Under the pieces are notes generated by a model. The model worked only from the letters and a program-made list of their open reading frames with translations, made no database searches and was not told the DNA's origin. Made by a program: the position numbers and the translations under genes. A DNA stretch of 64,000 nucleotides from Bacteroidia bacterium (GTDB lineage: Bacteria; Bacteroidota; Ignavibacteria; SZUA-365): positions 1,785,131-1,849,130 of the forward strand of contig JAOSJT010000001.1 in the NCBI GenBank assembly GCA_027493955.1, written 5' to 3'. This document shows, piece after piece, positions 1-64,000 of this stretch (position 1 is the first letter of the stretch; every line of letters starts with the position of its first letter).

Positions 1-127
1 CGCACGTCGGGAGGAAAGTGGAAAGCGTAGAGCAGAGAGCACGGCCGCGGGAGAGTGCTCCCATCGTGCAGACACCGCACGTCGGGAGGAAAGTGGAAAG
101 CGTAGAGCAGAGAGCACGGCCGCGGGA
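1..127. repeat. 75-bp-period direct repeat, truncated at the window edge
   Basis: Bases 1-52 and 76-127 are identical and separated by a 23-base spacer, giving a period of 75 bp. The array may continue upstream of the window. No coding role is apparent. It lies downstream of the minus-strand membrane protein that ends at 270. Positions 128-269 hold no feature I can name. Confidence 0.85.
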
Positions 128-269
128 ACCCGCGAGTCGTCCAAGCACCTCAGTTCAGCAAGTGCGCGGGTACAGGAGCAAACAAGAGCCAATCACCCGA
201 TGTAGTTCATTGTGCAGACATCCGAAACGCAGCAGCGTGCTCTCCGCTCTCCGCACTCACCCGCTCCTT

Positions 270-2480
270 TCAGGGAAACAACCCGAGTTGCGTGAGTATG
301 TCCGTGGCCTTTTGCGCTTCGCGTGAATTGGGTGCGACGCGACGACACTCCGCGAGCATGAGAACGGCTTCGTCCTTTCTGTTCAATTCCTCAAAGAGGA
401 TCTGCGCCAGCTCGATGTACAGTATCGGGAACGTACGATCGTCCCGCTGCATGGACAGTCGGTAGAATTTCGCCGCATACTCGAATTCCCGCGCCTGATT
501 GTGCAGACGCGCGGCGGCGAGCAGCAGCGCGGCATCCTGTGTCTGTTCGTCAATGGATTGCCGGGCGGCGGCGGCTACCTCGTGCGGCGGCAGGCCCGGC
601 GTGCTGAACGTCAACAGAAGGGCTTCTTCCTTCCACTGCGGAATATGAGGACGGTATTTCTCCAAGTACTCCGCCGCCAGTTCGGCCTCTCCAGACTGGA
701 AGCCATAGAGCAGCGCCTTGGAAGCGTTCTCGCGCAGGATCTGTGCGTCCAGTGCGGCGACGCTGTTGGCGGGGGCCGGTGCGGTATACTCGCGCAGGTA
801 CTGCCCGAACAGCCAGTGGAAATCCTTGCGCCGCAGCTCCGCATCCGTGTTTTCAACGGCAAGCGTCGAGTATTTCGTGTATGTGGTGATTTTCTGTACG
901 CCGGTAGCGGCCATCTCTTTCAAAATGTCGCGCTGCCGGTCGCGGTCGCGCACGGAGTGATAAAACTTCCGCAGATTCTCCAGTCCGGTGTAGGTGTTCA
1001 GCGGGAGCAGCATGTCGCGGTCGCGCTGCAGAGCGTCTTCAAGCCGCGCCGCGGACGCCTCCTCGTCGAGATTGACGCGGAACCAGGTGTACACACTGCC
1101 GAAAGACGTGAGCAGCAACGCGGCCAGGAGTACAGGTAGCGAGATGGATTTCAGCGCGTGCGCGTCGAGCAACAGGAGAATGGTGAAAAACAACAGGCCG
1201 AGCAGCGGGATGGTCATCAGATCCCAGTCGCGCAGCAGCCCGAAGGTGGTGTTGCCGAAGAGCAAAAGCGTCAGCGCTGCGGCGGCCGCGGTGGCGCCGA
1301 AAAGCAGCGCGGGCGATTTCCAGCGCTGACTGCGACGGAATACGATACCCATCACCGGAAGCAGCACGACGAGCACTCCACCATTGAGCAACAACAGGTT
1401 CACTATGTCGAGAATATGCGCAAACGAAAACACGGTGTAGCTCTGCGTCCCCTGCACCATGCCGCGTTCAACCAACTCGGAGGGAAGTAACGAGAGCAGG
1501 TAGGGATTGTACCCCGCGATTCCGCCCGCGACATACAGCACGATAACCGCGGCCGGGGCCAGCAGACTCAATATCAGCGCGGCGCGCGTGAGCGGAAGTG
1601 CGCCACCCTCGCCCCGGTAACGCCAATGAAGCAGCAGAAGCCAGGCCGGAATGAACACCGCCGCCGATGCCCCGAACAGTATGGCTGCGAGCAGGAACAG
1701 GCCGGGCATGATCACCGAAGATCTTTTACGCAACGCCCTTATAGACGCGAGGAAGAACAGTACCGTGAAGGAATAACTGAGCGCGTACAGCTCGATGTAA
1801 CCGAAAAACATCAGCGATGCCGCGCTGAGCAGCGCCGTGGAAACCAGCAGCACGGCAACCGACCGACGTTCGTGCATGCTGAACAGAAAGGCGCCGACAA
1901 GCACGATCACCAGGCCACCCAATCCGAGAACCAGGAAAGGCCAGCGCACATTCTCCGGCTGATAGCTGACCGACAACCAGTGGATGAGCTGTCCCGTCAA
2001 CCACGATGTCGGTTTGATCAAGGCCGTCTGATACCCGGCGTCCGCCGTGATACGGAAAATCTCCGTGGCGTAATACGCACCGTCCCCCAGAAAGGCCCAG
2101 GCCACTTGCTGATACCATGCGAGTGCGAGCAAACCGGCGAGCAGCAGCAACCCGGTGACGAGGCGCGGCCATGCGGCACCCCACGCGGTGCCTCCCGAGA
2201 TCAGACGCATAAGCGCCATGCGCACCGGCGGCACGAGCAGCACGAGCGGCAGGCTGAGCACGGCGACGACGTCCCAGCTCAACGGGAGATACGCCGCATA
2301 ATCCAGTCCCCAGAGCCGCATTGATCCGCCACCAATCAACGTGGCGAGCCCACGAAGCAGCACGAACACGGCGACCGTCGCGAGCAGGATGTGATCCGTG
2401 CGTGACAGGGTGAGGTTTTCGGGTTCCATGCGGCGTTTCTCGCTTGCCGCGGCGCTTTTATTCTCTTTCGGTTTGGCCAT
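270..2480 (-). CDS. Polytopic membrane protein with C-terminal TPR-like tail
   Basis: About 736 aa. The first two thirds is a run of roughly a dozen hydrophobic segments with short loops. The last third is soluble and helical, with TPR-like spacing (alternating Ala/Leu/Tyr helices ending in a DEAVLML...APNSREA pattern). The arrangement of many membrane helices plus a TPR tail resembles GT-C-fold glycosyltransferase-like proteins of Bacteroidota, but I see no catalytic signature and do not assign a reaction. The ORF opens at a TTG (2567). I prefer the ATG at 2480, which is followed by a charged Lys/Glu stretch before the first membrane helix. It is monocistronic as far as can be seen. The identity is unrecognised, although the gene itself is clear from its length and hydrophobicity pattern. 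Confidence 0.75.
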   Translation of the reverse strand: MAKPKENKSAAASEKRRMEPENLTLSRTDHILLATVAVFVLLRGLATLIGGGSMRLWGLDYAAYLPLSWDVVAVLSLPLVLLVPPVRMALMRLISGGTAWGAAWPRLVTGLLLLAGLLALAWYQQVAWAFLGDGAYYATEIFRITADAGYQTALIKPTSWLTGQLIHWLSVSYQPENVRWPFLVLGLGGLVIVLVGAFLFSMHERRSVAVLLVSTALLSAASLMFFGYIELYALSYSFTVLFFLASIRALRKRSSVIMPGLFLLAAILFGASAAVFIPAWLLLLHWRYRGEGGALPLTRAALILSLLAPAAVIVLYVAGGIAGYNPYLLSLLPSELVERGMVQGTQSYTVFSFAHILDIVNLLLLNGGVLVVLLPVMGIVFRRSQRWKSPALLFGATAAAAALTLLLFGNTTFGLLRDWDLMTIPLLGLLFFTILLLLDAHALKSISLPVLLAALLLTSFGSVYTWFRVNLDEEASAARLEDALQRDRDMLLPLNTYTGLENLRKFYHSVRDRDRQRDILKEMAATGVQKITTYTKYSTLAVENTDAELRRKDFHWLFGQYLREYTAPAPANSVAALDAQILRENASKALLYGFQSGEAELAAEYLEKYRPHIPQWKEEALLLTFSTPGLPPHEVAAAARQSIDEQTQDAALLLAAARLHNQAREFEYAAKFYRLSMQRDDRTFPILYIELAQILFEELNRKDEAVLMLAECRRVAPNSREAQKATDILTQLGLFP

Positions 2481-2596
2481 AAGGACTGCCTGCGGTGTAT
2501 GCTCGGGATGTGCAAAATGTCGGTTCTGAACAATTCGTAAGTTATTGCCGCGATGCATGAGAGACAAATTGCATGGCCGGGGACGCGTGATGGTGG

Positions 2597-3110
2597 TTGC
2601 GCACGGCGGCGAGGGTAGTCCCCTCCCATGACATCGAGGGTGTAGTGCGCGAAAAGACAGCCAACCTCGTCACCTTCCGTCATATTAGCAGTCCGCACAG
2701 GCGGATTGGTGGGCACACTTCTTATGACATCGAGGCGGGACCTACTTTTCTCGTACGTTTCGGAACGAATCATGCTTCGAGACGCCACCGGACAACGTTG
2801 GAGCATCACCTTGAGATTTTGCCGCGGTTCAGCCTGAGGCTGATCAGCATGACGAGCTTAGTTGGCGCCGATTCGGAACCCGATGTCATGCCTGAAATGG
2901 ACCGGTTTCCGCCCAGGCGGATTGGTGGGCACACTCAGGGTGACCGTGTTTGCGTCGATTTCTTCAAACCAATGTCACACTCGATATAAACCGTCAGCCT
3001 CAGGCTGATGGTTACCCGACTCAACGTGACGATTTTTGTTCGCATTTTTTTAATGTCACACGCGATATACACCAGTGTCCGCCACGACGGATTGCGGGTC
3101 ACACCTGGCG
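2597..3110. repeat. Intergenic cluster of REP-like palindromes
   Basis: The roughly 730-bp gap between the membrane protein and mrpA contains several related palindromic units. Three copies of a GC-rich hairpin with core TCCGCC(N2)GGCGGATTG followed by GGGCACAC or GGTCACAC lie at 2691-2719, 2905-2935 and 3075-3104. Two copies of CAGCCT(G/C)AGGCTGAT lie at 2830-2846 and 2994-3010. Two copies of AATGTCACAC(T/G)CGATATA lie near 2971 and 3053. The short ORFs across it show no family pattern and overlap the palindromes. The unit could form RNA hairpins that protect or terminate the flanking transcripts, which is an inference. Confidence 0.7.
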
Positions 3111-3209
3111 TCCTGAAACGAAATTCGATGCGTAACTGTTGTAATTTATTGTCCGGGTATTGATGTCCATTTGTTCAGCAACGTAACGTATCCGATTCAA
3201 GCAGTTCAC

Positions 3210-5519
3210 ATGATTCTGTCCGGCATTCTTACGGTTTTTCTCCTCGCCGCTCTTGCGCCCCTGCTGCACCGTGTGCTGCGGAACAAGACAGGCATAGTGT
3301 TGGCGATACTGCCCGCAGGGTTTTCCGTGTGGATTGTGTGGGCGATGGTCGGCGGTGCGTCGGACGCCCTGCCTTTGGAGTCGTGGGAATGGGTGCCGTC
3401 GCTCGGCTTTGTTCTGAGCTTCCGGCCGGACGGACTGAGTCTGCTTTTCGCGCTGCTCATCAGCGGTATCGGCGCCATCGTGCTCGTGTACGGCGGTGGT
3501 TACCTCAAGGGGCACAGAGATCTCGGCCGCTTTTACGCTTTCCTCTTTCTCTTCATGGGTTCGATGCTCGGTGTGGTGCTGTCCGACAATCTCCTGGTGC
3601 TGTTCGTATTCTGGGAACTGACCGGCGTCGCATCGTATCTGCTCATCGGCTATTACCATGAGAAGGAAGAATCCCGGAAATCCGCTCTTCAGGCCTTGCT
3701 CATCACAGGTGCCGGAGGACTCACCCTGCTCGGCGGCATCATTCTTCTCAGTATCGCCGGAGGAGGATTTTCCATCACGGACCTCGTGAGCAAGGCCGGC
3801 GACATCCGTTCGCACGCTCTGTATCTTCCCGCCCTGCTTCTGATTCTGATCGGGGCGTTCACGAAGTCCGCCCAGGTACCCTTTCATTTCTGGCTTCCCG
3901 GCGCGATGGCCGCGCCGGCGCCGGTGAGCGCGTATCTGCATTCCGCGACCATGGTCAAGGCGGGCGTTTTCCTCCTCGCGCGTCTGACACCCGTGCTGGG
4001 CTACACCGCCGAGTGGCATTACCTGGTGACGCTCGCCGGTGCGGCCACGATGATCGTTGGTGCGGTGATCGCCTACACGCAGACCGACCTGAAGCGCCTG
4101 CTCGCGTTTTCGACCGTCAGTGCATTGGGGACGCTGGTGATGCTGCTGGGTATCGGCACCGAACTGGCGGCGAAAGCGGCCATGGTGTTTCTCGTGGTGC
4201 ATTCGCTGTACAAAGGCGCGCTGTTCATGGTGGCCGGAAGCATCGATCACGAGGCGGGGACGCGGGACGTTCGTTCGCTGCGGGGATTGATACACGTGAT
4301 GCCGATGACAGGCATCGCCGCGGGACTTGCCGCGCTTTCCATGACGGGCTTCCCTCCCCTGCTCGGCTTCATCAGCAAAGAGCTTATGTACGAAGCGAAA
4401 ATGCAGGCGCCCGACGCTTCGCTGCTGATACTGACCCTGGGTGTCGCGGCAAACGCGCTCACCATAGCCGTGGCCCTCATGGTGGGGATTCGGCCGTTCC
4501 TCGGCAAGGCGGATCAGGTGCCCGCGGGCACACACGAGGGCTATCCCTCGCTGTGGGCCGGTCCGCTGTTTATGGGATTCGCCGGTCTTTTATTTGGCCT
4601 CTTCCCCGATCTGATCGCGGGACCGGTGCTCTCCCCCGCCGTGGCCGCCATACGCGCGGAGCATGTCGCGCTGGAACTCCATCTCTGGCACGGCATCAAT
4701 CCCGTGCTGCTGCTCAGCATCGCGACGGTGATCCTGGGCGTCGCGCTGTACGCGTTGCGCGAGAAAAGCCGTTTGCTCGCCGGGACCTGGGCGCCTCCGC
4801 AGCGCCTGCGGCCCGGCGCAGTGTATCAGCGCGCGGTGGCGCACCTTCCCGCCTTGGCGGCACGACTCGCCGGCACGCTGCAAAGCGGCTATCTGCGCAC
4901 CTATCTGGTCATCGTCCTCTCCGCGTTCATCGTGCTCATGGGCACGGCGCTGCTGCGCCTGCACGCATGGCCCGTGATGGACGGCTTCGATGACGTAACG
5001 CCCTTCGAATGGGGTCTGGTGCTGCTCATGCTGGCGGCGATACTCGTCGTACTGTTTTCCCGCACGCGTCTCGCCGCACTCGCGGGATTGGGCATCGTGG
5101 GATACGGCATTGCGGTAATTTTCATCTTTTATGGCGCGGCGGACCTCGCCATTACGCAAATTCTCATCGAAACACTCACGGTCATCATTTTCGTCCTCGT
5201 GGTGTATCATCTTCCGCAGTTCACGCATCGCTCCCCCAACGCGACACGGGTGCGCGACGGCGTTATCGCGGTGTTTTCCGGCGGCATCGTGACCGCGCTG
5301 GCCCTGCTCGCGGCGGATGTGCAGCTCTTTCCCTCCATCGCCGAGTCCTTCGCGCAGAAAAGTCTGACCGAAGGATTCGGAAGAAATGTGGTGAATGTGA
5401 TTCTTGTGGATTTTCGCGCGCTTGATACGCTCGGTGAGATTACCGTGCTCGCCGTAGCGGCCGTCGGAGTCTTTGCGCTGATCCGTTTGCGTCCGCTGAA
5501 AAAGGAGGAAGGAAAGTGA
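3210..5519 (+). CDS. mrpA: Mrp Na+/H+ antiporter subunit A
   Basis: The large NuoL-like subunit of the Mrp cation/proton antiporter, located in the inner membrane; about 769 aa, normal for MrpA with its fused MrpB-like (DUF4040) tail. Visible features are the proton-antiporter core with Glu136 in an FWELTG motif, Lys219 in AFTKSAQ and Lys250 in SATMVKAG, followed by a C-terminal region with additional helices (around residues 560-760). The open frame extends back to a TTG at 3171, but the ATG at 3210 gives the usual MrpA N-terminus, starting directly with the first membrane helix. It is the first gene of mrpABCDEFG, and its stop overlaps the mrpB GTG. The operon expels Na+ (or K+) using the proton gradient and supports alkaline or salt tolerance. 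Mrp identity rather than complex I is fixed by the downstream E, F and G genes. Confidence 0.95.
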
Positions 5520-5947
5520 ATTCCGTCATCCTCCGCATCGCCGCGCGCCATCTCACGCTCATGCTCCTGCTCGCATCGGTCATCCTGCTGCTGCGCGGAC
5601 ACAACGCGCCGGGCGGCGGCTTTATCGGCGGATTGCTCGCGGCCTCCGCCGTGGCCCTGCGCGCCATGGCCTGCGGTGTGGACGACGCGCGCCGGCTGCT
5701 GCGCTTCGATCCCCGCACGCTGATCAACGGCGGATTGCTCGTGGCGCTGAGCAGCGGATTGCCGGCACTGTTCTCGGACCAGCCGTTCATGACGGGGATG
5801 TGGATAGTCCCGGAACTGCCGCTGATCGGCGCGCTCCCGCTCGGGACGCCGCTATGGTTCGATCTGGGCGTGTACTTCGCCGTGATCGGTTTTACGCTGA
5901 CGATCTTTTTCACGCTGGCCGAGGCGCCGGGAGAGAAACAGACATGA
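5516..5947 (+). CDS. mrpB: Mrp antiporter subunit B
   Basis: 143 aa membrane protein of the MnhB/MrpB family. The diagnostic [12 protein letters not shown] segment falls at residues 28-39 between the first helices, and four hydrophobic segments are visible. The GTG start overlaps the mrpA stop (GTGA), so translation is probably coupled. It is a structural subunit of the membrane antiporter complex and is ordered between A and C as in other seven-gene mrp operons. Confidence 0.95.
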
Positions 5948-6291
5948 CTATCCTTCTCTCCATATTGAGCGGCGCACTGTTCGCGGCGGGCGTGTATCTG
6001 TTGCTGCGGCGCAATCTGATCCGCATCGTGCTCGGTCTCATTTTCATCGGACATGCGGCGAATCTGCTCATCCTGCTGTCGGACGGCCTGAGCAAGGCCG
6101 CGCCGCCGATTATCGCGCAAGGGCGGCAGGTGCTCGAGCCACCGTACGCGGATCCTCTGCCACAGGCGCTGATTCTGACCGCCATCGTCATCAGTTTCGG
6201 CGTGTTCGCGTTTTTTCTCGTGCTCATCAAGCGCAGCTATCAGGTGCGCGGCAGCGACGACATCGATCAGTTCCGGGAGAGCGGCACATGA
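5944..6291 (+). CDS. mrpC: Mrp antiporter subunit C (NuoK-like)
   Basis: 115 aa, three membrane helices, homologous to complex I NuoK. The family pattern [14 protein letters not shown] and the helix [16 protein letters not shown] are visible. The ATG overlaps the mrpB stop by four bases (ATGA). The longer frame that opens at 5800 is an extension into mrpB and is not the real start. The product forms part of the proton or ion path of the Mrp complex. Confidence 0.95.
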
Positions 6292-7790
6292 TGCTCATGC
6301 TCCCCATACTGCTGCCATTGGCCGGTGCCGCGCTGTCGTCGCTTCTGCGGGCACGCATGCTTGCGCAGCATATCATCGCCGGAGTGGTCACTGCGGGCAT
6401 GCTTCTGGTGAGCGTACTCCTGCTGCACCGCGTGCAGAGCGAAGGCATACAGGTGCTGCAGGTCGGCGGCTGGGATCCCCCCTTCGGCATTACGCTCGTC
6501 GCGGACACGTTTTCGGCATTGATGCTGCTGTTGACCGCGCTGCTCGGCTTTGCCGTGACGGTGTATTCCTTCGCGGGTATTGACGAGCAGCGGAAGCAGC
6601 ACGGCTATTTCCGTTTGCTGCTCGTCCTGCTGATGGGTGTATCCGGTGCGTTTCTCACCGGCGATCTGTTCAATCTCTACGTCTGGTTCGAGGTCATGCT
6701 CATCGCATCCTTCGTGCTGATGGTGCTGGGCAGCGAGCGCGCACAGCTCGAAGGAGCGATCAAATATGTGACGATGAACTTGCTGGCATCGGTGCTGTTT
6801 CTGATCGGCATCGGCGTGCTGTACGGCAAAACGGGATCGCTGAATTTCGCCGATCTCGCCGTACGCCTGAGCAGCAATCCCCAGGGAGCGCTGGTGAACG
6901 TCTCGGCCGTGCTCTTCCTCATCGCCTTCGGTATCAAGGCGGCGGTCTTTCCCTTCTTTTTCTGGCTGCCGGATTCCTATCATGTGCCGCCTCCTGCCGT
7001 CACGGCCATATTTTCCGGCCTGCTCACCAAGGTCGGCATATACGCGACATTACGGACTTTTTCCACCATTTTCGTGCACGATCAGGGCTTCACGCAGCCG
7101 TACTTCCTTATCGTCGCGGGACTGACCATGGTGATCGGCGTGCTCGGCGCCGTCGCGCAGGGCGAGATGCGGCGGCTGCTCTCGTTTCACATCATCAGTC
7201 AGATCGGCTACGCGATGATGGGTATAGGGATATTCACCGGGGCCGCGCTTTCGGGCGTGCTGTATTTTACCCTACATGTCGCCATAGCGAAAGCGGGGTT
7301 GTTCCTCGTCGCGGGATACATACTCGCGGTACACGGAAGCACGACGCTGAAGGACCTCGGCGGTCTGCTCCGCTCTTCGCCCTTCGTCGCCATACTTTTT
7401 CTCATCCTCGCGCTGGCGCTTGCGGGACTGCCGCCGCTGTCCGGCTTCTTCGCGAAATACGCGCTGATACAGGCGGGGCTTGAAGCCGGCAGTTATGTGA
7501 TAGTCGCGACGGCGCTGGCCGTGAGCGTGTTGACGCTGTTCTCCATGACGAAAATCTGGGGCGAGGCCTTCTGGCGCGAGCGCGACGGCGACGCGGCCCC
7601 AAGCGCCGGAGCCCGCACGCTGCGGAGAGGAGACAGCTGGCTGCTCATCGCGCCCATCGTACTGCTCGCGCTATGCACCGTGGCGATGGGCGTGGGCGCG
7701 CAGTACGTGTTCGATCTCACCGACCAGGCCGCGCGCGAGTTGATCGATCCGGCACGGTACATCCACACCATACGCGGAGCATTGCCATGA
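6288..7790 (+). CDS. mrpD: Mrp antiporter subunit D (NuoM/N-like)
   Basis: 500 aa, the second antiporter-like subunit, with the fold of NuoM/NuoN. Glu135 sits in a VWFEVML motif and conserved lysines follow in IKAAVFPFFFWLPDSY and GLLTKVG. About 14 hydrophobic segments are visible. It starts at an ATG overlapping the mrpC stop (ATGA) and ends overlapping mrpE, so the operon is fully translationally coupled. It is of ordinary length and composition for the family. Confidence 0.95.
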   Translation: MMLMLPILLPLAGAALSSLLRARMLAQHIIAGVVTAGMLLVSVLLLHRVQSEGIQVLQVGGWDPPFGITLVADTFSALMLLLTALLGFAVTVYSFAGIDEQRKQHGYFRLLLVLLMGVSGAFLTGDLFNLYVWFEVMLIASFVLMVLGSERAQLEGAIKYVTMNLLASVLFLIGIGVLYGKTGSLNFADLAVRLSSNPQGALVNVSAVLFLIAFGIKAAVFPFFFWLPDSYHVPPPAVTAIFSGLLTKVGIYATLRTFSTIFVHDQGFTQPYFLIVAGLTMVIGVLGAVAQGEMRRLLSFHIISQIGYAMMGIGIFTGAALSGVLYFTLHVAIAKAGLFLVAGYILAVHGSTTLKDLGGLLRSSPFVAILFLILALALAGLPPLSGFFAKYALIQAGLEAGSYVIVATALAVSVLTLFSMTKIWGEAFWRERDGDAAPSAGARTLRRGDSWLLIAPIVLLALCTVAMGVGAQYVFDLTDQAARELIDPARYIHTIRGALP

Positions 7791-8137
7791 CGTTGTTTCG
7801 CTTGCTGACGCCCCGCAGATTGTGGAAGGCCCTGCTGTTCGCGATTTTTTACATCGAGGAGATGATACTCTCGAATTTCCGCGTCGCCCACGACGTGCTC
7901 ACGCCGCGCGATCATTTCCGGCCGGGTATCGTCGCGATACGGCTGCCCGAACTGAGCGATGTACAGCTCATCGTGCTGACCAATCTCGTGACGATGACGC
8001 CCGGCACGATAAGCATGGAAGTGACGTACGACAGACGGACCTTGTACATACACAGCATGTACATCGAGGATCCCGAGACGTTGCGCAGACAGATTTGTCA
8101 GGATTACATCACACGCATACGGGAGATCGTCCCATGA
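7787..8137 (+). CDS. mrpE: Mrp antiporter subunit E
   Basis: 116 aa; two N-terminal membrane segments and a soluble C-terminal domain. Family signatures are LTNLVTMTPGT and the terminal YIEDPE segment. MrpE (MnhE/PhaE) is specific to Mrp and related hydrogenase complexes, and it separates this operon from complex I. It is somewhat shorter than the roughly 158 aa Bacillus protein. The start overlaps mrpD (ATGA). Confidence 0.93.
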   Translation: MTLFRLLTPRRLWKALLFAIFYIEEMILSNFRVAHDVLTPRDHFRPGIVAIRLPELSDVQLIVLTNLVTMTPGTISMEVTYDRRTLYIHSMYIEDPETLRRQICQDYITRIREIVP

Positions 8138-8418
8138 CGGAAGCGCCGTCCCCCCTGCTGCACACCGCCGCCACTATAGCGCTGGTGATACTGATGCTCT
8201 CGCTCGCCCTGGCGTTATGGCGGCTGGCGCGCGGCCCTGCCTTGCCGGACCGTGTGGTAACATTGGATCTTGTCGCCTCCATCGTGCTCGGGATCATTGC
8301 GGCATACAGCGTGCTGAGCGGAGTCGCGATATTTCTGAACGCCGCCGTGCTCCTGGCGCTCATCGCTTTTTTGGGCACGGTGGCATTCGCGCGCTATCTC
8401 GAGCGGGGTGTGAAATGA
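8134..8418 (+). CDS. mrpF: Mrp antiporter subunit F
   Basis: 94 aa with three membrane helices. The LARGPALPDRVVTLD segment is typical of MrpF/PhaF. The ATG at 8134 overlaps the mrpE stop (ATGA), and the open frame upstream of it is a read-through into mrpE. It is a small structural subunit of the antiporter complex. Confidence 0.93.
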   Translation: MTEAPSPLLHTAATIALVILMLSLALALWRLARGPALPDRVVTLDLVASIVLGIIAAYSVLSGVAIFLNAAVLLALIAFLGTVAFARYLERGVK

Positions 8419-8759
8419 TACCGGACATCATTGTGGCCGTACTGCTTCTGGGCGGCGCTGTCTTTTTCTTCACCTCCGCGCTGGGCACGCTGCGCTTCCC
8501 GGATCTGTACATACGCATGCACGCGGCCACCAAGGGCGGGGCCTTCGGCGCCGTGCTGATGTTGCTGGGCGTGGCGATGTATTTCCGCGACTGGTGGGTG
8601 GGCCTCGAAGTGCTGCTCGTGATACTCTTCATTTTCATGACCGCCCCCGTCGCCGGCCACATGATATCCCGCGCCGCTTATCTGCTCAAAACCCCCATGT
8701 GGGAAGGCACCGTGCTGGACGAGTGGAAGAAGGACATGGAAACGCGCAAGAGGGAGTGA
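8415..8759 (+). CDS. mrpG: Mrp antiporter subunit G
   Basis: 114 aa and the last gene of the operon. The family pattern is GTLRFPDLYIRMHAATKGG, followed by two more helices and a charged C-terminus. The ATG overlaps the mrpF stop (ATGA). The GC-rich, tightly packed mrp operon ends here, and the composition changes to AT-rich within about 100 bp downstream. Confidence 0.95.
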   Translation: MIPDIIVAVLLLGGAVFFFTSALGTLRFPDLYIRMHAATKGGAFGAVLMLLGVAMYFRDWWVGLEVLLVILFIFMTAPVAGHMISRAAYLLKTPMWEGTVLDEWKKDMETRKRE

Positions 8760-9134
8760 CGCGCGGGGTGATCGGTGCGGGGGGGGGATGGGGTAGCGCG
8801 GATGTCCGGGGAGATTTGGTTCGCGGGGGCATGCCGGAAGATCCTCGGATAGCAAGTGTTATAATCATCCATTAAGATGCGTATTCGTCAGCTAAATCTG
8901 AGTGTTTAGCCATTTTCGGATAACTTTTCGTCGAGAGGGATATGCAGAATGAGACGACTAAAGTCATCCAGTGCCTTATGACGCTTTCATTATTCACTAT
9001 TCAGCTTAATGATCTCTGTCATGAGGTGAACCAAGTCAAATTCTAAGAGATTACTGTGCGAGTTCTATTGACCTGACGTTGATCATCTCGTCAACAAAAA
9101 TCGTACATTAACCATGCATGTTTTTAATTATACC
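8760..9134. other. Boundary between mrp operon and defence island
   Basis: No gene seen. The first about 90 bp is GC-rich, with a run of nine G around 8779. From about 8850 the DNA becomes clearly AT-rich and stays so into the neighbouring minus-strand ATPase. A short inverted repeat (GCTAAA at 8891, TTTAGC at 8905) could be a weak hairpin downstream of the convergent defence operon. No integrase, tRNA or obvious attachment repeat is visible. Confidence 0.6.
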
Positions 9135-12100
9135 TCAAAAGGAAATTCGTGATATAAACTGCCTTTGAATCTCAGGAGATAGTTCTCTGTATTTCTCAAT
9201 GAGCCAGTCAATCTTGAGACTATTCAAATGCTCCTCTAGCTTATGCTTAATCAACTCAAGACGAGATTGATGTTTATCAGCGAGGAACGCAGGAGGTAAA
9301 TTAGCGCGAACGTGTAGATTGTTGATATCTGCCATATTTAGGCCATTTAATTCAGCAGCTTCTTTTTCTATATTATAAATCCACTCCATACTTTTCTCCT
9401 CTCTGTTTTCAGCTATCATTTTCTTGAAATTATCAATTGTCTCTAATGGTTCCCACGGTGGTTCGTCTTGGCCGACCGCTTCAAATACTTCTGATTTTAG
9501 TTTACTAGCGAGTGAATCAAACTCACTCCATGTAAGTCCATCATTATCTAACTGCAGATAGGTTTGTATATATATGCGTAAAGATCTACGCATCAACTGT
9601 AAATCATCAAGATCCTCTCTGCATCCTTCGAAAACAGAAAATAATTCATCGATTTCATTTTGAAGCTCTTCGGCGTCATTAAAAGAATTTATTGATGTTT
9701 GCCATAATCTTGAAGCACGACTCATAGTTTCATTTAATGAATGCTTAATTTCTTCAAGTCTCTCCGACAATTGCAGGCGCACATTTGCGATCTTAGGCAT
9801 CTCGATATGTGTAGAAATGCTTCGAAGTTTGGCAGCATATTCGATGCCGACTTTCTGAAGAGCACGAAGCTCAGATATCCGTACAAATCTTGTTGCTTCA
9901 GCGTGGGTTGTGAGCCATAGGTTTACCTCCCTCAACATTTGGTTCGCAGAAGCTAGCAGTTCCGCTTTTCGTATAGCGGTATTGGTATATTTGACAAGCT
10001 CCTCCTCTAAATCGTCCAATTTTAATTTATTTAAACTTCCGCCCACCTTATGAATCATCTTGTGCTTAAATTCACCAACAGCATCAGGTGTCCCATCCTT
10101 TGGGGATTGCTTTTTGAGCCAATCTGGGAAGAGATTAATCAATGTTTGCCTAGAACGTTCAGCAATTGGTTTGATTTTCTCGATCTCATGATCGGACCAT
10201 AATGGTTTATTTGATGTCATTCGGGATATCAAGTCAACAAGGTCAGCCGTGCCCCAAGAAAGCAAGGCAACGTCAAAGCGTTTGAGCCCATTATCAATTT
10301 TACTTATAGCGGATTCCTGTATTTCTTCATTTTTTTTCAATTCAATAAAGGCCGTTTTCCCTAACTCTTCGAGATGTAATTCTCGATAAGCCTGTGAGGG
10401 TGGCAGCGGTAGTCTTCTTTTTAATTCTTCCGCTTTAATGTACCAATCTCTTCGTTCAAAGTAGGTTTCAGCCTGTTCCCAATCGTCAAGAAGGCTTTCC
10501 CATTCTGAAGAAGAGCCTCCGGAAAGCATCAGTTCCACATCATGCAAACTGCTGACATCGATGAAATTTCCCCTAAAAACTCCTTCTTGGATCCATTCGG
10601 TAATCGTAACAGATCTTCCAGATTTAACGACAGAGAGCTTTTCACTTCGCGGGGCAACAAAAACTCCTAGGAATAGGCCAGCAGAGGCAATATTTGCCCC
10701 ATATGGTGGCGCACAAAGTCCTTTTATTGATTCCTGCAAATGGATCCTTTTTTCGCCATTAGCAAGTTGTTCATCCCATTTTTCCGTAAGCCCCCTTAGT
10801 ACTGGATGCTCTGGACGCATGCGGACAGAGCCATTTTTAGCAAAGACACCCCACGACTCGCGAAGAACAGAAGCTGCACGGTTCTGATCTTTTGCAGGTT
10901 TGGCCATTATAGAATTCCAGTCAAGTCGTCCCTGCAAAAGCTCTGCCGTAAAAATTTGGCAGGTTGTGGCTGCGTTCCCCCTTATCGTGGTGAATCCATC
11001 AAAAGGAAAGATGATTGGACTTTTGTATATTTTTGCAAAGATATCAGATCCGACACGCCCGAGTCGTGTCGATTCCATGGGTTCTTTAAAGGCTGTAACA
11101 TATCGGCGCTGTTTAATCATTCCTTCAATGCGGGATTTAATGTCTGAACGCATTTTTTGTTTATGAGCCGGAATAAGGTTGCCAAACTTTGCGACGTCTT
11201 GAGCGCTGAGAGAGTCTTCCAAAATTGATAGCTCTGCTAATGATTGCCCTAATTTCCCGTCATCGTCGGAAAGCATTACAATCAATACGGGCTGGGCAAC
11301 AATTCCGAAATCTTTTGCTATTGTTCTAAGAAGCATTGATGCATCACGTTCAACAACGTTAATATCTCTACTAGGCTCTACATAACAATAAATTACCGTC
11401 CCTCTCGGCTCGTCAATACTTGCTGCGCTGACCCATCGGTCCGAGGCCAATTTTACGTGTATTGGGAGGACATCAAGGTTTGATGTAATGGCTTGGTAGC
11501 GCCATTCTTTGGTGGTAATTTTATTTTCTTCGGCGAAATCGCATTCAAGATCACCTAGAAGATCACACCAGTCTCCCGCTTTTTTTGAAAATAGTGAAGC
11601 CTTGCCTGTTTCATCAAACGTACTTGCAACCCGCTGGCGAACATAAGCTAGAAACTGAGTTCGTGGTACAGCATCCCCTAGAATATCAAACTGCTTAAAA
11701 GCCTCGTCCCATTCAATTATGTTGAATTCTTCTCTTAAGAGCTTAAGCCCGTCATGGGCAGTCCTAGGGTGAAGTCCTGATAGTTCAGAGAGCGCCGTAA
11801 TCGCCTCTTCTTGGCTAATAGATTTCATTCCAAGTTTTGAGGCAAGCACCACTGATCTTAGTAGTTTTAAAAGATCAGATGATAATTGTGCCCCATGGCG
11901 TGCTATTACCGAGGAGTATGAATGGGTAATAGCACCTTGTTGTCCGCCCTCTTCAGAAGTTATAAGCTCGTGTTGAAGTGCTTCCGACCAAAAATCCACC
12001 GGAGCCAGAAGTCCAACCTTCCCATTCTCAACGACACGATCCCTGTACCGATCAAACGCATCCCAAAGCAAAGCAAGAACCGACCGTTCCTGGAGATGCT

Positions 12101-13415
12101 TTCCCGCTGCAGCAAAATGGAAAAGAAGCCAGACAGCATAGGGTGAAAGGGGCCAGCAACCTTTACGGATGACACTGTGAAATTGAGCCAGATCCTTCCA
12201 GATTCTGTGATTTTGAGAAACCGGAAACCACCTAGAAATATTATCGATAATAAATTCAGATTCTTTTCTTGCAGCGTCATTTCCAAGAAGTTCTGTTATG
12301 TAATTAGTATCATTTTTTTCTATAAGGTTTGCGATTAGCGTTTCTAAGTTTATTGACAAGTAAACTTTGCTAGCAGTTTGATATCTTGTAACATAACGCA
12401 ATATCTCATTTCGATGCTCTGGAGCGACCCGCTGTATGTATGCGTTTAATTCAAACTGAATAAACCCTACAAAACATACCTTGCTTGTATTGTTTTGGAT
12501 TGCCTCGAACATGTCTTGAAGGACGCCACTGCCAGCAACATGACTTTTGACAGTGGCAAATTCCGTATATCTACCAAATTCGTCGAAAAGTATAGATATG
12601 CACTTAAATGGCTTTCCAACCCCACAATACTCACGTGATGCAACGTCTATAACATCCCTTACAGATTCTCCGCCTAATGCGGAAATTCTTATATTTCTGG
12701 ATGCTAGTATTTTATAGACCTTGCTGTACGTTATGTCGTCTTGCTGCTTTAATTTTTGTAAAACATCATCGATGTTTTCAGCATCACATGCGACGAGCAA
12801 CTCATCAACAACATCTTTATTGCCAGCAGCCATTTGAATCAAGCTTGATGCTTGAGCAAACCGGGGACGCAAATCATCGAGTGGGCGAGTATCCAAGTCG
12901 TGACTCTTGACTTGGTTCATAATTTGCCTGGAAACCTCAGAGGCCAAATCGAAACTTTGCATGCCATTCAAGGCTACCACCAAACATGGCTGACTAACTT
13001 CGGCGATCAAGGTCTTGAGGTCGGCCGCAATCTCACGGTCCGCAGATTCGATTCCTGACAAAATAGCATCAGCTTCAATTCCAGTTGGATTACCAAGAAG
13101 CCTGCCAAGGGTCAGACCAAGATGTGATTTTCCAGTACCATAACCGGCTATGGCGAGCGTAAAAGGCTGCTCCTCCAGCCCATAGCAGCGATGAAATATG
13201 GCTTTTACAAAGCTTGCCGTGTCCTGCAACCGATGGCCATGAGAAGTGCCAATATCTGTTTGAGAAACGCCATGGTAAGCAGGGCCGTGAAATACAAAGG
13301 CAGATGACGCAGCCAAAGCCTTAGCTTCGTCGGTTTCTAGCCAATCAATGTTAACGGCACCATTGAAAAGCTTATCTCCGCGAAAACGAACAATGTCGCC
13401 AAGCAACTTTAACAT
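9135..13415 (-). CDS. Large P-loop ATPase, second SspC-like protein (C')
   Basis: 1426 aa. Walker A is GYGTGKSH at residues 91-98 and Walker B is LFDEFGRY with D278/E279. The N-terminal layout resembles the SspC encoded at 25636-29025: a short leader, a target-like region, then a P-loop before residue 100 and hhhhDE about 130-190 residues later. The protein is about 300 aa longer, with a long helical, charged C-terminus (roughly residues 900-1400) that suggests coiled coil. Its start has a good ribosome site (AAAGGAG) that overlaps the stop of the preceding DUF4007-like gene. The coding sequence is AT-rich. The proposed role is a DNA-acting motor or regulator partnering the small protein upstream, by analogy with SspB/SspC. 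BrxC/PglY-type ATPases are alternatives, but no other BREX gene is present. Confidence 0.7.
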   Translation of the reverse strand: MLKLLGDIVRFRGDKLFNGAVNIDWLETDEAKALAASSAFVFHGPAYHGVSQTDIGTSHGHRLQDTASFVKAIFHRCYGLEEQPFTLAIAGYGTGKSHLGLTLGRLLGNPTGIEADAILSGIESADREIAADLKTLIAEVSQPCLVVALNGMQSFDLASEVSRQIMNQVKSHDLDTRPLDDLRPRFAQASSLIQMAAGNKDVVDELLVACDAENIDDVLQKLKQQDDITYSKVYKILASRNIRISALGGESVRDVIDVASREYCGVGKPFKCISILFDEFGRYTEFATVKSHVAGSGVLQDMFEAIQNNTSKVCFVGFIQFELNAYIQRVAPEHRNEILRYVTRYQTASKVYLSINLETLIANLIEKNDTNYITELLGNDAARKESEFIIDNISRWFPVSQNHRIWKDLAQFHSVIRKGCWPLSPYAVWLLFHFAAAGKHLQERSVLALLWDAFDRYRDRVVENGKVGLLAPVDFWSEALQHELITSEEGGQQGAITHSYSSVIARHGAQLSSDLLKLLRSVVLASKLGMKSISQEEAITALSELSGLHPRTAHDGLKLLREEFNIIEWDEAFKQFDILGDAVPRTQFLAYVRQRVASTFDETGKASLFSKKAGDWCDLLGDLECDFAEENKITTKEWRYQAITSNLDVLPIHVKLASDRWVSAASIDEPRGTVIYCYVEPSRDINVVERDASMLLRTIAKDFGIVAQPVLIVMLSDDDGKLGQSLAELSILEDSLSAQDVAKFGNLIPAHKQKMRSDIKSRIEGMIKQRRYVTAFKEPMESTRLGRVGSDIFAKIYKSPIIFPFDGFTTIRGNAATTCQIFTAELLQGRLDWNSIMAKPAKDQNRAASVLRESWGVFAKNGSVRMRPEHPVLRGLTEKWDEQLANGEKRIHLQESIKGLCAPPYGANIASAGLFLGVFVAPRSEKLSVVKSGRSVTITEWIQEGVFRGNFIDVSSLHDVELMLSGGSSSEWESLLDDWEQAETYFERRDWYIKAEELKRRLPLPPSQAYRELHLEELGKTAFIELKKNEEIQESAISKIDNGLKRFDVALLSWGTADLVDLISRMTSNKPLWSDHEIEKIKPIAERSRQTLINLFPDWLKKQSPKDGTPDAVGEFKHKMIHKVGGSLNKLKLDDLEEELVKYTNTAIRKAELLASANQMLREVNLWLTTHAEATRFVRISELRALQKVGIEYAAKLRSISTHIEMPKIANVRLQLSERLEEIKHSLNETMSRASRLWQTSINSFNDAEELQNEIDELFSVFEGCREDLDDLQLMRRSLRIYIQTYLQLDNDGLTWSEFDSLASKLKSEVFEAVGQDEPPWEPLETIDNFKKMIAENREEKSMEWIYNIEKEAAELNGLNMADINNLHVRANLPPAFLADKHQSRLELIKHKLEEHLNSLKIDWLIEKYRELSPEIQRQFISRISF

Positions 13416-13428
13416 GGGCCATCTCCTT

Positions 13429-14268
13429 TTAGATCAAATCACAAAAAATTAGTTTCCAGGCTGCTTCTAGATCCATCCTTGGATGCAAAAGCCAAGGCTC
13501 CATATGACGGTCAACGGTAAACAATCCTTTTCTTTCGGCCAGTTGGAGCACTCGCTGAAGAGCATCTATGTCCCAACCTGGAATGGTTCGCCAACCAGCA
13601 ACCGAATCAAGCTCTACAACAGAAATTTGGCCGTTCTTAGGGAAATGGTCATGTACAAGCTGCAACAACCATGCACCATATCCAAAACCGAATTCGTCAC
13701 TCACCGGGGCAGGTTTTCGAGTAATAACCCCACTTTTTTCCGACAAAGCTCCACAAGTTCGAAACGCAGCATCATCCTCGTAGGTGCCAACCAATGGCCC
13801 GATTATGCCGGACTTGTCTATTTTGAGAACAGAGTGAAGGTAAGTCTCCAATTTAGATCGCTCAAATGCCATTCCGAGTGCTTGCTTGCCAGGAAAGAAG
13901 GTTTGATACCAGACTTCAGCACCACATAAAGGGCTGCAAAGATATAAATGGGCTACCCACTGCGTAATATTCAGTTTTAAAAATGGGTCTTCTAGTAGCA
14001 CAATGCGGCCAAAGGGTGTGAGATCTGGCTTTTTTATAGATGTTCGGCTGGAACTAGGTAGTCGAATGAGCCCCATACCCCGACAATAATCGATAATAGC
14101 GGGAACCTTGCCACTCGACACCCCCATAGGAATACCGGTTTCCGATGCGATTTCCTGATAATCCCCTGACTTTCCAGATGCCGCATAACGGAGCAATGCA
14201 TTGATGTACTGACGCTCCGGCTTGAAAGATTTATGGAAATTTCGAGGAAGGCGCGAAGGTTTACTCAT
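13429..14268 (-). CDS. Divergent DUF4007/SspB-like protein (B')
   Basis: 279 aa. The N-terminus (residues 1-70) looks like a winged-helix region with GDYQEIASETGIP. Then comes a DUF4007-like pattern, LTPFGRIVLLEDPFL...QWVAHLYLC, which matches the LT.FG...DPFLED...WLLHW pattern of the SspB encoded at 29025-29915. The first DUF4007 motif (FSGH.TF..RYGWL) is replaced by FHKSFKPERQY, so homology is remote. Its ATG overlaps the sspH stop by eight bases (ATGAGTAA), which ties it to the ssp operon. It is followed by a large ATPase, repeating the B-then-C order. A nickase or DNA-recognition role is inferred from SspB and not shown by a catalytic motif. Confidence 0.65.
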   Translation of the reverse strand: MSKPSRLPRNFHKSFKPERQYINALLRYAASGKSGDYQEIASETGIPMGVSSGKVPAIIDYCRGMGLIRLPSSSRTSIKKPDLTPFGRIVLLEDPFLKLNITQWVAHLYLCSPLCGAEVWYQTFFPGKQALGMAFERSKLETYLHSVLKIDKSGIIGPLVGTYEDDAAFRTCGALSEKSGVITRKPAPVSDEFGFGYGAWLLQLVHDHFPKNGQISVVELDSVAGWRTIPGWDIDALQRVLQLAERKGLFTVDRHMEPWLLHPRMDLEAAWKLIFCDLI

Positions 14269-17200
14269 CGAAACTACGCTCCTCCAATGCTGTTATACGA
14301 ATTTTCAAGGCTCTCGGGACAAGCTTTTCTCCAGCTTGATCTAGAATACGACCAATGGAATAACATTCTCCTTTTGAGAGTGAAGATAGTTTGCGAATCC
14401 AGTCGTCTACCTTTTGTCTTGTTGCCAATGCGGCAATCTCTGCGAAGGCCTTAAGTTCAGTGTCAGCTGGCCTAAAGAAGAGTTTATGCTCCGCATTAAA
14501 CATGCGGTCCCGCTCGTCTTTTCTCATATTACTCATAGTTTGCGTTGCAAGTATGAGTGAAAGGCCAAATTTTCGTCCCTCACGCAAATATTTCGACAGG
14601 GGACTTCCTTCCTTGTGATCAAGATTCTGAACCTCGTCGAGTACGATAACTTTGGGATCCGTTTTCTTCCCTTTTGACTGAAGGTGTCCGTACAAATCCC
14701 ACAAAATAAATTCAGTAATTAACCTTCCAGAGTACATATCCATTCCAGCAAGCTGGAATATGTTGCATAGCGGATCCTGTTCAAGGAATAAATGATCCCA
14801 ATCAAAGCCAGCCTCACCAGATGAAAAGGGTTGATCCAAGACAAATGGGCGTAACTTGTTGTGCAGTGATTGCGCGTATGCCTTGTACTGCTTATCCTCA
14901 GCCATCGATTCGATTATTGAAAGCATGTGATCAAGATTCATTCCGCTTTTCATGCTTTCCACACCGTCCATAATGGCGTGGTGAAGAACGCTATATTGCT
15001 GGTTTCCAATATCATATACCGAGTCAAATAGGCCAGCGATGCGCTTGGCAATGGCATTGGAATTTTCTTTGATTACAATCCCGCCATTATCGGACACCTG
15101 GGGTAAAAAAGGATTGATCGGGAGCGGCTCCTGACGCACTACATGCTGCTTGGGTGACAAAATCTCATTGGCTATTTTTTCCAAGTGATTCGGAAGGAAG
15201 CCATTCGTGTAGTCAATGATCAGGCTGTTTTGCCTGAATTTACTCATCTCGCACAGCATCGCCTGTATGGCGTAGGTCTTCCCTTGCCCTGAAGATCCAA
15301 AAATGAGCATATGACGGTTTGCTAGCTCAGGGTGCTTGAACTCCCAATAAACCGGCTGGCCATTGGGGACTGTCTCACCAAGAAGGATTCTCCCGGAAGG
15401 CACTTCTTTATTCACGACGGGTGTTACCGCCGCAACGCTTTCAGAGCCGGTTTCTTGCGGCATTGTGCCTGATGGCTCCGAAGCTGCCTTTGTCTCCATC
15501 TCGGGTTCGGATGGTAGTGTTGAATCTTTGATCAGCTCAGCAGCCAGCGGCTGACCGGCTGGTTCAAAAACCTCATCTTCAGAGGACTCATCCTCGTTTT
15601 CATCCTCGTCATATACCCAAGGCGTGTAATCATCCTCTGTATCCTCGGGAATATACTCATCATCCTGTTCAACGACCGCAGCCTTCTGCGCATTGATGGC
15701 TGTCCAGTCGACAGGATACTCTAAGGAGTCAGTCATCAATTGGCGTACAAATCCTCCCCCAACAGTGTAGACATTGGCGACCACATCGAGATCTCCACCA
15801 ACGCTCCAATATCCGGCGCGTTTAATTTCTGGATCCTGATCGATCCAGAAGGCGAATACTGAAGCATCCCAAGTTACTAAAAAATCTCCTTCCGCCAAAC
15901 GTTCGAGTGCCGACAGGACATCCGAATACTTGATTTTCGATACTTCCGTTTTGCTAGCAATCAGACGATGGAGCTGCATCCACCAGTAGCGGCGGTCGGG
16001 ACGATCTTCGATGGAGCCCGCTCCTCCTGCCCTTTCCGTCGAACTTTTAAAGGCGGAACCCAATACTGACAGGCCGTTGTCAATCTGCGACTTGGCCTTA
16101 AAAATGTGCTCCGGCGACTGTTGTCCCATCTTGCATTCGATCAGATGCAGTTTCACGTGGAGGCGTCCATCCTCTCGCAGCCAAACCTGCATCCACATTA
16201 GATCTGGGCGACGTAAATTATCTGCAAGATCAAACCAGTGCCGGTAGGCATCTAGTGAGATCAATGATTCACAAAGCAGGTCTTCGGACCCTCGCAGCAG
16301 TTTCCGGGTCAAGGAATATGCCATGAAATCACGGATGTATTGATCTGCAGCTCCAGTTGCTCTTACCAAAGATAGACCGGAAAGCTCGGGGGCAACATGA
16401 AGAACTCCTTTGGCAACAGCTTTGCAATCGTCCAAAGACCAGCCCGCTTCCGCTGCGTATAGCTGCTGAATGGCGGCCTGCAGCCGGAAGTGAATATCGG
16501 CAAAAGAAAACTGCTCGGTCGAAATGGTGTAATTGTCTTCGCCGTGGCTACCGACTCCTGAACCAAAGCCAATTATTTCCCGCTCTTTGTTCTTTTCGAG
16601 TTTGGGCGTTCTGATGAGGCGTTCATCCATATTGGGATCAATGCAGATAATCCACTCGGCTTTGTCATGGAGGCAGTCAATTAGCGCTCTCCACGGCGAA
16701 AAATCTCCGGAACCAACGACGACAGTGCCGGTCTGCTGTGTTCCAGTCTTCAGACCATGCAGCAGAGTGGCGTGATAGGCTCCAAGTGCAAACTGCCGGT
16801 TGCTTACAACCCGTTTCCGTTTGTATTTATCGGCCGGGTTACTGACAGTGCAGCAGGCCTTTTCAAGGATGGGGAATTTAAGATCGCGGCTGGTGATATC
16901 GAAGGGCTCGACTCTCTCAAACTCATTCACACCGGTACCAGCGCCAATAAAATCGTAAAAAACGGCAATATCCGCCTCAAACTGCTCTTTTATCAGCTTC
17001 TGGAATGCACCGAGATCGTTTTTTTCAACGATACGGTGAGCCACAGAGAAACGGCAGTTCCGGTACAGCTCATATTTTGTTTCGGTTTCAGCAGCCTCCC
17101 AACGCTCCTTCCACTGCTGCACCCAGTTGGAAATGTCGGATTCATCATTGGATTCCGTAAACACGGTCACACCGATGGCGTAGGGTCTTCTTCGTTCCTC

Positions 17201-19714
17201 GTTCAGCACATAGCGCTTATTTGGCTTCTGTTTAGTCGGCTTCGTTGCCAAAACCTTCAGATAAGCATGCACCGCTGCGACCACCGGCTGAACATCTTTA
17301 TTCCTGAAAACCGCAATACTTAATCCATCTCGCGCATGGGGGTGAAGATCGAAATAGTCCTGCATGAGCCGCAGGAGGAGTTTTGATTCGCTAGTTTCAC
17401 GGAACATCTCGGCATCATTTAAATTGCTGTCATCTTCGGTGCCCTCGTTATAACGAACTAGCAACCGCGTCGAGAGCGGCGCGTCTATCGTTGAAGAGGA
17501 TCCGATGCGATGGATCAGCTCGTTGCCCCTGACATCGGCGCACAGGTTTTTGCTTTCATCGCTTAGCAGTCCCGTCAGGGGAGACTGAATGCTCGAGAGG
17601 TCAACATACGTTCTCCAGATATGGGTCTTGAAACCATCCCGGCTCGGGGTTTTGGACAACTCCTTATTCACCGCAAAGTTAAAGCACCTGGTCAGATAGA
17701 CAACCTGTGCCTCCAGCATTTCCACGACGGAAGGATGAAGAATGGTTGCCACGCCGGAGCGCTCGTGAACATCCGCATGCCAGGTATCGTCAAGGTTCAG
17801 GGAACGCGGCTCCACAACCAAAAACGCCCGGGTAAGCATCCCGATGAGGGAGGACGCGGAAATGTCGGGCAGCGCAAGCGCCACCTCAAAAGATTCCGCA
17901 TAGGCCTTGCGGAGATCCGGCCATTCCGGCTTGGCACTGAAGATGGTTGAAAAAAGACCATTTGAAGATGCTGCGGTTACAAACCGGTCATACTTCTCTG
18001 CCAGCAGTTTGAGTTTGGGCGACAAGGGATCATCGACCTTGCTCCACTCTCCGCTTAGCAGGTTGGTCAGTGCCCCGTTGGACTCCCGTTCATCCCGGAT
18101 TGCGTGCAAGAGTACGCGCCGAACCTCTTCGTCGGCCGTGGCCTGCAGCAGTTCCTCGAAATAGGAAATATGATAGACAGGAAGTTTGTGAATTTCCTGC
18201 AGGCTGGCAATAGACAGCCTGGCGCGGCGCAGCAGGTCAATCGACAGTCGATACATATGGTGTTCAGGAAGCCGCCAGCCATATTTCCGTTTTAACGGTT
18301 TATGCTCCGAGGAAATGACGACTGCAAACTCCAGAACCGGCTCGGCGGTTTTTGCATACCGACAGTTGATCTCCGGAGAGAGTAGATCGCTGAATATGGT
18401 AATCTCGCTTCCATCGGCATTGCTGATATTGATATGTTTCGTCAACAACTCATCAATTCCGCCTATCAGACGGGTGAGGTAACGCCGGGCATATTCCGCA
18501 TTTTCCGCCGCATCCCCAAGCCCATCATCCATATTGTTCTCTTCTCCGGCACCATCCACATCGTGTTTAAACAGCACGGGAGAAATTTCGATGGATTGAA
18601 TGGAGATCTCAGCCTTGTCTTTATGCTCGATATAAAATTCTCGGAGCGTCATCCAGACGGCATTCAGGAGAACTTCGACGGGGCTTCCGGCCAACTTTCT
18701 GGTACTTTCCCTCTTTTCCTTTTGAGCCCTGTCCTTGAATTTTAAAATATCGTCCCAGATAACTACAAAGTCGCACTGTCTTAATTTTTCGCGTTCACAT
18801 TGCCCATCGTTTTCAATAAAGTCCCTCAGCCCGACTAGCAGCTCTTGCCCGAAAGCATAGGGGCCGCAAACTTCTTCATCGTCAAAGGGAATGCCCGGAT
18901 CATTTCCTTCTGTTATCGCTTTTTGTAAACTATCAATAGCCTTGAGCGCCTTGTCCCGTTGACGGGCCTCAAGGAAGAGCGTGTAATTGAAGAACTCCAC
19001 CGCTTTATGAATGTATGGTCCTAGCTGCTTTCTCTTTTGATGGCACGGAAAGCGGGAAAGAACCGGCAGGCCGAACGCCTGGAGATTTGCCAGCATCAAT
19101 CGGGGAACATCCGTCACGTCGGCCGCGAGGCTGAGATCCATTTTTTCCAGCCAATCGCTGAGCTGCAGCAGATCCCCGGTTCCACTGGTAAACAGCGGCT
19201 TGATGACCCTATCGATGGTCGTGAGATCATCCGGGCGGTAGTCATGCATTCCAATGCTTTTCAGTTTCTCTTCAATCCACGAACTGAAACTTCCCCGCAT
19301 ATCCTCATTCCAGACCATGTCGGGATCGCAGGTGTGGAAATCCGCCAAACCCGCAGAGTCCGTCACCTGATCGGAACCGCAAAGAACAATAACCAGCAGA
19401 CGGTTGGTATCTGTATTCACGATACTGCGGGTATATGTCAGATCCCGGCCTTCGCTCAACCATCCATTGCAGCGGGCCTGGGCGACTCCTGCGTCACTCC
19501 AATCTGCCGTCAGTGCGGAGGCGATTTTCAGAACCAGTCTGATTTTTGGGTCTTTCAGGCAAACGGCCGTTACCGCCTCGGCAATGGCCAGAAGGGTCGG
19601 TTCCTGCATAGCCGGAATCATAAATATCATCTTGCGGCCATACGCCGGATCCGCCTGAAAACGTTCGATCCGGGTTTTCAGATGGTTTCGTACTGTATTA
19701 GCAAAATAACTCAT
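14261..19714 (-). CDS. sspH: Phosphorothioate-linked restriction protein SspH/DptH
   Basis: 1817 aa, the size and layout of DptH/DndH. The C-terminal part is a HerA/FtsK-like ATPase: Walker A GSSGQGKT at 1473-1480, Walker B with D1693/E1694 in VIVLDEVQNL, and a following GLSLILATQ motif. An acidic low-complexity linker lies around residues 1345-1380. Ahead of it is a PD-(D/E)xK-like pair: P1170-D1171, then E1193-C1194-K1195 in LIECKMG, consistent with a nuclease core. The start ATG overlaps the sspG stop (ATGA). In SspFGH and DndFGH systems this is part of the module that damages non-phosphorothioated DNA. Base composition varies along the gene: the 3' end (14.3-15.3 kb) is more AT-rich by eye than the middle. 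Confidence 0.85.
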   Translation of the reverse strand: MSYFANTVRNHLKTRIERFQADPAYGRKMIFMIPAMQEPTLLAIAEAVTAVCLKDPKIRLVLKIASALTADWSDAGVAQARCNGWLSEGRDLTYTRSIVNTDTNRLLVIVLCGSDQVTDSAGLADFHTCDPDMVWNEDMRGSFSSWIEEKLKSIGMHDYRPDDLTTIDRVIKPLFTSGTGDLLQLSDWLEKMDLSLAADVTDVPRLMLANLQAFGLPVLSRFPCHQKRKQLGPYIHKAVEFFNYTLFLEARQRDKALKAIDSLQKAITEGNDPGIPFDDEEVCGPYAFGQELLVGLRDFIENDGQCEREKLRQCDFVVIWDDILKFKDRAQKEKRESTRKLAGSPVEVLLNAVWMTLREFYIEHKDKAEISIQSIEISPVLFKHDVDGAGEENNMDDGLGDAAENAEYARRYLTRLIGGIDELLTKHINISNADGSEITIFSDLLSPEINCRYAKTAEPVLEFAVVISSEHKPLKRKYGWRLPEHHMYRLSIDLLRRARLSIASLQEIHKLPVYHISYFEELLQATADEEVRRVLLHAIRDERESNGALTNLLSGEWSKVDDPLSPKLKLLAEKYDRFVTAASSNGLFSTIFSAKPEWPDLRKAYAESFEVALALPDISASSLIGMLTRAFLVVEPRSLNLDDTWHADVHERSGVATILHPSVVEMLEAQVVYLTRCFNFAVNKELSKTPSRDGFKTHIWRTYVDLSSIQSPLTGLLSDESKNLCADVRGNELIHRIGSSSTIDAPLSTRLLVRYNEGTEDDSNLNDAEMFRETSESKLLLRLMQDYFDLHPHARDGLSIAVFRNKDVQPVVAAVHAYLKVLATKPTKQKPNKRYVLNEERRRPYAIGVTVFTESNDESDISNWVQQWKERWEAAETETKYELYRNCRFSVAHRIVEKNDLGAFQKLIKEQFEADIAVFYDFIGAGTGVNEFERVEPFDITSRDLKFPILEKACCTVSNPADKYKRKRVVSNRQFALGAYHATLLHGLKTGTQQTGTVVVGSGDFSPWRALIDCLHDKAEWIICIDPNMDERLIRTPKLEKNKEREIIGFGSGVGSHGEDNYTISTEQFSFADIHFRLQAAIQQLYAAEAGWSLDDCKAVAKGVLHVAPELSGLSLVRATGAADQYIRDFMAYSLTRKLLRGSEDLLCESLISLDAYRHWFDLADNLRRPDLMWMQVWLREDGRLHVKLHLIECKMGQQSPEHIFKAKSQIDNGLSVLGSAFKSSTERAGGAGSIEDRPDRRYWWMQLHRLIASKTEVSKIKYSDVLSALERLAEGDFLVTWDASVFAFWIDQDPEIKRAGYWSVGGDLDVVANVYTVGGGFVRQLMTDSLEYPVDWTAINAQKAAVVEQDDEYIPEDTEDDYTPWVYDEDENEDESSEDEVFEPAGQPLAAELIKDSTLPSEPEMETKAASEPSGTMPQETGSESVAAVTPVVNKEVPSGRILLGETVPNGQPVYWEFKHPELANRHMLIFGSSGQGKTYAIQAMLCEMSKFRQNSLIIDYTNGFLPNHLEKIANEILSPKQHVVRQEPLPINPFLPQVSDNGGIVIKENSNAIAKRIAGLFDSVYDIGNQQYSVLHHAIMDGVESMKSGMNLDHMLSIIESMAEDKQYKAYAQSLHNKLRPFVLDQPFSSGEAGFDWDHLFLEQDPLCNIFQLAGMDMYSGRLITEFILWDLYGHLQSKGKKTDPKVIVLDEVQNLDHKEGSPLSKYLREGRKFGLSLILATQTMSNMRKDERDRMFNAEHKLFFRPADTELKAFAEIAALATRQKVDDWIRKLSSLSKGECYSIGRILDQAGEKLVPRALKIRITALEERSFDE

Positions 19715-21324
19715 AGGACGTCCCCTCTGTCATCCGCCGGATTGTGGATCAGCGCACAGGAATCGGATAGATGGATTAGGAACCCGGCGGCCTCCAGCAT
19801 TTCCTGAAGCCACTGGTCCGTGTCTGCCGGTAAATAGATTCCCTTGCCGCAAAGTCGCTCGCTGGCCCGATCAAGTCCTTTGGCATCAAAGACTAACCCA
19901 TGCCGGCGCTCCAGCAGCTCCTTGAATGTGTCGAACGTAAGTCGACCTCCCACCGGAACCGTGGTCACGACCAGCAGGCGCAGCAGTTGTTCATTCAAAA
20001 CAAACCGCGCACCGGCCCCCCTTTTGGGAACGACGAAACCGAGGCGTTTGGAGAGGCCCACGAACAGCTTGCTGCCGTAGGATCGGTCCGCCTGTTTAAG
20101 TTTTTTATTCCGTTCACCCTCATCCTCCGGCAGCTCAACCGTGTCCGACCTCAACGATTGAAAAATCATCTTTTCAATCGCTTTGACTGATTGCTGTGAA
20201 AGGCGACGGATAACCGGACGGTTCTCTTCCGGAGCCGATACGGCCAGCCGATAGTCCGGCCCGCTACAGGGTTCCGCACCGCTCATGAGTCGCATGCTCT
20301 GCATTGCCAGGGTGCGGAGAACCTGCATGGAACAAGCGGTCTCCAGCATATAAATCCGCTCCACCACATCCAGATTGCTCTGCATGAGACGAAGCAGATC
20401 AACAGCAAACAGATAGCCTTCCATCCAGCTTTCTGCATTGCACCAACCGGCGGAGACAAAACGACGATCCGACTCGGTCCCATCAGTGCTTTCCGGGGTG
20501 ATTGGATCCAAACGGGAGTCAATGAATTCCGCAAGTTCCGTCAAGGTGGGTGGACAGAAGCTCATCAGATTCTGCAACGATTCGTTCAGCTGAGTGTGCA
20601 GCCACTCCGGATCCTGTTCGTCTTTCGTCAATCCGAAAACCCCATCCCGGCACCATGCGGTGATTCGGTCGTGAGGTTGCCTCAGCGCATTGCAGACCTG
20701 CAAATAAAGCAGCTCACCGCCTCGCGATAAGAAACGGTGCTGATTCATTGTTAAGTATTTGCTTTTGTTTTCAAAAATATCATCCCAGCTGTCTGGATTC
20801 TCTCTCTCAGCCGCACTTTCATTCCAAATCGTTTCCCCTGCTAGAAACGAGTGAGAAATCGGAAGAAAGCTCTGGGCACACCATGTCCTACCGCTGCCTG
20901 CGCCTTGAAACCCGAGAAACAGATTTTCGATAGTGCGGATAATATCCTTTTTACGCTCGGGGTCATCGACCTGAATTTGACCGTGCAGTTTTTGGATCAA
21001 CTGCTCATGGTGGACCCGGTGTGTTTGGTGGCGAGACTCCAGCCGGGATGCCCCCAAAAAGGAGAAGAGTTTCAGGTTCAGACGCGCCTTCGGCGTATAT
21101 TCAAGTCGTGCGTTATTCCAAGCAAAAAGCAGTTCCCGGCTCGGCAAGGCCGTTTCAAAAACCGAGTGTCCTGTCCGTTTGGGCGAAAAGATAACAAGCA
21201 GGAATTCGCTCAGCAGTTCACTGATGGTTTGGTCGGAAAACAGGCGGTTGCCATAGAGCTGAATCGCCGGATTCTGCATCGCTTTCACATCATCTGGAGT
21301 GTAGGGAAAATAGTTAAAGGTCAT
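19711..21324 (-). CDS. sspG: Phosphorothioate-linked restriction protein SspG/DptG
   Basis: 537 aa, with no nucleotide-binding motif visible. It is assigned by position between an SspF-like P-loop protein and SspH, by length, and by resemblance to the DptG/DndG family (N-terminal NYFPYTPDDVKAM..., long helical body, C-terminal basic region). It starts with a strong ribosome site (GGAGG, five bases before the ATG) that lies inside the sspF end; sspF and sspG overlap by 11 bases. Its biochemical role in the FGH complex is unknown to me. Confidence 0.75.
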   Translation of the reverse strand: MTFNYFPYTPDDVKAMQNPAIQLYGNRLFSDQTISELLSEFLLVIFSPKRTGHSVFETALPSRELLFAWNNARLEYTPKARLNLKLFSFLGASRLESRHQTHRVHHEQLIQKLHGQIQVDDPERKKDIIRTIENLFLGFQGAGSGRTWCAQSFLPISHSFLAGETIWNESAAERENPDSWDDIFENKSKYLTMNQHRFLSRGGELLYLQVCNALRQPHDRITAWCRDGVFGLTKDEQDPEWLHTQLNESLQNLMSFCPPTLTELAEFIDSRLDPITPESTDGTESDRRFVSAGWCNAESWMEGYLFAVDLLRLMQSNLDVVERIYMLETACSMQVLRTLAMQSMRLMSGAEPCSGPDYRLAVSAPEENRPVIRRLSQQSVKAIEKMIFQSLRSDTVELPEDEGERNKKLKQADRSYGSKLFVGLSKRLGFVVPKRGAGARFVLNEQLLRLLVVTTVPVGGRLTFDTFKELLERRHGLVFDAKGLDRASERLCGKGIYLPADTDQWLQEMLEAAGFLIHLSDSCALIHNPADDRGDVL

Positions 21325-23602
21325 CGGTTACCTCCAGATTGTTGCCATTTACGGCAAAACGCTGCCTGCGAAAGGTGTGATCCGTTTTCAGGCGCACCAG
21401 CATGATCCGTTCGTCGTCATGAGCGGAGGCCTTTTGTTGAACCTGCGCCTTGAAGCAATCGAGCCGCTCAAGATAGGAAGCTTCAAGCACCTCGCCCAGT
21501 TCACCGAAATGGCGCATCATGACATAATCCAGAAACGGTACCTTCAACGGCAACTTCAGTCCGTCAATACGACTATTTTCCTTTCCGCATAAAATGAGAT
21601 CTCGACGCAATTCACCCGATGCACTGACGCTGTTGATTAGCCTTAATGTTGTCGAGTCTCCCCAGTCGACTTCGGCCAAAACAACCTGGGCGCTCTGCCG
21701 GACTTCGCTCCGGCGGCGGCTCAAAGTTATATAAAGCCGCCGCCGGTCATTCTGCGTCGATCCTTCGGGGAGCCGCACCCCGGTAAAGTGCTCTTGAAGG
21801 ACATGGTATATCTTGCGTTCGAGCGTCTCTTTTTCTTGCCCATTAAGCTGAACTCCACCTTGTTGCCATCTGATCCAGTCCAGAATCGTCGGAGAGTTTA
21901 GGTACTGCCCCAAATATCCCTGTTTCCCTTCGGGAAAGTCCGCCAGAAAATAGAGCATGCGGCGAACCTGTTCCCGGGCCAGATCCGATGACATTCCGAT
22001 AAACTGCGACTCATGAGCCCCATGACGGCGCAGCTTTTCAAACTCCGTATTCAGCGAATCCACACCGAGCGTCACTGGCTCGTCACAGTTGCGCAGCCAC
22101 AGTTTGTGCTCCCATCCTGGGCAGGGACGTTCCCCGAATTTCTGTTTTTCGATCTCCTGCACTGCCTTCATTTCGAAGGCTGAACCATCCGGTTGGCGGC
22201 CGTTGTCGCCAAAAAAGCGGTTGAAAAAGAGATATTCGGAAATCAGCGGAGGTGGATTCTGCGTCTGAACCTCCCGGATGTCCTGTTGATCCAGCCCGGA
22301 GGTGATGAGATATGCAAGGTGCTCCGTAAACTGCCGCATGGTCAGGCGCGTTCCATATTCATACATGCGCCGATAAGCCAGAAAGATCCGTTCGGTTGCC
22401 CGTTCCTGATTGGATTGCAGGAGGTTGACGTTGATGAAAATGGGACAGGTTTCCCGGCAATCCAGAGTTTGGCAGATCGTCCAGCGTTCCGGAGCCAGCA
22501 TCTTTTCAAAAACCCGGCGGGCCAGCGCCATATTATCCATGCGGGCCAGGTTGAATACCCGGAATTTGATGCCGCCCAGAGACAGGGTCGATTCCCCGCT
22601 CTCGCTGCTGATAGCCTTTAAGACGCGGCTTTCCACTTCAACATCCTTTTCGCCGAAATATGCCGAATGCCGCTTGGCAAGATCCAGCAAGGTACCAGTG
22701 TTGGAGACCAAAAGAAAACGGCGATCTCGTTTCGACAACTCGTCCAGCAGGCTTGGATCCTCGTTACGATCACGTTCACTCAGGTCTTTTATGATAGATA
22801 CATCCCCCGTATCTTCACGAGGTTGCGGCGGCACATCCAGGGGACGGTCACGATCCCAGTCCCGAAAAAGCTTATATACCTCCATGGCGAGGGTAGATTT
22901 CCCGTCTCCCGCATGTCCCGTCAAAAGTACATGTTGGCCTCCCGGATCCCTCATTTCTTTATAAATGATGTCCGCCAGCGGATGCTTTACGTGGATGGTG
23001 GCAAACTGCGCATTGCATACCTGCGATTCTGCCAATGCGTTTTCATTGCTTCCACCCGAGCGTTGAAGTGAATTAAGATAACTCACAAAGGGATTTAAGG
23101 AAGCTTCACTCTGCCCATCAAGCAATCTTTCAAATGACTGGGCGCGGTGATCGCTCCGGTTACTACTCTCTTGTAGACAATTAATAATAAGCTGAACAAG
23201 TTCCCCCCGCGTTGATTCATCCTCTAGCAAGCTCAGTAGGGGGTCTAAAATTAATGCATGGTCCACTAAATCACATAACGCTCCAGGACCTCCAACTGTT
23301 TCTGTTGCCTCAAGCTCTGGTGCCTTTCCATCCAAAGGCACCAACGACCAAAACGTAGAAGTGTGTAAATGGAAAAACGGAGTGTGAGCCCTGCAACTAC
23401 TGCTGGTATCAGGTGAAAACTGATTAAATAAATCCGAAAAAGTCTCTTTGAAGAATGAATCGAAATAAATTCTTCCGTCTGAAAAGTTGTTCTTTTTCAG
23501 AGATTCAATCGCTGTCAGCAGTGCAATCAACTTATGCGGTTTAAAAGCATTTCCTTTCCAACCTAATGCACGAATTTCCCGTTTGACCTCCATCAGCATC
23601 AT
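21314..23602 (-). CDS. sspF: Phosphorothioate-linked restriction ATPase SspF/DptF
   Basis: 762 aa from the chosen start. Walker A is GHAGDGKS at about residues 229-236, as in DptF/DndF. A cysteine-containing segment (TLDCRETCPIF) follows in the middle. The open frame reaches back to 23644, but GAGGAGG lies at optimal distance before the ATG at 23602, so that start is preferred. It then begins 10 bases after sspA ends. It should act with SspG and SspH as the restriction module. The first about 180 codons (23.0-23.6 kb) are visibly more AT-rich than the rest, suggesting a mosaic gene. Confidence 0.85.
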   Translation of the reverse strand: MMLMEVKREIRALGWKGNAFKPHKLIALLTAIESLKKNNFSDGRIYFDSFFKETFSDLFNQFSPDTSSSCRAHTPFFHLHTSTFWSLVPLDGKAPELEATETVGGPGALCDLVDHALILDPLLSLLEDESTRGELVQLIINCLQESSNRSDHRAQSFERLLDGQSEASLNPFVSYLNSLQRSGGSNENALAESQVCNAQFATIHVKHPLADIIYKEMRDPGGQHVLLTGHAGDGKSTLAMEVYKLFRDWDRDRPLDVPPQPREDTGDVSIIKDLSERDRNEDPSLLDELSKRDRRFLLVSNTGTLLDLAKRHSAYFGEKDVEVESRVLKAISSESGESTLSLGGIKFRVFNLARMDNMALARRVFEKMLAPERWTICQTLDCRETCPIFINVNLLQSNQERATERIFLAYRRMYEYGTRLTMRQFTEHLAYLITSGLDQQDIREVQTQNPPPLISEYLFFNRFFGDNGRQPDGSAFEMKAVQEIEKQKFGERPCPGWEHKLWLRNCDEPVTLGVDSLNTEFEKLRRHGAHESQFIGMSSDLAREQVRRMLYFLADFPEGKQGYLGQYLNSPTILDWIRWQQGGVQLNGQEKETLERKIYHVLQEHFTGVRLPEGSTQNDRRRLYITLSRRRSEVRQSAQVVLAEVDWGDSTTLRLINSVSASGELRRDLILCGKENSRIDGLKLPLKVPFLDYVMMRHFGELGEVLEASYLERLDCFKAQVQQKASAHDDERIMLVRLKTDHTFRRQRFAVNGNNLEVTDDL

Positions 23603-23612
23603 CAGCCCCTCC

Positions 23613-24767
23613 TCATGGTTGTCGGAAAATACTTTTAATTTCAACTACTGAGCGTCTTAGCATCTCTATGGCCTCATGGATGTCGTTTTGGGTTGTATGT
23701 CGCCCCAAAGAGACTCGAATCGTCCCTTTCGCTGTTTCACGATCACATCCAATTTTCTCAAGCACGTGAGATATCGTGATTGCATGATTGGAGCAAGCCG
23801 AACCCTCAGAAACAGCGAGTGTCTGTAGATTGTCGATGAGCAGATCGGCAGGAACTTTTGGAAAAGCGATTGAAAAGACCCCTGGCAATCTAGGAGTGGT
23901 CAGCGAGTGAACTATGCTTTCTGGAAATGCTCTTGCTATCCGCTCTAATAACTCTTTTTCGAGTCGAACGATTTCCGCTGAGCCATTCTTTTGAACATAC
24001 CCTTGGCAAATGGAGCAAGCTTTACCGAAGCCAACTATACCTGGAACGTTATTTGTCCCAGGGCGCAAACCATGCTCCTGCCCCCCTCCACGAAACGGTC
24101 GTGCCCAAGGCCATTTCCGGGCGCCTCCTCGGACAAAAAGCGCCCCCACCCCCTTGGGGCCGTACATTTTGTGGGCGCTAAATGAGGCAAAATCACAATT
24201 GACCACCTGTACATCGAATGGCACCTTGCCAAGCACTTGGGCAGCGTCAGTGTGGAAATAGGCCCCGTTCTCGTGGGCTAGATCAGCCAGCTCAGCTACA
24301 GGCTGCAGCGTCCCCAGTTCGTTGTTGGCAGCCTGCACTGAAACCAGCAAAGTCTCCGGGGTGATGAGCTTTCTAGCAGCATCCAAATTGGTTACGCCAG
24401 TCTGGTCTACGGGCAGCTCAACAACCTCAAATCCATGTTTTTCCAGTAGGTGGGCGGGCTCAAGGACCGACTTGTGTTCAATGGTCGATACCGCGATCCG
24501 TTTTCGGTCGGAGCGGGGCGTCAGTAGCACGCCCAGAAACAGCAGATTGTTGCTCTCTGTAGCTCCCGAGGTAAAAATCATTTCGGCAGGGAGCGCATTG
24601 GCCAAAGCGGCAACCTGCTCCCTGGCTGTTCTGACCGCCAACTCGGCCCGTCTCCCCATCAGGTGTCCGCTGGAGGGATTACCATATTCTTCATTCCAGT
24701 AACGCTGCATCGCCTCCACGACTTCCGGGGCGCATGGTGTTGTCGAATTATGGTCCCAGTAAATCAT
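23613..24767 (-). CDS. sspA: Cysteine desulfurase SspA
   Basis: 384 aa PLP enzyme of the IscS/NifS/DndA family. Visible features are H99 (TIEHKS), PLP-binding K200 (SFSAHKMYGPKG) and catalytic C325 (GSACSN). The usual N-terminus MIY-D-N-(A/S)TTP starts at the ATG at 24767. The 11 extra codons back to 24800 overlap sspD and are not expected. The enzyme takes sulfur from cysteine as a persulfide and passes it to SspD for DNA backbone phosphorothioation. It sits between sspD and sspF within one operon. A housekeeping IscS role is possible, but its location argues for a dedicated enzyme. Confidence 0.92.
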   Translation of the reverse strand: MIYWDHNSTTPCAPEVVEAMQRYWNEEYGNPSSGHLMGRRAELAVRTAREQVAALANALPAEMIFTSGATESNNLLFLGVLLTPRSDRKRIAVSTIEHKSVLEPAHLLEKHGFEVVELPVDQTGVTNLDAARKLITPETLLVSVQAANNELGTLQPVAELADLAHENGAYFHTDAAQVLGKVPFDVQVVNCDFASFSAHKMYGPKGVGALFVRGGARKWPWARPFRGGGQEHGLRPGTNNVPGIVGFGKACSICQGYVQKNGSAEIVRLEKELLERIARAFPESIVHSLTTPRLPGVFSIAFPKVPADLLIDNLQTLAVSEGSACSNHAITISHVLEKIGCDRETAKGTIRVSLGRHTTQNDIHEAIEMLRRSVVEIKSIFRQP

Positions 24768-24778
24768 TGAAAAAAATC

Positions 24779-25618
24779 CTAAAGATGACAGATGTTGCAA
24801 GAGAGAGACTCGCCATCGTCGGAGTCATAGCCCCAAATATCTTTCAGTTTCTGATGTCCCTTAAAAGCATTCGTCTCACGCTCTTTCCTTTTTGCGTGCT
24901 CTTCCATAATTGCCTCTGCGCGTTGGGCCAGCTCATCAAGGGTCTCACCCTGATTCCAGGTATACCGTACACCTGTTTCTGGATCGTATTTTTCGTATTT
25001 TTTTGCTTCTTCAAAAAGTTCAGGGTGATTTTGAAGCAATCCTACCCATTCACGCTTCTGCTGATAGAAGCAAAAATAACATCCTGACCGGGACCGCCAC
25101 TCATAATAACGAGGCACCCCCAGCCCCGACTCATTAAGAATCCTTTCCACATCTTCAAGACGTATATTATTTTCAACAAAGGGTAAGACTGTTTTCACAT
25201 TGGGTTTTGTTGAAATGTAGCCTGTACGGTGAGGTTCATCTGCTCGTATGCCGACATAGCTGATTACAGGATCGTTGCCTATGAAATCTTCGTAAGGCTT
25301 CAGCTTTAGATACTCTGTACACCAGCGAGACTTTGGAGATGGGAGGTAACCTTTCTTGATTTGAAGGATCTCGTCGAACCCATATCCCGATGAGTATTTA
25401 AGAAAATGAATCTTTTTGCCGAGAAAAGTTTCTAGTTTAACCAAGTACTCATACGTCTCATCAAGTTCCTTTTCTGTGTCACAGAAAACATATTCGACAT
25501 CCGGAATCTTGCCCAACATGTAAACAGCTAGCGCAGAGCTATCTTTACCCCCTGACAGCGCCAGAATATGTCGCACAGGCTTATCGGATTTTGCAGATAT
25601 TTGAGTATCGGAATACAT
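24779..25618 (-). CDS. sspD: PAPS-reductase-like ATP pyrophosphatase SspD
   Basis: 279 aa. The PP-loop SGGKDS at residues 22-27 binds ATP, and downstream are the SRWCTEYLK and GCYFCFYQQKREW motifs with cysteines suited to an Fe-S cluster or persulfide relay. This is the pattern of DndC/SspD. It should adenylate the DNA backbone or activate sulfur received from SspA. A good ribosome site (AAGGAG) precedes the ATG, 17 bases after the sspC stop. The family also includes sulfate-assimilation CysH and tRNA enzymes; the ssp neighbours decide the call. Confidence 0.9.
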   Translation of the reverse strand: MYSDTQISAKSDKPVRHILALSGGKDSSALAVYMLGKIPDVEYVFCDTEKELDETYEYLVKLETFLGKKIHFLKYSSGYGFDEILQIKKGYLPSPKSRWCTEYLKLKPYEDFIGNDPVISYVGIRADEPHRTGYISTKPNVKTVLPFVENNIRLEDVERILNESGLGVPRYYEWRSRSGCYFCFYQQKREWVGLLQNHPELFEEAKKYEKYDPETGVRYTWNQGETLDELAQRAEAIMEEHAKRKERETNAFKGHQKLKDIWGYDSDDGESLSCNICHL

Positions 25619-25635
25619 TGGGAACTCCTTGCAAT

Positions 25636-28600
25636 CTAATTCTGGTTCGACTCAATTGTGCTCAATAGCTCCCTTAAGGCAGCGGCAAGGGCGCGGGAAT
25701 TGTCTTTCCCTCTTAGTTTGCTGAGCTGAGGTTCCAGCATTATCCGGAAGGCCTCCTTTTGCTCGAGCTCCTTGTTAGTCAAGACAGGACCAGCATCCCC
25801 ATAGTTAAGCCAGGTCTGCCGGAACAGCTCCCCCATGCCTTTTGCCAACCCTTCAAAACTCTCTAAGTCCATGTCAGTCCACTGCTCAAAAGGCCGATTG
25901 GCGATCAGAGACAATGCTGGGCGTGCGTTGTGGTCGTCGGCAATGCCGTTGTTCACACAGTTGAGAAAGGGGGTCAGCACCTCATGCTTAATGCGTGGTA
26001 CGAGCCATGCCGCTCTACGTTCGAGCTCGTGCCACCCATCGATGTTTTCGGCAAGCCCACAGTGACGGAGCAAGACCTTCCTTTTCTTCTCAAGCAACTT
26101 CGGGCCGTAGTTGTTTAAGGTGGAAAGACTGTTATTGAGCTGCTCAAAAAAATAATCCACGTCTCTTTCACGCCTCTGCCCCTGCATGAATGGCTGCAGC
26201 CCAAAACAACGTGGCAGGTCGACAAAGAGGAGCTGTTCCGGTGAAGCCGCGTGCAACAGGCAGTCGCGCACTTTTACTGCCGCAGCATTCCCGATCTGGT
26301 TTGTTTTCTGTGTGACGGGTGGCAACGAATTCAATACCCGATACAGTGCACGCACGACCGATGCCGTCTTAGGAGCCTGTTTTAAGCCTGTGGCCAGACG
26401 TTCCACAACAGCCTTGCGGGTGCCATCAAGCTTTGCGCCCGAAACCGCAAACAGGTCAGGCCTTCTTTGCAGCAGCTCCAGGTGGGCCGACTGGACTTCG
26501 GGAATAAAAGTACCTTCCCTATAAAGAAACAACTCATCCTGGTAATGGAGGTAAAAGGCAACAAATATAATTGGATGAACACCATCCGGAAGACCATATG
26601 GGACATTTGCAAGCTGTTCAAACAGGTCGACAAGTTCGATCCGCTGAATATTTTCCGCGAATACTATATCCTCAACCAAATCCCACGATGGCCGTAGGTT
26701 GCAGCTATTGCCCTCAGAAGGAGGTCCGAAGTCCCAACGCTGACGGTCATCATTAAAGAAGTGAACCCCAGAAGCACGTAACACGGATTCATATACGCTG
26801 CGTTCCGGAGGGTAGCCCTCAATGCCAAGACACTCCTCACCGCGCCTTTCCAACATGCGCTCCAACAGACAACGTCGTGCTGCTGAAGCAGCGCTTGAAA
26901 GTTTTTTTCTGACGACCAGCTCATTTCGGACCATGGGGGTTAAATGGTATATTTGGTCACATGCCTGGGATAGCAATTTTGTTACATCAACAGGCTTTTG
27001 CGGCTGCTGGTCTTGACCGTGCCATATCCATTGACAAGAATTGCCCACCGGCGCAGGACGAGGATCTAGCAACGTCTGAATATGTTGGGCGATGTGCTGT
27101 TCTCCCATAGCGAGCCTCAAGCTTAACTCGCGCCGGGCAATGCGGTCATCACGGAGTTCAGGCGTATTTTTTTCGACCCAACGTAAGCAAGCTACCTCCT
27201 CCGCAACACCGCGTAAGGCATCAACTTGTGTGGGCAGAGCAATAATGAGCCTTTTTTGTCCCTTGGCCGCTTCGAGAGCTTCTGCCTTTAGTCGCTCTAT
27301 GTTGGCTTGTGGCAGCAACACAATAATGGTGCCTGCTGCATCTTCAAATCTATCAGCTGCCTTCAGAATACTTTTGCTCAAACTCTCCGCGTACATCAGA
27401 TTGAAATAACGGTTGACACCAGTTTTCAGGCTGTGGCGACGGGCAACGAGAGTCCTGGCAGGAAGGTGATGGCAAAGAGCCTCCAAGGGCGACACACTTT
27501 CAATCTGAAGCTTTCTCCTACCTTCATTCATTCGGGCTTCGATATCGACATCGCTGCCCTCCCAAACCCGATATGAGTTGTCCAATCGTCGATAAGTGAC
27601 TACCGACTGCTGTCTCAAAAACTCCAGGTCCTGATCTAGTGTTGCAGGGCTAGAAACAGCACTCCTGAGAATTTGCGCTGTGGCGCGAAGAGGACATATT
27701 TCTGACAAGACATTCAAAAGCGCCACTGTCTGCACAATTTCAAGTTGGGCGTGACTTAGATAGTGACGGCTATTTATAATGTCGTTGGCCTCCAATAAAC
27801 GTTTCGCGTGCGGCAAGCGAGCTAGCCCCGCCTCAAAGTTAGCTAATAAATAAGCATAGATGTGATGCAGACGGATAAAGTTGTCACCCCCGTCAACAGG
27901 ATGGTCAATATGGTACTGGAAGGCAAATGGCTCGCAGCTGGTTAAATAAGAAAATATGGATCGTTCATTCTGTGCGAGCCTTCTGAATAAGTAGGGCATT
28001 GCCAGCAATAAGCTAGGGTGCAATGGCCATGAGCGACGAGCTATTTTTTCAAATTCGGCATATTCCAGGCCAAAAGGGAGTGAGATTGCTCCCTTTTTGA
28101 TGTCCAACAAAGCGTAATCCAACTCATCCGCTATTGGCTTTGGCAAATTGACAGCTGGATGTAATGCTGAAGCTATAAGCCTTATTGTGGTGCCCGCTGA
28201 CTCGCTGAATTGAATAGACTGAAAACGCTCCTGGACCTTGTTCCACTCATTACGAAGAGTTCGATCAGACAGCTCAACATAGTCGTCAAACATTTGGTGC
28301 AGGGTAATGAGAAACAGCAGAGGTGTTTTCGATTGGCGGCTGGCGTATTCCGCCAACTCCTGGAAAATATATACGTCGCCACCTGCTCGATCCTGAAGGG
28401 CGTATTCCAGTGTTTTCCCCGCCTCGTCAACAAGCAAGAGAACGCCAGTGAAAAATTGTTTCTCCGCCTCTTTCTGAACGTCAGTCAGAAAACCAACCAC
28501 AATGGCAGTGTCTCGCCAAACCTTTCGCCGAAGCGCCTCCTCAATTCGAGCATGGAGATCCCTCACTGATGTAGAAATTTTCATGCCCCTGACGGCCTCG

Positions 28601-29025
28601 AGCATTCCTTCCAACAGCAATTGCGCGATGGGGCGACGACGAGCCGTAACCGGGACAAGAAGAAATCCCTCTCGGCCGTCTTTGGTTTTGCGAATTTGCC
28701 GCAACTTTGCATTCAGCTTGGAGTATTCCGGGGCAAGCATTTTAGCTGCCTGGTCAACCTTCCTGGCATCCCGATCCAAAAGCTGACAAAGAAAAACCGC
28801 AAATGCTGATTTCCCGGTTCCGTATGGACCGGTCAAAGCGAAGGCCCGCTGCCCCTTTTCGGATAACAACCCTTCGCTCAGTTGCTCCAGCGCCTGAGCT
28901 ACATTGGGGGTTACAATGTAACCGGACGCACTGCCAATGTTCTGCCAGTCGTTATGAAGGTTGACAGAGCGCAAAAATCGAGGCGCTACCGCAACATAAT
29001 GAGATCTTTTCAGGCCTTTGCCCAT
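25636..29025 (-). CDS. sspC: Phosphorothioation ATPase SspC
   Basis: 1129 aa from the ATG at 29025 (an in-frame GTG lies one codon upstream). Walker A is GPYGTGKS at residues 66-73, and Walker B is VLLLVDEAG with D200/E201. It is not an SMC-type DndD, which supports the single-strand (Ssp) rather than double-strand (Dnd) type. The ATG overlaps the sspB stop by one base (TGATG), and AGGGG lies about eight bases upstream. SspC is the ATPase of the SspBCD modification complex. The C-terminal 700 residues hold no motif that I can name. Confidence 0.85.
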   Translation of the reverse strand: MGKGLKRSHYVAVAPRFLRSVNLHNDWQNIGSASGYIVTPNVAQALEQLSEGLLSEKGQRAFALTGPYGTGKSAFAVFLCQLLDRDARKVDQAAKMLAPEYSKLNAKLRQIRKTKDGREGFLLVPVTARRRPIAQLLLEGMLEAVRGMKISTSVRDLHARIEEALRRKVWRDTAIVVGFLTDVQKEAEKQFFTGVLLLVDEAGKTLEYALQDRAGGDVYIFQELAEYASRQSKTPLLFLITLHQMFDDYVELSDRTLRNEWNKVQERFQSIQFSESAGTTIRLIASALHPAVNLPKPIADELDYALLDIKKGAISLPFGLEYAEFEKIARRSWPLHPSLLLAMPYLFRRLAQNERSIFSYLTSCEPFAFQYHIDHPVDGGDNFIRLHHIYAYLLANFEAGLARLPHAKRLLEANDIINSRHYLSHAQLEIVQTVALLNVLSEICPLRATAQILRSAVSSPATLDQDLEFLRQQSVVTYRRLDNSYRVWEGSDVDIEARMNEGRRKLQIESVSPLEALCHHLPARTLVARRHSLKTGVNRYFNLMYAESLSKSILKAADRFEDAAGTIIVLLPQANIERLKAEALEAAKGQKRLIIALPTQVDALRGVAEEVACLRWVEKNTPELRDDRIARRELSLRLAMGEQHIAQHIQTLLDPRPAPVGNSCQWIWHGQDQQPQKPVDVTKLLSQACDQIYHLTPMVRNELVVRKKLSSAASAARRCLLERMLERRGEECLGIEGYPPERSVYESVLRASGVHFFNDDRQRWDFGPPSEGNSCNLRPSWDLVEDIVFAENIQRIELVDLFEQLANVPYGLPDGVHPIIFVAFYLHYQDELFLYREGTFIPEVQSAHLELLQRRPDLFAVSGAKLDGTRKAVVERLATGLKQAPKTASVVRALYRVLNSLPPVTQKTNQIGNAAAVKVRDCLLHAASPEQLLFVDLPRCFGLQPFMQGQRRERDVDYFFEQLNNSLSTLNNYGPKLLEKKRKVLLRHCGLAENIDGWHELERRAAWLVPRIKHEVLTPFLNCVNNGIADDHNARPALSLIANRPFEQWTDMDLESFEGLAKGMGELFRQTWLNYGDAGPVLTNKELEQKEAFRIMLEPQLSKLRGKDNSRALAAALRELLSTIESNQN

Positions 29026-29915
29026 CACACATCCCCTCGGCAGTAATAGCTGCTTAGCAACTCTTCGGCTTCATCGAGGGCTACATTGCAATGCACTTGT
29101 GCAACACCAGCGGACTCTGTGAAATCGAAACGATTCCCCCAAATCGAGTTTTCATGTAATTCCTGAACGGCCTCAATCAATGCGTTTTCATCCAGCATAA
29201 ACACTTGCCCAGGGCTTCCTTCCTTGTAGAGCACTCCCTGAATTGTCATTGCGCTCTTGTTTTCTCGTCCGAAATACTCGCAGATTGCATAACCAATAAT
29301 TTCTGCGGGAAGAGAAGCTTTAGCCCCAATTGAAAAGCGGTAAAAGTCTCCTCCACTCATCGCCTGAATTAAGTTCAGCTCTTGCAGAGGACAATCGAAT
29401 GATTCCTCTCCGGATTTTTTTTTCTCAAATCGCTTGAGCCCGCAATAAGAGCGGATAAAGCAGTCGACATCTCTCATGATAATATTGTCGGAAGGGGCAT
29501 TCTTGCCTGCATCAACAAAGCGCAAGGCTGCTTCAGCCACATCCTGTTTCGAAAATTCAGGCTTTCGGAGGTAAGAGAAGAGAGCCGTGCCTGAAGTCTT
29601 ATAGTTCAGGTTTGTAGTAAGTTTCCAATGCAACAACCACCAGGAAGCTTGGTCCTCCAAAAAAGGATCCCAGCCTGATCTCTCGTCCAATAGTTTCTTC
29701 CCGAAACGGGTAACAACATCGCCTTCGATGATCCCGGTCAAATCGCACCAGTACTTAATGCTATCGACCATGTTTTTTCCAACACCCAAATCAACAATAG
29801 CTGATTCGTGAGAAAAGCTTTTTCTGTTTGCGGTGAACTCGTAGCCCTTCTCCAACCAACCATAGCGGAGGGAAAAAGTCTGATGTCCTGAAAATTTTAC
29901 TCGCTGGTTATTCAT
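29025..29915 (-). CDS. sspB: DUF4007 nickase SspB
   Basis: 296 aa. The N-terminus carries the DUF4007 hallmark F-SGHQTFSLRYGWL-KGY (residues 8-25). Further on are FGKKLLDE and WDPFLEDQASWWLLHW, the second conserved block. DUF4007 proteins of ssp loci are the nicking subunit that opens one DNA strand for single-strand phosphorothioation at short motifs. It is the first intact gene of the operon. Only 14 bases separate it from the stop of the decayed helix-turn-helix gene upstream, so it was once co-transcribed with that regulator. Confidence 0.88.
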   Translation of the reverse strand: MNNQRVKFSGHQTFSLRYGWLEKGYEFTANRKSFSHESAIVDLGVGKNMVDSIKYWCDLTGIIEGDVVTRFGKKLLDERSGWDPFLEDQASWWLLHWKLTTNLNYKTSGTALFSYLRKPEFSKQDVAEAALRFVDAGKNAPSDNIIMRDVDCFIRSYCGLKRFEKKKSGEESFDCPLQELNLIQAMSGGDFYRFSIGAKASLPAEIIGYAICEYFGRENKSAMTIQGVLYKEGSPGQVFMLDENALIEAVQELHENSIWGNRFDFTESAGVAQVHCNVALDEAEELLSSYYCRGDV

Positions 29916-29929
29916 GAATCGCCTTTACT

Positions 29930-30174
29930 CACTTTTCAGTTGTGACATTTACCCTGTCAGCCGCACCACCAGAGCGGACCCATGCGTCTACCTCGTCTTG
30001 CTTGGACGTCCACCTCGTCTTGCTTGATCGTCCAACGACGACCGATGCGGTGACCAGGCATAGCCCGTTATTCAATCTACTTGTAGACCGTCTCGTAGCT
30101 TACATCCAGGTATTTGCAATGTCATCGACTGTCGGCCATCTCTCAATTTTAACCGGCTGGAACAAATTTTCCAT
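29930..30174 (-). pseudogene. Broken helix-turn-helix (excisionase-like) regulator of the ssp operon
   Basis: Reading the minus strand in three frames restores one small DNA-binding protein. Frame 1 begins at the ATG at 30174 (ends WPTVDDIANT then TAA). The next frame gives YLDVSYETVYK-stop-IE-stop-RAMPGHRIGRRWTIKQDEVD, and a third frame gives DEVDAWVRSGG to a TGA at 29930. This is the HTH_17/excisionase pattern (helix-turn-helix, then GRRW...DEV.AW). Lesions are a frameshift, two in-frame stops and an exact-spacing 22-bp tandem duplication (29985-30006 and 30007-30028) that shifts the frame again. It ends 14 bases before sspB, so it was probably the operon's own regulator. Confidence 0.75.
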
Positions 30175-30237
30175 TGTTGCCTTGTTATCATTGTTCCGTA
30201 TTCAGGGAAAATTGAGGACGTGCAATTGCTTTAATAA

Positions 30238-30264
30238 AATATACCTAATTATTGCCATAATCAA
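30238..30264 (-). promoter_or_regulatory. Possible promoter of the ssp operon
   Basis: Upstream of the broken regulator, the minus strand reads TTGATT then TATATT with a 15-bp gap, or TATTTT at 17 bp, in an AT-rich stretch. It lies about 65 bases before the regulator's ATG. The spacing is suboptimal, and Bacteroidota promoters differ from the sigma-70 consensus, so this is tentative. Confidence 0.3.
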
Positions 30265-30369
30265 GCGAATTGAATCGAAGAGTGTCGAATCTGATAGAGC
30301 TAAATTGCATTACGGACCGCCATGCCTGTGTGTAGCCTGGAACGGTGTTCGGACTCGGCGGGAGTGCTG

Positions 30370-30806
30370 TCAGAGGTTCCGCCCACCATTCGCGGGCGTG
30401 GGTCGAAATTCGTATTGCCGCTGACCGAGATTCGGGACGGATACCGCGTTCGAGCAAGGTGTTGCGCACGGCCTGATTGTTCGAAATATGTACCGCGAGT
30501 GGTCCTCCCCGCTGCGCAGGCCGTGTTGTCGGGCGTTGAAAATGGTGATCTCGATGGCGAAATCCCTGGCTTTAGGAATGATCGTGGGCGCGATGTCCGC
30601 CAGAGGACGATTGTCCGGTACCTCCCACCGCGCTTTCATCGCTTGTGTGGTCTTGTTGAAATCGCCTTTGCTTCGAAACGGGCGAAATTCTCATCACCAC
30701 CGGTTTGCTCGAAGATGACGGCGAAAAGCTCCTCATCGAACAGCCGCCCGCTGCCCGGCTTGCCCGGGACGAGACTGGAGCGGAAAAGTTCACTTTGATT
30801 TTTCAT
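30370..30806 (-). pseudogene. Remnant of a DinD-like protein
   Basis: The frame opening at 30806 overlaps the stop of the upstream ORF (ATGA) and runs 56 codons (MKNQSELFRS...NFARFEA) to a TGA at 30636. After a frameshift near 30665 the sequence continues GDFNKTTQAMKARW, then NRPLADIAPTI, KARDFAIEIT and, after a second frameshift, NQAVRNTLLERGIRPES. These blocks match the C-terminal half of Bacteroidota-type DinD (DNA-damage-inducible protein D). The N-terminal DinD/BRO-N-like region is absent and the first 46 residues are of unknown origin, so a deletion is likely as well as the frameshifts. The 3' limit is approximate. Confidence 0.6.
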
Positions 30807-32062
30807 ACGGCATTCTCCGAAAGCAACTCTTTGCCTTTGGCTGTCAGGCGGTATTTTTGGAGCCGGCTATTGTGCTTGTCGGGGATGGTCATTTCGATAA
30901 GCCCTTTATCCAACAAGGATCGGATTTGCTTATGCAGCTCGCCGGAAACGGTTTTGTGCCCAAGGTGGCTGGCCAACGCGGATTTACCGGCAGCTTCTTC
31001 GCTGAGCTTTCGTACTACGGATGCCGCCAGTTTTGACTCTAGCCGTGACTCTAGCCGTGACTCTAGCCGCGACTCTGACTGTTCGGTTACTTGTCCCGCA
31101 TCGGTCGGCTCTGGTAGCGGCGAGGGATTTACCTTGCAAATAACCGAATGAACGTCGAAGATGAATTCCGGGGGAGGATTGCCATTGTCACTCAACTCAC
31201 GGCGAGCCATCTGAATGCCAACACCGAAGCGTTGGACCAGATTCAAGACCTTCATGCTTTCGGCGATATCCGGATTGCGATAGTCGGCAAAACCGGGCTT
31301 GCCGAAGTTCTCCGGAGTGACACGCCCGTAAGGACTGCCGGCATTGATGATTTCGATATGATCGTTGAACCAGTACACCATGACCGGTGCATTTGTACCT
31401 TCATAACTGCGGTGCATGACGGCGTTTCTGGTCAGTTGCTGCAACGCGGGGATCGGGTAGTTGTAACGGCGGATTTCGGTCGGGGCACTGACAATGTCGA
31501 CGGCCACGCGGTTATGGGCTGTCATCTTCTGATCAAGCGCTTCAATCTGACGACTGAGCGACCCATCGATGCGCAATTCATCAATCACCTCATCGCCCCA
31601 TTGTGTGCCGTCAATCCTCAGGAATTGAATACGCGCGCCCGGTACGAAGTCCTGTGGTCTCCGGCCGAGCGTCAGCTCCGGATGCCGAGCCACTTTTTCG
31701 AGTGCTGCGAGCACATCCAAATCCTTGGGCTCTATCTTGACGGTTTTCGGTGTCTTGACCATGCGAGTGATGGACGCTTCTTTGTTCACGCTCGGGATAA
31801 ACACCTTCAGGCGAACGAATGCCTTTTCATGGTAGTCCCTAGCATCAACGTGTGGCCCATGCGTCTTCACGCTCAGAGAGCCAGTTCCGTGCCCCGAGAG
31901 CCTCGTCATGTCGCCGGTGAGACAGAACTCGATCGCATCAACTACACCGCTCTTACCTGAGCCGTTGGGTCCCTGGATCGCGAAAGTCTTCCGATTCAGT
32001 GGCAGTGTAAGCTTCCGGATGCCGCGCACCTCCTCAATATGGACCTCTTCGAGTTGGATCAT
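30803..32062 (-). CDS. Chimeric ORF: truncated SMC-like ATPase fused to AlbA_2-type regulator
   Basis: 419 aa. Residues 1-130 are the N-terminal half of an SMC/RecF-like ATPase (Walker A GPNGSGKS at 31-38) that lacks the coiled coil, signature and Walker B. From about residue 134 (RRPQDFVPGARIQFLR) the protein is the middle and end of an AlbA_2-domain regulator: a GHKL-like ATP-binding part with LTRNAVMHRSY, then four copies of a SRLE repeat encoded by 12-bp units at about 31034-31078, then a winged helix. The join falls at ELTLG, near 31660, where both families have similar sequence, so it looks like a deletion scar. The reading frame is intact, but a functional ATPase is not expected. Confidence 0.7.
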   Translation of the reverse strand: MIQLEEVHIEEVRGIRKLTLPLNRKTFAIQGPNGSGKSGVVDAIEFCLTGDMTRLSGHGTGSLSVKTHGPHVDARDYHEKAFVRLKVFIPSVNKEASITRMVKTPKTVKIEPKDLDVLAALEKVARHPELTLGRRPQDFVPGARIQFLRIDGTQWGDEVIDELRIDGSLSRQIEALDQKMTAHNRVAVDIVSAPTEIRRYNYPIPALQQLTRNAVMHRSYEGTNAPVMVYWFNDHIEIINAGSPYGRVTPENFGKPGFADYRNPDIAESMKVLNLVQRFGVGIQMARRELSDNGNPPPEFIFDVHSVICKVNPSPLPEPTDAGQVTEQSESRLESRLESRLESKLAASVVRKLSEEAAGKSALASHLGHKTVSGELHKQIRSLLDKGLIEMTIPDKHNSRLQKYRLTAKGKELLSENAV

Positions 32063-32262
32063 GATTCGCCGCCAATTTGCTTATCGGAGAGTTGCAGGTA
32101 GCTGTCGGCTTTTGGCACAGTTCCCGCTGCAAGCAACTCGCGTAGCTCCTCCAAGAATCGGTCGGATAGTTCGGGCTGCTTGACCTTCATGTTCTCGATG
32201 GTTCTGCTGACCACGCGGCCACGAACTCCTGTACCGACATATTGGTTTTGTTTCTCAGTCAT
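32059..32262 (-). CDS. Small protein preceding the truncated ATPase
   Basis: 67 aa from the ATG at 32262; the frame is open from 32304. It is hydrophilic, with RGRVVSRTIENMKVKQPELSDRFLEELRELLAAG, and likely helical. The stop overlaps the next ATG (ATGA), so the pair was a translationally coupled small-protein/ATPase unit before the ATPase was truncated. The family is unrecognised. Confidence 0.5.
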   Translation of the reverse strand: MTEKQNQYVGTGVRGRVVSRTIENMKVKQPELSDRFLEELRELLAAGTVPKADSYLQLSDKQIGGES

Positions 32263-32354
32263 TACTGTCTTGAAGAAATTAAAATTGGTAAGCGGCTCCA
32301 GCATAGAGAAGGACTAGCGCACGCTGTTGTGGGGCAGGCACTCGCGACCAGAAC

Positions 32355-32624
32355 TCATAGGCCCGTAACGAGCTTCATTGTGATCTTGATGACAGCGCCA
32401 CTAACCTTGCCAATCTTGTCGGCGAGATCAGCCTTTTTCTGATTGTCCGAGGCGTCTGAGTTAACGATCTCGATCAGCTCAAGAAGCTCTTCACGATCAC
32501 TCTTCGTAGGGAAGAGTTCCTCTATCTCCCGCGAGGTTAGCGATGTATAGCTGGACAGCTCCTCTGCGAACTGTTTCTTGGTTTTCGCGTTCGCCAAGAT
32601 GCCAACTGGACTTCGTTTAGCCAT
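32355..32624 (-). CDS. Small hypothetical helical protein
   Basis: 89 aa, start at the ATG at 32624 with GGAG just upstream. An N-terminal KRSPVGILANAKTKKQFAEEL stretch and charged helices lead to a more hydrophobic C-terminal helix (AVIKITMKLVTG). It lies 21 bases after the lipoprotein gene on the same strand, suggesting an operon of two. No known function; the C-terminal helix could associate with a membrane. Confidence 0.55.
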   Translation of the reverse strand: MAKRSPVGILANAKTKKQFAEELSSYTSLTSREIEELFPTKSDREELLELIEIVNSDASDNQKKADLADKIGKVSGAVIKITMKLVTGL

Positions 32625-32645
32625 GTGATCCTCCAAGTTGATTTT

Positions 32646-33254
32646 TTACTGATTCGTAAGTTTTTCGATGCGTTCTTTTATATTCTCTTTGGCGGTCTTG
32701 ACTGCTCCATCGACGGCCTCGAGAGATAGGCCAGGCTTGATTGCACTCAATAAATCGTTGATCGCTTGTCGCTGCGCCACGTTTAGCTTCTCAAGGCTGT
32801 CGAGCCAACCGCCAATTGCCCTGTGCGCCGACAGCGCATTTCGGTACTCCGCTTCAATAGCACCTCTGAGTTGCACTCGTATCGCTTCGATTGGCGCTGA
32901 TTCCGCCTGGTACTCAGCAACCAGATCATTGTACAGGGTTGGGAAGTCTTTATCCTTATCGTATGGACGTCCGTTCAACTCCTCGAAGGCATTGATCCAG
33001 TTACTTAGGAAGACGGGACCGTATTCGTGGAAGAAGAAGTGCTCGAAGTTCTGAAGCTTCTGGTCAATGAAGGAATTCACCATCGCGAGATGGGAGTTCT
33101 CTAGCGACTTGATGATCTCTGCCTGCTTTTGATGCGTCCTCGCTACCTCTGGAGGGACTGAAACGCATCCTACGGTTGCAACCAGAAGTACGAGGAGCGC
33201 GACGCCAAATTTGGCCTGAGTGCTCATTTTGATCATTGAAGTCTTTATTAGCAT
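32646..33254 (-). CDS. Lipoprotein of unknown function
   Basis: 202 aa. The N-terminus has basic residues, a hydrophobic stretch and a lipobox (LLVATVGC, Cys about residue 30), which predicts a lipid-anchored envelope protein. The mature part is helical and charged, with HFFFHEYGPVFLSNWINAF and long amphipathic helices towards the C-terminus. AGGA lies about eight bases before the ATG; an in-frame ATG six codons later is also possible. It is followed closely by the 89-aa helical protein. The gene context (a decayed accessory region) does not indicate a role. Confidence 0.65.
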   Translation of the reverse strand: MLIKTSMIKMSTQAKFGVALLVLLVATVGCVSVPPEVARTHQKQAEIIKSLENSHLAMVNSFIDQKLQNFEHFFFHEYGPVFLSNWINAFEELNGRPYDKDKDFPTLYNDLVAEYQAESAPIEAIRVQLRGAIEAEYRNALSAHRAIGGWLDSLEKLNVAQRQAINDLLSAIKPGLSLEAVDGAVKTAKENIKERIEKLTNQ

Positions 33255-34299
33255 ATATTTATCCTATTTTATTTATCCTCGCTTAGGCCGGGGAACCCTA
33301 GCTGCCCAACAATAACTAGATGTCCCCTCATAAGCCGCAGGTGTTGCACTTTCTGTCCACACAATACTCCGTTGGATATTGCTTGAATTGTGCGATACCA
33401 CCAGTTCCTTCAGTCTCTTGTTGTTGACGTGGCCAAGTAGCAGCGAATGTTATACGGATCAAAATAAGAAGCTGCCTTTCAAAGTCCGTCCTTGGGGCTG
33501 CGAACACCTGCCGGTTTCGACTCCGCTCAACCACTGTTGAAGGGATGGTACATACTGGCGTGCGAACCTATCTCCGCACCCCCTCCGCATCCCAGACCAA
33601 CAACGCACCAAAGAGCGAAATTCACCCAACGGTTCATGTGCGAATCTCTCAGATGCGTGGCGAAGTTGCATACAGTTTGCGGGTATCCTGATACGAATCA
33701 TGGGAAATTACAGAAAGGAAAGACAAAAGTCAATTATGCCCTGGAAATCGCGAACAGGGCCGTACGCCGTCTATGATCAACCAATCCCACAATCCCAACA
33801 ACACTATCCTGCCTTCAAACTGACGGTATGATGATGTGATCCAATGAAATGGGAAGGGGTTGCACCGCCGCGGATGCGGCTGCCGCGAGACGATGTTGCC
33901 TTGCCGAAATGTCGCTCAACTTCCATGAACTGTTGTACGCCACCGCAGTACATATCCCGCACAGGGTGTACATTCCGCTCGCAGTCACAAGCCGGACGTG
34001 GCAGAGCGCGTATCGGCTTTTATCCTGAAATGGCGAAACACAGGCCGCAGCATTTGCATCAGGAAGCGTACGGTTATGATGGCAGCTCAGTGGTCTTGCT
34101 CTCCACCCCGAATGGATCGTCCGTGTGGGGTGTCGTTCATCTGTGGTCAGGAAATGATCGTGGCTGCATGCCGCGACGGGGACCAGGCATGGGAAACGAT
34201 GCGAGCACCTCTGCACAACCACGCATGCGCAAAGGAAGCACCGCTTCATACCACGGCACAACCTGAATGGAGGCGAACTCCTCGGAAACGCGCCGTCTT
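33255..34299. other. Long non-coding stretch with a CRISPR-leader-like block
   Basis: About 1 kb without a convincing gene; the open frames on both strands overlap one another and show no family pattern. It contains the leader-like segment at 33661-33740 (listed separately). Near 33512-33535 is a sequence of the type TTGAGCGGAGTCGAAACC on the minus strand, a common intergenic repeat in environmental genomes. Nothing else was identified. Confidence 0.6.
33661..33740 (+). repeat. Orphan copy of the CRISPR leader sequence
   Basis: Aligned without gaps, 33661-33740 and 40931-41010 agree at 59 of 80 positions by hand count. The best block is AAAGGAA(A/G)(A/G)ACAAAAGTCAA. The second copy lies just upstream of the type I-E array at 41079. 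No repeat follows the first copy within the next 200 bases. Confidence 0.7.
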
Positions 34300-34740
34300 C
34301 TAGCTGATGCGCCCTGAACCGGCCACCAGGGTGATCAGCGCTGAGTAAAACAGCGCGATGATTAGTCCCAACGGGTCGGGAAGGAAATCCGGAAATACAA
34401 CGTGAAGCACCCCGTTGTCGAGTATAAACATCCAGATCAGAAATGCGATGACGGTCGTCGCAATTACCGCAATACTTGCGCCGGCGAGCCAACGGACGAC
34501 CAGAAGCAAGATCAGAGCCAGGGTGAAGATCAGCCAAAGAATGCCTTGAGACGGATCGGTGATCGAATCTACCGCCATGAGGTAGAAGCCGCTGGCCTCC
34601 CCGGGTATGTGCTTAAGGATGTTCTTCGCAATGTCGGCATGCACCGGATTCGCCGTTGCGGTTCCCACGGGTGAGGTCGCCGATGCTGACCGGGTGTTCG
34701 AAGCTAACAATGCTGAGACAGGTGTTGCATGGAATCTCAT
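34300..34740 (-). CDS. Small three-helix membrane protein
   Basis: 146 aa. About 60 N-terminal residues rich in Ser, Thr and Ala (including DIAKNILKHIPGEASGFYL) precede three hydrophobic helices (roughly residues 65-90, 92-115 and 120-142). AAGGAG lies upstream of the ATG. No enzymatic motif. It stands between the orphan leader-like block and another membrane protein, both on the minus strand. The I(P/V)GE-containing segment ahead of a small helix bundle resembles uncharacterised membrane proteins, but I cannot name a family. Confidence 0.6.
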   Translation of the reverse strand: MRFHATPVSALLASNTRSASATSPVGTATANPVHADIAKNILKHIPGEASGFYLMAVDSITDPSQGILWLIFTLALILLLVVRWLAGASIAVIATTVIAFLIWMFILDNGVLHVVFPDFLPDPLGLIIALFYSALITLVAGSGRIS

Positions 34741-34861
34741 GGTGCGCTGCTCCTTGCTGAATATTGGGGTGATATGAGCGAAACGGGTGTATAACGCTAG
34801 AATTCCGTCGTCACCGATATACCGCGACGTAGTTGTTGGCCGTCGGCAACGAGAAAGCTCC

Positions 34862-35788
34862 TTATCCTATAGGGCCGAGGGAATTCCCCCGGTGAATCCA
34901 GTCGTGAGGGGACCCGTCATTCTCGAGGTGCGTTCGAAGCGTACTCGCCTGAGCAGATAGGGCCCGCGTATAGCCCTCGAACGATTCAACCTCTCCGTCT
35001 TGGTATCCCGGCAATTGTCCCACAGCACGATGGTGCGCTGTCACTACAAGTTGCCATACAATCGCGCAGGAATGTATGCAGAGTATACCACCTTCGAGCA
35101 GTCGTCTCCGCTGGCTGAGTTGGCGCATTTTGATAATGGCCATAACCGTAATCACCACGGCTACCAAGGTCGCCGGTACGAGTAGCAACCATTGCTGATC
35201 GATGAGGATTTGCACACACATCGCGGTCATGGAGAGGATACCCAGTGCGACGATCATGAAGAGGATGGAGAGCATCGTTCGAAGATAGCTCCCCGCATAA
35301 TAGACGCTGCCAGGCGAATGCAATTTTTCGGGCTCGAACCAGGGATACCGGACACGTGAATAGTTGGTCTTGAGCGTGTTGCGCCTGTGTGTGCCCCAAT
35401 TGTAATAGAGACGAAAGACTGTGGGCTGCACAGTCCTCCAGGCACGCACCGCTTCCTCCCATCCAATCTCACGATACACACCCTTCCATCCTGGCGAATC
35501 ACGCAGGCGTCTGATCCGATCAAGATAGAGTTCGTAGCCGTGTATTCGGTTGGCAGTGGCATACTTGTGGGCACCGATTCTGCCCACAGAGAGTGCGATC
35601 AGGACAACACCAACGCTTGCGAGACCCAGCAGAGGGTAGTTTGGCTGAAATCGCGCAACAAGGCCCAGCGCTATGGTGCTCACAGCAACGACTTGAAAAG
35701 AGAATCGCGTGAAGCAATCCTTGACCGCGTCCGCTTCTTTCCTGAGGTAATCGAGCAACGTGGTCTCGTAGTCGCTGAGTCCCTGCAT
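34862..35788 (-). CDS. Membrane protein with paired helices, SLATT-like layout
   Basis: 308 aa. Two adjacent helices near residues 28-70 follow a cytoplasmic N-terminus. A soluble stretch rich in Tyr, Trp and Arg (GWEEAVRAWRTVQPTVFRLYYNW) comes next, then a second pair of helices at about 170-218, and a hydrophilic tail. GGAGGG lies just before the ATG. The two-helix hairpin layout recalls SLATT-type pore proteins that act as effectors in several defence systems, but sequence support is weak. Neighbours are the small membrane protein and the hydrolase/caspase operon. Confidence 0.65.
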   Translation of the reverse strand: MQGLSDYETTLLDYLRKEADAVKDCFTRFSFQVVAVSTIALGLVARFQPNYPLLGLASVGVVLIALSVGRIGAHKYATANRIHGYELYLDRIRRLRDSPGWKGVYREIGWEEAVRAWRTVQPTVFRLYYNWGTHRRNTLKTNYSRVRYPWFEPEKLHSPGSVYYAGSYLRTMLSILFMIVALGILSMTAMCVQILIDQQWLLLVPATLVAVVITVMAIIKMRQLSQRRRLLEGGILCIHSCAIVWQLVVTAHHRAVGQLPGYQDGEVESFEGYTRALSAQASTLRTHLENDGSPHDWIHRGNSLGPIG

Positions 35789-35897
35789 GATACCCTCCGT
35801 GCTTTATACGCGACAAGTTTTATGGTGCCATTTCGTGTGCACTTTGGTGACCGGGGGCACGAACATCCGGTGCAGTGCTTTCAGGGGATGTGTCTGT

Positions 35898-36896
35898 TTA
35901 TCCGGCAGCCGTCACCGCGTCCTCGTAATCGAATCTCAGAACAACGTTTCCTTTTTTGTGACCAGCGTCGACGTAGCGGTGCGCTTCCACGATCTGCCCG
36001 ATCGGGTAGCAGCGATCAATGACGGGGCGGTATTCTCCTCGAACTGCGAGATCCGCGAGGAAACGCACATCTTCGGGGCCGCCGCTCGCAGGGCCTGCGA
36101 TGATCTTTTTCCCGCTCATCGCGGAGAGCCACGGCGCGGAGAGCATTTGCGGGAGTCCGGCGAGCACCAGGAGAAGACGGCCCCCATCCTTCAAAGAGCC
36201 CTTGCATCGCGAGAACGGGGCTGTCCCGACCGTATCAACAATCACGTCATAACGCTCACCATTCCGTGTGAAATCCTCCCGGCTGTAGTCAATGATCTGC
36301 CGCGCACCAAGGGTTCGTACCATTTCGCCGTTGGAGGAACTGCACACGCCGGTGACGTCCGCTCCGAAATACCTCGCAAGTTGCACCATGGCCGTGCCCA
36401 CCCCTCCGGAGGCGCCGTTGATGAGCACTGTTTCGCCGTCCCGGAGTTTCGCCTTTCTCAAGAAGTGCAACGCCGTCGTACCGCCGAAGCAGAGCGCGGC
36501 GGCTTCCTCGAAACCGAGATTGGGTGGTTTGTGTGCCACAGCGCCATTTTCCGGCATGCATTTGTACTCCGCATAACACCCCATGGCGGTATCGCTGAAG
36601 GCGACAACGCGGTCACCGGGAGCGAAGGTGCGCACGCTCCCACCCACGGACTCGATTACGCCCGCCAGTTCCATCCCTGCTATGGGTTGTCTTGGTTTTG
36701 ATACGCCGAGTGCCAGGCGCATGAGCAGCGTGAAGCCGACCGGCACATCGAGGCTACGTACCCTCCGATCGCCGGAGGTGACTGTGACCACGTATGTCTT
36801 TATCTGGATTTCATTGTCCTTGGGCATGGGTTTTTCGACGTCCTTCCACCGAAGGACCTCGGGCGGCCCGTAGTGTTCATACACAATGGCTTTCAT
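35898..36896 (-). CDS. NAD(P)H quinone oxidoreductase-like MDR enzyme
   Basis: 332 aa, zinc-independent medium-chain dehydrogenase/reductase. An N-terminal GroES-like domain starts MKAIVYEHYGPPEVL, PGDRVVAF follows at 93-100, and the Rossmann nucleotide motif GASGGVGT is at 161-168. It is full length for the family (about 320-340 aa). It reduces quinones or enones with NADPH in the cytoplasm; the substrate is unknown. Its ATG overlaps the stop of the alpha/beta hydrolase (ATGA), so it is the last gene of the nuclease-caspase-hydrolase operon. That may be functional or a chance promoter capture. Confidence 0.88.
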   Translation of the reverse strand: MKAIVYEHYGPPEVLRWKDVEKPMPKDNEIQIKTYVVTVTSGDRRVRSLDVPVGFTLLMRLALGVSKPRQPIAGMELAGVIESVGGSVRTFAPGDRVVAFSDTAMGCYAEYKCMPENGAVAHKPPNLGFEEAAALCFGGTTALHFLRKAKLRDGETVLINGASGGVGTAMVQLARYFGADVTGVCSSSNGEMVRTLGARQIIDYSREDFTRNGERYDVIVDTVGTAPFSRCKGSLKDGGRLLLVLAGLPQMLSAPWLSAMSGKKIIAGPASGGPEDVRFLADLAVRGEYRPVIDRCYPIGQIVEAHRYVDAGHKKGNVVLRFDYEDAVTAAG

Positions 36897-37819
36897 GGGG
36901 TGCGATTAAGAAGATTCGATCCGGTACTGCTTATGGGTTGAGTGGTAGCTTGCACCGACGCCAATGCGGCATAGATGTGCTTTGCAACAATAGCGTTGTC
37001 AAGGTAACCAGTGATACCGTGTCTGTTCGGTGTATGGTTATCCACGTCGGTCTTGTTTTGAATCGCCGGAAAGACATCGAAATTGTTGGTATCGAGCGGA
37101 TGTAATGCCACGACATCTCGCTTATCCATCGCATTAAACCAATGCTGGACACAAGCAGGCATGGTGAGAGGTACATCCAATTTTCTTTTGATAGCATTCA
37201 GTCCAAGCGGTGAGCCAAGAGTGACATATTGTCTCACCCCCACCGAGGCTGACGAATTACGCAGGACGTTGTAGGAGACAACGGATCCGAGTGAGTGGCC
37301 GACAACGACGCAAGGACCATCGGGCATTGATGCAGACACGATCCCGTCAATCGCTTTGCGTACCGATCTGTTTGTCAAATACACATAGACGTCTCGCGTA
37401 AAGACATCGATCGCTACTTCGCCCAAAGGGGTTTTATCCAGAGCCGAGAGTATTGATTGCACCCATTCCCAATTCAGTGGTCCCTTTTCCTGATAGGTGC
37501 CTGAGAAATGTGATTGAATCTCCGCATCGCTCACACCCGCGCCCTGAGCAATTTCATATAACAGTTCGCCCCTGAAAGCGGCTTCCGCCGAGTCCGGTGC
37601 GGCGCCACGCAATAGCACATCCGAAACCAGCGGAGCGTCGAGCTCCTGCAGTAATTCATCCAATCGATCTCCATAATACGGGAAAATAACCTCAACGCCC
37701 TGCTGCAGTTTCAGATTGGATTTCTCGAGGCCGGCAGTCAACGCATGAACCCACTCCTGCTGTAGTTGTGCCGGATCCTTTCCTTGTTGCGCGCGACCGT
37801 GGACAAAAACGAGTTTCAC
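36893..37819 (-). CDS. Cytoplasmic alpha/beta hydrolase
   Basis: 308 aa. An oxyanion-type LVFVHGRAQQGKD at the N-terminus and the nucleophile elbow GHSLG at 174-178 (Ser176), followed by a late His in DNHTPNRHGITG, give the catalytic triad of the lipase/esterase fold. No signal peptide, so it acts inside the cell; the family includes phospholipase-like and acyl hydrolases. Its start overlaps the caspase-like gene stop (ATGA) and its stop overlaps the MDR gene start (ATGA). Strict coupling to a protease and a nuclease suggests a conflict-system effector, which is an inference. Confidence 0.85.
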   Translation of the reverse strand: MKLVFVHGRAQQGKDPAQLQQEWVHALTAGLEKSNLKLQQGVEVIFPYYGDRLDELLQELDAPLVSDVLLRGAAPDSAEAAFRGELLYEIAQGAGVSDAEIQSHFSGTYQEKGPLNWEWVQSILSALDKTPLGEVAIDVFTRDVYVYLTNRSVRKAIDGIVSASMPDGPCVVVGHSLGSVVSYNVLRNSSASVGVRQYVTLGSPLGLNAIKRKLDVPLTMPACVQHWFNAMDKRDVVALHPLDTNNFDVFPAIQNKTDVDNHTPNRHGITGYLDNAIVAKHIYAALASVQATTQPISSTGSNLLNRTP

Positions 37820-39576
37820 AGGACACCTCCTTCTTCAATATGCGACCACAATATCGAAGCGCCTTTTTCTCCAAATGTTGTCCATAGTCCCGGACGCAGA
37901 TGCTCGCGGGCACGCCGCACAACCGCCGGCAACCAGACTTCACTTACATCAACAAAAGCCCACCCTTGTGTCAGCATGGGACAAAATGGAGCGATTTTTG
38001 AGAGACGCTCACTGTTTATCGCCGGGGCATCCAGCTTGGCGCAAAGCATGGCTACATCGAACAGAACTGGAACGGACTCGCGACTCATATATTCGAACAC
38101 GGACTTTATTCCCTGGAAATCGCCTGCTTGCGCGTACGCATAGGCCGAATGCAGCCCGAGGGTCGGATCGATAGCCTTCAGCATGCGCAGGTAATCTGCT
38201 CCCGCCGCTGCCTCCACGGTACTCTCAAATCGAAATGCGCCATTTCGCGCGGCGACGGATACAAATGCTCGCCTTTGTTCAACCTCATGAGCGAAGTGTT
38301 CATATTCGGAATAATGTTCCGTATTTCGACTTGGAAGATAGTTTACTGTGACAACTCTCCCTTCCTCGACTACCACCGTGCCGATATATCCGGGCAGTAC
38401 CGCGAGAGGAATTACGAGGCCACCGGTAATTTGCATGAGGGTGGACCTTGATCGAATGCCGTCTTCATCACTGTGAACCCTAATCTGAAAGGCCCCGTTC
38501 TCTTGAAAAACATCACACCCGGAGTCCGTAACAACAGCTCGTTCCACAGCAGTACCAAGCACACTGAATCCTGTTCGGGTTTCGAAGCTTTCCCGACCCT
38601 TTGCGTCCATCAACCGATGTATTGCGCCAGCCATCCCAGATTGCTCCGCGAACGCTCGCGCGTGGTGTGAAAGAGAGGTATCGTGTATTCGTCCCTGGAA
38701 AAACTGTGTTTCTTTGAGACTCCGCACAACGTCTCCGAATCTGACCTGGTCTGGCTGATCGGTCCGCGCGGTTCTGGGGGAGGTTGCAGAACTCGGGCGC
38801 GCGAACTCCGCCAAATAGTTCGGTGGATGAGACTCAACTCTGATATCGGGATCTTGCTGAAGCCTGATATGTACGCTCGCCGCAGCGTCGGGTACTTCCT
38901 GTTCGAGGTAGGGTTTTAGCTCCCAGCTCGGCACCACCCACTTTTCCTCATTCACGAGTGGTGGGGCAATGTTCACGATAACGTCGGGGACATGGCCAAG
39001 TAATCCCTTGAGAAGACAATCGGTAAAAATACCGCGATAGTTTTCTGTCGCATCTACCGCTGAAACTTCCATGGCGGGGTCGCCCGGCAGCGTTGCGTAA
39101 AACACATCAACAGCAGGTCTGGGAGCTTTCGGCGATTCGTTCGGAAAGATCACACCACCCTGAATCTGACTGAGACGTGAAGTATTCGGCAGGGACCGAC
39201 ATGCATCGGAGATTACCACCACATGGGGAATGCCGACATTTCTTGCCAGCCATATTGAGCCAGGTACATTTACCGCGTCATCCGGATCATCGGGTGCCCC
39301 GGATAGCAGCCACAGTTCGTAGTCAGGGCCTCGAAGGATGCCGTGACCCGAAAAATACACAATCAGTTGGTTGAAAGTCCTCTGGCGGACATAGTGCCGT
39401 ATGGCATTTTTTATATCGCCAAGCGACACACTTTCGTTCTCGTCTGTAAGAAGGGATACATTTATACCTTGCGCCGTGGCCCATGCAGCGAACTGCTGAG
39501 CTCCGGACACAGCCGCTTGCAGGACGGGCATATCACCAGTCTTATTCACCCCGATTACGACAGCACATCTATTCAT
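37816..39576 (-). CDS. Caspase-like (peptidase C14) protease with long C-terminal region
   Basis: 586 aa. The catalytic dyad is plain: H78 in VYFSGHG and C126 in VISDACRS. An N-terminal CAVVIGVNKTGDMPVL begins the caspase/metacaspase fold, which spans about residues 1-250. The remaining 330 residues hold no family I can name; around 450-520 they have TPR-like helices (DYLRMLKAIDPTLGLHSAYAYAQAGDF). No signal peptide, so it is cytoplasmic. AAGGA precedes the ATG. It lies 90 bases after the NUC endonuclease gene and overlaps the hydrolase gene by four. Bacterial caspase-like proteases often act as suicide effectors or activators of a partner toxin. Confidence 0.88.
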   Translation of the reverse strand: MNRCAVVIGVNKTGDMPVLQAAVSGAQQFAAWATAQGINVSLLTDENESVSLGDIKNAIRHYVRQRTFNQLIVYFSGHGILRGPDYELWLLSGAPDDPDDAVNVPGSIWLARNVGIPHVVVISDACRSLPNTSRLSQIQGGVIFPNESPKAPRPAVDVFYATLPGDPAMEVSAVDATENYRGIFTDCLLKGLLGHVPDVIVNIAPPLVNEEKWVVPSWELKPYLEQEVPDAAASVHIRLQQDPDIRVESHPPNYLAEFARPSSATSPRTARTDQPDQVRFGDVVRSLKETQFFQGRIHDTSLSHHARAFAEQSGMAGAIHRLMDAKGRESFETRTGFSVLGTAVERAVVTDSGCDVFQENGAFQIRVHSDEDGIRSRSTLMQITGGLVIPLAVLPGYIGTVVVEEGRVVTVNYLPSRNTEHYSEYEHFAHEVEQRRAFVSVAARNGAFRFESTVEAAAGADYLRMLKAIDPTLGLHSAYAYAQAGDFQGIKSVFEYMSRESVPVLFDVAMLCAKLDAPAINSERLSKIAPFCPMLTQGWAFVDVSEVWLPAVVRRAREHLRPGLWTTFGEKGASILWSHIEEGGVL

Positions 39577-39666
39577 TTCGAGTTCCTTGTGTTACAGGTT
39601 GAGAAGGGATGACAATCCGGTTAACGCGGTGACGCGGCTTCTGAAACCGAATGTCCAGAACGCCCA

Positions 39667-40407
39667 TTATTCAGCCAGCGTCCACATTTTTCCCGGCTTC
39701 TTTTTCTGATCGTGCAAGTCGGGGCCGGCGACACGGTCCCAAAAGCGTCCACCAACCTTTTGTTCCGCGTCATACGTTACTACAAGGTAATCCTCCAGTT
39801 TGCCGTTGAGCGCAGTGTTTTCCATCTCGAAAGTCCAGAGCTTCAGACGTCCGCGGTTATCTTCGGCCAGAATGCTCTTCACGAAAGCGTGTGGAACGGG
39901 CACATCAATGCCATACTTGTCATTCTTGTCTCCTATTGTCTCTACCTTTCGATCAAAATAAAAAACCGGAGCGGTCAGGACGTACGTTTCCAGCACATTC
40001 TTCTGATCGTTCAGCTGGCGTACCGCTTCCTCGAGAACACGCCAGAGACCACGGTTGAGATCCGGGTGCTGTGGCGACATATTGGACAGGAGAAAGGTCT
40101 CGCTATTCTGAACCTCCAGCTCCGCATGATTAGCACTCCCGACAAGGTGGCCACGATCATACCCCGAACCCGTATAGGCCCCAAGCCCGGCCCGAAATCT
40201 TCGTGGAATCCGAATATCGGCGCGGAAATTATTACTTCGCTCGACCTGCCATCCAAACGGCGCATTGGGATTGACAATTTCCAGTACCCATTTTGCTTGC
40301 CTGAAGTACCAAGAGTAACCGATGGTAAAAAATCGTCCAGTCAGAATCTCATCGCAGACTGGTGCACCATAGCGGAGTTCTCGTTGAATCTGAAATGGAT
40401 TGTTCAT
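39667..40407 (-). CDS. NUC-family DNA/RNA non-specific endonuclease, no signal peptide
   Basis: 246 aa, beta-beta-alpha-metal nuclease of the NucA/EndoG family. The DRGH motif is at residues 84-87 (catalytic His87), with FLLSNMSPQ then N118 in NRGLW as the metal ligand. Most bacterial relatives are secreted; here residues 1-30 (MNNPFQIQRELRYG...) are not a signal peptide, so the enzyme would be active on host DNA or RNA in the cytoplasm. AAAGGAG stands just before the ATG. It is the first gene of a minus-strand unit with a caspase-like protease, which could process or gate it. Confidence 0.9.
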   Translation of the reverse strand: MNNPFQIQRELRYGAPVCDEILTGRFFTIGYSWYFRQAKWVLEIVNPNAPFGWQVERSNNFRADIRIPRRFRAGLGAYTGSGYDRGHLVGSANHAELEVQNSETFLLSNMSPQHPDLNRGLWRVLEEAVRQLNDQKNVLETYVLTAPVFYFDRKVETIGDKNDKYGIDVPVPHAFVKSILAEDNRGRLKLWTFEMENTALNGKLEDYLVVTYDAEQKVGGRFWDRVAGPDLHDQKKKPGKMWTLAE

Positions 40408-40930
40408 ACCACTCTCCTTTTTCGTATCGTTATATATGCTTCAAGACGACCGATGTGATTACTTTCCTGCTTCTCCAGAGCGTCATCCATTTCTGACTTG
40501 AGAGGAAGGGGCCACCTTGGAAAACCTTGCGCAAAACCACTCCATCCGGTATGTCATTTCCGTATGTTACCAAATCGCAGCGATACGCATATCGTACACC
40601 GCACCGCGAACTATTTCACCGGCACAGTACGCAAGGTGTAGGCACTGTCGTTACCACCGCGCCGGGTAGTGTGAACGTGGACTATTCCTCGTCGCAATGG
40701 CAGCCCGTCATGAGCATGATATCGGCTCTGACGCATAAACGGCACTCCTGGGTCCAAAGCAATGCCTGGTTGCTTATGGACGTCGTCTATTCCGGACGCT
40801 CGTCTTTGTTATTGCATCGTGACATTGAAGCGAGTCCCCTCGTGCGCTTTCCATCGCTTCGTCCCGCCATGACGCGCGATGTGTGGCACCGATAGGAAGA
40901 GCTGCGTGCACGATGCAATGGCATGCGTAT
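40408..40930. other. Intergenic region upstream of the nuclease operon and CRISPR
   Basis: About 520 bp with no gene that I can support. It should contain the promoter of the minus-strand nuclease operon, but no clear consensus was found. The small open frames crossing it lack any family pattern. Confidence 0.5.
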
Positions 40931-41078
40931 GACGATGCATATAGCTTGCGTGTATCCAGATATAATTAGGAGGAACTTACGCAAAGGAAAAACAAAAGTC
41001 AAACATACCCGAGTTTTATTGTAAATTGCTCGCAACCCCTGCAACCGGGCAAGCGCCGCCCTCTGCGCGTACACATTC
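40931..41078 (+). promoter_or_regulatory. CRISPR leader
   Basis: An A/T-rich stretch (AAAGGAAAAACAAAAGTCAAAC near 40984-41006, then GTTTTATTGTAAATTG) lies directly upstream of the first intact repeat. It is conserved in an orphan copy at 33661. A leader carries the promoter and the integration-guiding sites for new spacers. Confidence 0.65.
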
Positions 41079-41229
41079 GTATTCCCCGCACGCGCGGGGA
41101 TGAACCGATAGATCTGCTCAAAATAGAACACGTTCAAGCGTATTCCCCGCACGCGCGGGGATGAACCGCAGGCCATCGTGCCGGATTCGTCCGGAGATTA
41201 GTATCCCCCGCACGCGCGGGGATGAACAT
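41079..41229 (+). CRISPR. Type I-E-like mini-array: 3 repeats, 2 spacers
   Basis: Repeats of 29 bp at 41079-41107, 41140-41168 and 41201-41229; spacers of exactly 32 bp at 41108-41139 and 41169-41200. The repeat (GTATTCCCCGCACGCGCGGG then GATGAACCG) has the type I-E length, hairpin and terminal GATGAACCG-type end. The last copy is degenerate (T to C at its fifth base, and ATT replacing the terminal CCG), as expected at the trailer end. No cas gene lies in the window. Confidence 0.93.
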
Positions 41230-41270
41230 TTTGCGCGCACTGCTTGACGAGTGCGTCACTCCGTACTCAT

Positions 41271-41359
41271 CATCCGTGATGATCCGTTTTCAATCCGCGA
41301 AATCCGTGTACTCATTAGTACGCGAATTCGTGCGCGGACTACGCGGATCGGCACGGATA
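41271..41359. repeat. Intergenic CCGCGAAATCCG-type repeat, first copy
   Basis: Two blocks at 41271-41310 (CATCCGTGATGATCCG...ATCCGCGAAATCCGTGTAC) and 41319-41359 (ACGCGAATTCGTGCGCGGA...) recur at 42187-42225 and 42085-42125, on the other side of the methyltransferase gene and in swapped order. They are short internally repetitive intergenic elements, not coding. Confidence 0.7.
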
Positions 41360-41428
41360 CTTACGGGTGCATGGACTTTCAGCATCTTTTTTCCGATGTT
41401 TCATTTTTTACCCGGAGATGCACAGTCC

Positions 41429-42061
41429 ATGCCAGGCATTGACCTCGACGAAATCTATCGCACCCTCGCGCCGGAGGATATTCCCTGGAACAGACCCGCG
41501 CTGCCGGAGCCGCTGGTGGAATTACTGGACGGCGGGGTGGTCTCACCGTGCCGGGCCGTGGAATTCGGCTGCGGCCTCGGGAATCACGCCATCGCGATGG
41601 CGCGGCGGGGCTTCGAGGTGACGGGCGTGGACCTCTCCCCCACCGCTGTCGGCATGGCGCGAGAGCATGCCGCGGCCGCGGGTGTGCGTGTGCGCTTCCT
41701 CGCGGCGGATGTGACGGCGGAGCTCGACGAACTGCACGGGGACTTCGCTTTCGGCTGGGACTGGGAGATGCTGCATCACCTTTTCCCCGAACAGCGGCTT
41801 CGCTATGTCACGAATCTCGCGCGGCTGCTCGCACCCGGAGCACTGCATCTCAGCGTGTGTTTCAGTGAACACGATCCGATGTTCGGAAGCGGCAAACAGC
41901 GCAGCACTCCGATAGGTACGGTGCTGTATTTCAGCTCGGAGAAGGAAATTCGCGAACTGTTCGAGACGGCATTCGACATCGTGACGTTGGGAGAGATCGC
42001 CATTCACGGCACACATGGCGATCATCGCGCGGTACGGGCGCTCCTGCGAAAACCGGCCTGA
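41429..42061 (+). CDS. Class I SAM-dependent methyltransferase
   Basis: 210 aa from the ATG at 41429, with GGAG about 11 bases upstream. Motif I is VEFGCGLGNHA at residues 44-54 and the acidic ribose-binding residue is in VTGVDLS (66-70). The frame stays open back into the last CRISPR repeat (41222), but that part encodes repeat DNA and is not a plausible N-terminus; an ATG at 41396 is the alternative. It resembles small-molecule (thiopurine- or tellurite-type) methyltransferases; the substrate is not readable. It is flanked on both sides by the same intergenic repeats. Confidence 0.85.
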   Translation: MPGIDLDEIYRTLAPEDIPWNRPALPEPLVELLDGGVVSPCRAVEFGCGLGNHAIAMARRGFEVTGVDLSPTAVGMAREHAAAAGVRVRFLAADVTAELDELHGDFAFGWDWEMLHHLFPEQRLRYVTNLARLLAPGALHLSVCFSEHDPMFGSGKQRSTPIGTVLYFSSEKEIRELFETAFDIVTLGEIAIHGTHGDHRAVRALLRKPA

Positions 42062-42084
42062 AAGAAACCGCTGAAAAACCGGGA

Positions 42085-42225
42085 TACGAATTCGTGCGCG
42101 GATCACACGGATTGAGGCGGATTATCGCGGAGGGAGCTTCGAGGGGAGCTATCCGAAAAGCTGCCGGATACAGACCTCGAAAATATCATCCGTGACAATC
42201 CGTTCTCATCCGCGAAATCCGCGTA
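42085..42225. repeat. Intergenic CCGCGAAATCCG-type repeat, second copy
   Basis: 42085-42125 (TACGAATTCGTGCGCGGATC...) matches 41319-41359, and 42187-42225 (ATCCGTGACAATCCGT..., ATCCGCGAAATCCGCGTAC) matches 41271-41310. It lies between the methyltransferase stop and the reductase stop, a convergent intergenic position. Confidence 0.7.
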
Positions 42226-42244
42226 CGAATTCTCATCGGGCGAA

Positions 42245-42874
42245 TCACCCTTCCAGCAGGCCCCAGGCAAGACGGGGTTGATGGCGGTCGCGACGGACCA
42301 TGGTGATCCAGAGCAGCGCGAGATGCTCCAAATGCAGGGCCTGTGCGAGCGGTCCTACATCTTTGGCCGCGAAGCCCAGTGTTTCCGCCAGCGTCGCAAC
42401 CATCCCTTTCGCTTCCGCATCGTTGCCGGCTATCGGCATCATGGGGCGCTGAGCGGCGGTGGGAAAAGCGCTGTCTGCGAGCAACTCGACGCCGTATACG
42501 GAAAAGGCCTTGACCACGCGGGCATCGGGGGCGGCCTCCTGCACCACTTCAGCACCGGAGCGTGTGCCGCCCAATCCGTGCGTGAGGCCTGCGCCTACCG
42601 GATTGGTGCAGTCCACCAGCGGTTTACCGTGAAAGTGCAGTCCCTCGAGCACGGTCGCCACCGCGCGGAAAGGCGTGGCAAGAAATACCACCTCCGCCGC
42701 CGGAAGCGCTTCGCGCACGGGCAGAACGCGCAAGGACGGATTGCCTCGCAACGCTGCGCGTACGCTTTCCGATTCCGCGTTGTCGTGCGCGACCAGTATC
42801 TCGTGTCCTTCTTTCTGCAGTCTGTCGGCCAGCGCGAAGCCGACGTTGCCGATACCAATGAATGCGAGTGTCAT
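42245..42874 (-). CDS. F420/NADP oxidoreductase-family reductase
   Basis: 209 aa Rossmann protein. GIGNVG at residues 7-12 binds the dinucleotide, followed by FLATPF and VDCTNPVGAGLTHGLGG, typical of the NADP oxidoreductase, coenzyme F420-dependent family (Npd-like). Many bacterial members do not use F420, and no F420 biosynthesis gene is in view. AAGGAG stands about nine bases before the ATG. Monocistronic. Confidence 0.85.
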   Translation of the reverse strand: MTLAFIGIGNVGFALADRLQKEGHEILVAHDNAESESVRAALRGNPSLRVLPVREALPAAEVVFLATPFRAVATVLEGLHFHGKPLVDCTNPVGAGLTHGLGGTRSGAEVVQEAAPDARVVKAFSVYGVELLADSAFPTAAQRPMMPIAGNDAEAKGMVATLAETLGFAAKDVGPLAQALHLEHLALLWITMVRRDRHQPRLAWGLLEG

Positions 42875-42935
42875 CGTCGGGGAACTCCTTATTTTAATCT
42901 GTTTTCAGAGTCGTATTTCCTGTATAATCACGCCG

Positions 42936-43589
42936 TCAGAACTGATAGCGCACGAATACGCCGGTCTGGCCGCTGCCGCTGAGCGTGCCCCTTCCGCGCT
43001 GCTGATAATCGGCTCCGACGCCGAACGCCACCTCCCGCCACTGTGCGCCGAGACGCACACGCTGCGTGAACGCGCGCGCCGACCGTCCATCCGTCGGAAA
43101 CACGTTCAGCAGCTCCAATTGCGTGTATATGCTCCAGCGCTCCGTCAGCGGAGGGGTCCATCGCGCCAGGAGATACGCATCAAGGTCCGGTCGCCCCTGG
43201 ATTTCCGTCACGAACCAGGAAAACACCGTCCAGCGTTTCGCAACCCGCGCGTATTGCAGACCGCTTTTCACCTGTGCTCCGGACGAGAAGAGTTGTCCGA
43301 TCGCCACCGGGGCGAATCCGCCGAGTGCGGAGGGATTCCAGGAAACGGCTTCGGTGAATCCGAACTGCGGGAGACGCGTGCCGGTGGTCATACGATGGTC
43401 GAGTATCGCACGGTTTCGATTAAAAAACAACCAGTCGGAATTCTCTCCTTCCGCTGTCCGGAAAAAGCGAAAGAACAGCACATCCACCGAGGTGCGGTCG
43501 GGTCCGGAGAAGACCTCGACCGGCACCTGGGCGAGTGCGCAGAGCTGCGGCAGCAGCGTCGCGAGAAGCACAAGAAGTGCGCGCCTCAT
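42936..43589 (-). CDS. Outer-membrane beta-barrel protein
   Basis: 217 aa. The signal peptide MRRALLVLLATLLPQLCALAQ ends near residue 21. The rest alternates polar and hydrophobic residues and ends in an aromatic residue (VFVRYQF), as outer-membrane barrels do. It resembles DUF2490-type proteins. Its ATG overlaps the stop of the DJ-1 family gene (ATGA), so the two are co-translated. Function unknown. Confidence 0.7.
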   Translation of the reverse strand: MRRALLVLLATLLPQLCALAQVPVEVFSGPDRTSVDVLFFRFFRTAEGENSDWLFFNRNRAILDHRMTTGTRLPQFGFTEAVSWNPSALGGFAPVAIGQLFSSGAQVKSGLQYARVAKRWTVFSWFVTEIQGRPDLDAYLLARWTPPLTERWSIYTQLELLNVFPTDGRSARAFTQRVRLGAQWREVAFGVGADYQQRGRGTLSGSGQTGVFVRYQF

Positions 43590-44431
43590 TTCCCTATCGC
43601 GTCGACGAGCAGGCGCGCCGCGGCCGCCCCGCTGTTCTGCTGCTGACCAGTGATGAGATTGCCGTCGCGAATCGCGTAAGACGAAAAGGGTGCGGCGACC
43701 TTGAAGACAGTACCAGGGATTTTCCGCGCTTCATCCTCTATACGGTACGGCTGCAAGCGCTGTCCGACCGCCTTGTCCGCATAATCCTCTTCCGCGTTCG
43801 CGAAGCCGGTCCAGGTTTTTCCTTTCACCAGCAACTCGCCGTTCGCTTTCCGCGCTTCGAGCAGCAACGTGGTGGAGTGACAGACCGCCGCGGCGGGTTT
43901 GCCGCTTTCATAGAAGCTGACAAAGAGTTTCTGAAGCTCCGTGTTGCCCTTAAAGGTGTACATGGGGCCCTGCCCGCCCACGAGAAAGATTGCGGCGTAG
44001 TCGCGCGAAGACAACTCGGTCAGTTTGCGCGTACGCGCGAGCATATCGTTGAAGCTTTTCTGCTGCAGATAACCGAGCGAGATGACATCGTGCGCGGAGT
44101 AGCCGCTCGGATCGAGAGGATTGGAATAGGCGTCCATCTCCAGCTTGCCGCCCTGGGTGGAAACCAGTTCCACCTCATAGCCGGCTTCCTGAAACACATG
44201 CAGCGGATGCGTCAATTCGGCGGCCCAGAACCCGATGGGCCAACCGGTTTGTTCCGACACGGCGGGGCTGCTGGCGACCATGAGTATTTTCCCCTTCGAC
44301 GGCATCCCGTGCGCATGCACGTAGTGCTCGAGTTCGACCACGCCCTTGCCGGATTTGTTGCTCTTTCCCTGGGCATGAAGTCCCGCCGCCATCAGCGTGA
44401 GGGCAATAGTTGCGATTGCGAACGTTTTCAT
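43586..44431 (-). CDS. Exported DJ-1/PfpI (Hsp31-like) family protein
   Basis: 281 aa from the ATG at 44431, where a signal peptide (MKTFAIATIALTLMAAGLHAQ) begins. The 49 extra codons upstream lie in the divergent promoter region and are unlikely. E72 in GFWAAELTHP and the nucleophile C184-H185 in AAAVCHSTT give the DJ-1/Hsp31 catalytic set, used for glyoxalase or deglycase-like activity on carbonyls. It is followed by an overlapping barrel protein gene. The divergent HxlR-type regulator on the other side probably controls it. Confidence 0.88.
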   Translation of the reverse strand: MKTFAIATIALTLMAAGLHAQGKSNKSGKGVVELEHYVHAHGMPSKGKILMVASSPAVSEQTGWPIGFWAAELTHPLHVFQEAGYEVELVSTQGGKLEMDAYSNPLDPSGYSAHDVISLGYLQQKSFNDMLARTRKLTELSSRDYAAIFLVGGQGPMYTFKGNTELQKLFVSFYESGKPAAAVCHSTTLLLEARKANGELLVKGKTWTGFANAEEDYADKAVGQRLQPYRIEDEARKIPGTVFKVAAPFSSYAIRDGNLITGQQQNSGAAAARLLVDAIGK

Positions 44432-44568
44432 CTTTCTGTCCTGTTGTTGTATATAGTTGCGTTCTGCGTGTTCAAAGATATCGCCCGCGCATCCGGCGGC
44501 GGAAGTATGTACGACGAAGTAGGTAACGCACTTTTTTGTAGGTTTGTAAAAACAGCAGGTGTCGCGCC

Positions 44569-44922
44569 ATGCCAACATTTACCTATCGCGGAAAATCCTT
44601 CTACAACCCGGTGGAATTCGCCCTCGATCAGATTGGCGGCACCTGGAAAATGCCGATTCTCTGGAGATTGCGGGAAAAAACGCTACGGTATTCGGAATTG
44701 CGCGACGACATCCCGCATATCTCCGAGAAAATGCTGAGTACGCAATTGAAGGAACTCACCGCGGACGGTTTTGTGGACAAGGAGATTTATGCGACCGTAC
44801 CGCCACGAACAGAGTACTCTCTCACCGCGAAAGGCCGGCGCGCCATCGAGGTGATAACGATGATACGCGATTACGGTCTCGAGCTGATGCGCGATTGCGG
44901 CCTTGAAGAAGAGCGCGTGTGA
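44569..44922 (+). CDS. HxlR-family winged-helix regulator
   Basis: 117 aa. The HxlR pattern runs NPVEFALDQIGGTWKMPILWRL, then SEKMLSTQLKELTADGFV, and the wing PPRTEYSLTAKGR. Members sense reactive carbonyls or oxidants, often by a cysteine; here the only Cys is near the C-terminus (RDCGLEE), not before the helix-turn-helix as in HypR/YodB. It lies divergent from the DJ-1 gene with a 137-bp shared promoter region, the usual regulator-target layout. Confidence 0.9.
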   Translation: MPTFTYRGKSFYNPVEFALDQIGGTWKMPILWRLREKTLRYSELRDDIPHISEKMLSTQLKELTADGFVDKEIYATVPPRTEYSLTAKGRRAIEVITMIRDYGLELMRDCGLEEERV

Positions 44923-45263
44923 GCGGTCCCCTTATGCGCACGAGCCGCAATCACAGCACAGCGATCATGCGCTGATCCAGGAACATGTGAATTCGCAGAA
45001 TATCCCGTGAAGGGATGTTTCGTGTTTTCCTGAGCCGTGACACAGCCCCCGTCATGCAGGAGTTTGTGTGAGGGGCAGCGCAGCCGGCGAGTTGCGTACC
45101 CCGGAGCTTCCAATGCGGTACAACGTTTGTTGCATCCCGGCGCGACAGCACTCGTCCGGAAGAAGTAGCCCCTACTCCCCCAATCGTGTTCGTCGCGCCA
45201 TGATCACTTCCCGCCGCGACGATCACCAATGCCTTGAAAACCGTTCCCACGACAGGAGCACAG
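44923..45263. other. Intergenic region
   Basis: 341 bp between the HxlR gene and the DUF3465 gene. No gene, RNA or clear repeat seen; the open frames crossing it have no family pattern. Confidence 0.5.
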
Positions 45264-45722
45264 GTGAAAAAATTCGTCCTTCTCATCTTCGTCTTCGCCG
45301 CGGGTGTGGCGGCGTATTTCTCCGTGCAGAACAACGCGCCCGGGCGTGTCGCACGGAAGGACACATCCGCGGAAACGCTGCGACACGCGGACGACGAGGA
45401 AGTCCGCCGCGCGTTCGAGAGGCGCAGCAGCGGCGTGCAGGTCATCGGCGCAGGTACAGTGGAAAAGGTACTGAAGGACGATCTCGAGGGAAGCAGGCAT
45501 CAGCGCTTCATCCTGCGGCTCGCGTCTGGGCAGACGCTGCTCATCGCACACAATATCGATCTGGCGCCCCGGGTGGCGTCACTGACAACGAGCGACGAGG
45601 TGGAGTTCTACGGCGTGTACGAATGGAATCGCAACGGCGGCACGGTACACTGGACACATCACGATCCCGGAGGAAGGCATACGGACGGCTGGATCAAACA
45701 TCGGGGGAAATTGTACCGCTAG
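45264..45722 (+). CDS. DUF3465 family exported protein
   Basis: 152 aa starting at a GTG (45264) with AGGAG six bases upstream. A hydrophobic N-terminus (VLLIFVFAAGVAAYFSV) is a signal anchor. The body carries GSRHQRFILRLASGQTLLIAHNIDLAPRV and YGVYEWNRNGGTVHWTHHDPGGRH..GWIKHRGKLYR, the signature of DUF3465, an OB-like fold. Function not established. Monocistronic. Confidence 0.88.
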   Translation: MKKFVLLIFVFAAGVAAYFSVQNNAPGRVARKDTSAETLRHADDEEVRRAFERRSSGVQVIGAGTVEKVLKDDLEGSRHQRFILRLASGQTLLIAHNIDLAPRVASLTTSDEVEFYGVYEWNRNGGTVHWTHHDPGGRHTDGWIKHRGKLYR

Positions 45723-46047
45723 CGAGTCTTGGGAATTCGCGTCCATTCGGCGTTTCCGTCCGTATCACGCTTCTCGTCCCTGCCTGACCACGCGCGCGCT
45801 TCGCGCGCAGGCGGTGGAGGTGCGCAGCAGGGCTTCAATCCGCTCGCGTTCTGTTTCGTCGTGATAGAGATCGCAAGTCAAGGGTTATTTCACTTAATAC
45901 AGCGTTTTACCGCTCGGTAAATATCGCCATATAGTAAAAGAACGTAAGAAGAAGAACGAAACTGCACACAATCGGTCTACTTACAGCATATTACGCGCAA
46001 AGCATCCCGCCGAAGTTTAAGATCGCGCAGCAGAGATGAGCCATCAA
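45723..46047. other. Intergenic region with a relic of a P-loop gene
   Basis: The region holds a GC-rich perfect hairpin near 45791-45807 (GCGCGCTTCGCGCGC), a gene fragment (next entry) and then AT-rich sequence leading to the Septu HNH gene stop. No intact gene. Confidence 0.5.
45819..45869 (-). pseudogene. 17-codon relic of a paralogue of the 49822-50703 ATPase
   Basis: The minus strand encodes LYHDETERERIEALLRT, which aligns with NIHDEAERERAEALVRD in the P-loop protein at 49822-50703. Nucleotide similarity is also visible (CAGGGCTTC..CGCTCGCGTTC.G.TTC). The flanks do not continue the match, so this is a deletion remnant of a second copy of that ATPase, about 4 kb away, on the other side of the Septu genes. 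Confidence 0.6.
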
Positions 46048-46761
46048 CTATGGGAAATTGCATTGTATCATCAGGGAATAGAGACTATTTGCTTTCATGG
46101 CGTCCTGAAGAGCAGAAAGTGCCTCCCGGCCTTCCACAGTATCCAGCTTTGCAGCGACCGCCACATGCTTCATCAATCGCAGGTATTGCAAGCGGTCGTC
46201 CAGTAGTTCTTTGCGATTCAGTCCGGTGCGAACTATCGTTTCCTTCCCGACGTCGGTCAAGCCAACCGCGACTTTTGCGTTGAAGGAGAGGTGATCTGAT
46301 GGGTCCATGGTCCCGATGTCCACGATCAGCGGTTCTTCTCTCGAGATGCTCGTACGATGCGTTTTAGCACGCTTTGAAGGATTGCGAAGCGGGAAATAAT
46401 TCTTCTTGTAGACCTGATTACACTTTTGACAGGAAAAATACAGATTCGAGAATTCGAAGGCCAGCCAATAATATCCGGGCTGATGGAGGGCGTCTCCGGT
46501 CTTCTGCATCCAGCCGCCTTTGGGACGATAGTGCTCGACATCTCCATGGGCCACATGAGCGACGCGCGCCTCACAGAAACAACATTTTCCATGCTGTACG
46601 CGCTTCAATTCGTCCTTCACGGTTGCGTGCCCGTAAATTTTGGAGGAGAACGCATAGGCAATGAGCTCGGCTTTCTTACACTTCTTCAATTTTTCGGTTT
46701 CCACAGCGCCCTTTCCGGCAAGGACAGCCGGGGTGCCGGCACCCTTATTGATGCGCACCAT
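46048..46761 (-). CDS. ptuB: Septu HNH nuclease PtuB
   Basis: 237 aa of the TIGR02646/HNH family. C60-x2-C63 (GKCCFCE), H77 in DVEHYRPKG and C111-x2-C114 (SCQKCN) form a zinc-supported HNH site. The ATG at 46761 has GAGGTG upstream; a GTG three codons earlier overlaps the ptuA stop. In Septu, PtuB is the nuclease partner of the PtuA ATPase and cleaves DNA on phage infection. It is coupled to ptuA and has no retron reverse transcriptase nearby. Confidence 0.88.
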   Translation of the reverse strand: MVRINKGAGTPAVLAGKGAVETEKLKKCKKAELIAYAFSSKIYGHATVKDELKRVQHGKCCFCEARVAHVAHGDVEHYRPKGGWMQKTGDALHQPGYYWLAFEFSNLYFSCQKCNQVYKKNYFPLRNPSKRAKTHRTSISREEPLIVDIGTMDPSDHLSFNAKVAVGLTDVGKETIVRTGLNRKELLDDRLQYLRLMKHVAVAAKLDTVEGREALSALQDAMKANSLYSLMIQCNFP

Positions 46762-46766
46762 TGCCG

Positions 46767-48104
46767 TCACCTCTTGGCTGCTTTTGCTTTCTTGAGAATC
46801 TCTTTCGCCGCAAGGTATTCCGGCGTCTGATCGACAGGCAGGAGGCCTATCAACAGATCGAGCTTTTCAAGCCGTGATCGTTCCTTTGCGTTGAGAGTCT
46901 CCTTTGCCAGCAACCTGCGTCGCTCCTGCATAATCTTCTCGCTCTTTTCGGATCGAGCGCTCGGCAGCCCGAACAGATCGCTGGTCAGTATCTGATCGAT
47001 GCGCCAGCTCGCGATTGCTTCAGGGTCGTTGTTGATGATCACCCGATCACCCTGTCGTTTTAACAGGACCAGATTCCAGTCCATTGCCGTTTGCACGATC
47101 AGTGGGCTATGCGCCGTCACGATGAACTGTGTATTCGGGAAAACGCGAGAGAGATGGCCAAGTATCTTCCTTTGCCATCTTGGATGCAGATGCAGATCGA
47201 TCTCGTCGATCAGGACTACGGCGGGTTGCGCGAATGGATTCGACCGCAATCGATGATAGTAGTACATGCGGCTTGCAAAGTCCACAATCCAGGCAATAAG
47301 ACTTTTATACCCCAGACTTAACTCTCTCATGCGCACCCACCCGTACGGAGTTTTCATCTCCACTTGACGGGTTGCGCCGTGCGCACGCTCACTCTTGACA
47401 ATGCGCAAATCGTTGACGTCAGGCAGCACCCGTAATATCAATTTCTTCACTTCGTCACGCTGTTTGGCCGCTCCGGCACTCTTTGTTGACTTGGCTTCAT
47501 AATCCGCCTGAAGGAAAAACTCCTCCACATTTATCAGCGGAGCCTCGTCATCGAAGAGGCTTATACTTGCTGTGGAGAATTTCTCGTTAGCAAGTGAGCT
47601 AAAGCCCATTTTCCGCGAAGCGCCGTAGGCGAAACACAGGAAGTCTCCGAGCATTTCGTACTCGTGACTACTGTGGACAATATCATCGAACGCTTTGTGG
47701 CCGTGACGCAGTTCGAGCTGCTGTGTGCTGTCTTTTCGGAGCTTTTTGAAGCCATCAGCTGCAACGATGGTCCCTCGAATAATTGAGGGTTCTTCTCCGG
47801 CGTGACGGCGCGGATCCCATCGTTCGCGCCAATCAAAGAAACCGGGGTACAACCGAATATTCTGAGAGTCATCCCGGACGATTTTCGGCGATGGAGCAAG
47901 GGATATCAAGCTCCTTAACAAGGTCGTCTTGCCGGCACCATTATCGCCAAGTATCACGGTCCAGTGGTGCGGGAGGCCGTGAGCGTCGCTGAGTTTCAGC
48001 GTGCTCTTCCTGCCAAAGCAACGCACATTCTCGATCGTCGCCTCGAGGAAGTAATGCCCCGGGATGTTTTCCCTAAGATAATCGGAATTCTTGATGGGCT
48101 TCAT
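46767..48104 (-). CDS. ptuA: Septu ATPase PtuA
   Basis: 445 aa ABC/OLD-like AAA ATPase. Walker A GDNGAGKT is at residues 53-60, the Walker B segment VVLIDEIDLHLHPRWQ is followed by an H-loop in FIVTAHSPLIV, and the insert between them is long. The ATG at 48104 is preferred; a GTG three codons earlier is also open. Paired with an HNH gene it makes a two-gene Septu system in which PtuA forms an assembly that holds PtuB inactive until infection. Its composition is slightly lower in GC than the chromosome around it. Confidence 0.88.
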   Translation of the reverse strand: MKPIKNSDYLRENIPGHYFLEATIENVRCFGRKSTLKLSDAHGLPHHWTVILGDNGAGKTTLLRSLISLAPSPKIVRDDSQNIRLYPGFFDWRERWDPRRHAGEEPSIIRGTIVAADGFKKLRKDSTQQLELRHGHKAFDDIVHSSHEYEMLGDFLCFAYGASRKMGFSSLANEKFSTASISLFDDEAPLINVEEFFLQADYEAKSTKSAGAAKQRDEVKKLILRVLPDVNDLRIVKSERAHGATRQVEMKTPYGWVRMRELSLGYKSLIAWIVDFASRMYYYHRLRSNPFAQPAVVLIDEIDLHLHPRWQRKILGHLSRVFPNTQFIVTAHSPLIVQTAMDWNLVLLKRQGDRVIINNDPEAIASWRIDQILTSDLFGLPSARSEKSEKIMQERRRLLAKETLNAKERSRLEKLDLLIGLLPVDQTPEYLAAKEILKKAKAAKR

Positions 48105-48604
48105 GGCAATCACTCATACAGTGAAACGATGCTTGAATGTTGTAAGAAAAAATACGCGACCGACCTTGACTTTCATAATTGAAATGATTGTCCGGGTCCT
48201 GGTAATTCTGTTCCCGATCGTAACGGTTGAAGTGGGACTCGAACGCGTTGGTCCGTTTGCGTGAACCGCGGGGAGGTTGCCTCCAGTGACCATGAGGTTG
48301 AGGGACCCACACGCTATCTCGGAAAGGTCGTCCCCATCAGGTAGTCCGGAGTCTACGGGTTTTGCCTGACACGGGATCCGACCCCGGGGAGTCTGTCACG
48401 CAGGCTATGGCGATGCGGCTACCGTGCTCTTCCCAGCAGGGGAAATGCGCCGTGAGCACGGCACCGCGTGTTGCTTACACACGGCGATTGGAGCAAGGCG
48501 CGTCAACCCCACACGCATACGCTGACCGGAGCCTTACTCCATCCGCATCCTGTTGCCGCGTGCGCCCGTTTCACGATGCATCTCCTACACAAGTGACGGT
48601 TCCA
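48105..48604. other. Region upstream of Septu operon
   Basis: 500 bp with no supported gene. A minus-strand frame near 48073-48312 encodes a polar segment (NAFESHFNRYDREQNYQDPD) but has no start signal or family match, and it may be a decayed 3' end of a gene. No reverse transcriptase, msr/msd-like stem set or tRNA was found. Confidence 0.5.
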
Positions 48605-49825
48605 TCACGCATCCAGTCGGCGCAGGAGTATTCGCGGGACCAGATCTTCGGGATTGAGTTGGATCGCCCAGGCCCGAATTGCTTCCTGAACCTCGGTGGT
48701 TTTCCCCGCTTTCTCTGCCGCGCGCATCACGCTGTCGTATACGGCGGACACATCCCACGGTGTGGGTTCGTCGTAGGAATGTCCCGTATGGAGGTTCCCG
48801 ATAGCGGCCAGACCGACGCTGATGGCAAAGTCCGGGTGTGTGTCGGCGTGGTCCCGTGCGGCAGTGATCAGTGTTTTCGGCTCTGTCCGGTACTCTTGCG
48901 CGAGCTGCTGTGCCACATCGAGATACCCTGCCGAACGCGCCGCCGCGAACCACTTCCCTTCTTCGTCGGGTGATTGTTCGATGCAGTGGTTCAGAATATC
49001 CCGCGCGTCGATGCCGGGGTATTTTTTGCACAGCGCTCGATAGGTCGCGAGAAACGTCGTCGCCATATTGGCGTCCAGGCCATAGGTGCGAAACGCCCGC
49101 TCGCTCTGACCGACCGCGAGCAGTATCTCCTCGCCGCATCTCGCGATGGCGTAACGGCTGTCGTTCAGTCCCGCGCCGCTTTCAAGCCACTCCAGGGCCT
49201 CCTCGACACGGCCCGTTGCAGCCAACGCTCTGATGGCATACACACGATAGAACAGCATCCGAGATTCGCGAGACTGCCTGAGCAGAGCGATCAGTTCCTC
49301 ATACCTGCCCGCGGTGAACAGCGCAGCCAAACACGAAGACGTTCCCTTGAAATAGCCGCCGTATCCCGGGACATCGAGAAGAATGGGCCGGACTATCGGC
49401 AGGAACTCGTCCGCCCAGCGCGAGGCGAGATGCGGAGTCGCGCAGAGTTCGCCCCAACGGTCTCCGAGTGCTTCGATATACGGCATTTCGTCATCCTGGA
49501 TTGCCTGCCACAGTCGTTCCAGCCAGGACTGCCGCATTTCCACATCGGCTTCCGCCTGTGATATGATGGGGACGAGTTCATCAATAGCTCGTCCGACGGC
49601 ACTGCCTATAGCGCCGGACGACGAGTCGATGCGCTCGAGCGCGGGCGCGAGTTTCTCGAGAAACAGCACCGCGCCGTCCGCGGCAAGGACGGGGTCCTTT
49701 TTTGCGACGCGACGTATCTCGCTCACCGCTTCCTTGATGCGCTTGATCGCTGGTTGGGACTTCCAGCCGAAGGCGTTCCTTCGAAAACGTGCACGGAACT
49801 CCCATGTGTGCTCCGCGTTACTCAC
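48605..49825 (-). CDS. Helical-repeat protein of the P-loop trio
   Basis: 406 aa, almost all alpha-helical. The N-terminus (EFRARFRRNAFGWKSQPAIKRIKEAV) is basic, and further on helical repeats resemble HEAT/TPR (AGRYEELIALLRQSRE; ATGRVEEALEWLES). Start is a GTG overlapping the ATPase stop (GTGA). It resembles the helical region attached to SWIM zinc-finger proteins, but no zinc finger is present. It ends the three-gene unit 51087 to 48605 and could be its scaffold or sensor. Confidence 0.7.
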   Translation of the reverse strand: MSNAEHTWEFRARFRRNAFGWKSQPAIKRIKEAVSEIRRVAKKDPVLAADGAVLFLEKLAPALERIDSSSGAIGSAVGRAIDELVPIISQAEADVEMRQSWLERLWQAIQDDEMPYIEALGDRWGELCATPHLASRWADEFLPIVRPILLDVPGYGGYFKGTSSCLAALFTAGRYEELIALLRQSRESRMLFYRVYAIRALAATGRVEEALEWLESGAGLNDSRYAIARCGEEILLAVGQSERAFRTYGLDANMATTFLATYRALCKKYPGIDARDILNHCIEQSPDEEGKWFAAARSAGYLDVAQQLAQEYRTEPKTLITAARDHADTHPDFAISVGLAAIGNLHTGHSYDEPTPWDVSAVYDSVMRAAEKAGKTTEVQEAIRAWAIQLNPEDLVPRILLRRLDA

Positions 49826-50703
49826 GCTTCTTTCCCCTGCTTGACCGCACGCTTGATCCGTGCGAGGGCTTTTTTCCGGCCCGTGTCATTCGGATCGGCG
49901 AGATTGGCCACGACAGCGGTGACGGGGGTGCGATGATACTGCCATCCGAGAATGTCGTCAAAGACCTGCTTGTCCGTGCGCAGGCGATGGACGTCGCGCA
50001 CCAGGGCTTCCGCGCGCTCGCGTTCGGCTTCATCATGGATGTTGACAACGATCAGGCCGGCGTCCTGTATGCCGTTGTGCGATGCGGCGAGCGTCCAGCA
50101 GGGCGTGGGCTCCGGCACGGGGAGAGCGCGTAATTCCCGCACCTTGTTCTGGAGTTCCTCACGCACGGAATCGAAAAAGCCGGAATTCCGGCCGATGAAC
50201 GAGTTGAGCCTTCCGCTGAAATCCGCTCCCAGTATGTCAATGATGCGTCGCGGATCGTTGGCGAGTGCTTCAGCTTCCGCAAGCTGGCGTTCGTGCTCCG
50301 CGCGGTTGTCGCGCAGGCCCGCCACGATCAGGGGGTCGTTTCCGGGAAGGGGTCGGGCGACATACGTGGTGAGATCGTAGCAACTGAGGGGCGAATCGCC
50401 CTCGATGAGCACCGCGCCGGAGTAGTGGGTCATCACCTCCGACTCATACAATGTGTCGATACCATCTCGTGCCGCGCCCGCGAAGTGATACCGAACGGCA
50501 TGCATCGCCCCGGCGTCCAGGTATCGTTTGAGGTGGGGATCGTTCCGGGGGCTGCTTTCCTTCGGCTCTTTCAGTTTTTTATCGGACTGCGCGTACACGC
50601 ACAGAACCATCTCCGTGCGCAGGGCTTCGAGAGTCGCTTCCATGAGCTTCGTCTTTCCCGCTCCGGACTGACCAGTGATACGCAAATAGGCACGGTGGAT
50701 CAT
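49822..50703 (-). CDS. P-loop NTPase, MobB/GTPase-like, of unknown system
   Basis: 293 aa. Walker A GQSGAGKT at residues 11-18 follows a short strand as in MobB-like P-loop proteins. Further on are GAVLIEGDSPLSCYD and a C-terminal SHNGIQDAGLIVVNIHDEAERERAEALV. It lies between a small helical protein gene and a helical-repeat protein gene, to which it is coupled by a GTGA overlap. A relic of a second copy survives at 45819-45869. Substrate and partner are unknown. Confidence 0.75.
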   Translation of the reverse strand: MIHRAYLRITGQSGAGKTKLMEATLEALRTEMVLCVYAQSDKKLKEPKESSPRNDPHLKRYLDAGAMHAVRYHFAGAARDGIDTLYESEVMTHYSGAVLIEGDSPLSCYDLTTYVARPLPGNDPLIVAGLRDNRAEHERQLAEAEALANDPRRIIDILGADFSGRLNSFIGRNSGFFDSVREELQNKVRELRALPVPEPTPCWTLAASHNGIQDAGLIVVNIHDEAERERAEALVRDVHRLRTDKQVFDDILGWQYHRTPVTAVVANLADPNDTGRKKALARIKRAVKQGKEA

Positions 50704-50745
50704 ACGGGCAACGCCTTCGTTCTGTCAATGGAATGGAATGGCACA

Positions 50746-51087
50746 CTACAACGCGCTGCCGGCTTCGAGTCGCGCCAGCCAGGTCTGCGCTTTGTTCGAT
50801 AGTTGTCGTACATGGGTGTCTGGCAGCAAGCCGTGGAAGCGTAACTCTCTGATTTTGATATGCAGTGTCGAACGCCGCCAGTCGTTGAAACACACCGCGA
50901 CGATGTTGTCTGAATCCTTGATATGCCTGAACAACGCGAGGTAGCGCTCGTGGGGATTCCCCGAAGGCCGGGTGGCTATAGCGACGGCCTCGTCGTTAAT
51001 ACGCGCACACAGGGTGTGCAGCAGTTCATCGCGAATGCTGCGCATGTATTTCCAATCCTTCTCTTCGATGGGGTCGTCGGGTCTCAT
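50746..51087 (-). CDS. Small helical protein, first gene of the P-loop trio
   Basis: 113 aa from the ATG at 51087, which has GGAGG at the right distance; the frame extends to 51138. The helical charged sequence (IEEKDWKYMRSIRDELLHTLCARIN, then IKDSDNIVAVCFNDWRRSTLHIKIREL) has no family that I recognise. It lies 42 bases upstream of the P-loop gene on the same strand. Confidence 0.6.
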   Translation of the reverse strand: MRPDDPIEEKDWKYMRSIRDELLHTLCARINDEAVAIATRPSGNPHERYLALFRHIKDSDNIVAVCFNDWRRSTLHIKIRELRFHGLLPDTHVRQLSNKAQTWLARLEAGSAL

Positions 51088-51430
51088 GTACCTGCCTCCG
51101 CGAGTAAATGGAGAAATGGAGCTGTGTGGCATCACCAAGCCGTAGTCGGGAAACTGATGATGCGGATGGACCTGTCCGGGATCGTGCGACGGTTGCCTGG
51201 CTCGAACAATGGCACGGAAAAGACGGTGTCAAACCGTTTTCTGCAATCTACTCCAACGGGAAGGAGAAGAAAAATTCTCACAACAGCGATAATGGCGCGA
51301 CAACATCGCTGCGATGCGTACTTCCAGTGTATCGAGGGTAAAAAAAATGACCTTGCCGTCGTACACGGGATTTACGCATATTGCAAAAAGGGACGTCTGG
51401 ATGATATACTCACTATCAACCTCATTCACC
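51088..51430. other. Divergent intergenic region
   Basis: 343 bp between two oppositely oriented genes; it must hold both promoters. No convincing consensus was recognised. The frame of the downstream protein is open from 51314, but that part lacks a signal peptide and is not used. Confidence 0.5.
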
Positions 51431-53656
51431 ATGCATCACACCCGTTTTCATCACCATGCGCGTATTCTCGGCGCCAGCGGGCGCTGTCTCGTGTTCGCGA
51501 TCCTGTGTGTATGTCACTTCCAGGTCGCTGTGGGCGGTTTCGTCTGCGGTGGCGACGAGGCACCGCGTCTGTCGCGACAAGGCGGCGCACTGACGGAATG
51601 GAAAGCACTACCGGGGCCGTACGGCGGCCTCGTGCGGGCCATAGTCCCGACAGCGTGGGGAGCGTGGTATGCCTGCGGCGACGGCGGCGGTGTGTACCGC
51701 TCCGATGACGACGGGCAGTCCTGGTTGCCTCTGGCTCCCATACCGCAACGAGGTTTCATGATGGAGACGCTCATACCCTTGCGTCCGGACATTATCGCAG
51801 TCGGAGGGTATCACGGCAATTTCATCTCCCGCGATGCGGGACTTTCATGGCGGGCGCTGCCGGAGAACATGAGCAGTCTCACGTTGGACTCGTCAGGAAC
51901 GCTGTGCGGTCTGCGCTCCGGATCCGTCCACGTCTCCCACGATAGCGGGAGGACCTGGTCCGGACCGACGCTCCGCGCTTCGGGAGTGTTCGCCGACATC
52001 GTGTTTCAGCTCTACGCTCCGGCGCACGGTATGCTGCTGGCCAACAGCCGCCGCACCTTGTACAGAAGCACGGACGGAGGGATGAGCTGGGATTCGCTGT
52101 CCGTCCCGTTCTTTGATCGCCCCGAATTTGACGGTGGACGCCTGTTCGGCGATGACGTCAATTTGTATCTCGTGGCCTTGCCGTCAAGGTCTGATCTGAT
52201 CTGGTTGTTCCGAAGTCCCGATCTCGGCCGCACGTGGACGCAAATCAGACTCCCCGTGTCGCACGACGGTCTCGTCAACGGATGCGATGCGCGGGGAAAT
52301 CGGCTCATGCTCGTCGAGCGTCGGTACGAACAATGCAGCGGGGTGCTGCACAGCAGCGAGGATGCGGGACAGAGCTGGTCGCATCGCTCTCTCCCCGATT
52401 TTTCTTCGACGCATGTCATTATGCGTCCGGATGGAGACGCCTTTGTCAGCAGCTACGATGCACTGTATCACGTTTCACCGTACAGCGACAAGACGATCGA
52501 TGTCGGCAAGGGGATGGTGACCTCGGTAGTACGCTCCATGGCGGCGCTCTCCGACTCCATTCTCCTCGCCGGTACGCATTCGATACTCTTTCGCAGCACC
52601 GATGCGGGTGCGACTTGGAGCGACGTCAGGAAAATCCCTTCCTGCAAATGGTTCGGCGAACAGATCGTCCGGCTTGGAAACGGCGCGTTGTTCATCATGG
52701 GAAGCGATGAATCTCTCGTTCCCATGCTCCTGCGCAGCGACGACAGCGGCGCGACCTGGCAAGCCCTGAATCCGCCGCGATGGGATCAGTCGCCCGAGAT
52801 TCTGGCCGGCGATGGCGGCAGACGGATTCTCGCGACCTACTATGATGGCGACATACGACTCAGCGAGGACGAGGGAGGAACATGGCGGAAACTGGCGGCT
52901 CCGCGCGGCAATGCGTCCTGCCAGGCCGCTGCGGTGGACAGCGGAGGGCGCGTCTTTGCGTGTCAGTTCGACATACTCCGCTATACGGACGACGGTAGTG
53001 AATGGAGAGTCGTGACACACGGTGTACCGGCGAGTTTCCGCTGCACCACCCTGCTGCCCGATGTGGCCGGGCAGATGTTCGCAAGCACCGCTAATGACGT
53101 GGTGTATCGCTCGACGGATCGCGGCGTCCATTGGCAGGCGCTGCCTTCGGGCCTCATTGACTGGCCGGTGCGAGGGCTGGCGGCCGATGCCCGCGGAAGA
53201 GTTTTTGTCACGGACGATGCGTACACGTATCGTCTCGATACAGTCTCGGGTGATTGGAAGAGGTTCGCACGACACGCCGGTTTCACCATGACGCGCTCCT
53301 TCACCTGCGCCGCCTCCGGACGCCTCTTCAATGGCACACATCACTTCGGCGTGTGGACGCTCGATCCGCCGGAGGATGAACCGGTCCCACCGGTTTGGGG
53401 CTTCCGGCTGTTGCCCGGCTATCCGAATCCGCCGACAGGCGGCACGACTATACGCTTCGAAACAGACAGGTATACGATGGTCTACCTTACCATTCACGAC
53501 TTGCTCGGGCGACAGGTGTTCGTGGACAGCCAATGGTGTCCGGAGGCGGGTTCGTATTCCTTCCTGTGGAGCGGAAGCGGCAGGGCAAAAGGCGTGTATC
53601 TCTGTACCCTGACCGATGGAAGCAGACGGCTGTACGGCCGGCTGTTGCTACAGTGA
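51431..53656 (+). CDS. Secreted Asp-box (BNR) repeat protein with T9SS sorting domain
   Basis: 741 aa. The ATG at 51431 precedes a basic stretch and a hydrophobic signal (CLVFAILCVCHFQVAVGG). About ten Asp-boxes follow: SDDDGQSW, SRDAGLSW, SHDSGRTW, STDGGMSW, SPDLGRTW, SEDAGQSW, STDAGATW, SDDSGATW, SEDEGGTW and STDRGVHW, making a beta-propeller like those of sialidases and photosystem-assembly factors. No sialidase catalytic residues were identified. The C-terminus (GYPNPPTGGTTIRF..., DLLGRQVF, GVYLCTL) is a type A T9SS sorting domain. The product should be exported and surface-attached; its ligand is unknown. Confidence 0.88.
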   Translation: MHHTRFHHHARILGASGRCLVFAILCVCHFQVAVGGFVCGGDEAPRLSRQGGALTEWKALPGPYGGLVRAIVPTAWGAWYACGDGGGVYRSDDDGQSWLPLAPIPQRGFMMETLIPLRPDIIAVGGYHGNFISRDAGLSWRALPENMSSLTLDSSGTLCGLRSGSVHVSHDSGRTWSGPTLRASGVFADIVFQLYAPAHGMLLANSRRTLYRSTDGGMSWDSLSVPFFDRPEFDGGRLFGDDVNLYLVALPSRSDLIWLFRSPDLGRTWTQIRLPVSHDGLVNGCDARGNRLMLVERRYEQCSGVLHSSEDAGQSWSHRSLPDFSSTHVIMRPDGDAFVSSYDALYHVSPYSDKTIDVGKGMVTSVVRSMAALSDSILLAGTHSILFRSTDAGATWSDVRKIPSCKWFGEQIVRLGNGALFIMGSDESLVPMLLRSDDSGATWQALNPPRWDQSPEILAGDGGRRILATYYDGDIRLSEDEGGTWRKLAAPRGNASCQAAAVDSGGRVFACQFDILRYTDDGSEWRVVTHGVPASFRCTTLLPDVAGQMFASTANDVVYRSTDRGVHWQALPSGLIDWPVRGLAADARGRVFVTDDAYTYRLDTVSGDWKRFARHAGFTMTRSFTCAASGRLFNGTHHFGVWTLDPPEDEPVPPVWGFRLLPGYPNPPTGGTTIRFETDRYTMVYLTIHDLLGRQVFVDSQWCPEAGSYSFLWSGSGRAKGVYLCTLTDGSRRLYGRLLLQ

Positions 53657-53917
53657 CGGGGGACGCCGGAATCTGTTTGTCCTGTTCGAGCACGTGCGGG
53701 CGACACAGAGATGTGCTGCACGCAGCCCGTTTCGCAGAACCATGGGTACGGACAAAAGCTGCGCGGGGACCGATGTCATGTTCCACCGATGTCATGTTCC
53801 ATTGCCGCGTGACGATGATACCTGCGGGAATTATCCTACATTAGCGTGTGGTACCGGTACCCGTCCGACCCGAACGGGATTTCCGCGATGTGTTGTACGA
53901 AGCAATGGGACGATGGC

Positions 53918-55210
53918 ATGGGCAATCGGTTTGACTCCTCCCCCCTCGCACGACGCACGGTCGTTGCGGCAATGTTCCTCATCGCAAGCCTGCCGGCAGC
54001 AGGCATCGCACAGGGACAGCAGCACTTCGGCATCGTGTCGGAACTCCCTCTGGTGACGAAAACGCTGAACACCGATTTTTCCCTCGATTCCCTGCAAACC
54101 TTTCTCAAACAGCTCTGCGGTGAGCTGCCCGTGATGGTGCATGGTACACCGACGAGCATCCCGCACCGTTTCGCGGGGAATGGTTCGCAGGAATACCGGG
54201 ACGCGGCGCGGCACATCGCCAATGTATTCGAGCGCTACGGTTTGCACACCGTTCTCGAAAACAACAGAGACCCCTATACCCGATTGAACGTCATCGGGAC
54301 GCTCCCCGGCCGCCGCGCCGAATATGTCATGATCTGTGCGCATTATGATTCGCGCTTCGAGGGCTGTCCCGGGACCGACGACAACGCGAGCGGCACCGCG
54401 GCGGTACTCGAGGCCGCACGGCTTCTTCACGACATCCCTTTCGAATACTCCATCAAGTTCGTCGCCTTCGGTGGCGAGGAATTGGGCCTGCTCGGCAGTA
54501 AGGCCTATGTCGCGGCGCACGGGGACGACTCCATTCGCGCCGTCATCAATCTCGACATGATAGCGTGGGACGGCAACGCCAATCGCGTCGTCCAGGTGCA
54601 CAGTGAGGCGCCCACAGATTCGAACAGGGCGGAAGATCTGTTCCGTCTGATTTCCGATGTTGATGATGTGTATGGACTGCTTACCGAGGTTGCGCTTGTA
54701 CGGCCGGGAATAGGAGCCAGTGATCATGCACCTTTCTGGGATGCGGGCCATCCCGCGGTGTTGCTTATCGAGGAGTTTGGCTCGGATTTCAATCCGTACT
54801 ATCACTCGGAGAAGGACAACTGGATCAATATGTCCGCTGAAAAACATCAGCTGCTTTTCCGAAGCATCACGCAGCTCGCGATCGGGTCGGTGATGCATCT
54901 CGCTTCACCGATGGATCCGCTTTTGCATGTCGCAGCGTCAGCGGATCATGCAGCCGGTATGCAGATCTTCGCGTACCCCAATCCGACGCACGGGCGGACG
55001 AGTATCGCATGGAGCAGTCCCTTTCGCACTCCGGTGGTGCTGGTGGTCACCGATTTGCTCGGCCGCGAGGTGTTTCGCGCCGAACGCCAAGCCGTCGGAA
55101 GCACTCCTCAGATCGAAGCCGTCGACTTCACTTCCCTCCCTCATGGAATGTACCTGCTCCGTCTCAGCGGGGCGCAGCACGCCGTTACCGAAAAACTTCT
55201 CCTGCGCTGA
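53918..55210 (+). CDS. Secreted M28 zinc aminopeptidase with T9SS sorting domain
   Basis: 430 aa from the ATG at 53918 (alternatives GTG 53846 and ATG 53888). The signal peptide is in TVVAAMFLIASLPAAGIAQG. Di-zinc ligands of the M28 family are readable: H142 and D144 (AHYDS), D154/D155 (GTDDNASG), E187/E188 (FGGEELGLLGS), D213 (NLDM) and a late His in YHSEKDNW. The C-terminus is a T9SS domain (AYPNPTHGRTSI, LLGREVF, GMYLLRL). It cleaves N-terminal residues of peptides outside the cell. A 16-bp tandem duplication (53770-53785, 53786-53801) lies upstream. Confidence 0.9.
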   Translation: MGNRFDSSPLARRTVVAAMFLIASLPAAGIAQGQQHFGIVSELPLVTKTLNTDFSLDSLQTFLKQLCGELPVMVHGTPTSIPHRFAGNGSQEYRDAARHIANVFERYGLHTVLENNRDPYTRLNVIGTLPGRRAEYVMICAHYDSRFEGCPGTDDNASGTAAVLEAARLLHDIPFEYSIKFVAFGGEELGLLGSKAYVAAHGDDSIRAVINLDMIAWDGNANRVVQVHSEAPTDSNRAEDLFRLISDVDDVYGLLTEVALVRPGIGASDHAPFWDAGHPAVLLIEEFGSDFNPYYHSEKDNWINMSAEKHQLLFRSITQLAIGSVMHLASPMDPLLHVAASADHAAGMQIFAYPNPTHGRTSIAWSSPFRTPVVLVVTDLLGREVFRAERQAVGSTPQIEAVDFTSLPHGMYLLRLSGAQHAVTEKLLLR

Positions 55211-55300
55211 GTTCCGGAAGTTGTGCTGAGGCAGGGAGGCTTCATAGGCATCGAGCGTGCCACAGCGGCACGACGCGCCGGTCGCTCCCATCGCGCTCCG

Positions 55301-56911
55301 CTATCCGCCTCTCTCGCCCGTGATCAGCACGGGGATGAGAGAAAGCACCCTTCCATTCCCGTTCCGTAGCATGAAGAAATACACTCCCGGCGGCTGAGCG
55401 CGCAGATCCACGCACAAGGACGAACCGAAAGCCGGCGTCGTCAGCACCCTGCGTCCCAAAACATCGGACACAGTGAGTGTAAACCCGGCTCCGACTGTGC
55501 TCACAGTACACAATCCGCTGCCGGGATTCGGATAGACGGAAAATCCGCTCGCGTCGGGTATCTCATCCGTCGAGGTCGCCTCTTTCCACTCATGCGCACC
55601 GATGTCCATGGCCGAAGCTTGCGGACGCGGCGTTTTGTCCATATCGTCCGGGACGAGCCCACCCAGGTCACTGCCGGCATCCACGACGGCAGGTAACGCC
55701 GAGGAAAGACGCAGATTCCCTGCGCCAGCCTCCACGAACCACGACGAACGCGCATCCGTGACATTTGTGGTGAGCATGGCGCTCGCTCCGTCGCGCGCGC
55801 GAATGGCCTGATTGCTGAGATTATTGACGATGTGTACGTCACGCGTGGAAGCGAAACGGTATTCGATGGCGTTGGGGTAGCTGATGAAGATGGTGTTGTT
55901 GTACACCTTCGTTCCGGGGGAGCTCTCCAGACCGATACCGACATCGGGAAAGCTGCCCCCGCCGTCATGCGCGATGAAATTGTTCCTGATAATGCCGCCG
56001 CTGTGCGTGCTGTTGCCGAGGCCGAAGCCGATGCCGCGGTCGCAGTTGATGATGAGATTGCGCTCCACGGTGCTGTTCTCGCTGGTATTCCAGAAATGCA
56101 CCGCGTGCTCGGCGACCGAACCGGCGGGACTCCGGATATTTTCGAAGACATTGTCGCGCACAATCCAGTTGCGTCCCTTATGCACGTCAATTCCCCCGAT
56201 GTAGTAATTGGGGCCGACTCCCGCTGTGTACTCGAACATGCAGCACTGCACGACGCCCGAGTCAATGACAGCACGCTCGGTCGCACCCTTGAGCATCTGC
56301 TGATAGGTATCCTGGATGCGCACATTATGCACCAGCAGTCCATGCCCACTTACCTGAATGCCATGATTCCCGACATTGCGTATCGTAAGGTCCGCGATCG
56401 TGACGTGATCTCCGGCGATGAGCAGGCCGTTTTCCGTCGCGGGCTGCACGTCGCGCATGCCTCTCCCCTCGAGAATGACCGAATCCCTATTGCCCGAACT
56501 GCTGCGCAGTATGACATTGCTGCCCGTGATGTACGGAAATGAGGTGGTGGAAGCGACGCGGTACACACCGTTGTCGAGCAGAATGGTCGTGTTGCCGCCC
56601 CGCGCGTTGGCTTCGTTGATGGCCGTGCGAAAGTGCTGTTCGTTTTGCACGCGAAGAAGCAGCTCATTTTGCGCAGCACAGGGAGATACGAGGTTCTTCC
56701 GCACCTGCTCGGTGGTGCAGCCGCAGTCCTGCGCATACAGCGCTTCCACGGAGAGAAGCATGAGGCCGGCGAGCGTCAGGAACAGGAGCAGTACGCTGCC
56801 GCGAAGGATGCTGCGGCGACCGGGGGATGCGCTTGTACATCCCGATACCCGACTGGAGCGGTGCAGGACGGCCGGCGGAGGGCCGGACAGAGATTGCGGA
56901 TGATACGGCAT
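55301..56911 (-). CDS. Secreted right-handed beta-helix protein with T9SS sorting domain
   Basis: 536 aa from the ATG at 56911, with GGAG nine bases upstream; the frame extends to 57238 without a plausible start. A hydrophobic signal segment (GSVLLLFLTLAGLMLLSVEALYA) is followed by DCGC. The middle has parallel beta-helix (PbH1) repeats: HVTIADLTIRNVGNHGIQVSG, NWIVRDNVFENI and NSTVERNLIINCDRGIGFG. The C-terminal FSVYPNPGSG...DVLGRRV...PPGVYFFML is a T9SS domain. It may bind or cleave polysaccharide; no lyase motif is recognised. It overlaps the 5' flank of the divergent receptor gene. Confidence 0.85.
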   Translation of the reverse strand: MPYHPQSLSGPPPAVLHRSSRVSGCTSASPGRRSILRGSVLLLFLTLAGLMLLSVEALYAQDCGCTTEQVRKNLVSPCAAQNELLLRVQNEQHFRTAINEANARGGNTTILLDNGVYRVASTTSFPYITGSNVILRSSSGNRDSVILEGRGMRDVQPATENGLLIAGDHVTIADLTIRNVGNHGIQVSGHGLLVHNVRIQDTYQQMLKGATERAVIDSGVVQCCMFEYTAGVGPNYYIGGIDVHKGRNWIVRDNVFENIRSPAGSVAEHAVHFWNTSENSTVERNLIINCDRGIGFGLGNSTHSGGIIRNNFIAHDGGGSFPDVGIGLESSPGTKVYNNTIFISYPNAIEYRFASTRDVHIVNNLSNQAIRARDGASAMLTTNVTDARSSWFVEAGAGNLRLSSALPAVVDAGSDLGGLVPDDMDKTPRPQASAMDIGAHEWKEATSTDEIPDASGFSVYPNPGSGLCTVSTVGAGFTLTVSDVLGRRVLTTPAFGSSLCVDLRAQPPGVYFFMLRNGNGRVLSLIPVLITGERGG

Positions 56912-57278
56912 GGCGGCAGCTCCGATTTCATTCATACATACTGCTGCGGGAGCGGATCCTTCCCGCCTGAACAGGCATCGTGCCCTGGCGTCGTACCGAT
57001 ACACGAAGTGTGCGGGCACGACCGGTGGTGATTCGGATACGAATGTACCGAAAGATAGTCTGGAATTCAATGCGGCGGCGTGGCTGCTCGGGATATGCCT
57101 GCTCGCGGATGCGTCGCAACGCATCGAAACTCGTTCCCTGTGTAACGCGGAGCGACAACGGCATTGCGTAGACACTATCCTGCGAAGAGGGGCAGTGGTC
57201 AGTGTGGTGACAGACGGGGCGAAACATTTGCGGAGCATTTTCGTACCCCACAGATCTTATGCACATCCGGAGCGCAGC

Positions 57279-59711
57279 ATGAAAAGCTTGGTTCTCGTTG
57301 TCGGTAGCGTCCTCCTTCTCCTCCTGTCCTTTCACCACCCTGCAGCCGCAGCCACCGATAATGCGAAGGCAAGCATCATCAAAGGCACTGTCATTGATGC
57401 CGGCTCCCGGGCGCCGTTGATGTACGCAAACATCGTTCTCCGAAAAAAGTCTGATTCTTCCTTTGTATCCTCCACCTACGCCGGTGAAACAGGAGAATTT
57501 CTACTGTCCGGCGTCCCTGCGGGAGAGTATGTCCTGACGATCAGCTACGTCGGGTACACACGACAGCAACTGCCGGACGTCAGGGTCGCCGAAGGCGGAA
57601 AAGTGGTGGACCTTGGGACCGTTGCGATGCGTGAGAGCGCCGTAGAGAGTAAAGAAGTGACGGTCGAAGCCGAACGCGCTCCGGAGGAATTCCGCCTGGA
57701 CAAAAAAGTCATCAACATCAGTCAATCCCTTCACGCGCGCGGTGGTTCGGCGATGGATGCACTGCGTGAACAACCGTCGGTCCGCGTCGATGAAAACGAC
57801 AACCTGACGCTGCGCGGGAGCAGCAATTTCACCGTATTGATCAACGGACGGCCGGGCGCCTTTCAGGGCTCCGACGCCCTGCGGCAGATCCCGGCGAACA
57901 TGATAGAGAGCATCGAGCTGATGACGAATCCCTCCGCGAAATACGAAGCGGAGGGGTCGGCAGGAATCATCAACATCATTCTCAAAAAGGAACAGCGCTA
58001 CAGCAGCAGCGCCATCGTCAATATCGGCGCCGGTACGCGCGATAAGTACAACACCGACGCCACGATGACGATGAACATGGGCAGTACCACGCTCACGGCG
58101 GGAGGTGATTATCGCGACGTCACCTACCATCAGGTACAGGACGTCAACCGCGTGACCTTCATTCCGGACGGGCGCATCGTCAACAACACGGACCTTCGCA
58201 GACGGGATATCCGCGAACAGTACTCGCTGCGGCTGGGCATCGAGCACGGTTTCAGCGAAGAGCATACGGTGTCGCTGAACGGCAGCGGAGGGCACATCAC
58301 GCTTCCCCGTCTTTTCACCTTCGATGTGCATAATACCGATCCCTTTCAGGATCTGTATCAGCATATAGAGAACAGTTTCGATCTCGACGCGGTGTACTAT
58401 ACCGCCAGTTCCGCCTATGTGTACAAGCCGGTGCCCGGAGCGCGCGAACTGACACTCGAAGGCAGCTACACACACGTGACCCTTCCCTACTCGCAGATGA
58501 CGCGAGAGTTTACCACCGATGCCAACTTCATGAATATGCAGCCCGATCCGTATTCCGTGCGTATGGAAAGCGATGTCCAGCGCTTCGAGGCACGCCTCAA
58601 ACTCGGCTACATGCACAAATTCAGCGACGTGAGCACGTTCGAAAGCGGCCTGCAGTCGGATGTTTCCTCCCGCAGTTACGATGTGGAGAATTCGATCTAT
58701 GACTGGACGCAGCAGCAATGGACCATCGATCCCGTCCTCACCAACACCTTCGACATGGATAATTACGTCCATGCCGCGTACGGGACGTATTCCAACGCCC
58801 TGTTCGATACACACTTCCAGGTCGGTCTCCGCGCGGAGTACATGGACCGGCTGTTGGAGCAGAAGACCATGGAGGAGGATTACCGCTACGACAAGCTCGA
58901 CTGGTTTCCGAGCGTCAGCGTTTCGCGGAAATTCGGAGAGCATCAGCTACAGGCGAGTTACAGCAGGCGCGTCAACCGGCCGAACGAGAACTTGCTCAAT
59001 CCCTTCCCGTTCTATTCGGACAGATGGCTCAGCAGCGCAGGGAATCCGAAGCTGCTGCCGGAGTACATCAACTCCTTCGAACTCAATTATCAGAAAATGT
59101 TCGGCGGGGTGTTTGTGTCCGTCCAGACCTACGCGCGCACATCGGTGAACGGGATGTGGCAATCGCAGGTCGCCGATTCCGCCGGGAAGATGATACAGAC
59201 GTTCGGAAATTTCGCGGAAAACGGCTCCATAGGAACGGAGGTGTCGGCAAGCTTGCGTCCGCTCTCCTGGCTTCGGCTCGATCCCAACGTCAATCTGTTC
59301 CACTATTCCCTTTCGGGCGACGTCTTCGGGCGGAAGCTGGAACAGAGCGCGTTTACCTGGACCGCGCGCCTCAGCGCCACAGGCACGTTCGCCACAGGTA
59401 CACGCGTGCAGTTGACCGGCATGTACCTCAGCAGACAGATCAATCCGCAAACGGAAACGAAGCCGCTGTTCTTCCTCAGCGTCTCAGCGCGTCAGGACCT
59501 CTTCGACCGCGTGCTTTCTCTCACATTGCAGGCGCAGAATCTTTTGACCACCGCGTACTACACCATCAATGCGTCCGGAAGCAACTTCGCGAACTCCTTC
59601 GTCATCAAGCCGGAGGTCCCTGTCGTTAATCTTTCGTTGAGTTGGAATTTCAACAATTACAAACGCAGGGAACGTCCGAATGAGGGCGTGGATGTGAATG
59701 TCGGGATGTAG
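57279..59711 (+). CDS. TonB-dependent receptor-like outer-membrane protein
   Basis: 810 aa from the ATG at 57279, with GGAG eight bases upstream and a signal peptide (LVLVVGSVLLLLLSFHHPAAA). Residues about 30-115 are a carboxypeptidase-regulatory-like domain (KGTVIDAGSRAPL..., GEYVLTISYVGYTRQ). Then a plug domain (SAMDALREQPSVRVDENDNLTLRGSSNFTV, NMIESIELMTNPSAKYEAEG) and a C-terminal barrel of the OMP_b-brl_3 type follow. It imports or binds a ligand at the cell surface; no TonB box is recognised. It is not preceded by a SusD-like gene, so it is not a classical SusCD pair. Confidence 0.9.
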   Translation: MKSLVLVVGSVLLLLLSFHHPAAAATDNAKASIIKGTVIDAGSRAPLMYANIVLRKKSDSSFVSSTYAGETGEFLLSGVPAGEYVLTISYVGYTRQQLPDVRVAEGGKVVDLGTVAMRESAVESKEVTVEAERAPEEFRLDKKVINISQSLHARGGSAMDALREQPSVRVDENDNLTLRGSSNFTVLINGRPGAFQGSDALRQIPANMIESIELMTNPSAKYEAEGSAGIINIILKKEQRYSSSAIVNIGAGTRDKYNTDATMTMNMGSTTLTAGGDYRDVTYHQVQDVNRVTFIPDGRIVNNTDLRRRDIREQYSLRLGIEHGFSEEHTVSLNGSGGHITLPRLFTFDVHNTDPFQDLYQHIENSFDLDAVYYTASSAYVYKPVPGARELTLEGSYTHVTLPYSQMTREFTTDANFMNMQPDPYSVRMESDVQRFEARLKLGYMHKFSDVSTFESGLQSDVSSRSYDVENSIYDWTQQQWTIDPVLTNTFDMDNYVHAAYGTYSNALFDTHFQVGLRAEYMDRLLEQKTMEEDYRYDKLDWFPSVSVSRKFGEHQLQASYSRRVNRPNENLLNPFPFYSDRWLSSAGNPKLLPEYINSFELNYQKMFGGVFVSVQTYARTSVNGMWQSQVADSAGKMIQTFGNFAENGSIGTEVSASLRPLSWLRLDPNVNLFHYSLSGDVFGRKLEQSAFTWTARLSATGTFATGTRVQLTGMYLSRQINPQTETKPLFFLSVSARQDLFDRVLSLTLQAQNLLTTAYYTINASGSNFANSFVIKPEVPVVNLSLSWNFNNYKRRERPNEGVDVNVGM

Positions 59712-59983
59712 CCGAAGCAAGGCATGACGCGTCCCGACTGATTCTTCAACGTCGCTCATCCCTGACACGCGACCGTAAGCATCTGTTTGCGGTCGCAATT
59801 GTTGATGTAGCGCAGAGTTCGCAGCAGAAGTATTTCCAGCCGTACGCTGCGGGAGAAATGGGCGTTTCATGTATCGCCCATGTTTCGATGCGGGCGCGGC
59901 GGGAGAAGTGGGCGTTTCATGTATCGCACGGTCCTGCTGGCACAATCGGGTTCCTCGGACGGGGTTTCCCGAGCTGCCTGCTT
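59712..59983. repeat. Intergenic region with 50-bp-period direct repeat
   Basis: A 29-bp sequence (GCGGGAGAA(A/G)TGGGCGTTTC...) occurs at 59849-59877 and 59899-59927 with one mismatch. The rest of the gap between two convergent genes holds no gene. Confidence 0.7.
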
Positions 59984-60667
59984 CTACCGCATCCACACTC
60001 TCAGCAGGCTTACGAGGATCAGAGCGCCAAGCAAGGCAATAACGGCACCAAGGAGCTTCTGCAAGCGCATGCAATGCGAGCGCCGCAAACGCTGCGCATA
60101 ACGCGAGGCGAGCCTCATGCAGGTCTGGAGATACAGAAAGTTGCCGAGACCGAAGCCCATGGCAAACACCGTCCTTCCGAAAAAGCTCCAACGGCTTAAC
60201 CCCAGTGCACCTGCCTGCGACGTCAGCAGTGCGAAACCGGCGAGAAAACTTGGACTCGCGATTGTGGAGAGTTTCAGTGTGATACCGAGCAGAAGATATC
60301 CGGGAAGTGATACCCCAGCACCCTGCGACGTCACGACACGCTCACAGTGCAATGCCTCGTCAGCCATTGGTCGCTGTCTGAACACGAGATATGCACCGTA
60401 GCATCCCAGCGCGGCAACGAGAGCCAACTGTGTTCCATGAAGCAGCGATGGATACGCAGCAGCTATACGGACATACGCATCCGTTGCTGAGGTTGCTGCC
60501 GTCACTGCGAGAAAAGCATAAACGATATCAATGAGCAACACACCATAAGTGAATGCGGCAGTGCGCGAAAATCCGGAAGACAGGGCCAGGTTGAGCCCGA
60601 CGAGTATCGACCCACCGGGAATAAGAGCATACAGAAAACCGATGAATATGCCTTCGAGAAGTATCAT
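59984..60667 (-). CDS. LysE-family exporter
   Basis: 227 aa with about six membrane helices. The N-terminus GIFIGFLYALIPGGSILVGLNLALSSGF has the PG motif of LysE/RhtB amino-acid exporters. It lies 37 bases downstream of the radical SAM gene on the same strand, and the whole unit (63908 to 59984) is probably one transcript. The substrate is unknown. It may export the product of the radical SAM enzyme, which is an inference. Confidence 0.78.
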   Translation of the reverse strand: MILLEGIFIGFLYALIPGGSILVGLNLALSSGFSRTAAFTYGVLLIDIVYAFLAVTAATSATDAYVRIAAAYPSLLHGTQLALVAALGCYGAYLVFRQRPMADEALHCERVVTSQGAGVSLPGYLLLGITLKLSTIASPSFLAGFALLTSQAGALGLSRWSFFGRTVFAMGFGLGNFLYLQTCMRLASRYAQRLRRSHCMRLQKLLGAVIALLGALILVSLLRVWMR

Positions 60668-60704
60668 ACGCCCCCCGGTACATATCCGCTATTGTTGTTC
60701 GCAA

Positions 60705-62081
60705 TCACAAACATGGCGCACCCTCCGCATCGGCCGGGAGCACTGCCGGCACGCGATGCTTCCCGCGCAGCCGCTTCAGTCGGAGATACTCGCGCCTGAA
60801 CAACCAGTTGCTGTAGAGGAAGAACACAGACAGCTTCACATCGCTGCTGACTGAACGGCGAATGATCTGACCGTACCCGGACAGACGGCCGAGTAATTCG
60901 ATGAATCCTTCCTCCGCTTCTTCGGCTGTCAGATTCTTCGGTTCGTAGAGGCAAAGGTTAAAGGATGAATTGTAGCCGATGTTGTTGCGAAGAAAATCGT
61001 TCTCATCCCGTATGAGCAATCTGTTCTCTGCTTTGAGCCGTTCGTACAACACAGTCCCTGGAAGAGGAACAAGCAGATTGATCATCGGCAGCTCGATATT
61101 GTGCCGGGAGACGAGTTCGGCAAGCTGCCGGGCTGTGTCCTTTGTGTCATAGTCGAATCCATACATGAGAAATGCTGCGATCTTGATCCCGGCACTGTGG
61201 ATATTGCGGATTCTTCTCTCGTAGGACTCCGCGGACAGATCCTTGTTCACGTTCTCCAGATTGGATTGCGAAAATGTTTCCAGACCGATGAACAGCGCCT
61301 TGCAGCCGACACGGCGCATGAGCTTCAGTGTTTCTACATCGTCGCCAATGTCGATCGTAGATTGTGCGCCCCAGACAAAGCGGTACTTTCTCTCAAGCAT
61401 GCCCTCGCACAGCGCTTTGAGATAGCTGTGCCGGCTGTGAATGTTCGTATCGATGAACGCGATGCGCCGGGTTTTCGTATGGAGATAGTCCAGTTCCGCG
61501 AAGACGTGGCGGAGCTTGCGAACACGACAGTTCCCTTCATATATCGAGGCAACGCAGCAATAGTCGCAGCGAAAATTACAGCCGACACTGGTAAACACCG
61601 GAGTGAACAGCACACGGCTGGTATCGAAGGCTTCGTAGTCCACCTGGTAATTGATGTCCACACCGCAGCGGTACTCGCGCTGCAGCGTTCCGTTCAAAGC
61701 GTCATCGAGTATGCGTCGCATCGCTGACCTGCCGGGATTTCCGTGAACGACTGCGTCGCAGTGCGGCGCAACGAAATCGCTGCTGAGGTGCGCCTGAAAG
61801 CCACCGAATATCACAGTTTTCCCACGACGACGAAACTCCCCTGCAATTTCAATGCCACGGTAGATCTCGTACCCCATCGATGAGAGTCCGATCACAGAGG
61901 CGTCGGTGTCGAAATCGACTTCCTCGAAAAACTCGTAACAGAGCTGTTTTTCCCATTCGTCGGGCACGGCGGCGCTGAGAGCAGGAAGAGCGAGCGACAT
62001 CGTATACAGACTCTTGCCCTTGAGCAGCTTGCCGAATTTGTCTCTGTACGTGGGTTGTATGAAATACACTTTCTTTTTCAT
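60705..62081 (-). CDS. B12-domain-type radical SAM enzyme
   Basis: 458 aa. The N-terminal cobalamin-binding-like Rossmann domain (FIQPTYRDK, VIGLSSMGYE, VIFGGFQAHL) lacks the DxHxxG cobalamin motif. The radical SAM cluster is C168-x3-C172-x2-C175 (CNFRCDYC). A C-terminal domain of about 100 residues ends in RLKRLRGKHRVP. The BchE/HpnJ-type layout suggests methylation or lipid-type chemistry, with the substrate not readable. The start is ambiguous between two adjacent ATG codons; the first overlaps the ABC ATPase stop. Confidence 0.85.
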   Translation of the reverse strand: MKKKVYFIQPTYRDKFGKLLKGKSLYTMSLALPALSAAVPDEWEKQLCYEFFEEVDFDTDASVIGLSSMGYEIYRGIEIAGEFRRRGKTVIFGGFQAHLSSDFVAPHCDAVVHGNPGRSAMRRILDDALNGTLQREYRCGVDINYQVDYEAFDTSRVLFTPVFTSVGCNFRCDYCCVASIYEGNCRVRKLRHVFAELDYLHTKTRRIAFIDTNIHSRHSYLKALCEGMLERKYRFVWGAQSTIDIGDDVETLKLMRRVGCKALFIGLETFSQSNLENVNKDLSAESYERRIRNIHSAGIKIAAFLMYGFDYDTKDTARQLAELVSRHNIELPMINLLVPLPGTVLYERLKAENRLLIRDENDFLRNNIGYNSSFNLCLYEPKNLTAEEAEEGFIELLGRLSGYGQIIRRSVSSDVKLSVFFLYSNWLFRREYLRLKRLRGKHRVPAVLPADAEGAPCL

Positions 62082-62791
62082 CATTCACCTCTGCCTTCGG
62101 ACGCGGTGATGCGGCCGCTGTCCATGAAATGAATTACGTCGGCATACTCGCGCAGACGGAGGTCGTGGCTTGCCGCGAGGACGCATTTCTTCAGATCCGC
62201 CGCGCAGGAATGGAGCAGACGTATGATTGCTTCGCCCTGCTGTGTGCCGAGACTGGCTGTGGGTTCGTCGGCAATGAGAAGATCGGCGTCGATGGCGAGT
62301 GCACGCGCTATTGCCACTCGCTGCCGTTCGCCATGGCTGAGTTCCGGCGGACGCTTGCCTGCGAGCTGCGGAATGCCTACGCGCTCAAGCGCATTCAACG
62401 TCCGGCCACGGGCGTCCGCGTTCCGCACCCCTGCGAAGCGCAGTTGCAAGTCGATATTCTCTGCCGCGGTAAGCGCATCGATGAGCAGGAACGTCTGAAA
62501 AACGAAGCCGATCCTGGCTGCGCGCAGCGCCTGAAGCTGCCTGGAGCTGTATCCGCCCAGCGTCTGTCCGAAAAGTTCCACCGTTCCACTGCACGGGGCC
62601 ACGAAGCCCGCGGAAATCGTGAGCAGCGTGGTTTTACCGCTGCCGCTGGGACCGAGCAACAGCAGCAATTGCCCGGGAAAGGCATCCAGATCGATGTCAG
62701 TGAGAGCGGTATATTCGTTGCCCTGCGAAACAAATGACTTCGAAATCCCGCGCAGACGGACCGCCGGTGTGTTTGTATCATGCCGCGTCAT
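62081..62791 (-). CDS. ABC transporter ATP-binding protein (MacB/LolD-like)
   Basis: 236 aa from the ATG at 62791, which overlaps the permease stop (ATGA). Walker A GPSGSGKT is at residues 47-54, Q-loop VFQTFLL follows, then signature LSHGERQRVAIARAL and Walker B LLIADEPTA with its H-loop (ASHD). The frame extends upstream to 62992, but that part lies within the permease. It pairs with the adjacent FtsX/MacB-type permease to form an exporter of lipoprotein, peptide or antibiotic type. Confidence 0.93.
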   Translation of the reverse strand: MTRHDTNTPAVRLRGISKSFVSQGNEYTALTDIDLDAFPGQLLLLLGPSGSGKTTLLTISAGFVAPCSGTVELFGQTLGGYSSRQLQALRAARIGFVFQTFLLIDALTAAENIDLQLRFAGVRNADARGRTLNALERVGIPQLAGKRPPELSHGERQRVAIARALAIDADLLIADEPTASLGTQQGEAIIRLLHSCAADLKKCVLAASHDLRLREYADVIHFMDSGRITASEGRGE

Positions 62792-63888
62792 GAGAACACC
62801 TCCGACGTAGAAATGCGCCGTACCCTTCTGCTTGCGAGCAAACCGCTGGCGATGCTGATCACGAACACCGCTACGGTGACTGCGAGGATGTGTGACGCTG
62901 TGACGAGAGCGGCCACCTCGGGTGTGATCGATTCGATCAGCAGCAGCAACGGATACAGCGCAGCCAGACCGAGACACTCGGACGCGGAACACACGAACAG
63001 CGACTGCGTCAGAACCACACGCCTGAGATAAGAGGACGGCGAACCGATGAGCTTCATTATCGCGAAGTCGTGACGCCTCTCGAGTATATTCACCGAAAGG
63101 ATCAGACTCAGAATGATTGCCAGAACGACTCCCCCAATCAGCGCTATTGCGAAAAACAGCGGAAGTATACCGGACTCGACTTCGCGAATGTTGTTATCGA
63201 GAAATTGCGCATGCTGATGCACGGACAAACGCCCCGGGTACTTCAGGGCAATGTCCCGCGCCACAGATTCGGATGTGCTGCCTCCCCGCACCTGAACGAT
63301 GAAGAAACTCGCCAGACCCGGCAGCTCGATGATCGACTGCTCGTAAGCCAGCGTCACAAACGCGTATTGCGTGACAAATGCGTTTGTCCCGGATGAGAGT
63401 CCAACAACCGTCAGCGAATCGTCCCGCAGCTTCAGTCGCCGGCCGAGACCAATGCCGTGCTTTGCCGCAAACGCCTGATCGAGCACGATCTCGCCGTCCC
63501 TTGTGATCGCCCGCCCTTCGGCGATGCGCGGTGGTCCGCCCAACTCTCCGGGCACGTACCCTGTGAGCAGCACTGTTGCATTGCAGCCGTCAAGCTCAAT
63601 TGTTGCAAAGAACAACAGCACTGCGGTTGCCGAGGCGATGCTCTCGTGTCGGCGGATTTCATCGCAGTATGCCTCGGGCAGTATGGAAGTGCCGCGCATG
63701 ATATTCGATGTGTTCGCCTGCAGCACCCATAAATCGGCGGGGGTCTGACGAACGTAATCCACCGATCCTGTCGCGACGCCATTGTACACCCCGAGAATGA
63801 AAAGTATGAGCACGATACACAGCCCGATGCCCGAAAGTGTCAGCAGCAATCGGACAGGGTGTGTTGTCAGTACGCGCAGGACATACAT
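62788..63888 (-). CDS. ABC transporter permease (FtsX/MacB family)
   Basis: 366 aa from the ATG at 63888, which has GGAG nine bases upstream (the frame extends to 63942). One N-terminal helix (LTLSGIGLCIVLILFILGVYNGV), a large periplasmic domain (about residues 45-240), then three C-terminal helices, with FAIMKLIGSPSSYLRR, the usual FtsX coupling loop. It forms the membrane part of the exporter with the ATPase downstream. Confidence 0.9.
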   Translation of the reverse strand: MYVLRVLTTHPVRLLLTLSGIGLCIVLILFILGVYNGVATGSVDYVRQTPADLWVLQANTSNIMRGTSILPEAYCDEIRRHESIASATAVLLFFATIELDGCNATVLLTGYVPGELGGPPRIAEGRAITRDGEIVLDQAFAAKHGIGLGRRLKLRDDSLTVVGLSSGTNAFVTQYAFVTLAYEQSIIELPGLASFFIVQVRGGSTSESVARDIALKYPGRLSVHQHAQFLDNNIREVESGILPLFFAIALIGGVVLAIILSLILSVNILERRHDFAIMKLIGSPSSYLRRVVLTQSLFVCSASECLGLAALYPLLLLIESITPEVAALVTASHILAVTVAVFVISIASGLLASRRVRRISTSEVFS

Positions 63889-63907
63889 GCGGCACGCTCC
63901 GTGTTTT

Positions 63908-64000
63908 TTAATCGTCCAGACACGAACGAAGCACGACTTCAAAATCCGTCCAGCGGAATTGAAAATCCGTTTCGCGCAGTCTGGCCGAGGAAAACGTCAT
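63908..64000 (-). CDS. C-terminal end of an SDR/epimerase-like gene (partial)
   Basis: The minus strand from the window edge to the TAA at 63908-63910 encodes about 30 residues, FSSARLRETDFQFRWTDFEVVLRSCLDD. This resembles the end of extended SDR proteins (SSA+.REL.F.FR...E..L). The rest is outside the window. It is 19 bases upstream of the permease start, so probably the same operon. Confidence 0.4.
   Translation of the reverse strand: MTFSSARLRETDFQFRWTDFEVVLRSCLDD

Follow-up and report, generated by a model that had tools for sequence, protein, structure and literature searches.

The window analysed here is a stretch of 64,000 nucleotides from the genome of a Bacteroidia bacterium, which consists of one contig of 5.24 Mb. 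Positions 9135-29915 of the window are filled by nine co-directional ORFs on the minus strand, in the order sspB-C-D-A-F-G-H-B'-C' (Table 1), and both the gene order and the coordinates given by a first-pass annotation of this DNA were confirmed. The G+C content of the operon is 48%, whereas that of its flanks is 57-60%, and this difference suggests that the nine genes were acquired horizontally. As had been noticed before, B' starts inside the stop of sspH (GATGAGTAA); C' begins 13 bp past B' and is preceded by AAGGAG, a good ribosome-binding site. A scan for promoters and terminators 3' of C' gave no signal. Adjoining the operon at 30803-32062 is a composite ORF with an AAA_23/SMC-like N-terminus, a RecG-C-like HATPase_c_4 domain and a Fic-like C-terminal domain, which may be a fusion or a decayed gene. 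A tRNA-Arg(ccg) called by ARAGORN at 5246-5339 of the window, within the ORF 3171-5519, is probably a false positive.

Table 1. Features of the nine-gene operon, in window positions
Feature	Coordinates	Strand	Evidence
sspB, DUF4007 protein of the modification module	29025..29915	-	PADLOC SspB 7e-81; Pfam DUF4007 3e-77
sspC, ORC/Cdc6-clade ATPase of the modification module	25636..29028	-	PADLOC SspC 1e-291
sspD, PAPS-reductase-family ATP pyrophosphatase	24779..25618	-	PADLOC SspD 1e-105
sspA, cysteine desulfurase	23613..24800	-	PADLOC SspA 2e-129
sspF, N-terminal SBD (~residues 1-183) fused to SspF P-loop core (184-776)	21314..23644	-	PADLOC SspF 6e-30
SBD-coding part of sspF, candidate phosphorothioate reader	23096..23644	-	SBD profile match
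sspG	19711..21324	-	PADLOC SspG 2e-19, C-terminal 120 residues
sspH variant, PD-(D/E)xK nuclease motif and C-terminal HerA/DUF87 motor	14261..19714	-	motif conservation; DUF87/TrwB matches
B', restriction-side SspB paralogue, start overlaps sspH stop	13429..14268	-	AF2 model; SspB 6juf; hhalign 98.2%
C', restriction-side SspC/BrxC-type ORC/Cdc6 AAA+ ATPase	9135..13415	-	hhalign SspC; BrxC 9zdx fold; 142 relatives

The first seven genes had been assigned to the known SspABCD-SspFGH type. This holds for sspB, sspC, sspD and sspA, whose PADLOC matches are clear, and homology and comparison support SspABCD as the putative phosphorothioate (PT) writer. The products of sspF, sspG and sspH are divergent homologues of SspFGH, and sspH, with a motor of the HerA rather than the FtsK kind, does not belong to the experimentally studied SspH type.

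The PADLOC SspF match covers F only partially (residues 184-483). The N-terminal domain of about 180 residues matches the profile of the sulfur-binding domain (SBD) SBDHga1 (PDB 8h0l; 3.8e-40), and the corresponding domain of F from another clade matches the SBD of ScoMcrA (5zmo; 2.6e-13). In ScoMcrA the sulfur pocket has the residues H116, R117 (most homologues have Lys here), Y164 and P165 (PMC6224610), and the matching His, Lys and Pro of F (H37, K38 and P89) are invariant in 19 of 19. All full-length cases examined carry this N-terminal extension, whereas canonical SspF starts at the P-loop core and lacks an SBD. Homology and comparison support F as a candidate PT reader. In some loci, a PglW-like cassette of NERD nuclease and Ser/Thr kinase lies within F, between the SBD and the SspF core; in L112 (12089-16717) and L100 (872-5446), F reaches about 1,500 aa with inserted NERD nuclease-related and protein kinase domains. 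The position of sspG is conserved in all long loci.

Among the PADLOC models, H scores better with DndH (5e-55, C-terminal region) than with SspH (1e-14), and its motor matches HerA/DUF87/TrwB, the FtsK_SpoIIIE match being weak. Of 51 H proteins, at least 95% retain the PD-(D/E)xK motif, which is P1170-D1171...E1193-C-K1195 here. H is accordingly described here as a predicted nuclease plus DNA motor, an assignment supported by homology and comparison.

The last two genes had been said to repeat the order of a small DUF4007-like gene followed by a large ATPase gene, and this description was borne out by the SspB fold of B' and the SspC homology of C'. The match of B' to Pfam DUF4007 is weak but real (4e-6; 26.5 bits, just under the cut-off of 27), 63 of the 66 members of the B' family match an SspB model, and the hhalign comparison of B' with SspB profiles in Table 1 extends over 230 columns. 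The AlphaFold2 model of B' (pLDDT 94.3) aligns with the SspB crystal structure 6juf at Z 20.7, with 270 of 279 residues aligned, the next match being at Z 7.7. From profile and predicted structure together, it is certain that B' is an SspB-fold protein along its whole length, and the proposed likeness to DUF4007 proteins survives the structural comparison. The first DUF4007 motif is not lost, as the first-pass annotation had it, but altered from GHQTF in SspB to FHKSF, with the two Phe invariant across the B' family, and the SspB motif GVGKNM has become a TGIPxGxSSGKVP-type loop; neither conserved SspB motif is kept. From these motif changes it cannot be told whether B' is the second nickase suggested in the first-pass annotation.

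C' matches the PADLOC SspC model only weakly (6e-10), but hhalign relates it to SspC profiles at 99.7% over 776 columns, and it is 296 aa longer than SspC, close to the difference of about 300 aa given previously. A model of residues 1-960 only (pLDDT 88, pTM 0.60) has as its top match BrxC 9zdx (Z 17.5 over 477 residues, 15% identity), followed by ORC/Cdc6 proteins at Z of about 13. The suggested likeness to SspC was therefore recovered by profile, with BrxC being the closest by structure. The Walker A (GYGTGKSH) and Walker B (ILFDEF) motifs are present, and Walker A and the DE of Walker B are invariant across 65 sequences. Judged by profile and by the modelled fold, C' is certainly an ORC/Cdc6-type AAA+ ATPase and an SspC homologue. 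Sequence searches of B' and C' against the PDB gave no significant match, leaving fold comparison only, and NCBIfam contains no model for either protein; current annotation (PADLOC, NCBIfam, Pfam) overlooks or scarcely detects C'. Naming C' as the BrxC of type-4 BREX in the PADLOC sense was considered and dropped, since the PADLOC BrxC model there corresponds to the SspC-like protein.

Based on a scan of the C' alignment against genome contigs of 84,980 species, 142 relatives were found and the best 80 were kept. These best 80 of 142 come from Chlorobi, Desulfobacterota, Spirochaetes, Verrucomicrobia, Lentisphaerae, Acidobacteria, Chloroflexi, Firmicutes, Bacteroidetes, Cloacimonadota, Planctomycetes, Gammaproteobacteria and others, and a search for C' in the 60 nearest-kin genomes gave no match. 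Within the best 80, B' adjoins C' in 78, and H lies upstream of B'C' in 75, being found wherever the contig extends far enough. Four of the five loci without H are at contig ends or on short contigs (L032, L075, L088 and L090) and the fifth (L081) is fragmented, so they were not taken as counter-examples. SspC is present in 46 of 50 genomes carrying C'. In 35 of 41 cases examined, SspC lies within about 26 kb of C' on one contig, and the order B-C-D-(A)-F-G-H-B'-C' occurs in 29 of these 35; in the remaining six of the 41, the contig reaches no more than 13.5 kb upstream of C', and SspC is encoded elsewhere in the genome, on a different contig. The converse search, with an H query lacking the motor, was run on 395 genomes of one other phylum and matched five (three already known and two new); B'C' occurs in all five, and in both new matches directly after H. 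Other genes were observed between H and B' in some loci: a block of three BrxC_BrxD-family ATPases and a DEAD-box helicase in L068 (1705-8733; Thiocapsa), with a similar gap in L065, and an AAA_21 ATPase and DUF4276 pair in L080 (7306-9131), which resembles a separate small defence unit.

The modification and restriction genes do not always keep the same arrangement. In six loci (L062, L064, L067, L071, L072 and L084), BCD is inverted or on the other side, whereas F-G-H-B'-C' is intact. Pairwise-distance correlations are high within the modification block (B-C 0.95, C-D 0.80) and within the restriction block (G-H 0.97, H-C' 0.93, G-C' 0.91, B'-C' 0.91, H-B' 0.86), and range from 0.54 to 0.68 across the blocks, including C'-SspC (0.64) and B'-SspB (0.68). 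Because shared operon history inflates all such correlations, the evidence is the contrast between blocks and not the absolute values. These comparisons show, at the level of sequence, that B' and C' evolve and travel with G and H rather than with SspBCD. The earlier proposal that B'C' belongs with SspH to the restriction module is supported by the absence of B'C' from canonical SspFGH and by the recurrent linkage to H (75 of 80 loci, and five of five when anchored on H), which is also what a genome search for B'C' pairs beside sspFGH was expected to reveal if the nine genes form one system. Sequence and comparative data support B'C' as an obligate component of the restriction module; its roles as a second sensor or as a complex with SspH, both raised in the first-pass annotation, remain possible.

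This organization resembles that of SspABCD-SspFGH of the Vibrio anguillarum FF-93 type (PMC8092258) in the adjacent SspBCD, in the homologous F (P-loop) and G, and in a very large H whose C-terminal part is a DNA translocase and which has a homologous region at H 1011-1300. However, canonical SspH has an FtsK/SpoIIIE motor (5.6e-34) where H has a HerA motor, and canonical SspFGH consists of three restriction genes, in contrast to five here (F-G-H-B'-C'). Since canonical SspFGH functions without any B'C' (PMC8092258), the role of B'C' is not general to SspFGH. The PADLOC SspH model matched cellular FtsK in 21 of 21 genomes tried and was unusable for counting canonical SspFGH, so plasmids were searched with the full canonical SspH protein instead. 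This search yielded 34 plasmid records, and C' is absent from all 34. The C' search of the same plasmid collection found only one record, from Thermomicrobium, whose B'C' pair is not beside FGH.

The nearest relatives of B'C' occur in type-4 BREX, a PT-linked system (PMC12839542) which, like the operon here, combines SspB-C-D with a second pair of DUF4007 protein and ORC-type ATPase (here B'' and C''). For both proteins the type-4-BREX-like counterpart is nearer than the Ssp one: C' compares with C'' at E 3e-53 and with SspC at 2e-25, while B' compares with B'' at 3e-21 and with SspB at 3e-14. The effectors of type-4 BREX are PglZ and BrxL, without F, G or H, whereas neither PglZ nor BrxL was matched in the window or in the searched L013-L134 loci. 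A type-4-BREX-like order, B-C-D-B''-x-C''-PglZ-BrxL-A, is recognized in Thermomicrobium and Pseudanabaena and also in two genomes from the phylum to which the window belongs, and among plasmid records this PglZ and C'' occur in the same three and in no others. The second pair lies between sspD and pglZ in L003 (18493-23993), L010 (7030-12802), L011 (6536-12765) and L157 (12720-19415). The large ATPase of the second pair in these loci is not covered by any PADLOC model and is not among the type-4 BREX components named in the available text of PMC12839542.

Other defence systems share parts of this theme. BREX-related capture (BRC) systems (PMC12839542) also bring a HerA translocase together with a BrxC-like ATPase and a DUF4007 protein, but their defining components are PglZ, DUF6079 and a STAND NTPase, with TGT/GNAT in some cases, whereas the window has no PglZ and C' has no DUF6079 match at E 0.1. 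The HerA domain of H is DndH-like, and the PADLOC DndF and DndG models gave no match in the operon at E 0.1. A theme of HerA, Orc/Cdc6, SspB-like wHTH and nuclease was predicted earlier (PMC10853773). There, Orc/Cdc6-HerA capture systems carry an inactive REase between the Orc/Cdc6 AAA core and its wHTH, and the accessible text on HerA/FtsK capture systems contains no SspBCD linkage, SspF/G or SBD. BrxC (PDB 9zdx, 9zll), the closest solved structure to C', partners BrxB and PglZ, in whose place C' has B' and FGH, and is reported to gate idle versus restricting complexes (PMC13326643). Given the predicted theme (PMC10853773) and the BRC and type-4 BREX systems (PMC12839542), the nine-gene operon is rated as a new SspFGH subtype within a known theme, not as a new category. 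No description of the five-gene F-G-H-B'-C' module was found in the literature; subscription papers, preprints and supplementary files were outside the search, and a prior description cannot be ruled out.

We consider it somewhat more likely than not that the operon encodes a two-module PT restriction-modification system, in which B'C' is a restriction-side pair that licenses or loads H and PT-marked DNA is spared. SspA and SspD would supply sulfur, and the SspB/SspC pair, by homology, would scan DNA and make the PT mark. B'C' would be a paralogous copy of this scanning pair, shifted to the restriction side, in which B', as an SspB-fold DNA binder, would place the ORC/Cdc6-type ATPase C' on DNA, and C' would assemble in an ATP-dependent manner and then license or load the HerA-nuclease H. 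The SBD of F would read PT and report whether a site carries sulfur; PT-marked self DNA would stop the complex, and on unmarked DNA H would translocate and cut. The licensing or loading role is inferred by analogy with ORC/Cdc6 helicase loaders and the proposed BrxC switch (PMC13326643), with no biochemical evidence and no predicted complex. That PT inhibits rather than activates the restriction module is inferred by analogy with SspFGH, a system that damages DNA free of PT and becomes toxic when modification is missing (PMC8092258).

The polarity of PT is where the main alternative differs: the restriction module could be activated by PT in the manner of SspE, so that the SBD of F, bound to host PT, would switch B'C'-H onto unmarked phage DNA. 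SBDs are known in type IV enzymes acting on PT-DNA (PMC6224610), SspE is PT-stimulated (PMC8092258), and the extension of F, constant in the full-length cases and missing from canonical SspF, would suit such a switch, which its SBD could serve just as well as PT inhibition; but the behaviour of SspFGH, the nearest experimentally known relative, speaks against it, the linkage to SspBCD is compatible with either polarity, and we regard PT activation as unlikely while keeping it in consideration. B'C' might instead form a further modification complex, drawing on the same SspD and SspA and introducing another PT target motif. The homology of B' and C' to SspB and SspC, which covers most of their length, would fit, and a single SspD could serve two pairs, yet B'C' evolves with G and H, remains with FGH where BCD has been relocated, has no sulfur genes of its own, and has its closest relatives beside PglZ-BrxL effectors, all of which makes this reading quite improbable.

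Equally hard to favour is a role of B'C' in restraining the nuclease complex, as an immunity or antitoxin-like regulator, instead of licensing it. The translational coupling to sspH and the reported balance by BrxC between idling and active assemblies (PMC13326643) are in its favour; there is no direct evidence for it, however, and the conserved Walker A and B motifs point to active ATP turnover, without excluding restraint. The matches of F and G to the SspF and SspG models might also be taken to indicate an ordinary SspABCD-SspFGH system with two unrelated downstream genes by chance, an explanation that we hardly entertain: it is refuted by the recurrence of F-G-H-B'-C' among the best relatives across many phyla, and C' is in none of the 34 plasmid records with canonical SspH. 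An orphan or chance linkage of B'C' was likewise rejected in view of the linkage across 80 loci.

The F-G-H and PglZ-BrxL contexts together indicate that a B'C'-type pair accompanies two quite different effectors. Wherever the neighbourhood is readable, this pair is beside SspBCD, and a PT reader was found in both contexts. PT systems may then comprise two paralogous DNA-scanning ATPase pairs, SspB-SspC as writer and B'-C' as checker, the latter being an interchangeable adaptor that licenses either the HerA-nuclease or PglZ-BrxL while an SBD reads self; we put this generalization forward tentatively, at slightly less than an even chance. One common pair would connect Ssp, Dnd, BREX type 4 and HerA-capture systems, and an SBD reader with a duplicated scanning ATPase would offer a testable answer to how marked and unmarked DNA are discriminated. 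A 2021 survey recognised no restriction partner for about 84% of sspBCD loci (PMC8092258), and the five-gene HerA-type partner, present in many phyla, covers part of this gap. In L011, the SBD is fused to B'' itself; sspC of the same locus (13589-16954) is split into two ORFs of 246 and 860 aa, by a frameshift or an assembly error.
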